NCBI GenBank assembly: GCA_001630475.1
Contig: KV419418.1
Span: 186,001-250,000, forward strand
Direction of reading: 5' to 3'
Length of the DNA stretch: 64,000 nucleotides
From: Sistotremastrum niveocremeum HHB9708
Lineage: Eukaryota; Basidiomycota; Agaricomycetes; Sistotremastrales; Sistotremastraceae
Shown: positions 1 to 64,000 of the stretch, one piece after another
Numbering within the stretch: the stretch's first letter is position 1
How the letters are laid out: the number at the start of each line of letters is the position of its first letter
Notes under the pieces: model-generated
Told to the model about the DNA's origin: nothing
The model's input: only the letters and a program-made list of their open reading frames with translations
Databases searched by the model: none
Position numbers and translations under genes: made by a program

Positions 1-992
1 GTATTCTATTACCGTTCACTCAACTTCACTGAGTTTCGTTCTAATATCGCTTACATAATCAGTGGCCGATTCTCTGGGATGTACTCGGCATACCGTCAGT
101 AATATCAGTCCCGGATTCAAACTGCTAATAGTCACGAATGACAGAGGAACATTCGAAGAAGCTCAAACCCTCCCGCTCTATTTCGATAGACAGGATGTAA
201 AGGAAGCTATTCATGCTCCGACCAATACCTCCTGGAAGGTCTGTGCAGATATCGATGTTTTCCCGCACGGAGACGGCTCGTTGCCACCGGCATTGACGGT
301 CCTTCCGAATGTGATCGAGAAGAACAACCGGACGGTTATTATTCATGGACAAGCTGTATGCCCTCCGTTCTGATATTTGAGTATCGTATAGCCTAATTGA
401 GTCTCGCTGTAGGACTACGTTCTCATTGCTGAAGGGTACGTTTCCGCTTGTTCTCACTGATGTGAGGTTCTCAATACCATCTAGCACACGGATAGTACTC
501 CAAAAGTGAGTGCATCAATTCGGAAGAACGATAATTCGTTGACCCTGGGCTTCTCAGCTTAACTTGTAATGATCTTGTTGTTTACTCGAAGATTTCCTTT
601 TCTTGAACCGACATGTAGGGCACGGCAAACAAGGATTCCAGAATACGCCAAAACTGGACTCCTTTATCGTCGATGGAATGGGTGCAATGGGGACTGTACA
701 ACTTGAAAGAGGTTCTCAATTGATGTCCGGTCGACCGGTTGGCCTTGCTGACGTTCATATTTTTGATAGGATTGACCTACATCGAAGTGGTATTAAGTGG
801 GCACATGTAAGTCGGCGTCAACTCTTGTGATTATCGTATACTCAGACTGGGAGTTAGGGTCCCCCAATTCTCTCCACAGGTACCACTCCCACGTTTGAGT
901 TCTGTGTGCATCTGATTGTGATAATAATTGTCCAGGCGGCTTTTCGGACCATGGAATATCTCCTAGGCTTCAAGGAATATCCTTCGGATTGA
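1..992 (+). CDS. S10 serine carboxypeptidase, 3' part (5' end outside window)
   Basis: C-terminal part of a secreted S10 serine carboxypeptidase, which removes C-terminal residues from peptides. The window opens inside an intron (1-62). Exons by motif and splice-site reading are 63-94, 145-355, 413-435, 485-505, 558-565, 619-711, 770-806, 858-879 and 936-992, and all phases agree. Family landmarks seen are [30 protein letters not shown] (with the catalytic Asp), NLTW, FIVDGMGAMGT, the catalytic His in LSGHMVPQ, and MEYLLGF before the stop. Exon 558-565 is only 8 nt and completes the NxTW motif. The gene looks intact as far as it is visible. It is a diverged paralog of the complete gene at 7350-9844, and has one extra intron (356-412) just before the catalytic Asp codon. 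The serine half lies to the left of the window. Confidence 0.93.
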
Positions 993-1299
993 ATGAACTG
1001 ATGGTTCTGTTTCGCTCCAGTGTGACAGGTCCGGGACTTTGGCCTTCCGTATGTTTGGGCTCGGAGAAGTGGCTATTTTTAGCGATCTCGACTTTGTGTG
1101 AGGACTATACTGTAGAATATTTTCTTCTCAATGCCAAGTGTGATACGGTGATTTTCTTTGTTCAGAGCTGCGGAATCTCTGCAGGTTCCTCGCTGGCACT
1201 AGAAAGTTTTTAACTGTCTAGTTCCAGCGGAGTCATTGTACGAGCAGCAATCGATTTCGTAGGGTCTACACTACGATTGAAATTGACATGACATAACAA

Positions 1300-1705
1300 A
1301 GCTCCTTCAACATTATATTCGAAGGTCTCTAGTAAGGGTTAGGGCTGACACAGAGAATTCATCAGCAACAGGGACATTGTCCGATCAATGCGAGAGATTC
1401 ACCAGCGATATCCAGGGCAGAATGGTGGACCAGGCTGCTCGTGAGGCTCTGGACTCGCAATTGCACTATATCGTAGAGTTATGGCACAAGTCATCACAGT
1501 GCCTTGAGGCGGCATCGAACACCTACGCTGGCTTAGCTGCAACAAAACACTTGTTATTAGAGCATCGTGGAAAAGCGCAAGCGATTGACTGACGATTGGG
1601 AGCTGCTGTCGCCGCTCCGAAATATGCAGATATGACAACGAAGAGGGATAATCTGAACAACATTGCGGAGGCGATTAGCAACAACTGGGTGCTGTGAGAA
1701 AGTAC
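1300..1705 (+). other. Possible remnant of a helical hypothetical protein
   Basis: A mostly open stretch reads as an amphipathic helical protein (RMVDQAAREALDSQLHYIVE near 1420, then KYADMTTKRDNLNNIAEAI near 1635 and a stop near 1697). One in-frame TGA near 1588 interrupts it. The reading frame and helical character suggest a decayed or mis-read gene, but no start or splice sites could be fixed and no family was recognised. Confidence 0.25.
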
Positions 1706-3767
1706 TAAGTAGCCAGAGTCCGCTGGACTATTTGTATACAGTTAAATAGTTAATTCCTCGTGATATTCCGACAACACGAAAAGTACCTATACTCTCATCT
1801 CGCTGCCTATGCCTTATGAAGATTATAAAATGGGATCAATGTATTTCTGCATTTTGTCGAGACAGAGATTTTCCTTGCTGTAGACTTGCAGACCCTCCGC
1901 CGGGTCTTCGATATCATCCAGCTACTGCACAGCACGTATTATGCACATGTTTCCACTGAGTGATCATTCTCCTTTTCATTCTGATCACAGGCTGTCGCCA
2001 GCTTTACTGTCCCGATGAAATCACGTCACAAACGAGAATGAAGTTAATGGACGGTGGCCAGAGACGGAGACCTAGACGATATGGAAGATGTTCATGGCTG
2101 CATTACTCCAGAGGTTGGACCTAGGGAAACGAAACAGCAGTGTTCATATCGCACGGAGTTAACCAATAATCTCCCGAGCCGACTTCTCCGCAGCAGACTG
2201 CCAGTCAAAACGCTCGTTCCAGGCCATTTTAGGCTTATCGTGCTGCTGATTAGAGTCACGAGCGCTGTCTCCCTATAGTGCATATCGGGCAGGGTACTGT
2301 GACTTCCACATACAAAGGAGGTGGCAGAGGGGTGATGTCTCACTGATCCCGCTCCGATGTCGACGTTCTCTTCACGTACCTCCAACGACGAGAAGATTGA
2401 GACATTGTCAGATCGAATCGATGGCCGGCCAATCTCGAAGTAAGCCATTCAAAGACTTGCGGATAAAGTGGAGAGACACCCTCATATTGCGTTATCAGAT
2501 CACGCGAGCCCGAGATTGGTCCATTGACGAATGACGCTTCAACGATCAGACGATTAGGAGTATTAGCCCTGCGTTCATGCTCAGTAGCATTGACGATCAT
2601 CTCGCTTTCGCTCTGCGCGTTGCCTGCAGCACCATTGGTCCCTTTCATCGCGGCGGGCGCAGCAATCCTTGCTGCGACTTCGGAGGCTGCGGATTATTAT
2701 TTATAATCGGCGCCGTAGGAGATAGACGAGAAGGAAGTCACGACGCCACGAAGCTTGCACGAATGAATATATTGTATGATCCAGATTTTCGTCATGAGAA
2801 ATTTTGACTGTATAGCTTCCTGAGCAATAATAGACTGTGAGAAAGTGCATCGAGATAAAGAAATGGGATGACGACAGAATGTCCAAGACCATGAGGTGGT
2901 GTAAATTGGAACGAAGGATGATTGGTGGCCAGTCAAATTCCGAGGGGTCAGCGTAATCGAAGGCACCCGAAGAAAAGCTGCGTTATCCTGGGCGAGTGAG
3001 ACAGACTTCGCTTGTTCCTAGGAGTCGGAGAAGCTCAAGAACGGCTAGCGGAGATTCAAATTGAGCCGCGAGCTCGTCGTTGCGGATCATCGAGGAAGAT
3101 CCCGGAATGTGACTTTTCTTAGCATGCTGTGAGCATTGAGCGTTTCTGGTGGCGGGGGCCGGCGATCAAAAGTTCAATTGGACTATTGACCAATGGTGGG
3201 CCAAATTTTTCCATACATAGTTTTATGGGGTCCGAAGATTTCTAGACATGCCGCATTTATATTTGCCATGGCCTAGCCTTCGCCGAAACTGCGCACAGAA
3301 AGTGTCGGCACCCTCATTTAAAAATCTCGTCAAATACGCACCGAGTGTAAAGGACTCTGGTAGCAGTAGTGCGAGCGCGAAGGATCATTGACTTGGTGCC
3401 TGTAACAGATACTGGGCGGTTTTAGCCTTGGTTTGGCTTCGGGCATCAGCGGGAAACTTGAGTGCAGGTGAAGTTGGAGATCAAACCTAAAGCACTTTAG
3501 ACGTTGAATCAATTCGAGTTGCGACCTACTTGAGTTGGCCGACTGATAAAAACCAATTGCGCCGACAATATCTTGCAAATGCGGTCCTGGGGTTGTTCGG
3601 CGAGCCGGGCGAGGTGATGAAGCAACGTATAGAGTCTTCTCAGACTGCTTAACTTGGGGCTTGAAGAGACTGAGCAGGCATAGGATATGACCGAGAGAGA
3701 TATAGAAAGCTTTGAACATGTATACCCAGTCTTTGAGCTCTGATCAGCAAGCCGGAGAAGGCGATGA
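1706..3767. other. No supported gene
   Basis: This stretch between the partial carboxypeptidase and the Ser/Pro-rich orphan shows only short overlapping open frames on both strands. One of them (2524-2706, +) has an Ala/Leu-rich hydrophobic run but no partner exon. The last part, above 3700, should hold the promoter and leader of the gene starting at 3928. Confidence 0.4.
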
Positions 3768-3927
3768 GTGGTGGCTATGAGAGACCTTGAACCGGTGCCT
3801 GAAGCCGAGCCGAGCGTCGAGGCCTTGACCTCATATACGCAAACGCACCCTCGTCACCAATTTTTTTCCCAACCACCATCCGCTCGCCCACCCTCCTTCC
3901 TCGCCGTCGTCGTCGGCGCTCCCGACG

Positions 3928-6354
3928 ATGATTCCAAATCACGTAGACTATCGTTCACGTCGTCTCTCACAACAACCAGCCCAGTCGACTAACCCCATCC
4001 TGGTACCTCATCTAATTCGCACCGTGCCTTCTCCTGGCCCGTCCTCATCCCCGCAAAGCCCACATCCGGTTCAACCCCATCCTACACAACAGCTATCACA
4101 GCAGCAGCATCCAACTCAGACAGTCCCAACTTCACAGATCCGGAATCAGTACCACACTCCCAATGGCGTTTCTCAGGCAGGATACCAGCGGAACTCGCAG
4201 AACACGAACACTTCATATCCAACACCTGGCATCAGCTCCCATGCCTCACCTACATCAGCACCGTCGCAGAACGACTGGAGGAGACTGAGGTTGCATAATC
4301 TTCCTCCACGTATGAGGTCGAAGTCCGGGGCCATGCGATCGCCGCCCTCGGCGACCCCGACAGGCGCATCCGGCGGCGCAGTGACCGTCTCAGCAGCGTC
4401 TTCGAACAACGGCATTACTCCGTCATACTCGTTCTCGGCGGAGACGTTTGCGGATCAATTTGGTGCTTTATCCCTTGATTCGCCTCATCCCGACGATCAG
4501 GACGCAACGAGCATGAACAGCTGCTCGGCTGTGTCATCTTCGGACCACCAGCATCGCCTTGCACGTTCGCCTACAACATCGACCTCCTCGTCGTTCGTGT
4601 CTGCCAACAGCTTCATTTATCATGCAGCACCGCCTCTCGTGGCCTCGCAGAGCCAAGCGCTCGCACCACCTATGGTGTCAGTAAAGACACCGAATGTTGG
4701 TGGACCAGTTTCGGTAGGCCGCCCGTCGCGGAATCTACCTCCAAGACTCCAGCGAAGTGCTCCAGATCTGCGAAATAGGGCGCAACGTCAAAATCAGGTG
4801 CGTGACAGTCAGGTTCCAGGGCATTCCAGATTGGTTCTGACGATTTTATTTTCTGCGTAGGGTCCTGCTGCGTCATATTCGAATAGTTTAACCCACTCTC
4901 GTTCAATCGGTCATTCGAGCCAGAGCTCGCATAGTCAACATTCGCAGATCCCTCCTTTACCCCCTCTGCCAAATCAAACACCTACTCCTGTACAACAGCA
5001 TCATATTCAACCGTATCCGCATCCACAACACCAGTCGCAATCATCACAACAACCTCCGCCCCCGGGTCAACGACAACATCTTCCGCCTTCTCCTACCTCT
5101 ACCGAGACCGATTCAGGATCGGCTGACTCCCACAGCCTCATCACCCCGCCACCTTCGACGCATACTACACTACAGACCCTTGGCCAAACCATATATCAAT
5201 CCGCACAGCCTCACTCGTCCGCGACGCCAAAGCTCTCACGTAAGGAGAAGCAACAGCAGCAAGTCTTGAGTGCCTGGACATCGGGCGCCAAGTCTATTTC
5301 TTCCACTTATAGTCACGCCAGTTCTGGGTCTGGATCCGGAGTTATAAGCGGTCTTGGAAGAGAAGCTTATTCGTCCTCCAGTCTTTACTCGACGCCGTTC
5401 ATCCCGACTTTCGGTGTAACGCCTAGTGTGGGCTCGGGCGGATCTCTAGCGCTAGGGCAGGGCAATCAAACGCAGTATCTGTACGATCAGGGGTCGGATG
5501 AAAACATCCCGTTCTACAATGGTGGAAGGACGCGGAAGGAATCTCATTCGGGTATGAGTGCCGGTCATGCTGGAGCGGGAGGGCTGGGGAGCGTCGCGGA
5601 GTTTGAGTATGAATACGAGATAGAGAGCGCTGATGATGGTCATGGAGGTGACGACGGTGATGAGGAAGACTTCAGGTCCGCATCCCATCATGGCGGCGCC
5701 GAATACGTCCTGGAACGTGTCCCCGAAGATACAGGTTTCGCTGGTCAAATTCAAGCACAGGAAGGGCACGGCGTACGACAGGGTTTGAAGAGGCGAGGAT
5801 CGTACGTGCCCAACCCTGCCTTCGATCCATTCTCTAGCGTCAACGGAGATTGTTCTGGGGAGAATGAGAGCATGGGAGGCGAGAGCGAAGCCGGACATGA
5901 GGACGAAGACGAATTGGAAGTACTCGATCATGACGTTCATCTGATACTTGGGAACCTGGGAGGTGACGCAGAGTTGGATATACCCCTCGGCGAGTATCAA
6001 TCTCGTTCCGTCTCTCGCAACTTTCCCGCCGCGCGGTCTCGGGATCATAGCCCTCATCCTCAATTGTCTTCCGCGGGCTACCAGCACCAGCCCTGGGGGG
6101 TCGAGGAGGATCATAACGACTTCGATCGAACACTCAATTCGGGCTACGCCATTCACCCTTCGACCACGCCAGTTGCCGCTCTCGTCACTCCCAAGAAGAA
6201 TACTCATGATATACGTGCTCTTCCACCCGGCGCTGGCGCGTCTATTCCTCCTTCCTTGTCGATGTTCAGCTCCAGGCCTGCTATGGTCGGCTTGCCGATG
6301 ACAACGAGTACGGCTTTCACAGCTACCGCCCCCATGCGGTCTCCTTGGAGTTGA
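3928..6354 (+). CDS. Ser/Pro/Gln-rich orphan protein
   Basis: Two exons, 3928-4797 and 4861-6354, joined in phase 0 by a 63-nt GT-AG intron, give 787 residues. The ATG at 3928 follows a pyrimidine-rich leader. The protein is almost entirely low-complexity. Ser/Pro/Gln-rich tracts fill the first half, with a short basic stretch (WRRLRLHNLPPRMRSKS) near residue 115. Ser/Gly-rich sequence follows, and then an acidic segment (DDGHGGDDGDEEDF) in the second half. I see no signal peptide, membrane segment or catalytic motif. The composition fits a disordered regulatory or scaffolding protein, but that is inference and no family was recognised. A second open frame at 3768-3992 overlaps the start; it is probably leader rather than an extra exon. 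Confidence 0.75.
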
Positions 6355-7349
6355 AGAACCGTCGGCAAGAACTCGTATTTGACTTCTATCATATTGGTCC
6401 AATCCCTCACGTCCTGGCCATCGCTCTCGGCTCGTCTATGACATCGCATTCCCTGACTATCTGTTAATACGACGCTGGGCTTCCGGCATTTATGCTCCAG
6501 AAAGTGAATTCCGCAACCCGGGGAATCACCCAACGCTCATTTGGAGCTCACGGACTCTCTTTCCACCCTTTTCTCTTTCCCTTATGTTCATCTTCTGTTG
6601 TCTTGTTTTCTACTGAAGTCGAGCTCACGGACTCGCGGGTCTCATATCATACAAACACGAAGGGGATATTCCCTTGTTCTTTTTTACTTACGTTTACGAG
6701 ATCACTAGGCATCCGTTTTGTGCTCATTCTGATATCATCTTTCATGCCTTTCTCACTCGTCCAATATTTAACCCCTCTCTTGATCTTTCATTTCCGGCGT
6801 CACTTCTTTCATTTCCTCTTGGTCTTATGATGTTCTCGAGCTCTTCAATCTTTGTACTAGTATTTTCGGTTTGGTTATTCGGAAAGGTTTCTGGTGGACA
6901 ATTTGGTGAAATACTTAAACGTAGTCACTCTGCCCATTTCTATCTCCCTATTCCCGGTGGTATATACACAGGTCTGTAACGTCTTTCTCTTTGAGAGAAA
7001 ACGGAATAGAGTAATTAATAAAACAAACGTCGACCGATTGTTGTACTGCGTTGACCTCTGCATATGTAAATGTGTCGTATCTTGAAGTAGAAGTATACTA
7101 CTCAGATCTCATCACACCCAGCTGCTTATCAGCGCTACCTTGATATGAAGATTGAAATCCGGTTCTGTCGGTTTCTTCATGAACCGAAGGAGCAGGTCTT
7201 ATGAGGGCTTAGAACGCTCATAGGTCCTGAAATGGAAAACCAAGGTCGTCTCTTTTGATTCGCAGACTTGACTACGATTACAATCTTCAATAACCAAATG
7301 GAATCTTCAATAACCTATGTCAGGATCTCTTCCTTGACGCTGAGTGAAT
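6355..7349. other. Intergenic, convergent 3' regions
   Basis: This lies between the stop of the 3928 gene (+) and the stop of the carboxypeptidase (-), so both 3' untranslated regions belong here. The 6560-6860 part is T-rich. Nothing further is supported. Confidence 0.5.
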
Positions 7350-9844
7350 TTAATCCGAAGGGTTTTCTCTGAATCCCATCAGGTACTGCATGATCTGGAA
7401 CGCAGCCTGCAAGAATGGATCAGAAGACGGTATCAAAAGAGTAGCAGACGAGCTTGCTCACCTTCGGCGAATATTGTGGAACCCTACCAAGATACGTTGT
7501 CAGCAACGATACCGAATCTCCTCCAGGAGATATGACTTACATATGCCCGCTGAGCACGACTTCGAAGTATGTCAAACCTGCCGCAAGACAATCAGTCTCA
7601 GGAACTTGAAGTATATATGAGTCACGAACCTCGTTCTGTGTGGGTGGTTCCCATCACGCCCATACCATCCACGACAAAGGAATCATCTTCAATCGGCGTT
7701 TGGAAACCTTGCATGCCACCCCCTGAACGACGTTTCAGTAATCAAGGACGCTGATTGAGAATCCGCCACGACTCACAAGTCATACTAGGATCAAAGTTCA
7801 ACAATTAGTTAGTGAGGAGAAGGACACGGGGAGGAATCCAAGTACTTCTGGATGACAATTCGGGTCCTGTAATGACCGATCATTTAGTATTTTGAAACAA
7901 CCCACAAGACATCGACGCACCCTTCGGAGATAAGAATGAAGTCCGCTAATCCGTGAACAATGACCGCTCGTTTACTCTTCTCAATAACGCTGGGTAGGAC
8001 AGTGAACGCGGGCGGCAGAGACCCATCGCGATGAGGGAAGACGTTGATGTTAGAGCATTCCGTCCACGAAACTTCCTGCGGAGCATGAATAGCTTGCTTC
8101 ACATCAGTACGATCGAAGTATAACGGGAGTGTTTGAGCCTGCTCGAAAGATCCCCTACATCGAACAATTTAATAGTGTCACCACACCGATGACGTGGCAC
8201 CTACGGGAAACCGAGCACGTCCCACAATATTGGGAACTAGAGGTAGATGTTCAGCGCCCACGAAACATGGGGAAAGATCATAGGAACGTACCGTATCGAA
8301 TATACGGTAGATGTTGAAAGCAGGGTTGATGAGAACGGCAGCATCGAATATCGCATCCCAGACATCACACCCTCGTGCAGTTCGGCCACCAGGAAGGCCA
8401 TTCGGATATGGGAATATACCGGATGGCGGGAACGTAACGAACTTGTCTACATATCCGGTATAATTGCAGGCGGCTGCTTGAGCATCGAGCTGCGCCATAA
8501 ACGAGGAGCTGCGGAAAAGTTCGGTAAGCGGCATGCGATTGTGGATCGGAGCTCTCACTTGAATGCGAAGACATTCTCGTACTTATGAACCTGTAATCAA
8601 AATGAGAAAGTAGCAGATATCGCACCCGCGAGGACTTACAAAATCCACTGCAGGGATCTGTTCCTGAACGACATCAAACGACAAAGAAGCTGCGAAGATG
8701 AGTCATTTTCGATTATCATGTCGCCGGATCAAGACTCACGATCGCTGATCCAGAAGCCTTGCAGATCCAAATCAAGCATTGTTGGATTCTCATAGATAAA
8801 GTTTGCAATATAAGGAACATAAGTTCCAGCATACTGGCGCAAGTTCAGTCGGCAATCTCGTTCAAGAGCAGAAATGTGCCTTACACTTTCACCGCTAAGC
8901 CAGAACTTCTTTCCCTTCAGTTCTTCGAAAATGTTCAAGAACTGTGTAAAGAATCCGACGAGTTGAGATGCGACATCGTTTTCGTTCTGATGACGTGGTC
9001 AGAAAATTTCCGATGACTAAGCAAATAGGCGCGCTACCAAAGCTGTTGGCGTGCCGAGTGAGAATCCAGTTCCCACGGGTTGTTCGACGTATAGCAGACT
9101 GGACAAGTTGGTCCAGCTGAATTGGTTCTGAATGGGTTTCGCCGTGCCAGTGCTCCAGCTGAAAGGCTGCGGAAGTTTTATCAACACGGACATGGATCAA
9201 GCTGCGAAGTGTACTAACTCCATTCTCTTGCAAGAGTCCCTCGAGTGAAGAACTATATTGTGAAAGTAAATCGATGTTCCCAGATCCTGCAGTTTGGGGC
9301 TCACCAGCCGGGGCCTCCGTTGGTCCTTAAACAGAGTCAGACTTCTTGTCCGAATACCAAAAAATGGGGATATACCAGAAGAGCAAGTCGTCGAGGCTAC
9401 CTTGGGGTCCCGGAGGGAAGAACCAAAAGAAAAGCTGCAAGGGGACGTGATCAGGATTACATTCTAAGGCTTGAACATAAAGCTGACCTGTCGAGTTTCA
9501 TGACTCGAGTTACTAATTGGAATTAATCCAGCCCAGCTCGGTCCAATGTCGAAATCAACCTCAGGAATGGTTGTTCCGTCCACATAAAATTCTTAGAGCA
9601 AACGTGTGAGTAAAACAGAGCGTTGGTTGTCATCATACTCACGAGAAGCCCGGGGATTTGAAAATGTGATGTTTTGAACACCGGTGGATGCAGCTGACTG
9701 CGCTCTTCCCATGACAGCGGCTCGCACGGATTCCATGTGTGCAACCCGAGCAGCGTGCTGTTTCGCATGAATAACGTTGGGATCCCGGAAAGCTAGTGTG
9801 CTCCCGCAGACTCCAAGCGCAAGGAACAGAGCAGAGACTCTCAT
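7350..9844 (-). CDS. Secreted S10 serine carboxypeptidase, complete
   Basis: Complete S10 carboxypeptidase of 515 residues in 19 exons, starting at the ATG at 9844 with a clear signal peptide ([18 protein letters not shown]). Exons in gene order (high to low): 9844-9643, 9591-9488, 9434-9376, 9325-9305, 9252-9219, 9166-9038, 8986-8885, 8833-8740, 8689-8640, 8590-8559, 8508-8292, 8236-8205, 8154-7921, 7866-7846, 7784-7777, 7722-7630, 7577-7541, 7483-7462, 7406-7350. Every phase agrees. Motifs: FWTNGGPGCSSLEG (oxyanion region), [11 protein letters not shown], the catalytic Ser in GES|YAG (split by an intron), [12 protein letters not shown] (catalytic Asp) and LSGHMVPQ (catalytic His). Exon 7784-7777 is 8 nt, at the same place as in the paralog at 1-992. 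All three catalytic residues are present, so the enzyme should be active and secreted. Confidence 0.95.
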
Positions 9845-9893
9845 TTTTGAGGCGACTGAGAGACAGCAGGGGAGCGCGCCGGCCCCATCCTTG

Positions 9894-9900
9894 CTTTATA
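9894..9900 (-). promoter_or_regulatory. TATA box of the S10 carboxypeptidase
   Basis: TATAAAG on the minus strand, about 50 nt up from the ATG at 9844. Confidence 0.55.
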
Positions 9901-10509
9901 TTCTACAGGAAGCAGCTGCAACGTCGACTAGCCGCATGGTTGTTCCAGTCATCGCCGTTGGCAGCGGCGTCACCATACGATCATATCCTTATCTCGCCAC
10001 CGTGTCCTCGTCGTTCCCTTCTTTGTTCTGATGCCGTTTCACGAGGTCACTGAGCGATAAGAGCTCTTGTAGTCCGATCTCATTTAGAAGATTCGAAGAG
10101 TATTGTAGGCTTCTTTGTTCCATCCAATAGCTCACGTGTCGTAGCTAGTCGGGAACGCATGGGCCAACTGTTGGCCTCCGATGGGATCAGAAAGCCGGAT
10201 TCGGTTAGAAACGGGAAGTTGACCGGGAGAAGAACTTCGAGCTCGCCGTCCTCTGTAGTAATAAACATTGAACCTGAGTGCCACAAGGGTCACAGGAGAT
10301 CGTCGCTGGAAGGAAGGCCGTCAGGCGTTGATGGCAAGGCAGGAACACTGCTTCCGATCCCGACGACGGCATCGACGTGCCGAGGTGTGTGACGTCACGG
10401 CATAATCGCACTTGGACCGCGATTGCTGCACAGTTGAAGCCCTAGAGATTCTTTGAAGGATGCTCTAATGATTTCTGTCATTTTTCGACCCGGTCCGTTG
10501 CAGGAAATA
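9901..10509. other. Intergenic, upstream of the carboxypeptidase
   Basis: Holds the upstream part of the carboxypeptidase promoter. A short open frame on the minus strand (10286-10080) has no start context or partner exon. Nothing else is supported. Confidence 0.4.
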
Positions 10510-10875
10510 CTGTACGCATACGACCATAGCATACCGTTACGGCGAAAATCGGGCGGTTTGTGTGTCAAAATCGCGTTACGTAACGCATAACGGGGCCCTT
10601 GTATGTTGAGATTTTGGATCTCGGGAAAGCAGGTCTGGTAACCTCAAATGGTCAAAAAATCCAATTTCGAGGAGCGGAAGCATATATACACTCGAGTAGT
10701 ACATATACACAATTGAAAAATAATTTATTTTATATTGATCATCAGCGGTAAGTTCATTGCGTGCAGTATGTTGGATTGCGTTACGAAACGCGTAACGCGG
10801 CCGTTATGTGTTGATTTCGCGGTTCCTGGGAAACGTAACGCGTAACGGCCGTATGTTACGGTCGTATGCGTACAG
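10510..10875. mobile_element. MITE-like non-autonomous DNA element
   Basis: A 366-bp element with terminal inverted repeats. The left end reads CTGTACGCATACGACC, and the right end is its perfect reverse complement over 16 bp. The similarity continues inward with a few mismatches to an inner GTTACG block. The element is flanked on both sides by TA (10508-10509 and 10876-10877), the expected target duplication for a Tc1/mariner- or PIF-like insertion. Subterminal blocks rich in GCGTTACG/CGTAACGC recur as an imperfect direct repeat of about 60 bp near 10572 and 10776, and the middle is AT-rich. No transposase frame is present. The superfamily is inferred only from the TA flanks. Confidence 0.72.
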
Positions 10876-11680
10876 TATATGGTCCGCTCCTCGAGGCTTT
10901 GTTCCTTGACCATTGTGTTGAATCCCCTGATGAGAGGCATTGAGAGCCGCCGGCGACTCGGCAGTACCTAGTTGTAGATGTCCTAACTTTCATCAGTCTA
11001 CACGGATCGAAAATGAATGAGCTTCTATTTTGTCTTCCAAGATTCCTTGGTGTTACACCTGATTTCTCTGCAAGCATCCATGTGCTTTGGTGCAGGGATT
11101 CACACTATATATGTCGTACCCCTGACCTATTTTGTTGTTCTGACGGGTTGTATAGCAATAACACGAGTACTGCTTGCATTGTCCCTAGTTTCTATGCCAT
11201 TACGTGCTCTTTGTCTTGTCTTCTTCATTTTAGAAGACAGCCACGCGGGTCGACGATCAGTCGGTATTGACTCGGCAACTTGCTCCGAGCTCGCCATTTT
11301 GGGATGAATCGACCCCTGGAGTGGCTCATTTCGGACCGTCTGTCTTCACCTTGTTGTTGGTGTAGTTTCTTGCGTTTTTGCTGATGTGCAATGAGTCATG
11401 TGATTTTCGATCGGTCAAGGCCATGCATTGAGGATTATGCACTCAAGCGAATGCTAAGTGAAAGCCTACATTTTGGTAGTTCATTCTCTAGACAATCACA
11501 GAGGATCGATGCTCTGAGCCGTGCTGTCTTCTCTGTCGGTATCGTCCTCGTCTAACAAGTTCTACAAGTGATGAGCGGCCTTGGAAACTATAAATACTGG
11601 TACAGGAAACCGTAATTTTCATCATCTCATCCACAACATCTTTCTCACCCTCAAACAAGCTATCTTTCAACAATACCAAC
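10876..11680. other. Intergenic, promoter side of the 11681 gene
   Basis: No supported gene. Overlapping hydrophobic frames at 11013-11307 come from T-rich sequence. A TATAAATA at 11589-11596 is the likely core promoter of the gene at 11681. Confidence 0.45.
11589..11596 (+). promoter_or_regulatory. TATA box of the 11681 gene
   Basis: TATAAATA, 85-92 nt up from the ATG at 11681. Confidence 0.5.
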
Positions 11681-12389
11681 ATGTCTGTCAAGAACCAGCT
11701 CACTACCACTTCTGCTCTCACTGCCAACGCTCGTATGTTATTCCACTAATTTTTTTCGACCTGGTCAGTATCTAACTCGTTGGTATGTAGTTCATAAGAA
11801 GGTCCTCGAGCCTTATGTCCTCCCCGACGGCAACGGTGTCATCGTAGTTCTCCACGAGGACTCCTCCGATATATCCTTCGAGTGGTCTTTCGGGCCCCTC
11901 ACAGTAAGTCCAATCTGTCTTATTTTCTTAACAACGCTGACCTCTCCTCAGCTCGTTGTATCTCTCGATATCGCCACTCTCGTCGTCGAGTTCACCGTCT
12001 ACATCACCGTCCCGATCCTCGGACGTGTAGAGCTGGGCTCTATCTCCGGAGACCTTACCAAAGGAGGAGTCACACTCTCCTTCAACGTCTACGTCGCTTC
12101 TGGAACTATCACGCTTTACATTAAAGATGGATATCTCTGGGCCAATATCGATGTCAAGTCTATCGTCGGAAATTATGACAAGGACATCCAGATCTTCAAG
12201 ATTCCTTTCACTGCCAAGCCCCATGGACCTTGCTATTCCGTTGCCGATGGCATCACTCCTGAGTTTATTGAGCAATTGCAGAAGCTCGCTAAGATGGTTG
12301 AGGCCGTCGAGGCCAAGGCTCCTGCTGCCGAGGTGAGTATCCTCCTGCATACACTTGGTCCCGCAGCTGACAGCCCTCAGTCTGCGTAG
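11681..12389 (+). CDS. Small orphan protein, probably beta-rich
   Basis: Exons 11681-11732, 11791-11903, 11952-12332 and 12381-12389 give 184 residues with consistent phases and GT-AG introns of 48-58 nt. The last exon codes only Ser-Ala-stop. There is no signal peptide. The middle has alternating hydrophobic strands (VVEFTVYITVPILGRVELG, VTLSFNVYVASGTITLYI), suggesting a beta-sandwich. A helical tail follows (PEFIEQLQKLAKMVEAVEAK). The coding sequence is rich in C-ending codons, and a TATA box and CT-rich leader precede it, as is typical of strongly expressed fungal genes. I do not recognise the family; a small cytosolic protein of unknown role is the honest call. Confidence 0.8.
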
Positions 12390-12663
12390 CGCACTTACAT
12401 AGCCCTCAACCAGCTGAAGGCTCGGCCTTGTCAATGTATTTGTATCTGGAATTGGGTGTACTACGGCGGTGCAATGTATACATAAAGCTGCAGACTCTGC
12501 TACACATATTGTTTCTGTCAATGTTCGATCCTCGGATACATCACCCTGCTCTCTTCATTTCATCATCTGGTATACACAATGAACAAAAACGTCAATGGAC
12601 ACAAGACCGGAGCCAAGTGGAAAGACGCGCTTCGGATATTTCGGACATTCGGACCGTTCCGAA

Positions 12664-13869
12664 TCAGAGCTTGCCCTCCGCAAATGCCTCTTTTAGGTAA
12701 TCTTCCATAGTCTTCCACTTCCAAAGCGACTGTCCAGGATTCACCAATTCTCTCTCATTATGACCCGAATAATCCATCCATCCTTTGCCCATCGCGTACC
12801 TATATTATACCTTGTCACGAATGGCAGCAAGAATATCCTCGGAGGGAGCGTACCGGAAATACATGACCCATCCTTTTTCTTTCAACATCCTCTCTCTGAA
12901 CTCAGCTAGATCAAGAATCTCGACCTTGATCTTTTTCCCGGTGATATTCTCAGCGAGTTGAGCGACTTCTTGATAACTGACCACAGAGCCTGCAATCCGC
13001 ACGTCATTTGGGACGGTTGCTGACGAAGAAGAGTCCAAGGAGAGCTGTACGATACGAGCGGTAGATCGAGCGATATCTTTCACTGAGACGTATGTTACGG
13101 GAGTGTTTGGGGACCCGACAGCCGTATAAGTCAAATTCGCGTGATCGAAGCCGACTATTATAGAATGTTGAGTCCCGCGCGTGCATCCTCAGCGTGGAAG
13201 ACTTACGAACAGACTGCGTTGCCATAAGTGTCGCGTCGAAGATAACGATTAGAGTACACGCACCCCATATATACCACCTGGTGAACTGTCCTCCATGAAA
13301 TGGCCGACATTGATAGCTACGACTTTCATAAACCCGTTCCCCGCCACACGAGCCGCTCGGAGATGTGCTTCTTTGGAAGCAAAGACGGCAGACTCAAAAT
13401 CGAAATTAATTCTCTCTCTGTTGAAACAAAATTAGCATATCAAAGAGAGTGTCGGAAGGTCACGCACGCTCCAAATTCACTCGGAATGTATAGCTTAACC
13501 CTATTCTTCACCAAGGCTTTCAATACCATCTCCTTCGCGACCTGATCCTTTGCTGATCCTAGGACACTGACAAGAGCATCAACTCCTTCGAGGGCTTGAT
13601 TGACGCTATCTTCGTTCTCGAGGTCACATTGAACGATTTGGACGTTTGGACTACGAGCTTGGAAATATTGCGCTTTATACGACGAGGCGTCCCGAGTGAG
13701 TATCCGAACTGAGGGAAATAGTTGGCTGTAGGACTCCTCTGTAACTACTTCTGCGAATGCGCCCCCTGAAACCGAGCCAAGTCAACTGGTGTCGGAGTAC
13801 TGTGTTTCACGTTAGGATACCTAGTTGACCAGTGGCACCTATTATCGCCAGAACATGCGTTGTTGACAT
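12664..13869 (-). CDS. NmrA-like NAD(P)-binding protein with a premature stop
   Basis: NmrA/isoflavone-reductase-like Rossmann protein. Exons (high to low) are 13869-13821, 13765-13468, 13417-13264, a 7-nt exon 13213-13207, and 13154 downward. The N-terminus carries the nucleotide-binding motif VLAIIGATGQLG. RILTRD, LYIPSEFGA and VTYVSVKDIARST follow as in the family. In frame, TAA at 12807-12805 ends the protein at about 285 residues. Reading continues open for 46 more codons to TGA at 12664, and that tail (YAMGKGWMDYS, ELVNPGQSLWKWKT) looks like the usual C-terminus. The gene is therefore either truncated or spliced around the TAA by a 57-nt GT-AG intron that would also remove family-like sequence. 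Without the 7-nt exon, a single 120-nt intron (13274-13155) is the alternative. Confidence 0.8.
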
Positions 13870-14487
13870 TTCATCAGAAACAAGACAGATGTGAGAGAAT
13901 TTGGGGATGCGGGATTCTAAGGCACTGTCCTAACTCATTTATACGCTAGGTATGTATGCCAGTAGAGAGACTGAGATTGTTTGAGACCGCCCGAGACCGA
14001 GTCGGTCCTTGTCAATATCTGTTCGAGCACTGCTACTGTGACGAAACTGATTTCCACTGCTGAGCACTGAGGTACGGGCCAGCGCAGTCCGGTGCCAAAG
14101 ACTTGCCATCTGTGAAATCACTTCTTGCTAATCGATAGAGTCCTTGAATATCCTTTCGAGGTACGGTATACGAGAGTGAGTCGATCGCCCGAGTCGCTCT
14201 GTTCTACCGAGTCGGTGCCTAGTGGTCTGTTTTCGCATATTTCGCGTCATGGAGATGTTTTGGGCGATTGATTTTTGCGGAAGGCCAAACACAGGCCACA
14301 AAGACGACGACGACTTGGAAGATGACTGCTCCGGAGGTGGGAGCGGAGACTCGGAAACCGAGAAGAAGCAGTGACGCTGAAACACGGCATAATCAGTCAC
14401 GTGATCCATCCTCCACGTCTTCAGTTTGCTCGAAATTTCTTGCCAGCGACACATAGCATTCGAGTGCTTTACTCGCTATCTCTCGCA
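13870..14487. other. Divergent intergenic region
   Basis: About 620 nt between the starts of the NmrA-like gene (-) and the DNAJC3-like gene (+), so both promoters lie here. No clear TATA box or coding sequence was found. Confidence 0.45.
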
Positions 14488-16463
14488 ATGCGGCTCACGT
14501 CTTCTCTCGTTTGGATCATTTCCCTCTCTCTTTCGCAGCGTGGCATATTCGTGGCTGCCGATGGATCGCTAGACCCGCCTGGTCTGCAGCCTCTCGTTGC
14601 CCGTGGAAACGCCTTCTTGGCTGCTGGTCAGTTCAACGATGCTATCAAAGCTTTTGGCGAAGCCATAGGTATGACTGGATATCTCATCTATCTCCACAAG
14701 CCTTATAGCAACTCTGTAGATCTATCGCCGGTCGACTACCTCCTATACTACAAGCGGGCGACTGCACAATTATCACTTTCTCGCCATCAGCAAGCATTAG
14801 ACGATTTTGATAAAGTCTTGAAGTTGTCTCATGGGCACTTTGATAAGGCCTTATTCATGAAGGCGAAGATATACGCCAAGGAGGGGAAATGGGTAGATGC
14901 AAGGACGATGTTGAAGCAGTACACGACGAAAATTAAGGGAGACTCAGAGGCAGCAGATCTTGTATGTAACCTTTATCCACTATACCAACTGTATCCATGT
15001 CTTATAACTACCGCAGCTCTTCGCCATCTCAGAAGCTGAGGTATCCTTCAAACAAGCCAGGTCGGCCTCGAAGACCAAGCAATGGGATACCTGTACTGAG
15101 AAAGCCACGAAGACCCTCGAAACTGCCACCCATAACGTCGAACTACGGCATCTGCGCCTAGACTGTGCTCTTCAGAAGGGTGACATTGAGCAAGCCGTTG
15201 CAGATCTCACGTGAGTCCCCTCACATTTGCCTACATCGCATCCAATGTTGAGATTGGTCTCCCTTATAGTCGAATAACTTACCTCACTTCTCCCTCAACA
15301 TCTCTCTACCTCCGCCTCTCAACACTATCTTATCATCTTCTTCCACTGACATCCGGTTCCGTCGGATCCTCCCCATCCTCCGCTCTCCAAACCGTCAAGC
15401 AATGCCTTCACCGAGATCCCGATTCTAAGCCATGCGCTTCCGCACACCGGGTTCTCAAATCCCTCGACAAAGGATTCGCCAAAGCCGAAAGTTTACGAGA
15501 GGCAAGCGATTGGAAAGCAATTGTCGATTTCCTTGATGGCCCTTCGGGGTTCCTGAAGAAATACCGAGACGCGTTGACCTCATCTGTGGAGGGACTAGAT
15601 CCCCCACTCTCTATCTCTGGCAAATCGGACACCGCTTCACTCTCTCGCCTATCCCATCGGCTGGCGTTACTTCTGAGAATATTATGTAAATCGTATACGG
15701 AGCTGTCATTACCAAAGGAAGGAGCACCTTACTGTGAAGAGCTGTTGAAGATGGAAGGATTCGGAGGTGACATTGACGCTCACGTTGGCAACGGCGAAGC
15801 CCACTTATTGAAAGAGGAGTGGGAGGAAGCTGTTCGGTCTTTCGAGAAGGCTTTCGAAGGCAGTGGGAGATCAAGTCGCGATGTGCGTAGTTGCCTGTCA
15901 CAGACCTGCTCCCTCTCTGACCTCCCTCTCTAGATTCAATCACGTTTGCAGAAGGCACAGCGCTTGTTGAAGCAATCGAGGCAGAAAGACTACTACAAAG
16001 TCCTTGGTGTCGCACGTGATGCGGATGAGCGGACGATCAAGAAAGCCTAGTCAGTCACTGCCATCGTTCCGTACATGTCCCACGTACTGATTCTCTTTAC
16101 AGTAAGAAAGCGGCGAAGACAGCCCACCCCGATAAAGGCGGCTCGGAGGCCAAGATGGCAGCTGTGAATGAAGCATACGAGGTCCTTTCTAATCCAGGTC
16201 TGTCTCATGTCATCCGAATTATACAATTCCGAAACTGACGAGCGCGATGGTCACATCCAGAATTACGGCAACGCTTCGACAACGGCGACGATCCGAACGA
16301 CACATCCAATCAAGGCTTCGGAGGAGGAGGCAACCCATTCTTCGCGCAAGGCGGCGGCAATCCATTCATGTTCTTCCAGAACGGTGGTGGTTCAGGAAGT
16401 CCGTTCGAGAGAGGTGGAGGAGGCTTTGGCGAACATCAATTTAGGTTTAGGACTCATGGGTAA
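14488..16463 (+). CDS. DNAJC3: DNAJC3/P58IPK-like ER-lumenal co-chaperone
   Basis: TPR plus C-terminal J-domain protein of 547 residues, the fungal counterpart of the ER co-chaperone that works with the lumenal Hsp70 (BiP/Kar2). Exons are 14488-14668, 14720-14961, 15017-15210, 15270-15882, 15934-16049, 16103-16197 and 16261-16463, with all phases consistent. The start was chosen for its signal peptide (MRLTSSLVWIISLSLSQ). TPR helices are visible (ARGNAFLAAGQFNDAIKAF, YYKRATAQLSLSRHQQAL, GNGEAHLLKEEWEEAVRSF). The J domain begins DYYKVLGVARDADERTIKKA, has HPD in AKTAHPDKGG, and is followed by a Gly/Phe-rich tail. The first intron (51 nt) keeps the frame open if retained, but its removal gives the family sequence EAIDLSPVDY. 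No KDEL-type signal is present at the C-terminus. Confidence 0.93.
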
Positions 16464-16727
16464 ATTTGACGCTTTGGAGGTGCTGTATATTAGTGTCTTG
16501 TTTTGTTATGAAGTTGCTTTGTATTCACACTGTATCTATGATGGACGGAGTGGCTGCTGACTATTGGCTCAAAGTCCACCGCAACTGTAAGATCGCTGTA
16601 GCTACTTTTGGAACTCCGCCTTCGCGTCCGATGACGACGACTCTCGTCACAAAATGCACCCGCATGGGTGCCGGCGATTTATATACGGGTGACCTGGATT
16701 TTGACGATCGCTACGGTTTGTTGCTCA

Positions 16728-18373
16728 TCATTCAGAATGAGATCCACGCAAGCGATAGCGATGTTTCACGCGAAGGAAAGACTTGACAAGGGCCGAGATA
16801 GCGGCCCATGATTCCATTCTGCTGGGGTCTCGGTCCACAGGCAGGATGAATGATTCGTATCGGAATACCGCATGGGGAGGCAAGAGGTCCGCGATGAACT
16901 CTGCTGTGTCATTGATCTCGCCTGGCAGCGAGTCCGGAAAATATAGCCAACGAAATGAGTCCGAAAACCCGATGTTGCTGGCGTTGTTGCGAGACAGTGG
17001 GCGGGATGCGTCGAGCGATATAGTGAGCATCTCTAGCAACCGACAATGCTCTGCCATTGATATAAGACAAGAGGCTGTTAGCTCAGTGTAGGTCTCCTCG
17101 TAGATTGCTAAGCTGCAAAATCGAAAATTCCGAAGTGAGGGCCATGCTCTCGCCATTTGATCGATGTGATCGTCAATGAGGGAGACCGCCGTCTCAGTCT
17201 CAAATCTTAATGTTTCGAGCTGGTGAAGAGATAGCAAAGGAAGGAGCATCGAAAACGATACAGTGGGGTTCAAGAGGCCCATGTCGTTACACCAGACGGC
17301 TCCTTCAAACGCCAGATGTGTTAGACCTGTGAATTTCGGGGCTATCTCGAGGAACCATTTCATCACGCTGTCAAGTTCTGGCTCTCCGGACAACGTTACG
17401 CGCAGACGCCGCAAAACTTTGTGCTCAGCTGTTATTGAAAGTCGTTCGTGCGGCCGAGCTGAACGATCCTCTATACAGAGAGTCGTAAGGCCCTGAAAAC
17501 CAGTTTTCGGGAACTTGAGATCGTATTCAAAATCTGGAAACGGTGGTCTAGCGCTAAAGAAATAGCCGCTTGTTGCGCATCGCAAGTCCTGAAGATGCTC
17601 TTTAAAGGAGAGGATTTCGAAGGCCTTGGACGTCAAAAAGGTCGGAGGAAGTATGAGTTGAACAATTGCTGTCAATTCGACAAGGAGAAGGAGCAGCTCT
17701 GCATTTGTGCGAGAGTCCAGGATTGCTCCATAATCATTCAATTCCAGTATTTGCAGCGAGTTTGCAATGGTTCGAATGTTCTGTAGCAGGCGCAGAGGAG
17801 GCTTCCAGGACGTGGCATGAAACACACGGAGTTTTGGATGGAAGACTAATCGGCATAGGTAGCTAGAAGATCCCAGCGACGGTCCCGCGTCGAATCTTCT
17901 CAAGGAAAGGAACACATCTCCGGGCGGTCGCGTGGCGTCCATGACACAGAACGCGTCCGGCGAGACAGTTGTGTCAGAAATCAATAGCTCTTTCACGAAT
18001 TTAGCGTAATGGAGGAAACGAATCCAATCCGACTTTTCCAATGGACGGACGAAGTTCTTTAAGATAGAGGAATCAGCACACCCCTAAGTAGCTTTCATCA
18101 TGAAACACGAACCAGACTGTGATCGGATTCGGCTTCCAATGGAGCTAATATTGAAAGAAGGTTGTGAAAGTTGCTTGACACCTTGTTGTATAGCCGAGAG
18201 AGAGGTATATCGGATATAGCCCTGTTTACTTGAGCAAGGGTCGCCAATTGAGACGGGCTGCAGTGAGACGCAACGAGGTCCACGAGCTCTGGGATTGACC
18301 AGAGCTTCGAGGGTTGTACATGGAGGGCTAGCATGCCGTCTTTATTCGCGCTTTCCGTCCGGCCAGAAATCAT
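16728..18373 (-). CDS. F-box protein, paralog A
   Basis: Two exons, 18373-18113 and 18056-16728 (phase-0 intron of 56 nt), give 529 residues. The first exon holds an F-box-like domain (LWSIPELVDLVASHCSPSQ, then LAQVNRAISDIPLSRLY). The second exon is a long leucine-rich helix/strand region with motifs shared by all seven paralogs in the window: FCVMDATRPP, LRLLQNIRTIANSL and DDHIDQMARAWPSLRNF. F-box proteins bind Skp1 and bring substrates to SCF ubiquitin ligases; the LRR-like part would be the substrate side. That role is inferred from the family. It is the most diverged of the four minus-strand copies, and is separated from the next copy by the MYND gene. Confidence 0.85.
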
Positions 18374-18922
18374 CAATCTAGACAGACGAGTGAACCGTAC
18401 AGGTTAGTTGCGAAAAGGTGCCACATCGCGGAATCGCAGATGCTGACTTACCCGCTTTTTAAATCAGCCGCAGTGGATATCCAATTTTGAACGCTGTAGC
18501 ATTGAGCGGACAGCACGTCGACCGCAGCTCACCCTGACGTTGGATTGAGGAGCGTTTGAGAACTTTGAAGCCTTAGGAACCTCGTAGAAGCGTCAACCGT
18601 GACGATCCGGACCCGAAAACGGTTACTATCGGAAACCGGATGGGGGTCACGTTCTGCAGCTGGCTCGGATACTTAGTACTGTACCGATACTGTGCTGTAC
18701 ACCGGGCATGGAAGGCAGCTCGTAATATACATTACAGCACTCAATTCTTCACAACGTATTTACTGAGCTCTCTGAAAGATCTCGCCCAAATATTTGTCGC
18801 GAAGTTTCACCAAGGAAAACCATGGCTTCTGAGCTTGCTTATGAGTAGAAGGAGCATTCATGACAACTTCGTAAACTTTGTTGAGTGCTATCGATACTGT
18901 AACATGGCATGGTATATCACAT
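18374..18922. other. Intergenic, no supported gene
   Basis: Promoter of F-box paralog A and 3' region of the MYND gene. Nothing else is supported. Confidence 0.45.
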
Positions 18923-19925
18923 TCAGTCTAGCCCGACCCATTGGACGTCTTTGACTGCTTTACAAGCCTGATAAACAGCGTCTATCAGATATGATCGAAC
19001 CCCAGAGTACACGGTGCTCACTGCTTTGTGTCTTGACCAATCATTTTTTTGACATACAGCCCTGAAATGGCTGAGAATCAACGGGGATGTCAGATGTTTC
19101 GAAAACCCACCCGCAATATCTGTCGTTATATCATGTTTTATTAGCCCGAGAATACTCATGTTAGGTGGAAAGCCTTGCCTAGTCAGTTTGCAACCGCTGC
19201 ATCTCAGGATTCCAGCATCCGGAGATGCCGTCGCGTCTTTTTCACACATGGCGCAACTTCCGGCCAGGGGGAATTGGACACCAGGGGGTTTAGGAGCGAA
19301 CATGGGCGGCTGATAGGGCACACCGGACACGGTACTCATCATCCTACGCTGCACTTGGATGGCTTCATAGCAAGATCTTTTATCCAAATCGCACACGGTG
19401 AAGATCTACGATTAGGAGTCCGTTCAGTGTTCAAGGAAGAGAAGCGGCATGAAAACTTACGTATAAGTTGACCTTAGGTTGGGGTAAATGGATCCAAGAA
19501 GCCACGTTACAATCCGATTCTGAAGTGTATGATCAGTGAATCTCGGGTCCAAACCAGTGATATTCAAGACCTCTGGATGGATCACCTGGTGACGTCCATG
19601 TTGCTTTCAGCTTCCAAACGACATGGCACGAGACTTCACTTTGCTCACCGCAAACGCTGCATTTCCAAGCCTCGCTATGCTTCACGTCTTTTCCGCGAGC
19701 AAACAGAAACCCCTGCACCCATCCTTCGAATGCCCCGAAAGCCTCAGGATTCCGATAAGCTTCCGGAATCTTTGGCTTCATCGTCACTTCGACGCGACTT
19801 TCGTTGCTAAATAAAATAGCGCGAGCGCGACGGCAGGTCAGTACATTTTCGTAAAACTGAAACCAAAGCTCAACCCACTGTCCATATAGGATGATCGTGA
19901 CATCGAGATGACTGGCTTGGGTCAT
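18923..19925 (-). CDS. MYND-type zinc-finger protein
   Basis: A 239-residue protein ending in a canonical MYND finger, a protein-protein interaction zinc domain. Exons (high to low) are 19925-19586, 19519-19461, 19405-19179, 19119-19111, 19061-19022 and 18967-18923, with all phases consistent. The finger reads CAMC ... RCSGCKLTR | YCG | AVCQKNDWSRHKA | AC, matching Cx2C...Cx2C...YCx3C...Hx3C. The conserved Tyr-Cys is encoded entirely by the 9-nt exon 19119-19111 (ATATTGCGG). Without that exon the finger loses a zinc ligand. The intron before it (19178-19120) begins with GC (AG|GCAAGG), a non-canonical but well-known donor. A second Cys pair (CSVCGEQ) lies in the first exon. The start at 19925 is the only in-frame ATG near the 5' end and is less certain than the finger. 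Confidence 0.85.
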
Positions 19926-20257
19926 GGTTTGCGTAAAGTAATACAAGAGCAAAACGGATTTTTCCTTGAGCTTGATTGAGGAGTCAATTAGGATTCATTG
20001 TACCCGTTTTGTCTCCGACAGGCGCCCAACATGCGCTGATTGGCGCCGTGGATGAAAAATATCTACCAGTGCAATCAGGATAAACGAAAAGGGTGACTCT
20101 ATAACAGGAAAATTGGACGCATTCGATTTCCTCTTCAATGATAGTAGTCAACAGCCCACATGAATATTGTGATGGGGTCGTGACTAATGCTGTACGACTA
20201 TGATGAAGAACAAGCTGATTCTGAACCGGAAATTCTCCCTGACAGTGACAAATCGCA

Positions 20258-21866
20258 TTATGCACGTCGTAATGCTCGACCCTTTGCCTTCCGAATGATG
20301 TCCACAAGATCAGATATTGCTCGCCACTTATCCATTCGATCCCTTCCGATCTCTTTCTCGTCCCCTCCACAACAGAAATTCGCCTTATCAGAAAGGCTAT
20401 CTGCAATGTATCCAGCAACGTCGTTAACTTCTCCGGGGGTCGAGTTGAGGAGATCTAGGAGCTCAAAGTCTTTGGGAAAGACGAGTTCATCTGTGAGTTC
20501 CAGAGGAGGCTTTATGGAAGTGTCGAGGCGAATCCTGAGTACTCGAAGGAACTTGCAATTTTGCATGAATGGAATGAGGGAAGATAACGTGAGTTCTGTA
20601 TGGCCGGATTCCTTGAACAACCTGAGGTCGAACGCGAAATAAGTAAGTAATGGCCATGCGCGGGTAATTTGGTCGATATAACGATCTGCGAGAGACACGG
20701 GACTGGAGTTCGCAAAACTGAAGGTGTTGAGTTGGGACAGACAAAGCAGAGGTTCCAACATTGAGAAAGTGGCTTCCGAATCATAGGTGTCGTGTTTTGC
20801 TGATGCGTCGATGACCAATTGTGTCAGAGCCGTAAATCCATGTGTAAGGGCATGGAAGTATGTCTGAATGTTCGAATATGATGGTTCACCGGAGAGATTG
20901 AGGTAAAGAGTTTGAAGACTTTTGAATCCGGATCTGATTGAGATACGGCGCTGAGGATGGGAAGAAGGATCACGGATGGAGAGAATTTTAAGGGCGGGAA
21001 AGCTGCCTTCGGGAAATCGAAACCCGTAAACGAAGTCGGGGAAATATCTCTGCTTGGGTCCGACCTCCCATCGTTCAAGTTTTGACATTCGAATGGTCTC
21101 AAGGTGTTGCTTTCCGGCTAATAGATCGAATACCTTCGCAGTCATGAAGGTGGGAGGAAGTTCAATATGAATGAGGGAGGAGAACGCAGGAAGGAGTTGA
21201 ATAAGCTCTGCGTGAGTCGATAAATCAAGTCTCATGCTCGTGTCAGTCAACATGAGTGACTGGAGGGAAGAAGCTAATGAACGGATATTCTGGAGGAGAC
21301 GGACAGGTGGCTTCCACCCTTTAATTGCGAGGTGCGAAAGTCGGTTATGTAAGGTCAGATTGGTCAAGTAATTGGTTGTGCCGATATCATCGCACGAAAA
21401 TGACTGGAGAGAGGGAAATATGGGTTCTGGAGGACGCGTAGCGTCCATGACGCAGAATATCTCTGCGGCTGAGTCTACATTCGCGAGCGTAAGACTTCTG
21501 ACGAATTTGGTGTAGCGAAGAAACCGAGCCCAGTCCGTTTCCTCGATCGGTTTGGTGAAAATCTATGCCACGACGTATTCAGCACATAGTATGAGCAGGA
21601 CTGAGCAAAGCTGTACATACCAACCCGCGATTCTCAGTCACTTCGGTAGGTGATAAGATCTTGATGAGATCGTAGAAATTCGTCGAGACGGTGTGATACA
21701 GTATCGCCAAAGAAACGTCCGATATCGCCTTATTAACTCGTCCAAGACGTCCAAGGGACGGCTGATCGACATTGGCACAAATGATACCGACCAGCTCAGG
21801 CGTTGACCAGACTTGTTTCGTCGATGATAGACCGAGTGAAGCTGGTTGAGAAAGCTCAGTCGTCAT
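20258..21866 (-). CDS. F-box protein, paralog B
   Basis: Exons 21866-21621 and 21562-20258 (phase-0 intron of 58 nt) give 516 residues. The F-box-like exon reads VWSTPELVGIICANVDQPS, then LGRVNKAISDVSLAILY. The second exon has EIFCVMDATRPPEPIF, VRLLQNIRSLASSL and DRYIDQITRAWPLLTYF. The N-terminus (MTTELSQPASLGLS) is close to that of paralog D (MTSELRQPGSLGLS). The two also share about 250 bp of upstream sequence, so B and D derive from one duplicated unit. A role as an SCF substrate adaptor is inferred. Confidence 0.88.
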
Positions 21867-21879
21867 ATCGCGTTTGAAA

Positions 21880-22230
21880 TGATGGCTTGAAAGTGACGAG
21901 AATGGTATCGGGTGCGGTATGAAGCTATATAGTGCCAGTGGATGTTAGAAAACACGTAGAGAAATGGATGAGGCCTGGCGTACTAAGGTTCCAGCTGCCA
22001 GCTGCGCGGTCATCCGATTGTCGAAATCGTTGACAATCGCCCACCTCTTCTTGTTCGGACCGTCTTTATCGTTACAAAGAATATCTCGAAGCCTGCGAGT
22101 AAAGTGAAAGACCAACCCAAGACCGGCTGGGAGCTCGTCGCCGATAACGTTGACGCAGTCAAGCTCAGGACCGTTCAAAGTTTCAAACCCCGCCGAGACT
22201 AAGAAAATCGCAGATAAATAATCAAAAGCC
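21880..22230 (-). repeat. Duplicated upstream block (copy 1) with relic open frame
   Basis: Upstream of paralog B, this segment matches 26300-26540 upstream of paralog D, clearly recognisable by eye. In both copies the minus strand carries an open stretch with DELPAGLGLVFH (here) or DELPAGLGLIFH (there), which looks like a relic of a coding exon carried along with the F-box duplication. The protein family was not recognised. Confidence 0.6.
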
Positions 22231-22426
22231 GCCCTGTAATTTTACGATGATGGCAGACACTGTGAACAAGGTATCAGAACTAATACAACTAATTCGTTTC
22301 TTAATTATGTTTAGCAGCACTGGAAGACTATATATATTATAACTCATAAGCCATCAAGGCAATATACAAAAGCGACCAAGATATTTATCTTGTTACAATC
22401 TCGCTGGCACCTGCAATACATATGCG

Positions 22427-24049
22427 TCATACACGCCGCACCGCCCTCCTCTTTGCTTTGCGAATTAGCTCCACAAGACTCGATATCGCTCGCCACTTCT
22501 CCATCCGAGCGCTCTGTGCATCGTGTTCGTCTTCTTCATAATAAAAGACGGCCTCATCCGGTAAAATGTCTGCAATGAATGCTGCGACGTTATTAACGTC
22601 GCCAGGTGTCGAATCAAGTAAATTCAACATTTCAAACTGGTTCGGAAATATTAGGTTATCTGTAAGTTCTCGGGGAGGATTGATGGACGTGTCAACAGCA
22701 ATTGAGAGCTCTTCGAGGAACTTGCAATTCTCGATGAATGCGATGAGAGCAGATAAGGTCATCTCCGTGTTTCCCTCCTCAAAGAATAACCGAGGGCAGA
22801 ATGTGAAGGAGATCAGGAGAGGCCACGAGCGCGTCATTTGCTCAATATGACGGTCGGCGAGCGATACGGGGTCATAATTCGAGAAAGAAAAGGTCTCGAG
22901 TTGGGAAAGGGAGAGCAAAGGTTGCAACATCAAGAATGTTGCTTCTGAATCGAAGCCTTCATGTACCGCAGATGCGTCGATGACTAGGGATGTGAGGGCT
23001 GTGAATCCATGTGCGAGGACTTGAAAATAATTTTGCACGTTTGCAAACGATGGTTCACCTGTGAGAGTTGTGGGAAGACTCTTCAGATTGTGGGGCTTAG
23101 AGGAGATTGTGAGATGGCGATGAGGATCAGGCGACGGGTCGTGGATCATGAGGTCTTTGAGAACTGGGAAACCGCCTTCGGGAAATCTAAATCCATAATC
23201 GAAGGGTGGAAACAACTCTCTGACATCTCCGACATCTCCAGCATGCCATTCATCGAGTAGTGACATTCGTAAAACCCGAAGATTTTGCTTGGCAGCAAGG
23301 ATATCGAAGACCTGAAGTGTGATGAACGGAGGTGGTAGCTCAAGATGATAGAGTGTAGACAGTTGATGAAGTAGCTTGATAAGCTCAGCATTTGTCAATG
23401 CATCCAGTTTCATATTGCTATCGACCAATGCTAGTCTCTGAAGGGAGGTAGCGATTGGGCGGATATTCTGGAGGAGACGAAGGGGATGCTTCCAGGACTT
23501 TACTGTGAGACACTCGAGTTGTTTGTGAAAGAATAAACTGGATAGAGAATTTGAAGACCCCATCGAGTCGCATGAGAATGATTTGAGATATGGGAATAAG
23601 TCGTCAAGTTCCCGGGGACGTGTGGCGTCCATGACGCAGAAAACCTCTGCGGACGTGTCCATCTCTCTGAGGTCGAGGATTTTGATAAACTTGGTATAGC
23701 GAAGGAAACGGATCCAGTCTTCTTCTTCGAGCGGTCTAGTAAAAGTCTACATCGCAGAAGGTTTCAGCCTGAAATCTCGTCAGAATGAATAAAATGAACT
23801 CACCAAACCGCGATCCCCGATCTCTTCAGTTGGCGCCAAGATCTTGAGTATGTGAGGGAAATTAATCGAGACGGAATAGTAGAATTCCGCCAAAGACACC
23901 CCAAATATCGTTTTGTTCACTTGAGCGAGGCGTACCAAGGAGCTTGCATCTGCGGTTTCGCATATGATACTGACGAGCTCTGGCATGGACCACACTTGAG
24001 TCGCGGCTGAGAGGCTGAGGGAGCGCAATTGGGGCGATTCAGAGATCAT
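22427..24049 (-). CDS. F-box protein, paralog C
   Basis: Exons 24049-23804 and 23746-22427 (phase-0 intron of 57 nt) give 521 residues. The F-box-like exon reads VWSMPELVSIICETADASS, then LAQVNKTIFGVSLAEFY. The second exon has VFCVMDATRPRELDDLF, LRLLQNIRPIATSL and DRHIEQMTRSWPLLISF. It sits between B and D on the same strand but does not share their upstream block, so it was either not part of that duplication or has diverged there. A role as SCF substrate adaptor is inferred from the F-box. Confidence 0.88.
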
Positions 24050-24643
24050 GGTGTGTTGAATTTGATGGCCTCGTGGCGACGAAAACCGTCATCAACTTTG
24101 GGGTAAAACGACTCCTGACAGCAGCACCGGACTTCAGATAGAGTTCATGGAGGTGGACTAGGAGGAAGACGAACTTGGGTTGCGAGTACCAGAAGTCAAC
24201 TGGGCTGGCCAGAGTCTGCTGGACGGCTCAAGGGTGTGGACTGTGGACGCTCGAACGATACTTAAAAGTTGCTTGGTCCAACGTCCTCAAAGAAGGAGAC
24301 GAGTGCGAATCTCTGATTCAGAGCGAGGAGCGCCCTTTCCTGAGAGAGCTCCATCACATTACATGTTTTATATCAGATAGATCAAGGAGACACTCGATCC
24401 ATTCTGGGAAGCTTGACTCTGTGCTATTGTGCCGCCGGCACGGATTTAGCTATTGTGATAAATCCGTTGCTCCGTCGATTTCAAGCTCCGCGAAACCTTA
24501 TTCGTGAGAAGCCTCTTTCAAATATTTTCGTGCCGCGAATCGTTGCGAACGCCTGACAGCACTCCTATGTTACAGATAAAAGAGCACGCAGAGGAGAAAT
24601 ATATGAGCTGGACATCCACCCTCGTAGAAAATAGCATCTCGTG
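24050..24643. other. Intergenic between F-box C and D
   Basis: Promoter of paralog C and 3' region of paralog D. No supported gene. Confidence 0.45.
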
Positions 24644-26249
24644 TCATCCACGTCTCAATGCTCGACTCTTTGCCTTTCGAATGAGGTCCACAAGATCCGA
24701 GATTGCTCGCCACTTGTCCATTCGAGCCCTCAACATCTCGCTCTCGGTGCTTTGATAACGAAGCTGCGTCTCGTTTGGAAGAATGTCTGCAATGTACGCA
24801 GCGACGTCATTGACTTCTCCGGGAGTGGAATCGAGGAGATGTAGCTTTTTGAAATGTTTGGGGAAGATCAGTTCATCTGTGAGCTCCCGCGGAGGCTTGA
24901 TAGAGGCATCGATGCAGAGGCGGAGGTCTTCGAGGAATTTGCAATTTTCTATGAATGGAACGAGGGCAGACAATGTAAGTCCGGTGTGCTCAAAGAACAT
25001 TCGACCGGGGAAGCAGAAATTGCGAAGCAAAGGCCACGAGCGACTCATTTGTTCAATATGCCGATCGGCCAGAGACATGGGTTTGTAGTTCGCGAGATAG
25101 AAAGATCGAAGTCCGGAAAGAGAAAGGAGGGGCTCCAACATCGAGAAAGTAGCTTCGGAATTATACGTTTCATGCTTCGCTGATAAGTCGAGGACCAATC
25201 TCGTCAGGGACGTGAATCCATGGGTCAGAACTTGGAAATATTTCTGAACGTTCGCGTAGGATGGTTGACCGGAGAGCTTGACTTCAAGATCGTGCAAGCT
25301 TTTGAATTCTGACGTAATGGAAATCCGACGGTGAGGCTGAGGCGAGGCATCGGCAATGATGAGAGCTTCAAGAGTGGGAAATCCGCTATCGGGGAATCGA
25401 AATCCATACTCGAAGTCTGGATAGTTTATCCGCATTGCTCCATGCGCCCATTCATCAAGCTTTGGGATTCTAACAATCCGAAGATGCTGCTTTTGGGCCA
25501 GGATGTCGAATATTTTCGTTGTGAAGAAGGTGGGGGGAAGCTCGATATGAACGATTGAGGAGATTGCAGGAAGTAAGCATATAAGCTCTGCATGTGTCAA
25601 TGCATCTAGTATCAAACTTTTATCGGTGAATCTGAGAATTTGGAGAGAACAAGCGATGGTCCGAATATTCTGTAGGAGACGAAGAGGAGGCTCCCACGCC
25701 TTGATTTCGAGGTTCGTGAGTCGATTATGAAAGATCATTTTGGTCAAGTAATTCGTTCGACCGACGGAGTCGCAGGAGAATGACTTGAGCGAGGGAAATA
25801 TATCTTCTGAAGGACGCGTCGCATCCATGACGCAGAATATCTCTGCGGAAGCGTCGACTTTCTCAAGGACCAGACCATTGACGTATTTTGTATAGCGAAG
25901 GAAACGGGTCCAGTCCGTTTCTTTGACTGGTCGGGTGAAACTCTTACGACAACGCAGTCAATGATATTGAACAATGTCAGAAGGATGAAAGAATTGAGCG
26001 CACCAAGCCGTGATCTGGCGTGAGTTTGGTCGGTGACAGGATCTTGATGAGATCGTAGAAATTCGTCGAGACAGTGCGATACAATCTCGCCAACGCAACG
26101 TTCGATATCGTCTTATTAACGCGCGCCAGGCGTCCGAGAGTGGACTGCTCGGCATTGGAGGCTATGATACCGACGAGCTCTGGCATAGACCAGACTTGCC
26201 TCGCGGCCGATAGTCCAAGCGAACCTGGCTGGCGAAGCTCAGACGTCAT
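24644..26249 (-). CDS. F-box protein, paralog D
   Basis: Exons 26249-26004 and 25942-24644 (phase-0 intron of 61 nt) give 514 residues. The start at 26249 was chosen because it aligns with the start of paralog B; an earlier in-frame ATG at 26294 would add 15 residues absent from B. The F-box-like exon reads VWSMPELVGIIASNAEQST, then LARVNKTISNVALARLY. The second exon has EIFCVMDATRPSEDIF, LRLLQNIRTIACSL and DRHIEQMSRSWPLLRNF. It is closest to paralog B in sequence and upstream region. A role as SCF substrate adaptor is inferred. Confidence 0.88.
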
Positions 26250-26299
26250 ATCGTGTGTGGATTGATAATTTAAAAGTGACGAGAGTGAGGTCAAAATTG

Positions 26300-26540
26300 G
26301 TAGGAAGCTATAGTAGTTCTATGGATGTCAGATAACGCGTAGGGAGATGCAAAAGGCCTGGCGTACTCAGGTCCGGGTTGCCAGTGTCATCCGACTGTCA
26401 AAATCGTTGCCAATCGCCCTCCTTTTCGTTCCCAAGAATATTTCGAGGTTTACGTGCAGAGTGAAAGATAAGCCCAAGGCCGGCTGGGAGCTCGTCGTGA
26501 ACGGCGTCGACGCGGTCAAAGACGCGGTATGACGAGCATC
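26300..26540 (-). repeat. Duplicated upstream block (copy 2)
   Basis: Partner of the block upstream of paralog B. It keeps the DELPAGLGL-containing open stretch on the minus strand, but the frame is shorter here. Confidence 0.6.
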
Positions 26541-26861
26541 GCTCGGTCCAACGCCCCGACGCTTGTCGGAGTATCAAATGTCTGCTATTTATAAACGCGC
26601 GATCATAGCAAAGAATCCCTATTCGTGAAAATAGTTACATTACATGCATTTATTACATTCGCCGACATGATCTACTCCTAACAAGTCATCTATCTACATT
26701 ACTATACTATTCTATAATTAAGAATATATGCAAGTGAAGAATATAGCAACAATATCTCGAAAGCAAGAGAATTCGAATGAAAGCAAAAGCAGAGGAAGAG
26801 AAGAGGAATAATAATGATAATGAGGCCCATGAAGTCCGGCAGAGTGTCAGAATTTCAATCG
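26541..26861. other. Intergenic, no supported gene
   Basis: AT-rich 3' region of the ZIP transporter. Nothing else is seen. Confidence 0.45.
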
Positions 26862-28211
26862 TCAAGCCCATCTCCCAAGTAAAGCCATGATCCCGGCCCC
26901 CGAGAGCACGCATACAATAGCCAATACAAGCTTTGCCGAACTGGCCTGATGCATAGCCGGATTGAATAAAAACTCATGAGCGAGTAATTCCACTAATCCG
27001 GTATACAAAAGAATTCCAGAGGAGAGCGCATCGAGGACGCCAGAGACGATGGATGCTGTTGCTGAGCCTGGGTTATAGGTCGTTCGTACGCCTAGACCGA
27101 CTGCTATACCGATAGGCGTTGTTAAGCCGTATAGGACACCGGCGAGCACGGGGACGTATTCGTATGCGGGGGGTAATTTGAGGTATGCTAGTCGGGCTCC
27201 AAGACCAAGTCCTTCGAATGTTTCTAGGAGGGTATTAGATGAGTTCGTTTTTATGAGTGAAGAGGGTACGAACGGTGGAATATGATAACGATAAATAGAG
27301 TAATAAAGCTCGGATCGACGGCGAGTGTCAATCCTATCAACACGCTATGGAGCAAAACTCCAAATTCGAGAATCGCGACGCCGATTATTTGAGCGAGGGG
27401 TGTATCGAGGACGTGTTCTGTGTGAGATTCGTGGGTCCCAGCGGGTGACGGATTTGCGCTAAGTTTTTCGAGGTCCGAGGAATTAGGAGTGTCAAAACCT
27501 GACGGAGAGGGGATGATTTCGGAATTCAATTCTGAGTCGGAGGCGTGTGCTTTGGCGGTACCAATGATACCGTGACCATGGGGATTAGGAGATATCCCTC
27601 GTTTGTTAAGATAAGCGGTGCCGATTCGGAAAGCGAGTAATTCGACGAGGAAGATAGCAAAGACAGCGAACATGGAGAGTGCAAGAGCCCATGGCTAGAA
27701 AAACACCGGTTCGACGGACGGACGAAGGGTATGAAAATAAATCAGGGCGTACGTATTCTTGCCATGTACCACTCAGACACGGTGAACCAAGCTCTTCGAT
27801 TGCGGGGTCCAGTAAATGAATAAATGCAGTAGCAATCTGGCAGACAAGAATTCAGATTCGAGAAGGTCAATATAAAGACATCCGTGGACGCACGATAACA
27901 CCAGAACCAAAATATTTTGCGATACTAACAAAATCATTTAGAGGGGTTCGGAATGCCAACGCTTGCAAACAAACTCACTCGAACGCTACTGGAGGTATGC
28001 CCAACGCCGGTTTTCGTTTCGCCAACACAGGGAAAAGAGCCCCGAACATAGCCATCGCCATGATAATGAACACCGACGCTATCCTCAACTTGAAAAAGGT
28101 GACCGAACCCCCGCCGCTTCCACAGTTGAGCTCGTCATCATCAGAAACCGGACTTGGACTGGCTGAAAGCGACGTTGAAGACGAACTGGCAGCGGCGGTG
28201 AGAGAGGACAT
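26862..28211 (-). CDS. ZIP-family zinc/iron transporter
   Basis: ZIP metal permease of 376 residues that moves Zn or Fe into the cytosol. Exons (high to low) are 28211-27979, 27924-27894, 27836-27753, 27694-27274 and 27223-26862, with all phases consistent. The N-terminal Cys-Gly-Ser segment and first membrane span read LRIASVFIIMAMAMFGALFP. KYFGSGVIIATAFIHLLDPA follows in span 2. The cytosolic loop is acidic/Ser-rich with a few His (NPHGHG, THESHTEH). The metal-site spans are present as LLHSVLIGLTLAV (span 4) and HQTFEGLGLGARL (span 5, split by the last intron). It ends in the usual short C-terminus (GIMALLGRWA). It looks intact; the metal and membrane cannot be told from sequence. Confidence 0.93.
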
Positions 28212-31200
28212 GAGACGAGGGCTCGTAGCGAACGTCGGGCTCCTCGAATGGGCAGAAGCTGACTATATAGTGAGAACCTCCACGGTGACCAAATCCGGAT
28301 ATAACTTTTCAAGTTACCGAAGTACCCTCGCAGTCGCGAATTCGCAGGCGCTCGGCTAATTCGCTTGAGCGCCGATATCTCCGCTTTTATTACCACTCCG
28401 CGCCCAGGTCAGCTCCGGCGTTTTCTGGTCTGTACCTTATCTGAATCATCCTCCGAGTTGCCTCGTCACAGAATGTTCTTGAAACAGCGTCTTAGACTTC
28501 ATATCGGTCCCGGTGCTTTGTTCTGGATCCCAATCTGGCTGTAATCTCACGAGTCGCGATCTTTCTGCGTGCGATGAAGTTGCTTCCGCTGTCAGGGACA
28601 TGGAGCTTAGCGAAACACTCTATACCGAATAGTCGATAGTGTGTTTCAAACTTTCGAGTTTGATCAACCTCTTGGTTCTGGTCCTGTTCCACTCTCCTGA
28701 TTCTAGCCATCGGGATTTAGGACGCACCGACTCATTTCGGTTTTGTTTTCCGATGTTAGAATATGGATTTAATCGGCCCTCAGGTGCTGCGGGCTGTTCG
28801 AGCTCGCCGTCGTCTCCTGCAATAGGTGGCTTATCAGCTCTCACCCTATGTTACGACATTCTCAAAACGGCGTAGAACTTTCTACTTTCGTCATCGTGGG
28901 CCTGTCAGATCGGACAGCGCTAGCGGTGTAACTTTTCACGACTAGTACACCTCGCGAATAACGATCCGAGATTCAGAGGCTCCACCACCACACCGTCGCC
29001 CAGAACATGAGGCAGCGGCATCGTCGGCTTGGTTTGATCGACCTACGGAGCATACTTCCTCGAAGTATGCTCGCAAACTCGGACTGCTTCTTCGTGCTTG
29101 TGTTCAGACCAGAAATCGGACATCAATTTGGTCATATTGAATTCTTTCACGCTGCGGACATCCGTTGCGAATACTGGCCACAAGACATGCTTGGCTGACA
29201 GGACGTGGCGCACATGTGAGCACTCGACGACCGACAATCTCGACAATTTATGGCGGGGCTCTGATCCAGACGATCTGAGAAACTAGAATATATCCAAAGC
29301 CTTGTATTGGATCGTCAAGATTTGACTTGAACTCCCTGAACTTCAATGTCGCGCGAGAGTCTCTAGACGAGCGAACGATTGGTGGTCGACTTAACTCAGA
29401 CCGGCGGTCCAGTGATGCGGGTGAAGACTTCGAACTCGGACTTCCCTGAAATCCCCTCCATCCAGTTATGAATCGCCATGCATACTTCGAGATTTCACTG
29501 AAGGGACACCTCTATTCGAATCGACACAAGCCTTCATCGTGGCTGCATCCGTGTCGGTAATGATCGATGATCTGTAGACCTGTCGCCGAGCGTTGAGCTG
29601 CCCGAGAGAAGACATAGGTTCAGCAGATCAGAGCGAACAACAATAATCTGAGATCACGATCTGACAGCAAGTCCCAATGCTCGTAGGAGTCGTAGATCAA
29701 GACCTAAACTCTCTTGATTTAGTCAGTCATTTGCACCATTGATGTGAGGTGTGAGGAACGAAGAAGGACTTGGCGAGACTTCGAATTCGGAAGCGCTTAG
29801 GAAGCCTGCCCTTCCTAATGCTCTTAGACAGGTGGCATATAGACTGAGTATATATATTGAGCATTAAATATTTCGTGCCAAGGGCAGTAAAGAGAAGACA
29901 CGTGGCATGAAGGCGGTTCAGTCGACAAGCATCATAATACATGATAACTAGGTGATATTTCTGACTTCGCCAAGGCGTCCTGACTCCAGGCAGTCATAAA
30001 ATCTCAAACACTGAATAGACTGGCGCTTGAGAGGATGATCGTCGGCGATGGCGTTGCAGGAACGGATTAGGTAAGAGACCGTGGAAGGAGGCGAAATAAT
30101 TTTGAAATTTTGAAAAGCAGAGGATCGGGATGATCACATACCAGGCAGTGACGTCGAGAGCTTTGATACGTCCGTTGGCAGGACGTTAGCATCGTGATTA
30201 AATAAAAACATGAAAATAGAACCTGAGAGAATTGAAACTCCGCGCTCAAGCATCGTACGATCGTCTCCCTTGATCGTCTCGACACCATAGGACCAAAAAC
30301 TCGACTTGCGCTGGCAGATTGCGTTCTATTCTGCCAATCCTCGATGTGTAACTCTTCGATACGAATTCAGCTAGCGTGTAATCAAAATAGACCCCTATAA
30401 GACGAGCCAAACCCGCCAACTAGGGTTGCCTGCCAGTGTTACTGGCAATCCGCTGTGATAAATGGCAACGATGCGGCCGAAATAACATCAATATCGGTAG
30501 AAGCTGTCAGGACAGATTGGGTATGGTCACTTCGATATCGGCCTTGAAAGTCAGTCCGTTGATGATGGTTGACTGATAGCAGGACTCAATGGACCCCGGA
30601 CCAGGGGTACAAAGACAGTGATCCGATGACATCTGAATGTGAACACGCCATACCTTGCTTTCGGGGATGAGCTAAGTGAATAAGAATACCAATGAGCCAA
30701 GAAAATGGACTCGGATCAGAGGTGCAGAAGATCTCGGAGTGAGTCTCATTTTCGTTACCCCGCGAATTCTGATGGCTTTAACCAGGTTCAGACTGTTCGT
30801 TTGGACGTCATACGAGCAACATATTTGGAATAGCGTTGCGCTTCAACGAGGCCGTCTCGTCCTCAATCCGATGCATTTCGAGGACGGCGGTTTATCTAAG
30901 AAATCTCAGATAACGATATCTAGGTGGACAACAACTGACGGTTCCGATGGAGTTATTACTTATCCAGATCTCCCGTCAACGAATCAATGTATGACTCAAG
31001 ATCACACACGAACATCTCCATAATCGCGTCATTCGCTCCCCAAGCCCCCTACCCAGTTATCACCTGGAAAGAAAGTCGGCGGAGGACGGTCATGTTGTGA
31101 TCTTGGAATATTCGCTACTGGATAGCTTGAGAGAGCAGCTGGGTCCCTGAAGATATTTGAATACGACGCGGACCTATTCTTTCGTATCTTCAGCATCGGC

Positions 31201-31873
31201 GGTATGAAAGGAGCTAGCGATATATTCCTTCAGTTCACGTGCGTTTAGAATGATCCTAATTTAGAAGCACGTGTTGACCTCGTTCTATTGCAGCCTTATA
31301 ATCGATAAATTGTCCTAGTATTGATGATACAGACAGTTGTCGTTCCAACGCACGGCTTCTTGAGTTTTCGGTGAGTATCGTCATCTACTCGCGTGCTCTC
31401 CCCCTCTGAAACATAAAAGTCAGGAGACTGGTGCGCCGCTGGACTTGGGAAGCTTATATACGTCACGAAGCCATTCCGAGAGTATCGACCTGGCAATACA
31501 TTACCCCGGAGTCACTTCATCAAACGTTCTCTCCCATTCCATGATCACCGAATATACTCCCGGTTCCTGATCGCCTCACATTCGCCAAGGAACGGGACCA
31601 AGCATTGCGTCAACGGCTCAAATTCAGGGTGCTTCGGAATGTAATACGCCCCAAAAGGCGAAAAATCAGTCACACGACAGGACGCGTTTGGAATCTTGTT
31701 TGTCAACTTGCATAGAGCTTGGCTCGGCCGACGTGTAGACGGTTCAGGCCCCAGGCACAGTTAAACTCGGTCTATACGGCAGGATGCGACGACGGCAAAT
31801 TGACGCGAACGACTATCATCTGCTATTCAATCTGCTGGTTTACTGGATATGGGACGTCTCAGATAGTCACAGA
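28212..31873. other. Gene-poor stretch, 3.7 kb
   Basis: The longest empty region in the window. It holds only short overlapping frames on both strands. I saw no terminal repeats, no transposase or reverse-transcriptase motifs and no exon pairs supported by splice sites. It separates the minus-strand genes from the plus-strand F-box/AA9 block. It may hold decayed sequence or long promoters. Confidence 0.4.
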
Positions 31874-31880
31874 TATAAAG
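31874..31880 (+). promoter_or_regulatory. TATA box of the AA9-like gene
   Basis: TATAAAG about 60 nt up from the ATG at 31938, a spacing very like that of the AA9 gene at 40269. Confidence 0.5.
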
Positions 31881-31937
31881 ATGTGGTCTGGTCTGTGGTC
31901 CACCTCAGGCTCAAAGTCTTGTACGCGGCCCTCTATC

Positions 31938-32992
31938 ATGATCACCCCTTTCTTCGCTCTTGTCTACGCCGCTGTGGTTTCCGCCGCCGGTTCCGCCCTG
32001 ACAGCTATCAGCGTCAATGGTGGACCATGGGATACCACCTCCACCAGACCATCTCCAGCAGGCGGACCGCCGGTTCTGAACGTCCTCGCAGTAAGTCAAT
32101 GCCTTCTTGATCGGCCATCCCGATCACTGACCTCGGCGTGCGCGTGCTCTTCTTCTAGCCCGAAATAGTGAATATTTCCCTCTCCCACCGTCCCGCATCT
32201 TCGTTCCTGACTCAACGCAGATCTGCGGATATAACGGAACTATCCCCGTCAAGGGCGTTACGACCGTCGTTGGCGGCAAGTCGAACGTGACTGTCCTCTG
32301 GTCTCCTGACAGCCACATCGGACCCAATCTTATTTATGTTGCCCCCGTTCCTAGTCCATATATCACCCCCGTCACAGGCTTGAAGTGGACCAAGGTCAGA
32401 TAACCTACATTTTCGGCGAATATGCTTCTAATCATCTTCGGCATAGATTTCTCAGCAAGGCATCAGCATTCCTGGAGGCGGAGGCACCGGATGGTCCTCC
32501 CCCCTCCCTGGCGGTCAATATCATTTCATAATTCCTCCCACTCTCGCCCCTGGGCCTTACCTTCTCCGCGCCGAATCGCTCGTACTTCCTAACGGTGGAA
32601 ATTTCAAGACGGCTGAATCATTCGTCGGATGTATTCAGATCAACGTTACACTTACGCCTCCTGGACCACCTCCCTCCATTGCTGTGCCTTTCCCGGGTGC
32701 TTATAGTCCCGGAGATCCCGGTCTTGTGAGTCTCTCGTTTATTCTTCTCAGACACGAGTTGACATTGAACGTTAAATAGACTTGGGTACGCTGGTTTCTT
32801 CGACTACTGACCATGTTCTCAGCCGCTCATGGTTTCAATTCACAGAATCTTGCAGCGCCCCCGCCGCCACCGTATCCTTTCCCAGGTGGACCGGTATGGC
32901 CGAGCGGTAAGAGCTTTCTCGCATTAGTGTGATCCTTCCTGACTGTTGATTTAGGTGCTACCACTAACGACAACGATGTCGGAGACATTTAA
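31938..32992 (+). CDS. AA9-like secreted protein lacking the histidine brace
   Basis: Exons 31938-32090, 32159-32167 (9 nt), 32221-32394, 32447-32725, 32780-32785 (6 nt), 32846-32906 and 32955-32992 give 239 residues. A signal peptide (MITPFFALVYAAVVSA) is followed by AGSALTAISVNGG. It aligns throughout with the AA9 at 40269: exons 1 and 4 are equal in length and the 9-nt exon has the same phase. At the position of the mature N-terminal His of AA9 it has Gly (GSALTAIS versus HVRMTAIS), and the axial Tyr is Phe (AESFVGC versus AQFYSSC). The second brace His is kept (SHIGPNLIY). With two of three copper ligands lost, it should not be a normal monooxygenase. AA9 relatives without the His brace are known from basidiomycetes. 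A binding or structural role is possible. The C-terminus (NDNDVGDI) resembles that of its paralog. Confidence 0.88.
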
Positions 32993-33527
32993 GTGAAGAG
33001 GTCGCGCTTGGCTGGTAGTCGTATTTGCCGAGTATGCAAGCTAAATCCTCGTACGTAGTATCTCAGTTTGAGTCAGTTTAGCCGGTGTATTACTCCTGAG
33101 AATGAACTTCAAATATTGATGCCGGTAGCTCATTCACGCATTTATCCTTAATACCTTTCACCAGCCTCGTATAAATCCTCGAATAACCTTAGATCATCAT
33201 ATATGCCTCAGCGAGACCAACAACTGGTGTCGATCTGGTGACGGTTCCTGTCACAGAGACATGCTTTTGCTTCCGCCAATTTTAAAGTCCGATCAAAACT
33301 CTCCCTTTGATTCAGCGTTGACGATTATCTGCCGGTGCAACCAACTCTCTGTACGATTTGATACCATAGAGCTTCCAGTATCAAACAGAATAGTGCCCGT
33401 GGTTACAGGATGCAAGAGATGGCAGAGGCCGCATACTCGCTGGCACCCTCGGCGAGCTCACACACATTGTAAGCTCGAATATTGATGTATTTCTAGAAAC
33501 TACGGCCTATTCATTTTCGAACTTTAG
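32993..33527. other. Intergenic, no supported gene
   Basis: 3' region of the AA9-like gene and upstream region of F-box paralog E. Confidence 0.4.
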
Positions 33528-35240
33528 GGCTTCCCCTCTAAACATACATGTTACTCAGCGATCACATGCCTGTCGTGCGTCCACCGAAGTTTGGAGAATA
33601 CCCGAGCTCGTCACGCTCATAGCATCGGAATGCCTCGCCCCCTGGGATAAAAGTGCATTGGCAGCCTTGGCTTGCCTCGCACGAGTCAATAAAATCACTT
33701 CTTCACCCGCTCTCTCCGTCCTGTACTCCGACATAAGGGGAAACTTACTGAATCTTCTATCGATTCTTAGTCCAATCGCGCCGTCGGATTCGGGCTTAGT
33801 TCGTTTCTTCTTCTTCTGATCTTTGATGAAGGGCTGAGAAAAGAGTTATAGGCCTTCACGCGCCCTCTAGAGAAACCAGATTGGAACCGATTCTTGAAGT
33901 ATACCAGACTTGTCAAGAAAATAAAATTTTCCCATAAGAAAGATTTTGTTTATGCACCCGAGATTTTCTCTGTCATGGACGCTTCTCGGCCCTCGATAAT
34001 CCTCTTTCCCTCCCTCAGATCGCTTTCCGGACGCAACCTGTCTCCTTCTATGGAACAAATGTACCGTTTTTTGTTCAATCTAGGAATGGTCTGTCTAGAT
34101 GTCGACCGATGGACACCCCCCCTGCGTTTACTGCAGAACATTCGCATGACCTCACACTCGCTGAAGAAATTAGAGTTGGGTGATCCTTTTCCAAACCAAA
34201 GCACGGGATTGGACCTTTTAACCCATAACGAGTTGATAGCCCTAGTTCCGGAGCTCGTGTTGATAGAGGACATCAGCATTCCATCTTCCTTCGTCACCAC
34301 CGTCGTATTTGACATGTTGTGCCAAAAGAAGCATCTCCGCAACTTGCGAGCATCACATAGTAATGTGCCTCACAAGGACTCATTCGAATATACTTACACA
34401 TTCCCTCAATTCGGATTTCCGTCTCTGCAATCAGTTGCGATGCGAGATCAATCTACAGAGCCCCACCGGCATCTCTCAATTTATACCGAAAATCCCACCC
34501 TGACATCTTTCGAGATCTCTTTCGGTGGGCATCCCAATCTCCGCTCCGTCCAAGAGTACATGACTACTCTGAGCTCCATGTTTACTGGCATACAGGACCT
34601 TACGATATGGGGAAATGTGAGAACAGAGGTCAACGGGATCCCGAACTCCTCAGGGGTGTTCTCCATGCTGCGACCTCTACTCTTCTTGCCAAGAATGCGG
34701 TACTTCTGCCTTGACAATGTTTGCCCGATGTCTCTCGAGGACCATCACATTGACGAGATCGCTCGAGCTTGGCCTGCGCTCGAGTACTTTTCTTTCTGCG
34801 GAGAGATTCCTTACAGAGCAGGACAGACTCAACTGACCCTATCATGTCTGCTCTCATTCGCAGAGCATTGCCGGGATCTGGACTCTTTGACATTGGCCAT
34901 CGATGCGTGTCTCCCGCCACCTCGTTCTCCTAAAGATCCTACCTTATTTGCGAGTCCGGATATTACCGTGAATCTCGCGTATTCGCCGATCAATGATCCC
35001 TCTTCCGTTGCATTCTTTCTTGCAGACGTTGTGCCACGCACGGGCACGGTGACCTTTGAACTGGGAAATATTTGGGCCAGTTTCGAGTCGCCGAGAGTGA
35101 AGAAATGGGAAGAAGTAGAGGTACTTGTCAAAAAAATCCACAAAGCTAGCGCACGAGCCGTCCGGCGAGAAGTCGAAGACTCGTCTGTCTCCGACCGGAA
35201 TAGCATGTACGCGTCTTCGGATACAGATTCAGACGATTGA
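33528..35240 (+). CDS. F-box protein, paralog E (start unresolved)
   Basis: Exon 1 ends at 33798 and exon 2 is 33852-35240 (463 codons), with a phase-0 intron of 53 nt as in the other paralogs. The F-box-like part reads VWRIPELVTLIASECLAP, then LARVNKITSSPALSVLY. The second exon has EIFSVMDASRPSIILF, LRLLQNIRMTSHSL and DHHIDEIARAWPALEYF, and an acidic Ser/Asp tail. No in-frame ATG occurs upstream within the homologous frame. The frame before the F-box is preceded by a good acceptor (CTTTAG at 33522-33527), so the start codon probably lies in an upstream exon, or the gene has lost it. The left coordinate marks that acceptor. It is closest to paralog F. Confidence 0.8.
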
Positions 35241-35594
35241 GAAAATTGACTTTGAAAAGTGACTTCCAGTACATGCCTGCGTGCTTCCTTCATGTATGCT
35301 TTCGAATGAGGAACTCTGCCAAATATTCGTCTGAATACTTGACTGGATGCCATTATTATATTGTTGTCCCGATCGGGTCACATCAAAGTTCACTTCCGTC
35401 CATTTCAAAGTCCGATCGCTCGCTTTTTGCAGTGCAGGCCGCGGCCTGACTGGATTGAGAGCCATCTGCTCCTGCATTCTACGCTGCGGGGTCTGATTCT
35501 CTTTGCCGAAAAGATAATGCGTGTGATTGAAAAGAGAGAGATGGCAAGGGCTGCATATTCAGAATCGGCAACCTCTTCGTAACGTCAAATATCA

Positions 35595-37351
35595 ATGCAT
35601 CCTCTGACTTATTCATTCTTACATCTTAGGTCATCCTTCTCAAAGATTGCCGCGCGTCTCGATAGCTCCCATAAACCTCGTGGATCTCCTGCATCAACCG
35701 AGGTCTGGAAGATTCCTGAACTCGTCGCGCTCATAGCCTCGGAACTTGAGTGTCATAAGTACAAGGATAATGGTCCCATGGCAGCCTTATCGTGCCTCGC
35801 ACAAGTCAATAGAACTGTTTCTTCGATCGCGCTCGCCGTACTGTATTCCGACATAAGGGGAAGCTTACTGAATCTTCTATCGATTCTCAGTCCAATCGCG
35901 CCATCGAACACAGGCTTTGTTCGTTTTTGTTTCTGTTGTGTTTGATAAGGCCGTGCAGCTGAGAAACTTCACTACAGGCTTTTACGCGTCCCCTCGAAAA
36001 ATCAGACTGGGAACGATTCTTGAACTATACCCGACTCGTCAAGGAAATCCGGTTTTCTCACAAAAAAGATTTCGCCTATTCGCCCGAGATCTTCTCTGTT
36101 ATGGACGCCTCGCGACCATCGATAGTCCTGTTTCCCGCCCTCAAGCGGCTGTCCGGACATGAATTGTCTTCTTCGATGGAACCGATGTATCGGTTCCTTT
36201 TCCGCACAGGCATCATTTCTTTGGATCTGGATCACTGGACGCCACCATCCCGTGTTCTACAGAACATTCGCATAACTTCATCCTCGCTGATAGAGCTGAA
36301 GCTGGGCTGCTACTTGCCTTCGCAAGCGATGGCCTTGGATGCTTTGACACACAGCGAGTTGGTTGCACTTGTTCCGGAGCTCGTGTTGATCGAAGAGATC
36401 GCCCTGCCAGCTTCCTTCGTCACATCCGCCGTATTTGAAATGCTATCTCAAAAGAGATATCTCCGAGTTTTGGAACTATACCCAGAAGAGACCGCTGCGT
36501 CACACAGTGACCTTTTTGAATATGCTTTTGACTTTCCCGACTCTGGGTTTGCAGCCCTTCGCTCTATCACACTACAGGAAACATCCTCAAAGCCCCATGA
36601 AAGGCTCTCCGTTCACAACGGGATCTCCACACTGAGGTCGGTTAGGATATTCCTCTCGGGAAACCCACGACCGCACTGTAGCCAAGGATATTTCGACTCC
36701 TTGAGCATGTTCACCTTCATACAGGACTTGACGGTCTACGCAACAGTGCGAGGGGATAATGACGAAATTACTGACCCTTTGGTTGGTTTCTCGGTTCTCA
36801 AGCCATTGCTTTCGTTATCAATGATGCGGCACTTTTCTTTCGAGAATGAGTACCCAATCTCTCTTGAGGATTGCCACATCGAAAAAATTGCCCGAGCATG
36901 GCCTGCACTCGAAAGCTTTTCCTTCTGCAATGACATCCGTTTCAGTGAAGTACAGACGAAGCTCACATTATCGTGTCTTCTATCCTTCGCAGAACTCTGC
37001 CAGAATATCGATACGTTGACTTTGGCAGTGAATGCCTGCTGCTTTCCTCCTCTTCGGCCGAAAGATAACACCATCTTTGCCCAAGAAGAGATCGATTTCA
37101 ACGCGGCGTTTTCGCCCATAAATGATCCCATCATGGTCGCGTTCTTCCTGGCAGATATAATACCACTCTCTGGAACCGTTACATGCGAGATGGGAAACGA
37201 CTGGGCCAGCATGAATTCCCCTCGAGTGAAGATGTGGGAGGACGTAGCAGATGTAATCGGCATGGTGCGCAAATCGAACGCGCGAGCAGTCCGGCGGGCA
37301 GCAGAGGCAGAAGTCTCTGACCGGGACAGTTCTTCAGATTCAGATGATTGA
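35595..37351 (+). CDS. F-box protein, paralog F
   Basis: Exons 35595-35918 and 35978-37351 (phase-0 intron of 59 nt) give 565 residues. The F-box-like part reads VWKIPELVALIASELECH, then LAQVNRTVSSIALAVLY. The second exon has EIFSVMDASRPSIVLF, SRVLQNIRITSSSL and DCHIEKIARAWPALESF, and a Ser/Asp tail like paralog E. The in-frame ATG at 35595 gives MHPLTYSFLHLRSS. However, the matching place in paralog E has no ATG, and in both genes a TTAG acceptor precedes the same codon phase (35629 here). The true start may thus be in an upstream exon. E and F are adjacent recent duplicates. A role as SCF substrate adaptor is inferred. Confidence 0.85.
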
Positions 37352-37893
37352 CTGATGCGTCGAAATGTTCTTCGGTTTGATGTCTGCTGTGGGTATTGCA
37401 ACGATTAGTGTAGCGTCCGACGGCTGTGCTGATACCATGAAGTAGTTTAGATGTGATCCAAAAATCAGTCGTTTTTGATGTCACTCGTCTGGCTGTATTG
37501 ACCGAGTATCATCTTAATTAGTCGTCATATAGGTTTGAGTCGTTGGCATCGCCCTGCGGACCCTCACCTTTACGTCCTTCGGCCGATCGGCTTGTTTCGG
37601 AGGCACGGGTTTTCCGATCTGCTTTCGTGCAGTTTTTATCTTCCCGGGTTAGCCCTCTCTACGCACCCTCGGGTTGGGTCCTTGTAGTGGCGTAAGCATC
37701 ACGTAGACGCCTACATCACATTGCGCAAGGATGGTTTCAAGAAAGAGTCAGGGTGTCGCCAGAAGGGCGTCGAACGGGCGATTCCTGGCGTCATATTCAC
37801 AGTAAGTATCAACTGGTCCGCTTAAAGGCGCTCCTATAAGACTAAAATTACGTTCTTGCTGCCTTTGGGCATTTTCTTTGAAGACCAGAAGCC
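37352..37893. other. Intergenic, no supported gene
   Basis: 3' region of F-box F and upstream of G. A GC-rich part (37560-37740) gave no RNA-gene or coding signal I could support. Confidence 0.4.
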
Positions 37894-39515
37894 TTGTCTC
37901 AGCTTGAGCTTTCCTCGTCTGCGTCGTCTAAGATGTGGGTCACGCCAGAACTCGTCAGTATGGTCGTCGCAATCCTAGACTTTGAGCGGCCACGTTGTTC
38001 TACAATAGCGATCCTTGCCCGAGTCAACAGAATTGCATCAGATATAGCGCTCGCAACACTCTATCGTGTGGTATCTTGGAACTTCCACAATTTACTATCA
38101 ATTCTGGCACCCATGGAGTCTTTTGGAGACTCAGGATTGGTCTGTCATATGCATAATTCCCATTTCAAAATTCTGAATCTCCTCTCACACAGACATTTGC
38201 ACGCCCACTTGAACAGTCGGACTGGATACGTTTCTTTAAATACAGCAAATTGGTTAAGAGATTTTCTTTAATCAATGGCCAACCCATTGCTCCGGAGACA
38301 TTCTACGTGATAAACGCGACGAGGCCTGCCTGGGACCTCTTTCCTGCTCTTAAATACTTGACGAGCAGACGACCCCCTCCACTCATCTACGATTGGATTC
38401 TTCATCGGGATCTTCAACATTTCGACGTAGAAACATGGGGACCGCCAGTACGATTGCTACAAAGTATTCGCAGTATGGCTCCTTCGCTCAAAAAACTGGC
38501 TCTGGGGGACGAGACAATGAAGCTGGACCCCTTGACGCACAGCGAACTCATGGTCCTGATCCCCGAGCTTACTTCATTGACTCATATCACTCTCCCCTCG
38601 TCGTTCCTTACATCAGACATTTTTGAGGGGCTGTCTAGGGCACCGAAGCTCCAGAGTTTGAGAGTAGCAATGAGTGGAGATCCTTCTATTCGTGATGCGG
38701 TCCATGGATATGATTTCCGATTTTCTCCACACGCATTCTCTTCTCTTGAACGTCTTTCAATGGAAGATTGTTCGATTGACCCCACCAAGCACCTCTTTCT
38801 GGACACTGAAACTACCAAATATCCCAAGGTAGACCACCTCGAAATCGGGTTATGCGGTCATTCAGGGCCTACATGCTTGGGGAAGTACTTTGACACCCTT
38901 AGTCGTGGATTTTTCGCTGTGGAAGATCTAATAATCAACGCTTCAATAAGCGTTGACGACAATGGCATCTCAGACCCCTTGGTCGCATTCTCGATGATTC
39001 AACCCTTACTCTCCCTTTCTAGGATCCAACACTTCCATTTTAAGAACGAGTTCCCTATCGCTTTGAGAGATAGTCACATCGAGCAAATGGCTCGATCATG
39101 GCCAGAGCTGGACGCCTTCGTCTTCTTGAGCAAAATTGCCCACAGTCAAGGGCAGACCCAAGTAACCTTGTCGAGTCTCATTTCATGGGCAAAATATTGT
39201 CCTCGCCTTTCTTGGCTTTCTTATGCCATTGATGCATCTCTGGATCCCCCTTTACCACCAACAGATGACATCGTGTTCTCTAACCCTCACTTCTATCTCG
39301 ACATTCCAATTTCACCGATAGGAGATACTCGAGAGGTATCCCTTTACATCGCGGACCTTCTCCCTCCGCTGGGACGGGCCGATGTGGATTTTGACCGCTC
39401 GGGTGATCCCACCCTTGAACCTTGGGAGGAAAGATGGACAGAAACCACAGCCCTCGTAGACGGTATCCAGAAGGTGAAAGCTCGAGCTCTTCGGCGAGCT
39501 CTGATAACTAAATAA
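37894..39515 (+). CDS. F-box protein, paralog G (start unresolved)
   Basis: Exon 1 ends at 38139 and exon 2 is 38193-39515 (441 codons), with a phase-0 intron of 53 nt. The F-box-like part reads MWVTPELVSMVVAILDFER, then LARVNRIASDIALATLY. The second exon has TFYVINATRPAWDLF, VRLLQSIRSMAPSL and DSHIEQMARSWPELDAF. The only in-frame ATG (37933) would cut off the stretch SQLELSSSASSK, which aligns with the N-terminus of the minus-strand paralogs. The start is therefore probably upstream through another exon, and the left coordinate marks the open homologous frame. It shares features with both the minus-strand group and E/F. A role as SCF substrate adaptor is inferred. Confidence 0.82.
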
Positions 39516-40200
39516 GCCCCCCCAAACGCTTCGCGAAGTTTGTGGCAGATTTATCGTCCTGATCTGTCGCGCGTTGTCGAATCAACAAACTTGCTGTCTA
39601 TCGAATATATTTGCTCAATTACGTAATGTGAACTGAAGTTGGATTTACCCTCCGAATCGGATTCGGATGCTCTGTCATGGTTGCTTCCGCTCATATTTAA
39701 CACCACACCAGCTGATATTGCATGCCTACTGCGAACTTGCATCCTCCATGTACTTATCAACGCAGAAATCTTGCTACGCCAGAACATATCCGATAGCTCA
39801 TCGATGCATTGGACACTATGCGGCAAGTTGTGCGTACTCGCCGAGCTACACCCGCAGTGAGCAGTAAGTTCTTGGATATGACCACATCCTGTTCGATTCC
39901 ATTAATTGGCTCATAGATAAATGAGAACTCGTGAGCGATTGCGCCTTGGTTGCTAGGTTTCTCTTCTCCACCAACAATCACCGAGAAATTCTTGCGACGA
40001 CGCCTGTCAAGACACGGCGAAAATGGCTCCACCTAATGCAATGCTTAGGATATTGAGGAAGCTAACTCTGTTCGATGCCACGGTAGTTTGACGGTTTGAG
40101 CTCGGTGCACATCAATGTGTAGAAGTGAGTGTCTTCATTTTGAACGTATATCTCGGAGACTGAGCTTATGCGATGAAGTTCGGATATTGCGTTCGATGGG
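39516..40200. other. Intergenic, no supported gene
   Basis: 3' region of F-box G and the AA9 promoter. A short minus-strand open frame (40032-39757) has no start or splice partner. Confidence 0.4.
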
Positions 40201-40208
40201 TATAAAAG
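40201..40208 (+). promoter_or_regulatory. TATA box of the AA9 gene
   Basis: TATAAAAG, about 65 nt up from the ATG at 40269. Confidence 0.6.
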
Positions 40209-40268
40209 GAGGCTCGAATCAGGCTTCATAATTTCAAGGCATAGTACTAGTGTGTCAAGATATCCTCG

Positions 40269-41239
40269 ATGGCTCGTTCCATCGCTCTTGGAGCTCTCCT
40301 GCTCGCCGCCTCATGCTTGGCTCATGTTCGGATGACGGCCATTAGCGTCAACGGCGGGGCCTTCGAGACCGATTCCGTCCGCTTGCCACCCAGTAACTCT
40401 CCCGTCACCGACGTTACTTCTGTATGTTGAATACCTTTCCTCCCTTTCGTCCTACTTACTCACCCTGTTTCAGGATGACATTGTAAAATTTTGAAAATTC
40501 GCCTGTATGATTGAGACTCGATCTTTGCTCAGATTTGCAATGTGAACGGCAACATCGCTGCTCCTGGTACTACGACCGTCCCTGCGGGCGCAACTGTCGT
40601 TGCTCAATGGGATGCTGGTGCTCATCCTGGTCCCAACATCATCTACCTCGCCCCAGTCGACGATGTCACCACCACGACCATTACCGGTCTAACCTGGACG
40701 AAGGTATTTCACCCCCTGTACTCCCGATCCTCATATACTGATATCAGCTCAATCAGATCTCTCAACAAGGAATCATCAACGCAGCTGAAGCTTCCAACGG
40801 CTGGTCATCCCCTCTTCCCAACGGTCAATATCATTTCACGATCCCTTCAACCGTTCCAAGCGGTCTCTACCTGCTCCGCGTCGAGACTATCGGTCTTCAC
40901 GTCGCATCTACCTATCCTGGAGCACAATTCTACAGCAGCTGTGTTCAGATTGAAGTCACGAATGGTGGATCTGGCTCCCTCAGTGGTGTCGCATTCCCCG
41001 GCGCTTACAAAGGATCCGATCCCGGCATTACTATCGTACGTTTCTCTTCCTCTTCCGCCGACGTCCTGGCATACCTCCGCGTCAGAATATCTATTACCCT
41101 GTTCCTACGACATACACGTTCCCTGGTGGGCCGGTATGGCAAGACGGTGAGTATTTTCTTGCGGATATAGTTCTACGTGTCGTCTCATGAAGTTCTCAAA
41201 GGATCTACCGAAAATGATAACGACGCCGGCGATCTTTGA
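40269..41239 (+). CDS. AA9 lytic polysaccharide monooxygenase
   Basis: Secreted copper enzyme of family AA9 (oxidative cleavage of cellulose or related glucans), 236 residues, with no CBM1. Exons are 40269-40421, 40474-40482 (9 nt), 40533-40703, 40757-41035, 41086-41146 and 41202-41239, with all phases consistent. Signal peptide cleavage after MARSIALGALLLAASCLA leaves His as residue 1 (HVRMTAISVNGG), the first brace ligand. The second brace His is in AHPGPNIIYLAP. The axial Tyr is in AQFYSSCVQI. Other family landmarks are NSPVTDVTSDDIICNVNG, LYLLRVETIGLH, GAYKGSDPGITI and NIYYPVPTTYTFPG. The 9-nt exon supplies the DDI of the TSDDI motif. A polyadenylation-like AATAAATAAA follows at 41278-41287. 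The charged C-terminal tail (STENDNDAGDL) is unusual and is shared with the brace-less paralog at 31938. Confidence 0.93.
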
Positions 41240-41542
41240 TGTACGCGAATCTACACGAGACGACTTATATCCGATGAATAAATAAACCATTACGTTAAGA
41301 TCTCATGTACCGGTGTGAAGGATATCATACAGGTCCTCTACAACATAGCAACCAGTCGTCCTTCGCAACTTAGACGCCCGCTATATCGATAGCCAAATCG
41401 AATTCAACCCGATTGTTCCAGACAGACCGTGTATTGGGAAGATATTGTACAGCTAATGGAAACAGATAGTGGGAGATAATGTACAAAGACCAAAGAAGAT
41501 ACAAGCGCATTAGTACAGCTTCTATATTATACTCGATCGAAA

Positions 41543-43279
41543 TTACCAAGCCATCATTCCGTCGACTTTAGAGCCGTCCTTCAGATTGAAAGAGAAGTGT
41601 GCCCCGATACCGGGATTAGAATCATCGTCTGGGGCATTGGATCCTCCCGAGAATGATGCAGGGCCAACATCAGAAGATGATTTGTGCAGCGTGAAGTCGA
41701 ACCGGAGATTGCTTGGTGCAGCTTCAACGAAGGATGGATGAAAGTCGGGTACATTGGAAGAACTTTGAGGGAATGTAAGCTGGATAGGAGCATTATATGT
41801 TCTGCTCGTTATTGAGAAGGATCCGGGCGATTCTAAAGTGGTAGCAATTGCTAGAGGACTACGGTTTTGGTGAATAAAAGTTTCCACCGGGAAGGAGCCG
41901 AAGGCACATACGCTTGATGAGTCTGAACATCCAATGCAGTAGGAGATGAAGCACCGCCCTCTAGAATGGCATTGATAATGATTGGCGCCTTCTGCGTTGC
42001 GAGCCTGAGGGATTTGGATGATTTGAATGTACCCGTGATAGGGGCGTTGGAGGTGACGATCGAAGCACGTTCGGCGTATATAGACTAGTGCACGGGGTAA
42101 GTAGGTAATACAACCCTGTGAATACGCAAGTGAAAAGCTTACTTCGACATGAATGGGCGCTTCGATCGTTGACAGGGACAGCGATCGGAAGGTTACGTCA
42201 TTGAGGAGAGGTCCAATGGTGTGAGTGAAGAAGGGCATGTCTGTCTCGAAGTCGAAGGTCCCACTATGTGCAAGCCCTTCCTCGTTATATTCTTCAAGCT
42301 TTCCGAGAGGTAATCTTGCCAAAACGGCGAAAACAGGAAGCTTTTTCACATTTCCTCTTGGTAGAACGGATGACTTGAAGCGGAAAGGCAGAATGAGACA
42401 TATGTCACAATAAAGAAAGCAAAGTGAACATACATATATCATGAGCCCCTCCCTATCTTCCTCCTGAACGGGACACACCCGGACTATGCTGAGAAGATCA
42501 GGAGAATCATAGAAGACTTCGACCTCGATGACAACGTCTTGTATTGAAGGGTCGGTAACAACGGTTATGTTTCCGGATGAAGCTCCTCTCGAGTGTACGA
42601 AAACCTGGGGTGTATTGCGAGGGATGATGAAACTCGTTGAGCTATGGTATGCCGGTCGTGCTATTGAAAGGTCTGGAAAGATAGGGAGTGGTAGGGCTGG
42701 AAGAGCTGGAAGAGCTGGAAGAGCTGGAAGAGCTGGAAGAGCTGGTGGGAAGTTGTTTGGAAGGTTCGTAGCCTGAATATGCTGATGTGGTCGTCGCCTT
42801 TCTCCAGGTAAGTCCAGCGGTGCATCCCACTTGGTTGAACAAGTGGTCTCCGACAGACGTCTCTGTTCTTCTCTAAACCATTCCTCTTCTTTAACTACCT
42901 ATAGGAGGAACCTTAATCATTGATGGTCTCTTATATTGAAACAGCGTACCCAATGGCCGTGCCTTGGTCTTGTCAGGCCGACAGAAACGCCAGTTATCGT
43001 TCCAACCAATGAAAGAATGCCCAGCGCGATTAACAGTGCTAGTAGGAATCGGGTGAGGGATCGACGAGTCGCGTCCTGATTGGCATTATCGGAATAGAAA
43101 TCTCGGCGTAGCAGGGGCTCTGTTGCTGGAGGAACATAAGCAGGAGGTGGTTCGCTGTCCGCGGGTCTTGATGTGCCGGCTTCGAGCTCGGCGTTGTCGG
43201 TTCTCGGCGAGCTCGTCGCTTTGCTAATTGATGCTGTATCCCCCAAGACGATCATGGTAGAAAGAAAGATGGGTTTCAC
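41543..43279 (-). CDS. Single-pass membrane protein of unknown function
   Basis: Exons (high to low) 43279-42950, 42898-42434, 42373-42143, 42084-41912 and 41858-41543 give 504 residues with consistent phases. An N-terminal acidic/Pro-rich cytosolic part contains PPPAYVP. A membrane span (FLLALLIALGILSLVGTITG) follows near residues 85-105. A long extracellular or lumenal part then carries repeated strands of the type NAPI, as in TSNAPITGTF, TQKAPIIINAILEGG and TYNAPIQLTF. After the span lies a (Pro-Ala-Leu)n run encoded by a 9-bp tandem repeat. A second in-frame ATG at 43255 is an equally possible start. The layout is like fungal one-span proteins with beta-helix-like repeats, but I do not recognise a named family. 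Confidence 0.8.
42696..42745 (-). repeat. 9-bp minisatellite inside coding sequence
   Basis: About five and a half copies of a 9-bp unit (GCTGGAAGA on the plus strand) in phase with the reading frame. On the minus strand it encodes a Pro-Ala-Leu run in the membrane protein. Copy number could vary between strains without shifting the frame. Confidence 0.85.
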
Positions 43280-43613
43280 TGGTCAGCTAAGGCTGCGGCC
43301 GCAGCTATAGGTGACGACTCACTATTGGTTATCATTCCAGCGCCCCGGGATTGCGTAATTCTGAGATGGTGCGATCGAGTCTCCTGCACTACTACTCAGC
43401 GCCCTTTGTCTTCAAAAGAATTTCAAGCAGTTGAAGCTCTGAAGATAAGCCTTAATATCCGGCCGAATTTTCGCTTTGTAGTCGGGGAGGAGAGGGCTCC
43501 GGCGGCGGTCGAGAAGGCGGCCGATAGACGCGTCGGGGCGGCCAAATCGACCCTGAGGCGGAGTCGGAGTGCAAATCTTTTTTGTTCCTTCTCTCATCAT
43601 CGCTCCCGACAAC

Positions 43614-45847
43614 AGTGAGTTCCCTTGTCGGCTAAGCATCCAACGCTGACGACTTTCTTAGTGTCTGATCTCGACGCTGACCTTTACGGTGACCTCTATG
43701 GTGCTGACGAACCCTCCCTTGAAGACCCCCCAGTCCCTGCGAAGAAGGCAGACCCAAAACCAGCTCCGACAGCTCCGGCGAAAGAGATTACTTCGACGAC
43801 CGCGTCAACGACTGCAACGACAACACCAACTCTTTCTTCAGCAACTGAATCAAAGCCTCAAACACAGAATGCCACTGAAAACGCCGCGCCCTCGAAACCT
43901 CTGGACGCGAATCCACCGGCAGCGACATCCTATGCCTCCCAGATCGCATCGCAATACATGTCTCAAAACAAATCAACACCTCCTACATCATCAATTCCTA
44001 CCGTTTCCGGCGCCCAGCCAATACAGACCGTGACCACGTCTGATTACAATCCGCCCCCTCCATCACGCGAGGCCGCGTACTCCAACGTGGCACCAATACC
44101 TGGTGCTGGGGGCGCATCTGGTGGACCTCCGGCCTACTATGAACACCGGGGCGTGCGTCCTTCAGAAATGAAAGAAGAAGGGTGAGTGTTCTATTCCATC
44201 ATCGTGATCTGTCTCGTTCCAGAGGCTGTGTCGTCTTGGGCTTCGACGTCTTGCATGGGACCGTTCGCATATCGGCCGCGTAGCACTTAGTCTACCGCTA
44301 GCCTGCACCATAGCACACTAGCTACTAGCTATTCAGCGTCACGCATAGTCTACTCGACTAGTCAAATACTCTGGCGTCTCTCTTAGCCCGTTAGCTCAGA
44401 CAAGTCCCTCATGGCCTCTTTCTGTTCATACTCTACGATTCTTTACTAATAACATGCTCTGCTTTCCCCCCATAATCTCAATCCTCCGTGTCATTCAACC
44501 TCGCAATTTTCCTTCGGCGACCCACCTCTCCGCTTATCCAGAAAGATGTTTATCGGTGGATTAAATTGGGATACGACAGACGGTGCAGTCTATAGAAATC
44601 GCTCACTATTGTGTCAGAGATATTTAACTTTGTTTATATCATTTAGAGGGCCTTCGAGATTATTTTACGCAATTTGGCAAGGTCGATGCATGCACGATCA
44701 TGCGAGACCCGTCGGGTCGATCACGCTGTTTCGCTTTCTTAACGTTTGAGGACCCCGCATCCGTTAATGCTGTTATGGTACGAGAACATCATCTCGATGG
44801 TAAAATTGTTTGTCATTTTTACGATGCTTGTGAGACCCTGAAGCAACTGAAATTGACTTGTTTGTTTCGGTAGATTGACCCTAAGCGAGCTATTCCCAGA
44901 CAAGAACATAGCCGTTCGCAGAAATTATTTATTGGTGGTCTCGCACCAACCGTGACTTCGGAATCGATGCGAGAATTCTTTGCTCAATTCGGAAAGGTCG
45001 TCGACTCAACTGTCATGCAAGATCGTGAGACTGGGCGAAGTAAAGGATTTGGATTCGTGACGTTTGAAGATACGAATGTCGATCCTATTCTCGGCTTCGG
45101 TTTACTAGAGATTGACGGGAAAATGGTATGTCAGTTTGTGTGGCGACATAATTGATCTTTTATATGCATTGTACTAGATTGACGTCAAGCTCGCGCAACC
45201 TCGAGGTCATCGCGATCATCCTGGCAGCGTATACGGCCAGGGAGGTCAACAAGGTAATTTCGGTAGTGAGACTAGTACTCCACCCATCCAGAATGCTGCT
45301 GCGACTGGTATGGGCAACGGAGCAAGTACACCGTTCGATCCTCAGGTTTGTTCCGTGCTTTCGACTTTCTCTTATTCAGATACTCATAACTCTTTGACAA
45401 TAGGCTCTGGCTCAGCTATACCAACGAATGTTCAGCCAGATGAACGGCGCTAATATGGGTATGAATCCAATGATGGGTGGGATGAATCCTATGATGGGCA
45501 TGGGTGCCGGTATGGGAGGAGGTATGGGCATGGGCACAGGAATGGGTATGGGAGGAGGAGCAGGGTATATGAACCCGATGGCCGGCATGAGAGGTGGTAT
45601 GGGTATGGGTATGGCAGGAGGAGGTCCGGGGATGGGCCGTGGCGGCGCTGCTGGTCCCGGAATGGGTATGGGTATGGGCGGAGCCGGAGCGACGGGAGGC
45701 GCTGGAGGTGCCGGTGCCGGTGCCGGTGCTATTGGCGGAAATATTCCGCGAGGCCCAAGGGGTCAAGGACCTATGGGTGGCGGCGGTCCTGGTCCTCAGA
45801 GATCCAATCGGGGAGGATCTCACTTCCATCCGTACGCAAGAGGGTGA
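43614..45847 (+). CDS. HRP1: Hrp1/Nab4-type hnRNP with two RRMs
   Basis: RNA-binding protein of 528 residues, the counterpart of yeast Hrp1/Nab4, which marks mRNA 3' ends for cleavage and polyadenylation and shuttles with mRNA. Exons: 43614 (A of the start codon only), 43662-44181, 44542-44582, 44647-44807, 44874-45125, 45178-45345 and 45404-45847. The ATG is split A|TG by a 47-nt intron, giving MSDLDADLYGDLYG. RRM1 has KMFIGGLNWDTTDEGL and RCFAFLTF. RRM2 has QKLFIGGLAPTV and KGFGFVTF, then the inter-domain hallmark DVKLAQPRG. The last exon is a Met/Gly-rich repeat ending in RG-rich sequence (GNIPRGPRG). The second coding intron (44182-44541) is 360 nt, several times longer than its neighbours. 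Confidence 0.92.
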
Positions 45848-48037
45848 AGAGTGGCAGATTCGGTAGCTGATTCAGAGACCTGATTTCGAGTGCAAGCCTT
45901 GGCGATTGTCGCAGGGAACTGCTTTGTTCATAGTCATGCCTGCTTGTAATTATCGTATACAGTCATACACCCCTGTTATAGTCATAATTTTTATATGTCG
46001 CTTTATGTATGGAATTGATGCTGATGATAGCTCGCGGGCGAGAAGCTTACACTGAATGACGTACCGAGTGACGGTGGGCCACTAGCTAGCCATGTACATG
46101 TATAGCAACCATAGTACTGCGGAGATCTTCCTAACCTTGGAGAGTGCTTGCACAAGTGCAGCACAAGCTGACCGACACCCGGCATTTATTTTTCTTGAAA
46201 GCTTTCGAGTTCGAACAATTTTATTTGGCACGGCGGGACGTTGCACCTTACGGTCTACTGATGCAAGATCCTGAGCGCTCCCAAGTGCTCTATATCTCGA
46301 CGAATTTTGATTGCGCTTTCAAGTATGGCTTGGCTTGAGAGCAGGTAGCGTATCAGCGAGTGTTTCCTGATTTGTTTTTTTCTCTCTTCGATTCGTATAT
46401 TCCCTTGAGGTGTAGTCTACTTTGTAAAAAAGGTGTCTCCACGTCCGTCTGAGTCTCGTACCTCAGTCCAGGAATATTCTCGTCCATCCGTACCCGGAAA
46501 CATGAAACGGATGGACACGGTTTTTTTATCTGAATAGTAGTTATGGAGAATCGAAGCCATAAGATCGAATTTTCTCGGATCATAGGATGCCATATCCATC
46601 ATAACCCTCCAGAGTACCTAAGTATTGAATAGTTAGTCCAGAAACGTCAGAAACGAGGTATACTCGTGTCACCAATAAGGCCCCAACAAGCGCGAGACTC
46701 GCGGCGAGAGGGCATCTGATGGCGATATATATATCAGGAGCTCACAGCATACCATCTGGAGACCTTCAGTCGCACCCGTCTCACCTCTTGTCACTTGTGT
46801 CCGTGTCCTCTTCAATGCTCCATGCGTGCTATTCCGAGACATGAATGTCAACACTCAACAGAACGCAGATAGAGCGCCGACACGGCCGAGTTTCAAATTC
46901 AACATCGTGTCATACACTATCGGAGGATACAGACACTGCCCTGTGGCCCAATCCTCGGTCAGGTGAAGGCTCGCTGCCAATTTCGGGCTGAGATGGCCTC
47001 TGCGTGATGAGAGGCTCACACGAGGTCACAGAGGGCCTGTCAGAGGCGGAACCTCGGACGAAACTGATTTCAAACGCAAGTCAACTCTGCATCAATTCAG
47101 CCCACAGCTGACTTTTCCAGGCAAGTTTCCAGGTCGTGTTGCGCGCCTGGTCAACACAAGAACGTATGCCGGAAAGTTCGACTCGGTGTCAGAGTCTAAT
47201 CTAAGGCTGTGCTTCTTTGTTGATACGTAACCGCCGACCTACACGAGGTTTTTGAGTGTTGCTCATTGGTTCTTTGCTTCAGTAATGGCACGGGCCTCTA
47301 TTATCCATGAACTTGCGGGCGGACTGGTATATGTTGGTTTGCGAGAGGACGCTGAGAGATCATTGCGGGAACAAGTGGGTCACATATTTCAGGCTTGGGC
47401 GATTACTAACACGTTCCCGGCCTGCTTTTCGCCGAACAATTAGCGCTCTATGTTATTTTTCATCTAGCGCCCGACCGAGTGCCCCAATTCACAAGCCTAT
47501 CCACGATCGAATTCGCCTTGTTCAATGTGTACCAGCGACACAGAGAATCGGACAGACTGGACCTTCAATTTCAGTCATACGCTAGTTGATCAACTCTGGT
47601 ATGATCACGTCCCGAAATTTTCATTCCGGGGAGATTGCGATGAACCCATGAATACATGCAGATCTAGGGCAGCATCCGCACGTTGTGAAGAATTTCAGCC
47701 TCTCAAGCAAAAACCTTCCGACTATCATTTCTTTTTCCTTCCACCAAAGGGAAGTCAGTGAACCCACTGATAGGCATCCCACCAACACGTCACGACCTCA
47801 AGGTCAACACGAGGCGTTTTGTTTTCACCAACCATTACCACTCGCATCAAGATGTTGCTACTACACAGTTGCAGACGTCTGCAGTATGATAGGGGTGCTG
47901 TCTGTACCGCCGCTGAACGTTCAAGGGCTGTCATGTCCAATTGTGCGCGGGATGCCGCCATCCCTCTGCAGACGACTGTGTTCGGACGTAAGCCAGATGG
48001 CTGTGGGATCAAGAAGCCGCGATTATCATGTCAGTCA
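45848..48037. other. Mostly empty stretch with one doubtful exon set
   Basis: No gene is firmly supported. On the minus strand, 46602-46417 reads RFMFPGTDGREYSWTEV before a stop. An upstream piece (about 46842-46750) starts MSRNSTHGALKR, and plausible splice sites lie between them, but a consistent frame could not be fixed. It may be a small gene or a relic. The remainder shows only short overlapping frames. Confidence 0.3.
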
Positions 48038-48044
48038 TATAAAA
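48038..48044 (+). promoter_or_regulatory. TATA box of zipper-like gene 1
   Basis: TATAAAA about 60 nt up from the ATG at 48101. Confidence 0.5.
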
Positions 48045-48100
48045 ACTACAACGATCTAGCCTATCTCACTAACATCCCCCATTTTGAAAGTCGTCTCATC

Positions 48101-49134
48101 ATGAACAGAAATACCGGATTTCCGTCGTATCCGAACAATATGGCCAGTTCCTCATCAAGTCCACCGTTCCGTGAATCCGCAAATTCTTCAGACCAGAACT
48201 CTACTCGTAGTACGCGACAACCGCCGACAAACTTCGAAATCGCTGAAATATTTTCTCATGCAGGATATCTTCCTACTCAGCACCATTCATCGCGAACGGC
48301 CAGCTACGAAGGTTATTCATCAAATATGGCCTCTCAGACCTCGTCCGATACCCAAGGTGAATCTAAGAGCCTTTCGAAGAAAATAGCCGATCTAATTGAG
48401 ATTCAATAGGCTTTCGTTCATCCAGCACTGTAATTAATCCTCACGATTATGCATCTCCGATCCCACGCAGGAGAGCTGCCCCTCTTTCAGCCTCGGTGGA
48501 TCTGCCGCTCTCAGTCCCAGATTTTGAGACTTCACACTACGACTATAGTGAGTTTAGTCTAAGAAGTGACACTTGTAAAAACTGACATCTACCCGAGATT
48601 TTGCTTCAATCTCCGGCTCGCGGTTTGACCATTACGAGGAAGAGACGAATGCTACTCCACAGTCTACTACCGGGACCAGCGAAGAAACCAAGATGTCCCG
48701 TGACGCAAAGCGAGAAAACGAGCGCCGAGCGCAGAAGAAGATGAGCGATGCAGGGAAGACTATCGTCGCTTGGGTCAAGGAAAACGAACCCGACGTCGGA
48801 AAGGTCGGCATTGCCGATGCGATAGCAATCGAACTACAGAGAGACAGGTTAGCGCGCTTTTCTGTCGATCTCACCCAGAAATTAATGCATATTTCAGGCG
48901 CTTAAGGTTAGATTTGACACATTTCAGCGATCATAACCTTGGACTTAATCCCATTTTAGTCAAGAAGTTTCCAATCTGCTCGCAGAGCTGCGTAGCTTGC
49001 AAGCGAAAAATAACCACCTCCAGATGACCAACGACCACTTGCTGAAAATGCTGTGGGATCACGCTACTGCCACTCAAGACGCGGCTTTGCAAAACAAGCT
49101 GCAACATTTTGTGTCGAAGCAGCACGGAGACTAG
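48101..49134 (+). CDS. Basic helix-loop-helix/zipper-like protein, family member 1
   Basis: Exons 48101-48356, 48410-48547, 48598-48847, 48898-48906 (9 nt) and 48960-49134 give 275 residues with consistent phases. A Ser/Asn-rich N-terminal half precedes a basic segment (DAKRENERRAQKKMSDAGK), a first helix (TIVAWVKENEP), a short Gly loop (DVGKVGI) and a second helix (ADAIAIELQR). The second helix runs straight into a coiled coil with spaced Leu (VSNLLAELRSLQAKNNHLQM). This order is that of bHLH-zipper transcription factors. The canonical E-box-reading His is not at its place, so DNA binding is an inference. The 9-nt exon (RLS) lies exactly between helix 2 and the coil, at the same phase as in members 2 and 3. 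A TATA box lies about 60 nt upstream. Confidence 0.8.
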
Positions 49135-50603
49135 ACCATGGATAATGATATCTTAGATCACGAGATTCTCCACCGGTTGTAGAGACTGCGTTTGTATCCC
49201 GGATTTTCCTTATCCATAGAGTTTTGTGGACTGTTTATTATGCCTTAGCTTATCATTAGTAGTGGGTTGTAGCAGCGTTGAGCGTCTGACGATTGGGTCA
49301 CGGAGGATTTAATATTGTAAAATACCGAAATGAGACATCGTGTCTTCTATTTTCACGTCATTTCCATTTCCATAACCGACATTCAATGCAGAACCTTCGA
49401 TTCAACACTTCATAGAGGTTAGACCATCTCAATTTCTAATGAATGTGCCTTTCGCAAAGATTGTCGACAGAGATTTTCAAATCGAGACCGGCATATATGC
49501 GCTGTGTGTGTAGGGAACAGGATCTGGAAGTGGCGGATTATCCCCAAATTATTATTTTGACCTCACATGAACACGAGTATTTTATTACCTAACGAGGGGA
49601 CTTGGGTCATCACTCCCTGAAACAAGATTAATCACTCGAAAATCCCGACCGATGTTTAGTACGTAGAAATGAGCTATGGAGGTTCTTCTAATTCCTGCCC
49701 TGAAAATCATAGGAAAACAATATTGAGGAGGGACCTCCACTCTTGAGGTTGAGCGGTCTTCTCAGGGAGCCCATCGTAAGTTTGTGAGGACATTGCCAAG
49801 TTCAGCATAGTTGGGGAAGATCACTGAGGATACATGGTTTATCTCATGCGACAGACGCTTACCCACAAAATCCCAAAGCAAATGATTTGAGTAGTTCCAG
49901 ATTGTGCTACTTTGTACCCTTCTTCTTGAACCGATTTTTGTAAGTAAAGCCTGCGGGATGATTTTCTGGTACCCGACTCGGAGATTTTTCGATGAAAAGC
50001 TACCTAAAATTTTGAGGCATCATGCTATCGTAATTCTAGTATTCTTCGAGATTTTTTGCCGTCGTTCGTGTGAGATAAGCGTCGTTCTTCTTCACTGCGT
50101 TTGATCGGAATAAAAAATTAGGGTTCGACCACACAGGCAGAGGTTCCAGTGTCTATGAAGAATTTTCACGCGAAGTACTATATCTCATGAATTCTTGCAG
50201 TATTCACTGAGACATACACCAATGAGGCTGCTAAATGTGATTCCTGGTGCTCTAGAGAGCACTTCTACGATAGATCTAGAAATGCCAGTAGCTTTGATAC
50301 TGGACTGCAGGTGCCACTCGGCGAGGAGCGCCACTTTGATCATTACTCCTTGAACCGTGGAAGCTCGCCAAGCTGCCACTGCTCGATCGACCGAAGATTG
50401 AGAGACTTTCCTCATTAACCCCTCGGGAAGCACATTCTCCCGCGGAAAAGAGGGCCTGAGAATGTGGCGGTTATCGAAATGGCGGCTTGAATGAGCACTC
50501 TACTATTAATGAGCGCTGCTACCAGTGGCTTCGGATACGGTCAGGGCAGCGGACTTGGGCGTCTCTCTTTGCTGGAAGTCTGTGAAATGCTTTTCACGAA
50601 CCC
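49135..50603. other. Intergenic between members 1 and 2
   Basis: No supported gene in 1.5 kb; short frames only. Promoter of member 2 at the right end. Confidence 0.4.
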
Positions 50604-50611
50604 TATATATA
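50604..50611 (+). promoter_or_regulatory. TATA box of zipper-like gene 2
   Basis: TATATATA, about 45 nt up from the ATG at 50654. Confidence 0.5.
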
Positions 50612-50653
50612 CGCCCATAAGAATGGTCCTACCATCTGGTTAGAATTCGTTCT

Positions 50654-51738
50654 ATGTCGTTTACGCAGTCCAATCAGCGCAACATTCCCCCTTTCATGAC
50701 CTCCTCGTCTGCGATGGACTGGTCACACTTCAGGAATGCTGAACAGCCTGAAAACGAACCTCATGCTCCACTCGCTTTGCCTGCAGTCGTCCACCATCAT
50801 GATGATAACACCAACTGGCCTGCATCGTTCAATACCGGGACATCATCGGGTGAGGACGGACATGCATACTTCGCGTGACAATGCTAAAGACATGCTTTGA
50901 AGACGCTACGGCCTTTCGAATGGATGGCATCAGCCCAGCCAGCTTCCCTCATCCCGCTCAATCAACGTGGGACCCGTATTCTGGTACACAGTCCTGAGTA
51001 TCAACGATGTAGACATACTCATTCTCATAATTTGGACAGAGAATGTACAGATTCCTGCACAGCGCTTCAACGCGATGAGTAGGAACGGCTCGAACGCAAG
51101 TTACAGAGGCTTCCGCCCCGATAATAACGACACACACGAGTTCATCGCGGTCACCGACAATATAGGCGGTGGTCAGACTCAACATTATGCTCAGCCGAAC
51201 ATGCAAAGGAGCTCTGGCGTTCAAGCTGAGGAGTCCGAGGCCTCGAGTGTTTCGGAGATGCCTTCCGGGGACAGCTCCCATCGCCGAGCTGAGCTCAAGG
51301 CACGACGGAAGCTAACAGAAGCCAAAGCAAGGCTTCATGCACGCGTCCAGGAACGGTCGGGGAGGCGCCTTCATGGGCATGCGGAGAACATCAATTATCT
51401 TGTGACTGCCGCCAAGTGAGTACATCTCTCATGCGAAAAAGCGTTGTTCTCATCGTGGACAGGCAAGATAGGTAGATTCTAAGTTTTGAGTATGGCGAAC
51501 GAAGAAACTGACAGGCTTTTTCAGCGAGCAGATGCAGCTACTGCGTCGAGAGAACGCGACGCTGAAGAACGACATCATAGAACTTCGCCGCAAGTACGAC
51601 ACACTTAAACAGCAGGTTGTGCCCAGTGTGCGCAAGAATCGAAGCGATATGCCAAGGCAACCGAATTCAGTAGGTCTACCCCGAGAGCACGAATGGCAGG
51701 CCACAGAAAGTCAGACCGCGTCGAGGATGGCTCGTTGA
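50654..51738 (+). CDS. Basic helix-loop-helix/zipper-like protein, family member 2
   Basis: Exons 50654-50849, 50939-50983, 51040-51415, 51463-51471 (9 nt) and 51525-51738 give 279 residues with consistent phases. The N-terminal part is rich in Ser, His, Asn and Pro. The core is basic (SHRRAELKARRKLTEAKARL), then a Gly/Arg loop and a second helix (GHAENINYLVTAAK). The 9-nt exon (GCAAGATAG, giving QDS) comes next, followed by a strong coiled coil (EQMQLLRRENATLKNDIIEL). The core is the most diverged of the four members; the exon phase pattern and the coil tie it to the family. A nuclear regulatory role is inferred only. Confidence 0.78.
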
Positions 51739-54057
51739 TCCTAGGATACACGAGGATACATGAGGCAACGAGAGATGGACATATCTAGACAATCAGGACA
51801 ATCAGTATGCAGTTCTTCGTATGAGACAGTCGAGTACATTTTCTTAGTTCCGGAAACCCCTTGTAAACTTAGCACCGCCTACGCTCCGGAAGCGCCTTCG
51901 GATTCCGGATATACCGAAGCGGATCTTGGTTACCTTAGCAACCACGATCCATCAAACTTCAAAGTGATCTACGAAAGTGGCTGATCGCCCACATCATCGA
52001 TAGTCGTCATTGTTTGCACGAGAATTGCGTGTGTGAAGAGAATCATAAAATGGAGGGATGTGTTCCCCGATGAACGCAAATGGGATTGTAGTGCCAGTTC
52101 TGTTGTGAAGCCTCGAGTTTCCAGAGTTTCCGGTTTGTGTGGGGTGAAAAGTAAGAAGGGGACTGAAGAGGAACGATCGACTCTAGGTGCGTATCGGAAT
52201 GCGCAAGTCATGCAGACTCCAGATCCATGACGTGCAGAAGCAGACGCGACCTTGGCTTCATGTTGAGTCATTGCACAATGGCCTGGAGGCTGAAAGGCGA
52301 ATCAAAGATCTGTTGGCAGGATTACGCCTCGAACCTCAATCGACGACTCCTATCAGGTCCTGAGTGACTGGGAGTCAGAAATGAAAGGAAGAGTCGAGGG
52401 AAATGATTACATTACATAAGCGAGTCTTAGGTAATAAAGCTATGCGACACCGCTTTCACTAGAAAATTCACTGCCTTCCAGTTCGGCAGGCTGAGCAACA
52501 TTCCGAAGGCGATACATGGCGGGAACAAGGATCTGTACATGCCCTGACTCGATTGCAGATGACAGCGTTTGGGGTGCTGTACACCTTCATGTGTACCTTG
52601 AGCAAGTCGAGTGACTCGAGTCGAATGACCAGAACATGGATCCAGTTACAATAATGTAGATCGTGGTAGGGGTGTGATAGCGGGGCACATCAACTGCATG
52701 CTACATGTGCGATCCACGGGAGGTGCGTGCGAGAGAAATGAAACAACAGTGGCTGCACTGAAGCGACACAAGCAGCGTATGATAGCGTCGCAGCGAAAGA
52801 TAGGAGAAACGGAGAAACTTTCTTCGACAGGAGATTTTATTCAGCCGTTAAACATGAAGCTTGGCTCAGACTTACCACGATCACGGTCTGCGTTTGGATA
52901 GAAGGCTATGTTTGAGCTTGAACAGCGGATGTTGGAGTCTTCTCATGAGCTGATGAAGTGATTTGGAAGTCTTAATGCCTTGTGGGAGAAAGGCAAAATA
53001 AGCAACGAGGAATCATGCCCTCAATTGAGTCTGAAGGATTCCTGACGAATGCCATGCCTGGCCCCGAGATTTGGAACTCGATATCTCGAAGAGTGAACGA
53101 TTGGGATTTCAGGATGCTGGCGGTTGTCGCATTTCACCCCATCGCGTCTTTTCCCGCTCCATGCCTCCGGGTCGATGCATGTAACTCGTGCCGTACCATT
53201 CTCAGGGAGCGCATCAACCGCAAGAGCGGGTTAGGCGCAAGAGAGTAGCGCCAACTTTAGTAGAGCTGAGTTTAGCAGTTGGGGAGGCTCGATTTCAATC
53301 TCCGACAAGCGTCCCACTGGCGTCACTTTCCCAGCTAGGCAGAGATTATGATACGCCCGGGGCTAATGGTATACATGCTTCTGGTATTAGAGGTTCATTA
53401 TGTTCTTCCCTCCCAGTATCAGGTTGTGGATCCTGAGCCAGTCAACAAGTTTTTTGACGATATCTGTAAGAAGTGACTCCATACGAAATCGAAATGAGGG
53501 CTTTAAAAATTCATTTCAGCCCCTCAGTAAAGGAAAACTCCATTCAACTACGGCAATGCGGCTGATGCCAGCGATACATTGCAGAGCTTGACCTTTGCTC
53601 CTCATTGCATTACGAAGCGGATGATCCTGCAACAATCGTTACTGGAAGCTGCCTTTCTGCCTCGTGTTGGATGGGAGGCCAATTGTGAAATCCATAACAG
53701 CATGAGATTGAGCGATTGAGTCTCTTGAGCCTGAACCCCAGTGTTGAGGCGCATTGATCATGCTCCATACTGTGAGTCTCGTTCGGAACTTGCAAATAGA
53801 TTTCTTACCTTGTATTTATGCCAGCTTTCTTGTCTCGGACTATAAACTTCTTGTTCGCCAGTCATTCTGTTTTGGAAGAGTGTGCCCATCATCCCCTTCC
53901 TACTTCCTTCCATTAGCTCTCGAGCACGTCCTGCGATCAGCACAACTCAGCTCTGCTACCCGTCAATGCCTGCTTTCCGTTCCTCGAGCCGACTTTCGAC
54001 TGGTGGGACGCTTTGCATCATGTCCCTGTCTTCGCTTGAACGTTTGATATAGCTCCC
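51739..54057. other. Possible decayed fifth family member; otherwise empty
   Basis: Between members 2 and 3 lie open pieces that could be relics. They are 51760-51984 (MRQREMDISRQSGQSVCSSS...), an Arg/Lys/Leu-rich coil-like end near 52230-52364 (LEAERRIKDLLAGLRLEP then stop), a basic piece near 52720-52900 (LKRHKQRMIASQRKIGETEK) and a Leu-rich end near 52904-52960 (MFELEQRMLESSHELMK then stop). No consistent gene model joins them. The 52980-54050 part shows nothing supported. Confidence 0.3.
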
Positions 54058-54707
54058 ATGCACCGTTCTCCCAATCAGATGGATGCGTTTGGAAACCGCG
54101 GCACTTCTACTTCTGAAACTTCGAGGACTCGTATGTTTTTTCGTCTGATTGGGGGTCCCGCAGCTGATCATATGCAGGATCTCCTCCGAGACCGTACCCA
54201 CAAGAACGTCAAAATATAGAGCTCAAGGTTCATCGACGTGAAATTGAGCGAAAATCCCAACACAAACGAAGCGAGACTGGTAAAAGACTAATTGAGTGGG
54301 TCAAGAAAAATATGCCGGGTCATGGCGCTGTAGGAGCGGCTGACGCCGGCGAGATTGTGCTCAACACAGTCGAGTGCGTTCATGATTTTCTTTCGAGCTG
54401 GACGCGTTGAAACTAAACATCTTGGCAGACAATATCGGTGAGAACAACTATAATCTTGATAGCGACCTCTTCTGATTCCGACCTCAGACGCGAGTTAAGG
54501 GAGCTGCAAGAATACTGCAAACACCTTGAGTCCATCAAACATCAAACACGACAACCATCATCTGCCCCGAGATCTCATCTGGCCTTTCCCCAGCCGACTG
54601 CATGGCAACATCCAACGAGCTTTGCTAACCCGACAGATTGTAACTTCCCATCAACGAATATTAACCACATGTTCCAATCTCCTTACTCTGGGTACGATCT
54701 CTCTTAA
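54058..54707 (+). CDS. Basic helix-loop-helix/zipper-like protein, family member 3
   Basis: Exons 54058-54130, 54178-54373, 54429-54437 (9 nt) and 54488-54707 give 165 residues with consistent phases. It is the shortest member, with little N-terminal extension. The basic part is ELKVHRREIERKSQHKR. Helix 1 is KRLIEWVKKNMP, the loop is GHGAVGA, and helix 2 is ADAGEIVLNTVE. The 9-nt exon (ACAATATCG, giving QYR) leads into the coil RELRELQEYCKHLES. The E-R/K-R/K-S/A-Q-K/H-K core of the basic region is shared with members 1 and 4. A Pro/Ser/Asn-rich tail follows. Probably a DNA-binding regulator by layout; no named family was recognised. Confidence 0.82.
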
Positions 54708-55806
54708 TGTGCACTACATCCACAATTGTGCTGGTCGCAATATTCATATCACCGAGTAGAATCTGTGTACATAATATCCGCAGGCGTCTATTGCTAAATT
54801 TTCCCTTTCGAATGACTCGTATGTGAATGAATGTTCGCTTTTACACCCCTGATAGCTGCGTTGATTCTAGTCGATCTACAGCTACTGCTTGGCTGAGCAT
54901 GTATAGTAACTGTTGATGAGGTCAGCCTTTAACTTATGTCTGTTAGCACTCTCGAGGGAGGTACCGGTGCTGCAGCGCCATGACGTGCTGATATAAAATA
55001 TACATGTTTGTGTAAAATGTGCATAAATAATGCGACATGAATACCACTAATCAGTCGAACCTCGATGATATCGCCACCAACTTTTGCTCCGGTACTTGTA
55101 TAGCTTGTATATATTAGTGTATTAGGCAATATTAGCCATGCATGGTTTCATGGTTTCATCGCCGACCTCGACCGACGACGAACGCCGTTGGCTAGAGTCA
55201 TGGAGAGGATATTACAGGATAACACATGTTCATTGCTTTCGAAATCAGTACACTCATTTCTCACCGGGACCCCTTCTGACCAATTTGAGGGCTGAGATCG
55301 GAGATCTGAGACCTGTAGGACGTGTCGGTCTTTGTTAGGGTTGAAGCTCCGAGAGCTCGAGGCTGGCCATGGCCATGAAAAGAGACCGAATATGTTATTA
55401 CTAAAGCGAGATCCGCGATTTCCGATGGTGCCATGCATGATGCTGGCAGCACTTGTGTCAGACCTGGTGTCAGACTGATTTCATTTCCGAAAACCAATTC
55501 CGAGAAGCGCTCCGCGGATCCGGTCTAAGGCACAAATTGCCAGATCTGGGAGACTTCGATCAGTGATGTGAGCATCCTACTCCATCGTAGTATACGCTCA
55601 TATAATTTCCCTATCAATTCCCGCATTGCTAAGCCGTGTCTTGGCTCAGGAGCGCTTCGTATAGATTCAGGACAACGCTGTATGCCGATATGAACTCATG
55701 AAGTGAAAACCTAGGCGCCCCGTCGAGCATCTCATGACTATCCTAGGTGCACGGCCCTTCTTTCAGGTATTTCTGAGACCATATCACCGCACCTAGTTGA
55801 ATCACG
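54708..55806. other. Intergenic between members 3 and 4
   Basis: No supported gene in 1.1 kb. Confidence 0.4.
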
Positions 55807-56706
55807 ATGCATCGATTCTGCCATCATGAAGATATCGAAGGTCTCTTCGTTTTAGCTTATAATGTGGAGGGAGCGGGGGAGAAAGGATATCTTGGATCAA
55901 CATCGCCCGTGCGGATCAGTCCCTCAATCTTCAAAATGGGAAGCTTCATCAAAAGCATCGATTCCTCATGCTCCTGGCCAATACCTGTAGAGCAGGTTCT
56001 GGGGCAGGATTTTGAATTGGCGGCTGCTAATCAGATGCAGGCGCACTTTCCACCCCATAATATCATCAGTGAAACGGACCATAGCGGCACCAATGGCCCG
56101 CTACAACTCTCGCCGCCGGTGAGATCCTCGAGGTACACCACTGGTAAGATTCTCCTTGCGAAAACTGCTACGTTCACACTCTGAGAATTACCCGACTACC
56201 AGATATCGCATCTGATCAATGGAACTTCTTCAAATTCTCTAATGGCCTCGACGAGCTTCCAGAAAATCCAGTTCAAATGGTTGAGCCATTAGGTACGCCT
56301 ACCAGAGCCCATTGTTTCCCTCCTATTCTGAGCAACATTTCAGTAACTAATAGCTCTTCTTGCTTTGAAGTGCATCCTGATACACAGGCCAGAGTTGGGA
56401 AATGGCACCGTCGGGATATCGAGAAGAAATCACAAAAGAAACTCCAGGAGGCCCATTCAATGATCCGAGAGCTATTCAAGAGCTTGTATCCTAACATGGG
56501 TCACGTCGGAACCGCGGAGGCAATCTTCACCTTGCTGGATGCCTTTCGGTAAGGGATCTCACTCCGCCTATTATCTTATAAAATCTTCAGCTGGGTCCAG
56601 ATCCTTGCAGTCCATAAACAATGATCTTTCCGAGAAATTGACGCAGGAATCGAAACGAACACACATTCTTATGGAGGCGCTGGTGCAACGACGCGACCTT
56701 GCCTAA
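55807..56706 (+). CDS. Basic helix-loop-helix/zipper-like protein, family member 4
   Basis: Exons 55807-56143, 56203-56548 and 56601-56706 give 262 residues with consistent phases. The start is uncertain: ATG at 55807 or 55936 are both in frame. The core reads GKWHRRDIEKKSQKKLQEAH (basic), SMIRELFKSLYP (helix 1), NMGHVGT (loop) and AEAIFTLLDAFR (helix 2). The coil SLQSINNDLSEKLTQESKR follows. The three residues that a 9-nt exon supplies in members 1-3 are here (SLQ) at the start of the last exon, with no second intron. This member has therefore lost, or never gained, the intron after the micro-exon. A further in-frame intron may exist at 56292-56343. Confidence 0.75.
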
Positions 56707-57743
56707 CTCTATTTCAACACAGCAGCGAACCGGGTCATTTCTGTTGACTCGATCCTGCGCTGCATAGGGAAACTCGCGGTATCGTAAGCTAAGGTGGTGA
56801 CCAGGTAAGTTATCATGCTGACTCCCGTCCTAGAAGTTCACCCGCATCGGACCTCAAAGTTTTGATATCCCCACTGTTTCATTTTGTGTACATTTGAAGA
56901 TGAATTGTGTATTCCGATTTCTCTCTCAGCCTACTCTATTGTTCATTCCCCATCTCATTCGCCAAGTAGCGTATCGCCTTCACATTTTCTTAACTTCTGG
57001 CCTCTTGCTTAGCCCATTTTAACCATTGAATAACGATTTGTATTGGCCCATTGATACATTGACAGATCGAGCCTCAGAGAGCCATCCGATATCGTCTGAG
57101 TATAGCTATCCAGAGATCAGAAGATCGTTCCATCGCCTACCACTGACAGAACACAAACGCTCACGACAGATGCTGTCAAGCTGACACAATATTTTGTGGC
57201 CGGCATAATTATTATCCCTAACAGGCCTATCTTGACATTGGAGGAGAGTGGAAAGTATCAGGGACAAGGCTGAGGGTCCGTCGACGCGAAAACTACAAAA
57301 TACTACTTCTAGTCCACATCTCGATCCGGTTAAGCTTGGTAAACGACATGTACAATAGATTCGCAGGCTCAAATTGATCTTTCTTGCGTGATTGCTTCAT
57401 TCCTCACTTCTTCAGTAGCAGGAGCTACCAATTTACTACCTCGCGCATCACTTCACCCCATCGTGGCGCAGATCTGATCTCCCTGTGACTGAGCCCTGTC
57501 CATCCGAGTCCCGAGATGTCGTCACCATAGACTCGGATTGTATTATCACCAGCCAGCTCTGTCGAGCAGGCTCGAGCCTTGACATCAGATAAACACGGTA
57601 TTGAGCGGGCAGCTTTGTGAGAATTTATGATTCCCCCCAACGCGACAGTGTAGAGTAGAATCCAGGGGTGGTACGGTCGAGCAATATTCGAAAGCCGCGG
57701 CAGACCTTGAACGAACTGGTGTATTCCGTTGCAAGGTCTATGG
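56707..57743. other. Intergenic, no supported gene
   Basis: Convergent 3' regions of member 4 (+) and the membrane protein (-). Confidence 0.4.
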
Positions 57744-58879
57744 TCATCCTGTGGAATCGTTGTCGAGTGTCTGTAATTCGGCGAGATGTGATGACCACTG
57801 CTCCTGCGAGTCTGCCAATTCCTCTCGGCTCGCCATTCTCACCGCCTGTCCTGACTGAACTGTAATCTCGGCGAGCAGAATGTTCTGGTAGGCCGGAAAC
57901 GCTTGCAAATTTCGATGAATTTGCAGCATCTCTTGCGGAATCCGCTTTTGGATGAGCTCCTCCACCGGGGTCAACTTCTTGAGGCGTTTCTCGATGCAGC
58001 CAGCAGCTACACTAGCGGCGGCGGCGGCGGCACTGGATGCGCCTGCCGCAGCTGACAACACAAGTCCACAACCCGGAAAGAGGGCGAGGATCGGAGTCGC
58101 AATGGCCAGGACGATGGAGCAGATGGATAGAGCGTACTTGACGAATGCTGCAATGCGAGAAGGCCACGGATTTCGTTTAGAGGACGACTTTTCCATGTCC
58201 CTAACGTGTTGCTCTAGATTGGATGCTCCCGTCCTGATGTGTTCGATCCGATCTTCTAAAACAGCGGTGTAGCGGTGGATATCATCTGCGACCTGCTTCA
58301 TCAACTCGATCCTCTCTTCATCTGGATCGCGAAATAACCGCGGCTTAGATGACTCGGATGCATTCGAGAGTACATTTTCAAATATTTGAGCGAAAGCCGT
58401 ATGAGATGCGATAACTTTCGCGGTGGTTTCGCGGGCGGCTTCTGCGTCGTTGTGAAGAATGTCGATGATCAAGAAAAGCTTTTCGGCCTTTGGATCCGAA
58501 ACTTTTCGCCTTCTGTGACGAATGGCTATTGGTCAAAGTTGGTGAAAGGCGAAGAATGAATGTACTTCGGCTTGGTTGACTTCCAGTCCTCAAATTTGTC
58601 TCGCAAGTCCTGAAGACCTTCTTGAATTTGTTTCAAAGCTTCCCTTGCGGATATATCAGGGGTGAGGTCACTCGCTGACAGCTTCAGACTTGTAGGTGCT
58701 CGGGAATACAGGCTCTGTGTGGCGGATTTCTTTCTTGAACGCAAGGTCGAAGAAGGGATGTCGGAGGAAGAATTGGTGCGCGTGGGAATCGCATATATGG
58801 AAGAAGTTTTGGGACTCTGGATCTTAGACTGGGAACTGGCGTTGAGAGGTGACTTGGCTGACGTCTGAGGTGATCGCAT
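57744..58879 (-). CDS. Coiled-coil protein with a hydrophobic hairpin, orphan
   Basis: Exons 58879-58566 and 58512-57744 give 360 residues with consistent phases. The intron is 53 nt; using a nearer acceptor would shift the frame. The N-terminus is Ser/Pro/basic. Helical coiled-coil stretches follow (EALKQIQEGLQDLRDKFEDW near 85-105 and ELMKQVADDIHRYTAVLED near 170-190). A long hydrophobic part lies near 228-285 (ICSIVLAIATPILALFPGCG, then an Ala-rich run), and could be one or two membrane spans. A final helical region comes last. The layout recalls a membrane-anchored scaffold, or a pore-like protein of HET-type systems, but no diagnostic motif supports either. The family was not recognised. 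Confidence 0.75.
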
Positions 58880-60124
58880 CGTGTTTAGATCGACTATGTT
58901 TAAGAAAGAATGGTCAAGGCACTTTCTTCACGAACGTCAGGGTGAAGAGCTGGAGGATGTCGGTTCATTCAGGTTGGTGCCCCGTCTTTATGTCGTAGCG
59001 TGATTAGTCCACCCAGGGCAGAGCTTTCTTAGCTCAGATCGGATCCTGCCCAGAGCTGATCTGACGAGTCGAAGGCCTGTCTATAGCGTTGGAACAACCT
59101 GGCCAGATATATCAAAAGATATCTCACACATTTAGAGACGCCCACCATATAAACAGTTAACTCACGGTACTCATCTAATCTCACCCAGCCAAAGTACAGC
59201 AACCCGGAGAAATGGATAGGGGTGACTAATTCGAAGCTACAAGTGATCTTGCCATACGTCACGAAATCCCACTTGTGTTAGGATACAATATGTTTTGAAG
59301 ATCCAATGTGATATCTCACTTTAAAAGGGATAGTAAAATAATGACCTTCGTAGAACAACATCGAGGAGGCTATAGATTAAGGGTTATGACTGACAATTGA
59401 TCAGGACGAGCTAAGGGCAATTGCAAGCCGCGAGCGAAATGAGCGAGTTCATGCATTGACACACAGCCTACTGGCCTAGATGGAACGGCCCAACGTTGCT
59501 GGTTATCTTTGAAGGGGCGCTTATTCTTCGACTCGGAGCAAGTAGCGACACCTGTTCGCACCGGATACGATCGCCTTCTTCAAGCTTCAAGGAAGAGGTA
59601 CGTAATTACTTCTCATGATCAGTATATATCCTGATCCTGATTCAGAGCTCGAGTCATCGGAAAGTTGATTCACGTCCTGTTCGGTGCATAGCAATATGAG
59701 AGAAACAATGAGCGCACAGGGTGCACGTGCCTGCCGAGCTTGCTTATTTAGGCCTATATTTAGGGCCATGTGTGATGAAATTTGATTCATAGCGCTATAG
59801 CAGTGCTATAGCACTGACTCCGACTGTGGGATGTTCCTGGTGTTGTTTATGAATATTTGGCAGTAAAAATCCACTGTCATACAGTGGCACCATTCGCGAT
59901 GCAGTGAACAATTTACATCATAAAACATACACTTGGCCAAAGAGTCCGAGATTATGGAGTGCTCTACGAATACGGAAATACTAGGGACGCGCAGAAAGAA
60001 AAGCGGAAAAGGAGAATAAAAATGCCTTGCCGGGGCCGAAAGTCGATTATAAAGTAAAAGTAAACGTCATAGCAATCGTGACAGACAGAAACAGTAAACC
60101 CAATGAGCTCAAGCATGATACCCC
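58880..60124. other. Intergenic, no supported gene
   Basis: Promoter of the coiled-coil gene and 3' region of the 5-phosphatase. A short palindromic run of GCTATAGC-type sequence lies near 59792-59815. Confidence 0.4.
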
Positions 60125-63100
60125 TTACATGATGCCCAATGTCCTATACAAATTCTTCGCCTCGCTGAACAATTTCAGCTCCTCGTATGCACGTGCCTCG
60201 CCGACCTCCTTCTTAACAGCTGACCTCCGCTCGTGTGAGATCTGTTTGACGACGACTTCATATCCCGCCGATACAGGACGATGATCGGAAACCTTCGGCT
60301 CGTATCTCTGATAGTGTAGCGGGACTACACGTCCCTCCGCACGCGTTTGGTAGAGGATACGATCGCACCACGCCGGAATTCGTTTCTTTTCCGAACTGTC
60401 GTATTCCGTGGAATGGCGATCATATTTGTATGTGGGAGCAAAAGTGATGGGAGCTTCGCGGAACGAGCGAAGGCGGAATGCAGGATTTGAATGCATCTCT
60501 TTGAGTAGCTGATCCTGAGCGAGAAGAGAAGCAAGATCATGATTTTCGATAGCGTGGATGACAGCGTCTCGGCGTTGATCGATTCGGTAGTTGAGATCAC
60601 CATTGAGCTATATCAGGCTTTGAGTTAGGGGGTCTTACGATGAGAATATGTCAAGGCGCTTACGAAGCAGATTTCATGATCTAAGATCATTGAACCATCT
60701 CCTCCACCAACGTACGCCAAAGCTTCATCCGCCGGACTACTTTCAGGAAAAACAGATTTCTCTTCCAAGATGGCGGCAAGATCATTGTTCCGTTGTCGTT
60801 TGTGGCTCTGTCCAGCAGCAAGATGACAATTGATAAAACATATCGACGTATCGTCCACCACAAATCTTGCGACAATCGCGCCCTAGAGTGAATACGTGAG
60901 CGTACTAGGATTTAAGTGATAAGCAAAGTCGTACTTTGTTGCCGAATCTACCGCCCATGCCGCGCTTGACAGTTGTGATCCTCTCGTCGTTCAATGAACC
61001 GGCTTTCCTCTCCGAATTTCTCACGAAAATGCAGGTGAACAAGCCAACCAGGTTCTCCGTATGGACGACCGTATATGGATCATCGGGAGGCATAGCTAAA
61101 CGAACTGCGAACACGAGTCGATCATACCACTGCTTGTAAGATCGCGAGACTTTCTCGGAGACGTGATCGCCGGCTTTCTTCTTCGTCCGACCTAGCAAGA
61201 CAGTCTCTGACGATCACACCAATTCTGTCAGCTTCTGCCGATACCAAATCAGGCAAAGAGGGAATAAACTCACTAGCGGTAAGCCTCCGATTCTCCAGGT
61301 CAATCATTTCTTGAAACCCGAAGCAGATGATATCCGGTCTGTCAACGCTCCTCAGGAGATTCTCCAAAAATCCTGCATCATCGATGTTCCCGCTCAGTTG
61401 TTCAGGCTTCGCAGCATCCACGTTCCACGTGCAGATCAGCACTTTGAGTTTCCTGAACGTGCTAAAATCTGCTTCTCGTTTCAACATCTCCTTATCGACC
61501 CATTCAGCACCTAACAATCCATCCCAGAATCTCAGCTTCTCATCTCTGCCGACGCTAACGACGCTGAGATGACCGAACGGGTCGATTGAGAATGGATCGG
61601 CAGTCAGGGAGAGGACAGGGAGTTCTTCGTGGGCTTTCCATTGGTTCGTTATAAGCCAGGGTGTTTGAGATACATCATAAGCTGATATCACTCCTTTTCT
61701 TCCGCCGGCCCACAGCCGCGTCCCGACTCCCAGAAGACAGAGAATGTCGGAGGATCCGACCTTAATCACGTCGCGACATTGTGGATCGTTGGCGTCCCAG
61801 ACTGATATGTATCCTCCTTCGTGGCCGAGGTAGATTGTAGATGGACGAGAGGGGAGGTATGAGCCTGCGGTGACTGGCCCTATGTTTTCGGTGGGACTGA
61901 GTAAGAGGGGCTTGGACGCCATGGAACTGATCGGAGCTGGAGCCGCGAGCGATAGTGAAGTTTGAGAGGAGGATGCGGATGATGGCGGTCCAGGAGCGGA
62001 CGTTTGAGATGGAAGGACGTCATACACTCTCACACCAGAACTCTGCGATCCCGTACCCAACGAGCTCCATATCCTGTCTCCGAAAACACCCATGAATTGA
62101 GTTTTATCAGGCATCCTTAACGTCCTTGGCTTTCCCATGTTCTCAGAAGCAGGTTCGAACATGACTAGTTTGCCTGTTTCGTCGAGACTGATCATTGTAG
62201 TTCGATGGCGGACGATATGAGTGATTGAATGAGAATGCCATCCGGATCGTGTATCTGCTATACTGGCGCGGGCAACGTCGATCAATAGCAGCGTGCCCTG
62301 ATTCGTTCCAGCCCAGAGCATATCGCCATTCCCGGACGCCCATTCCATGGCGGTGACACAACTCTTCTTGATATCTCCCAGATCAACTTCGGAGACGGTT
62401 GAGGCACCATTGCCAGTGAGAGGTAATGTATGGATTCGGAAATGATGCTGGCTCGCAACCACAACGTAGGGGCCTTTCGAACGGACCATTGCGTGATGAG
62501 CGGAGACGTGAATAGGAGCGTCTAATGGACTTGGAAGAGTAGGTGGACGACGTGACGAGTGTGATGAATCAGGTGCGAGATCGACGGAACGGCGTGTGGC
62601 AGGTGTTGTACTTGCGTCATCTTCGGATTCTGCGGATGAAAGTGATTCGAGTTCGCCAGCAGTCTGGCGTCGAGGAGGCAGCTTGTCGTGAATCCCTATG
62701 GTACGGGTCGGAGGTGGTGGCAGTCGAGCTGGAGCGGATGATGGAGTTGCGAGGGGCGTAATGTCATCCATGAGACTGTTGTTGAAAGAAGGTCGAGTGG
62801 TCGTCGGTATCGGAGGTGGAAGTGATGCAAGAGGTGGCGAAGGGGAAGGCGGTTGACGTGGAGGTAAACGTGAATCTAATGAGTCATGGCGTGATGGAGG
62901 AAGAGAATGCTTGAAAGGATGTGATGGAGGAGGAGGATGCAAAGGCGCTGTGGCATGAGGGTTGATGGGAGACACGCCAGTTGATGACCTAGGAGGTAGT
63001 GGAGGAAGATTGGCAGTGTTCAATGTCGGTAATGAAGCCGTATGTGCAGAAACGTTGGGTGATGAAGGTACAGATCTAATAGATCCATCAATTAGCGCCG

Positions 63101-64000
63101 GTCGGGGAGGTACGCGAGGCGGGATCCTGGCGGGTGGCTCGGGGGGAGAGGACTGCTCTGATTTGGACTGGTATGCGTCCGAAAAGACATCCGGGTCACT
63201 GGAGCTCGTCGAAGGAGGCGTGTCGGTGAGCTCATTAACTCCGAACTGCGAGCCGTCATTTTGAGATGATATCGAAGAATGTGTACTGCGTGAAGGAAGA
63301 GGTGGTGGTATTACAGATGGAGACGATGCTGAAGAAAGTAATGCTGGATGCGAAGGAGGTGGTGGGGGAGTGTAGTCTGTTGGAGTATGCAGTCGGATTT
63401 GAGGAGGGGAGGCTGAGCGTGGGATATGCAATACAGAGGGAGAAGCTGAGGGAGAATTTCGGTTCGGACGTTGTGGAATAACAGGGGCGCTACTGTATGG
63501 CGGAGGCGTTGGACGAGAGTTAAGCAGTGATTTATCTGGTTTGCTATGGAGAGTGCGAATCAGTAACCAGTTGAATAATTATCATGCATGTAGTCGTACC
63601 TTGCAAGTGGAACAGGCGGTGGTGTCTTGTCTGATGCACGCTCGTCGTCGTCGATGGCCGGCCAAACTTTATGCACAGATGGCGGCCGAGCAGGTAACGG
63701 TCCTGGCTTCCTCAAGCTCCCGTTCCCCTGAGCATGTCGTCGGACGCCATAGGTCGGCGGAGGTGGAGGTGGAGGTCTCTTCAGAGCTTGCTCAGCCATG
63801 GGTGCCTTCCCATTCCCATTCGCCTCTTTTACACTTTCAAAATTCAGTGAAGGCGAATGTCTGAGCTCGGCATGCGGCTGAGCACCATGGCCGTCCTCAA
63901 CGGCGAGTGTCGGCGAGTGATCGGTTACAGAGTGAGATCTCGAACGAGATCCTGTAGGCGAAGGCGAATGAACGACATGAACGTCGGGTGAAGGAGCAAG
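60125..64000 (-). CDS. WD40 plus inositol polyphosphate 5-phosphatase, 5' partial
   Basis: The minus strand runs off the right edge; 1209 residues lie in the window. Exons (high to low) are >64000-63600, 63543-61274, 61191-60935, 60882-60664 and 60607-60125, with phases consistent. Order of parts: a Pro/Ser-rich disordered region with poly-Pro, then WD40-like repeats (MEWASGNGDMLWAGTNQGTL, STIYLGHEGGYISVWDANDP, TRLWAGGRKGVISAYDV, LSVVSVGRDEKLRFWDG), then the 5-phosphatase domain. Catalytic motifs present are ICTWNVDAAKP, FGFQEMIDLE, LNGDLNYRID, PAWCDRIL and SDHRPV, so it should remove the 5-phosphate of phosphoinositides or inositol phosphates. The WD40-first layout matches a known fungal and plant class. 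The protein ends shortly after the catalytic domain. Confidence 0.93.

Follow-up and report, generated by a model that had tools for sequence, protein, structure and literature searches.

Putative coding micro-exons of 6-9 nucleotides in nine genes of Sistotremastrum niveocremeum

Genes and small exons in the window

The window analyzed here (C25:186001-250000) is a stretch of 64,000 nt, part of a 34.7-Mb genome in 111 contigs. The short introns, the AA9 genes and 69 MYND matches would suit a mushroom-forming basidiomycete. An earlier note described ten micro-exons in it, and their coordinates, lengths and AG...GT flanks are correct at all ten sites on the strand read (the minus strand at 7777, 13207 and 19111). 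The note assigned these exons to eight genes. We count nine: two S10 carboxypeptidases, one NmrA-like gene, one MYND gene, two AA9 genes and three related putative transcription factors, with two micro-exons in one of the AA9 genes (E). The name NmrA-like for gene C and the transcription-factor role of G, H1 and H2 are taken here as assumptions.

Table 1. Small exons of the window and the matching place in a fourth factor gene (carets mark exon boundaries).
Feature	Gene	Position in window	Strand	Flanking introns (nt)	Remarks
8-nt exon CTTAACTT	A (S10 carboxypeptidase)	558..565	+	52 and 53	
8-nt exon TATGACTT	B (S10 paralog)	7777..7784	-	61 and 54	N-M-T-W
7-nt exon TCTGTTC	C (NmrA-like)	13207..13213	-	50 and 52	
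9-nt exon ATATTGCGG	D (MYND finger)	19111..19119	-		R^YCG^A; upstream intron with GC donor
E1, 9-nt exon CCCGAAATA	E (AA9 family)	32159..32167	+	68 and 53	PEI
E2, 6-nt exon ACTTGG	E (AA9 family)	32780..32785	+	54 and 60	TW
9-nt exon GATGACATT	F (AA9 family)	40474..40482	+	52 and 50	DDI
9-nt exon GCGCTTAAG	G (putative transcription factor)	48898..48906	+	50 and 53	
9-nt exon GCAAGATAG	H1 (relative of G)	51463..51471	+	47 and 53	
9-nt exon ACAATATCG	H2 (paralog of G)	54429..54437	+	55 and 50	
Single 52-nt intron	H3 (fourth factor gene)	56549..56600	+		Matching place; exon downstream unsplit

Gene models built at each site splice into open frames in all ten cases, which bears out the claim that the frame is kept. 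As seven of the ten exon lengths are multiples of three, the frame alone argues only for the exons of 8, 8 and 7 nt. The flanking introns are 47-68 nt, as had been claimed, and the intron left if an exon were skipped measures 109-130 nt, inside the claimed range of 100-130 nt. All ten features are internal exons between AG and GT with complete introns on both sides, one upstream donor being GC. Because several of the genes are paralogs, about six distinct micro-exons stand behind the ten sites. The density of sites within 57 kb likewise comes partly from related genes (the S10 pair, the AA9 pair and the factor-gene cluster), and other parts of the genome have micro-exons too.

Agreement with paralogs and solved structures

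Shuffling the gaps at the ten sites yields some AG-(3-15 nt)-GT arrangement in 20-67% of cases and one of the exact claimed length in 1.7-11.5% (2000 shuffles at each site). Splice letters alone are therefore weak evidence, and the sites were examined by splice alignment with homologous queries, using 200 shuffles per run. Of 16 site-query runs, ten called the claimed exon; the six misses are gene A with KEX1 as an independent query and five runs at the factor sites. Paralog or PDB queries recover the exons of A, B, C, D and F and both exons of E. Runs with A, B, L078 or L093 as query test agreement between paralogs, since each of these sequences includes residues of its own inferred micro-exon, while 6rs6, 8b7p and KEX1 are independent. 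The aligner searches introns of 40-250 nt and has a donor preference that also shapes the control introns described below. Similarity of the gap sequences themselves between paralogs gave z values of -0.6 to 3.1 for ten pairs outside NmrA; the NmrA gap pairs were left out, as their scores are raised by a 7-N spacer.

The two S10 carboxypeptidase genes carry their 8-nt exons at identical position and phase. Across the exon gene A reads AA^C TTA ACT T^GG, or N-L-T-W. In the stretch compared, six introns of A and B, among them the two that flank the 8-nt exon, agree in place and phase, and A has one intron more. The Pfam Peptidase_S10 score of B is 70.0 bits with the exon and 27.4 bits when the exon is skipped and the product ends at its first stop; that of A is 41.7 bits with the exon and 32.1 bits for the product cut short by the frame shift. 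No shuffle out of 200 reached the real score for A with query B or for B with query A, and some small exon was placed by the aligner in up to 49 of 200 shuffled gaps at these two sites. B aligns without gaps across the exon to the KEX1 structure 1ac5, and the call of its exon with KEX1 is weak (16/200 shuffles reach the real score). The other S10 genes, 14 loci aligned to two rough references with only the runs scoring >250 shown, are counted neither for nor against. Among them, loci L005, L015 and L017 have internal exons of 4, 4 and 7 nt with adjoining introns of 42-208 nt, and L007, L014 and L018 have other introns of 81-122 nt; the references fit all six badly.

A 115-residue piece of gene C has no Pfam match. 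Its 7-nt exon recurs with equal phase and position in each of the five NmrA-like genes that were aligned (window gene C, L078, L080, L082 and L083, the last being the same gene as L074), and a weak sixth match on contig C95 lies outside these five. With query L078 the exon was called at a score reached by 3 of 200 shuffles.

In gene D the exon supplies a cysteine of the MYND motif, and the Pfam zf-MYND score is 43.2 bits with it and 22.7 bits without it. The 9-nt exon is also present in the closest paralog, L093, and with L093 as query it was called at a score reached by none of 200 shuffles.

Gene F with its 9-nt exon reads VTDVTS^DDI^ICN, and PDB entry 6rs6 has DDIICN at the matching place. 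The Pfam score of F is 182.4 bits with the exon and 166.8 bits without, and that of E falls from 102.4 to 90.3 bits with both of its exons out. The exon of F was called with 6rs6 (0/200 shuffles) and E1 with F (0/200) and with 6rs6 (4/200). E2 stands modestly above its shuffles, which reach the real score in 10 of 200 cases with query F and 31 of 200 with 8b7p. F codes the residues matching E2 unsplit, a gap-free alignment of E and F at this place requires the 6-nt exon, and the distance from FPGAY to FPGG is equal in the two genes only if that exon is read. A third AA9 gene, L024, also has the 9-nt exon and a candidate 6-nt counterpart of E2, and the AA9 genes L037, L040 and L041 have the counterparts of DDI within one exon. 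Different small exons were seen as candidates in other AA9 genes, of 8 nt in L026 and L031 and of 10 nt in L038 and L039.

The micro-exons of G, H1 and H2 were not called in any of five alignment runs (two for G, one for H1 and two for H2), and these three genes have no Pfam match above the cut-off. The aligner preferred a single 112-nt intron in both runs for G and chose other splices, also without the 9-nt exon, for H1 and H2. The gap of H1 holds five competing AG...GT candidates and that of H2 only one. A 9-nt exon in the same phase can be read in G, H1 and H2 and, found by eye, in a further paralog on contig C52, which makes the three factor sites plausible; since pairwise splice alignment missed them, their support is graded lower.

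The claim that each exon restores a family motif or aligns with a paralog thus holds through homologs at seven of the ten sites: five are well supported, C chiefly via paralogs and E2 more weakly, also with respect to the residues that homologs require. For the three factor sites, the length of the introns and the like exon in one further paralog make the reading plausible. We conclude that genuine micro-exons with normal introns on both sides are supported at seven sites and plausible at three.

Intron length and alternative readings

The 170 introns measured come from 29 genes or parts of genes, each cropped to its well-aligned region. Of these introns, 34 lie beside micro-exons, 12 lie beside terminal exons <15 nt and were set aside (nine of 49-60 nt, the others of 84, 218 and 247 nt), and 124 serve as controls. 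The control set is also without the long introns of the other S10 genes and those at badly aligned ends, in L027 (120 and 236 nt), L038 (207 nt) and L039 (163 nt). The median intron is 53 nt both beside the ten micro-exons and in the controls (p 0.75), and 122 of the 124 controls fall between 46 and 72 nt. The two exceptions, 100 nt in AA9 gene L024 and 122 nt in the gene for ATP synthase alpha, each hold a micro-exon candidate found by inspection. With its donor moved six bases upstream, the L024 intron would become 52 + 6 + 48 nt, matching E2. The ATP synthase alpha intron would become 70 + 3 + 49 nt, and its 3-nt candidate restores an alanine found in four solved mitochondrial chains among the matches listed in a search with the exon-included version. 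Among 34 internal exons in five housekeeping genes the aligner called none of 10 nt or less, so such exons are not everywhere. There is some support for taking an apparent intron longer than about 95 nt as the sign of a hidden exon, in a sample that leaves out longer introns from poorly aligned gene ends.

These lengths bear on the alternative that the 9-nt and 6-nt pieces are not exons and lie within single introns of 109-130 nt, their 2-3 residues being absent from the protein. Skipping is frame-neutral at seven of the ten sites, and the alignments of G, H1 and H2 left the exon out. Against this stand the control lengths, with a micro-exon candidate in each of the two exceptions, and the cost of skipping, which is 20.5 bits in D and 15.6 bits in F. 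The residues are moreover in line in PDB relatives of F and unsplit in the three AA9 genes named above. We consider single introns at these sites unlikely.

The pieces could also be regulated cassette exons that switch between isoforms, as in Trichoderma Xlr2. At the seven sites with lengths divisible by three the frame would survive skipping, whereas in A, B and C skipping breaks it and in D and F it removes residues of the family motifs. Most skipped products would therefore be poor, and a regulated switch appears quite improbable. Nested introns (stwintrons), in which the donor of an outer intron is broken by an inner one and the small piece belongs to the intron, would likewise place two introns back to back and are very improbable: only C has the [D1,2] letters (a G ahead of the first GT and a T as first base of the small piece), the other nine sites misfit them, and residues of the pieces are present in homologs of B, C and F. 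A [D1,2] stwintron with the outer donor rebuilt and the frame kept was found at none of the sites, as the frame is lost at C.

We conclude that the ten features are most likely internal coding micro-exons that would be spliced in constitutively, with a probability of roughly 0.85.

A splicing route that may suffice for such exons would begin with two introns that came to stand 6-9 nt apart inside an older exon. Each neighbor, 47-68 nt long, would act as a complete, ordinary short intron equipped with a donor, an acceptor and in most cases a branch-like motif of its own, so that two separate splicing events, each recognizing one whole short intron (intron definition), would remove them, and no special machinery would be needed. 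The splice sites of the neighboring introns are ordinary except for the GC donor upstream of 19111-19119, and a branch-like YTNAY is present in 17 of 20 flanking introns and 98 of 122 controls. Intron definition, proposed in the earlier note from the density of the sites, fits the near-constant intron length, with short introns next to internal exons that range from 6 to 642 nt in the aligned genes. In Cryptococcus, splicing is reported to be most efficient for introns of 40-60 nt (PMC11913375).

Splicing complexes are probably unable to occupy both sides of a 6-9 nt exon together, which suggests that the introns would be removed in succession. The upstream intron may go first, as the downstream donors look weaker. 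The ten sites have weaker donors after the micro-exon than the controls (p 0.02). In a set of 23 micro-exons, the downstream donor scores below both the upstream donor (paired p 0.012) and the controls (p 0.030); with related genes, several tests and an aligner favoring good donors, these values are only a hint. In human cells, most SRRM4-dependent micro-exons are reported to lose the downstream intron first, with steric hindrance proposed (PMC10250204).

A broader proposal, which we put forward tentatively and which may well prove too wide, is that micro-exons, some as small as one codon, belong to gene structure throughout the genome as an old and fixed feature, core proteins such as ATP synthase alpha with its 3-nt exon included. 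Intron size would be strict enough for nearly every apparent intron longer than about 95 nt to hide one, and splicing would be stepwise, upstream intron first, without special enhancers.

Comparison with known micro-exons

Fungal micro-exons of this size have been published before. The most useful new points are the intron-length rule and the 3-nt exon candidate in ATP synthase alpha. As intron length is near-constant in the genes measured, an apparent intron of at least 100 nt may flag a hidden exon, a rule that could also be applied to other fungi with short introns. That paralogs keep the same micro-exon bears on how exons <10 nt are spliced at all. These exons lie within motifs that matter and are easily lost; judging by papers on fungi and plants, automatic gene models would likely drop them. 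A literature search, with most subscription papers outside its reach, found no prior report on these genes.

One close likeness is to the P450 genes of the white-rot basidiomycete Phanerochaete chrysosporium, where the shortest exon is 6 bp, micro-exons of 2-10 residues are reported in nearly a third and small introns of 45-55 bp are frequent (PMC1184071). The sizes of the micro-exons and the short introns are similar here; the gene families differ, and alternative splicing was suggested there, whereas constitutive inclusion seems likelier for the present exons. For Phlebia radiata, very short exons, down to two nucleotides, are described as typical of predicted genes (PMC6540522). That statement concerns gene models of a whole genome, while the present analysis tests individual sites with homologs.

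In Fusarium CYP621A, a 1-nt exon was deduced from an intron of double length and a conserved motif out of phase, and then backed by RNA reads (PMC12940212). The reasoning from an over-long intron and a conserved motif is the same as ours; the Fusarium exon differs in its ascomycete host, its size and its RNA support, the present exons being read from genomic DNA. In plants, 2,398 small micro-exons were reported from RNA-seq in ten species (PMC8831610). Those exons (15 nt or less) are, like the present ones, conserved and linked to protein motifs, and are often misannotated; the hosts and the RNA-seq source differ. The switch micro-exon of Xlr2 in Trichoderma virens, whose inclusion is reported to depend on glucose (PMC11121469), is a case of regulated inclusion in a filamentous fungus, and the exons described here, known from their sequence, would differ from it in being constitutive. 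Set beside these systems, the present set is a well-supported addition of a known kind.

Small exons and a GC donor in the S10 and MYND finger genes

Small exons of 21 nt and 22 nt are common to both S10 carboxypeptidase genes, A and B, and a 23-nt small exon (413-435) is confined to gene A. The closest paralog of the MYND finger gene D (L093) has a GT donor where gene D has GC.

Splice features and candidate exons (bare coordinates are window positions)
Feature	Position	Strand	Context
GC donor, gene D	19120-19178	-	intron upstream of micro-exon
Small exons of 21-23 nt, genes A and B	413-505, 858-879, 7462-7483, 7846-7866
Candidate 3-nt exon CCG, ATP synthase alpha gene	L098:365-367 (G000:C26)	+	within apparent 122-nt intron
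Candidate 6-nt exon GTCTTC, AA9 paralog L024	L024:1859-1864 (G000:C12)	+	within apparent 100-nt intron

Micro-exons elsewhere in the genome

The candidate CCG exon restores NVQ-A-EEM, and that of L024 is the counterpart of the 6-nt exon 32780-32785 in AA9 gene E. Four further AA9 genes carry micro-exons of 8 nt (L026 and L031) or 10 nt (L038 and L039), which differ from the others and lie at other places in the protein.

Copper-binding histidine of AA9 genes

Gene E (31938-32992) is perhaps not an active LPMO. E and L024 seemingly lack the N-terminal copper-binding histidine, and AA9 gene F retains it behind the signal peptide.
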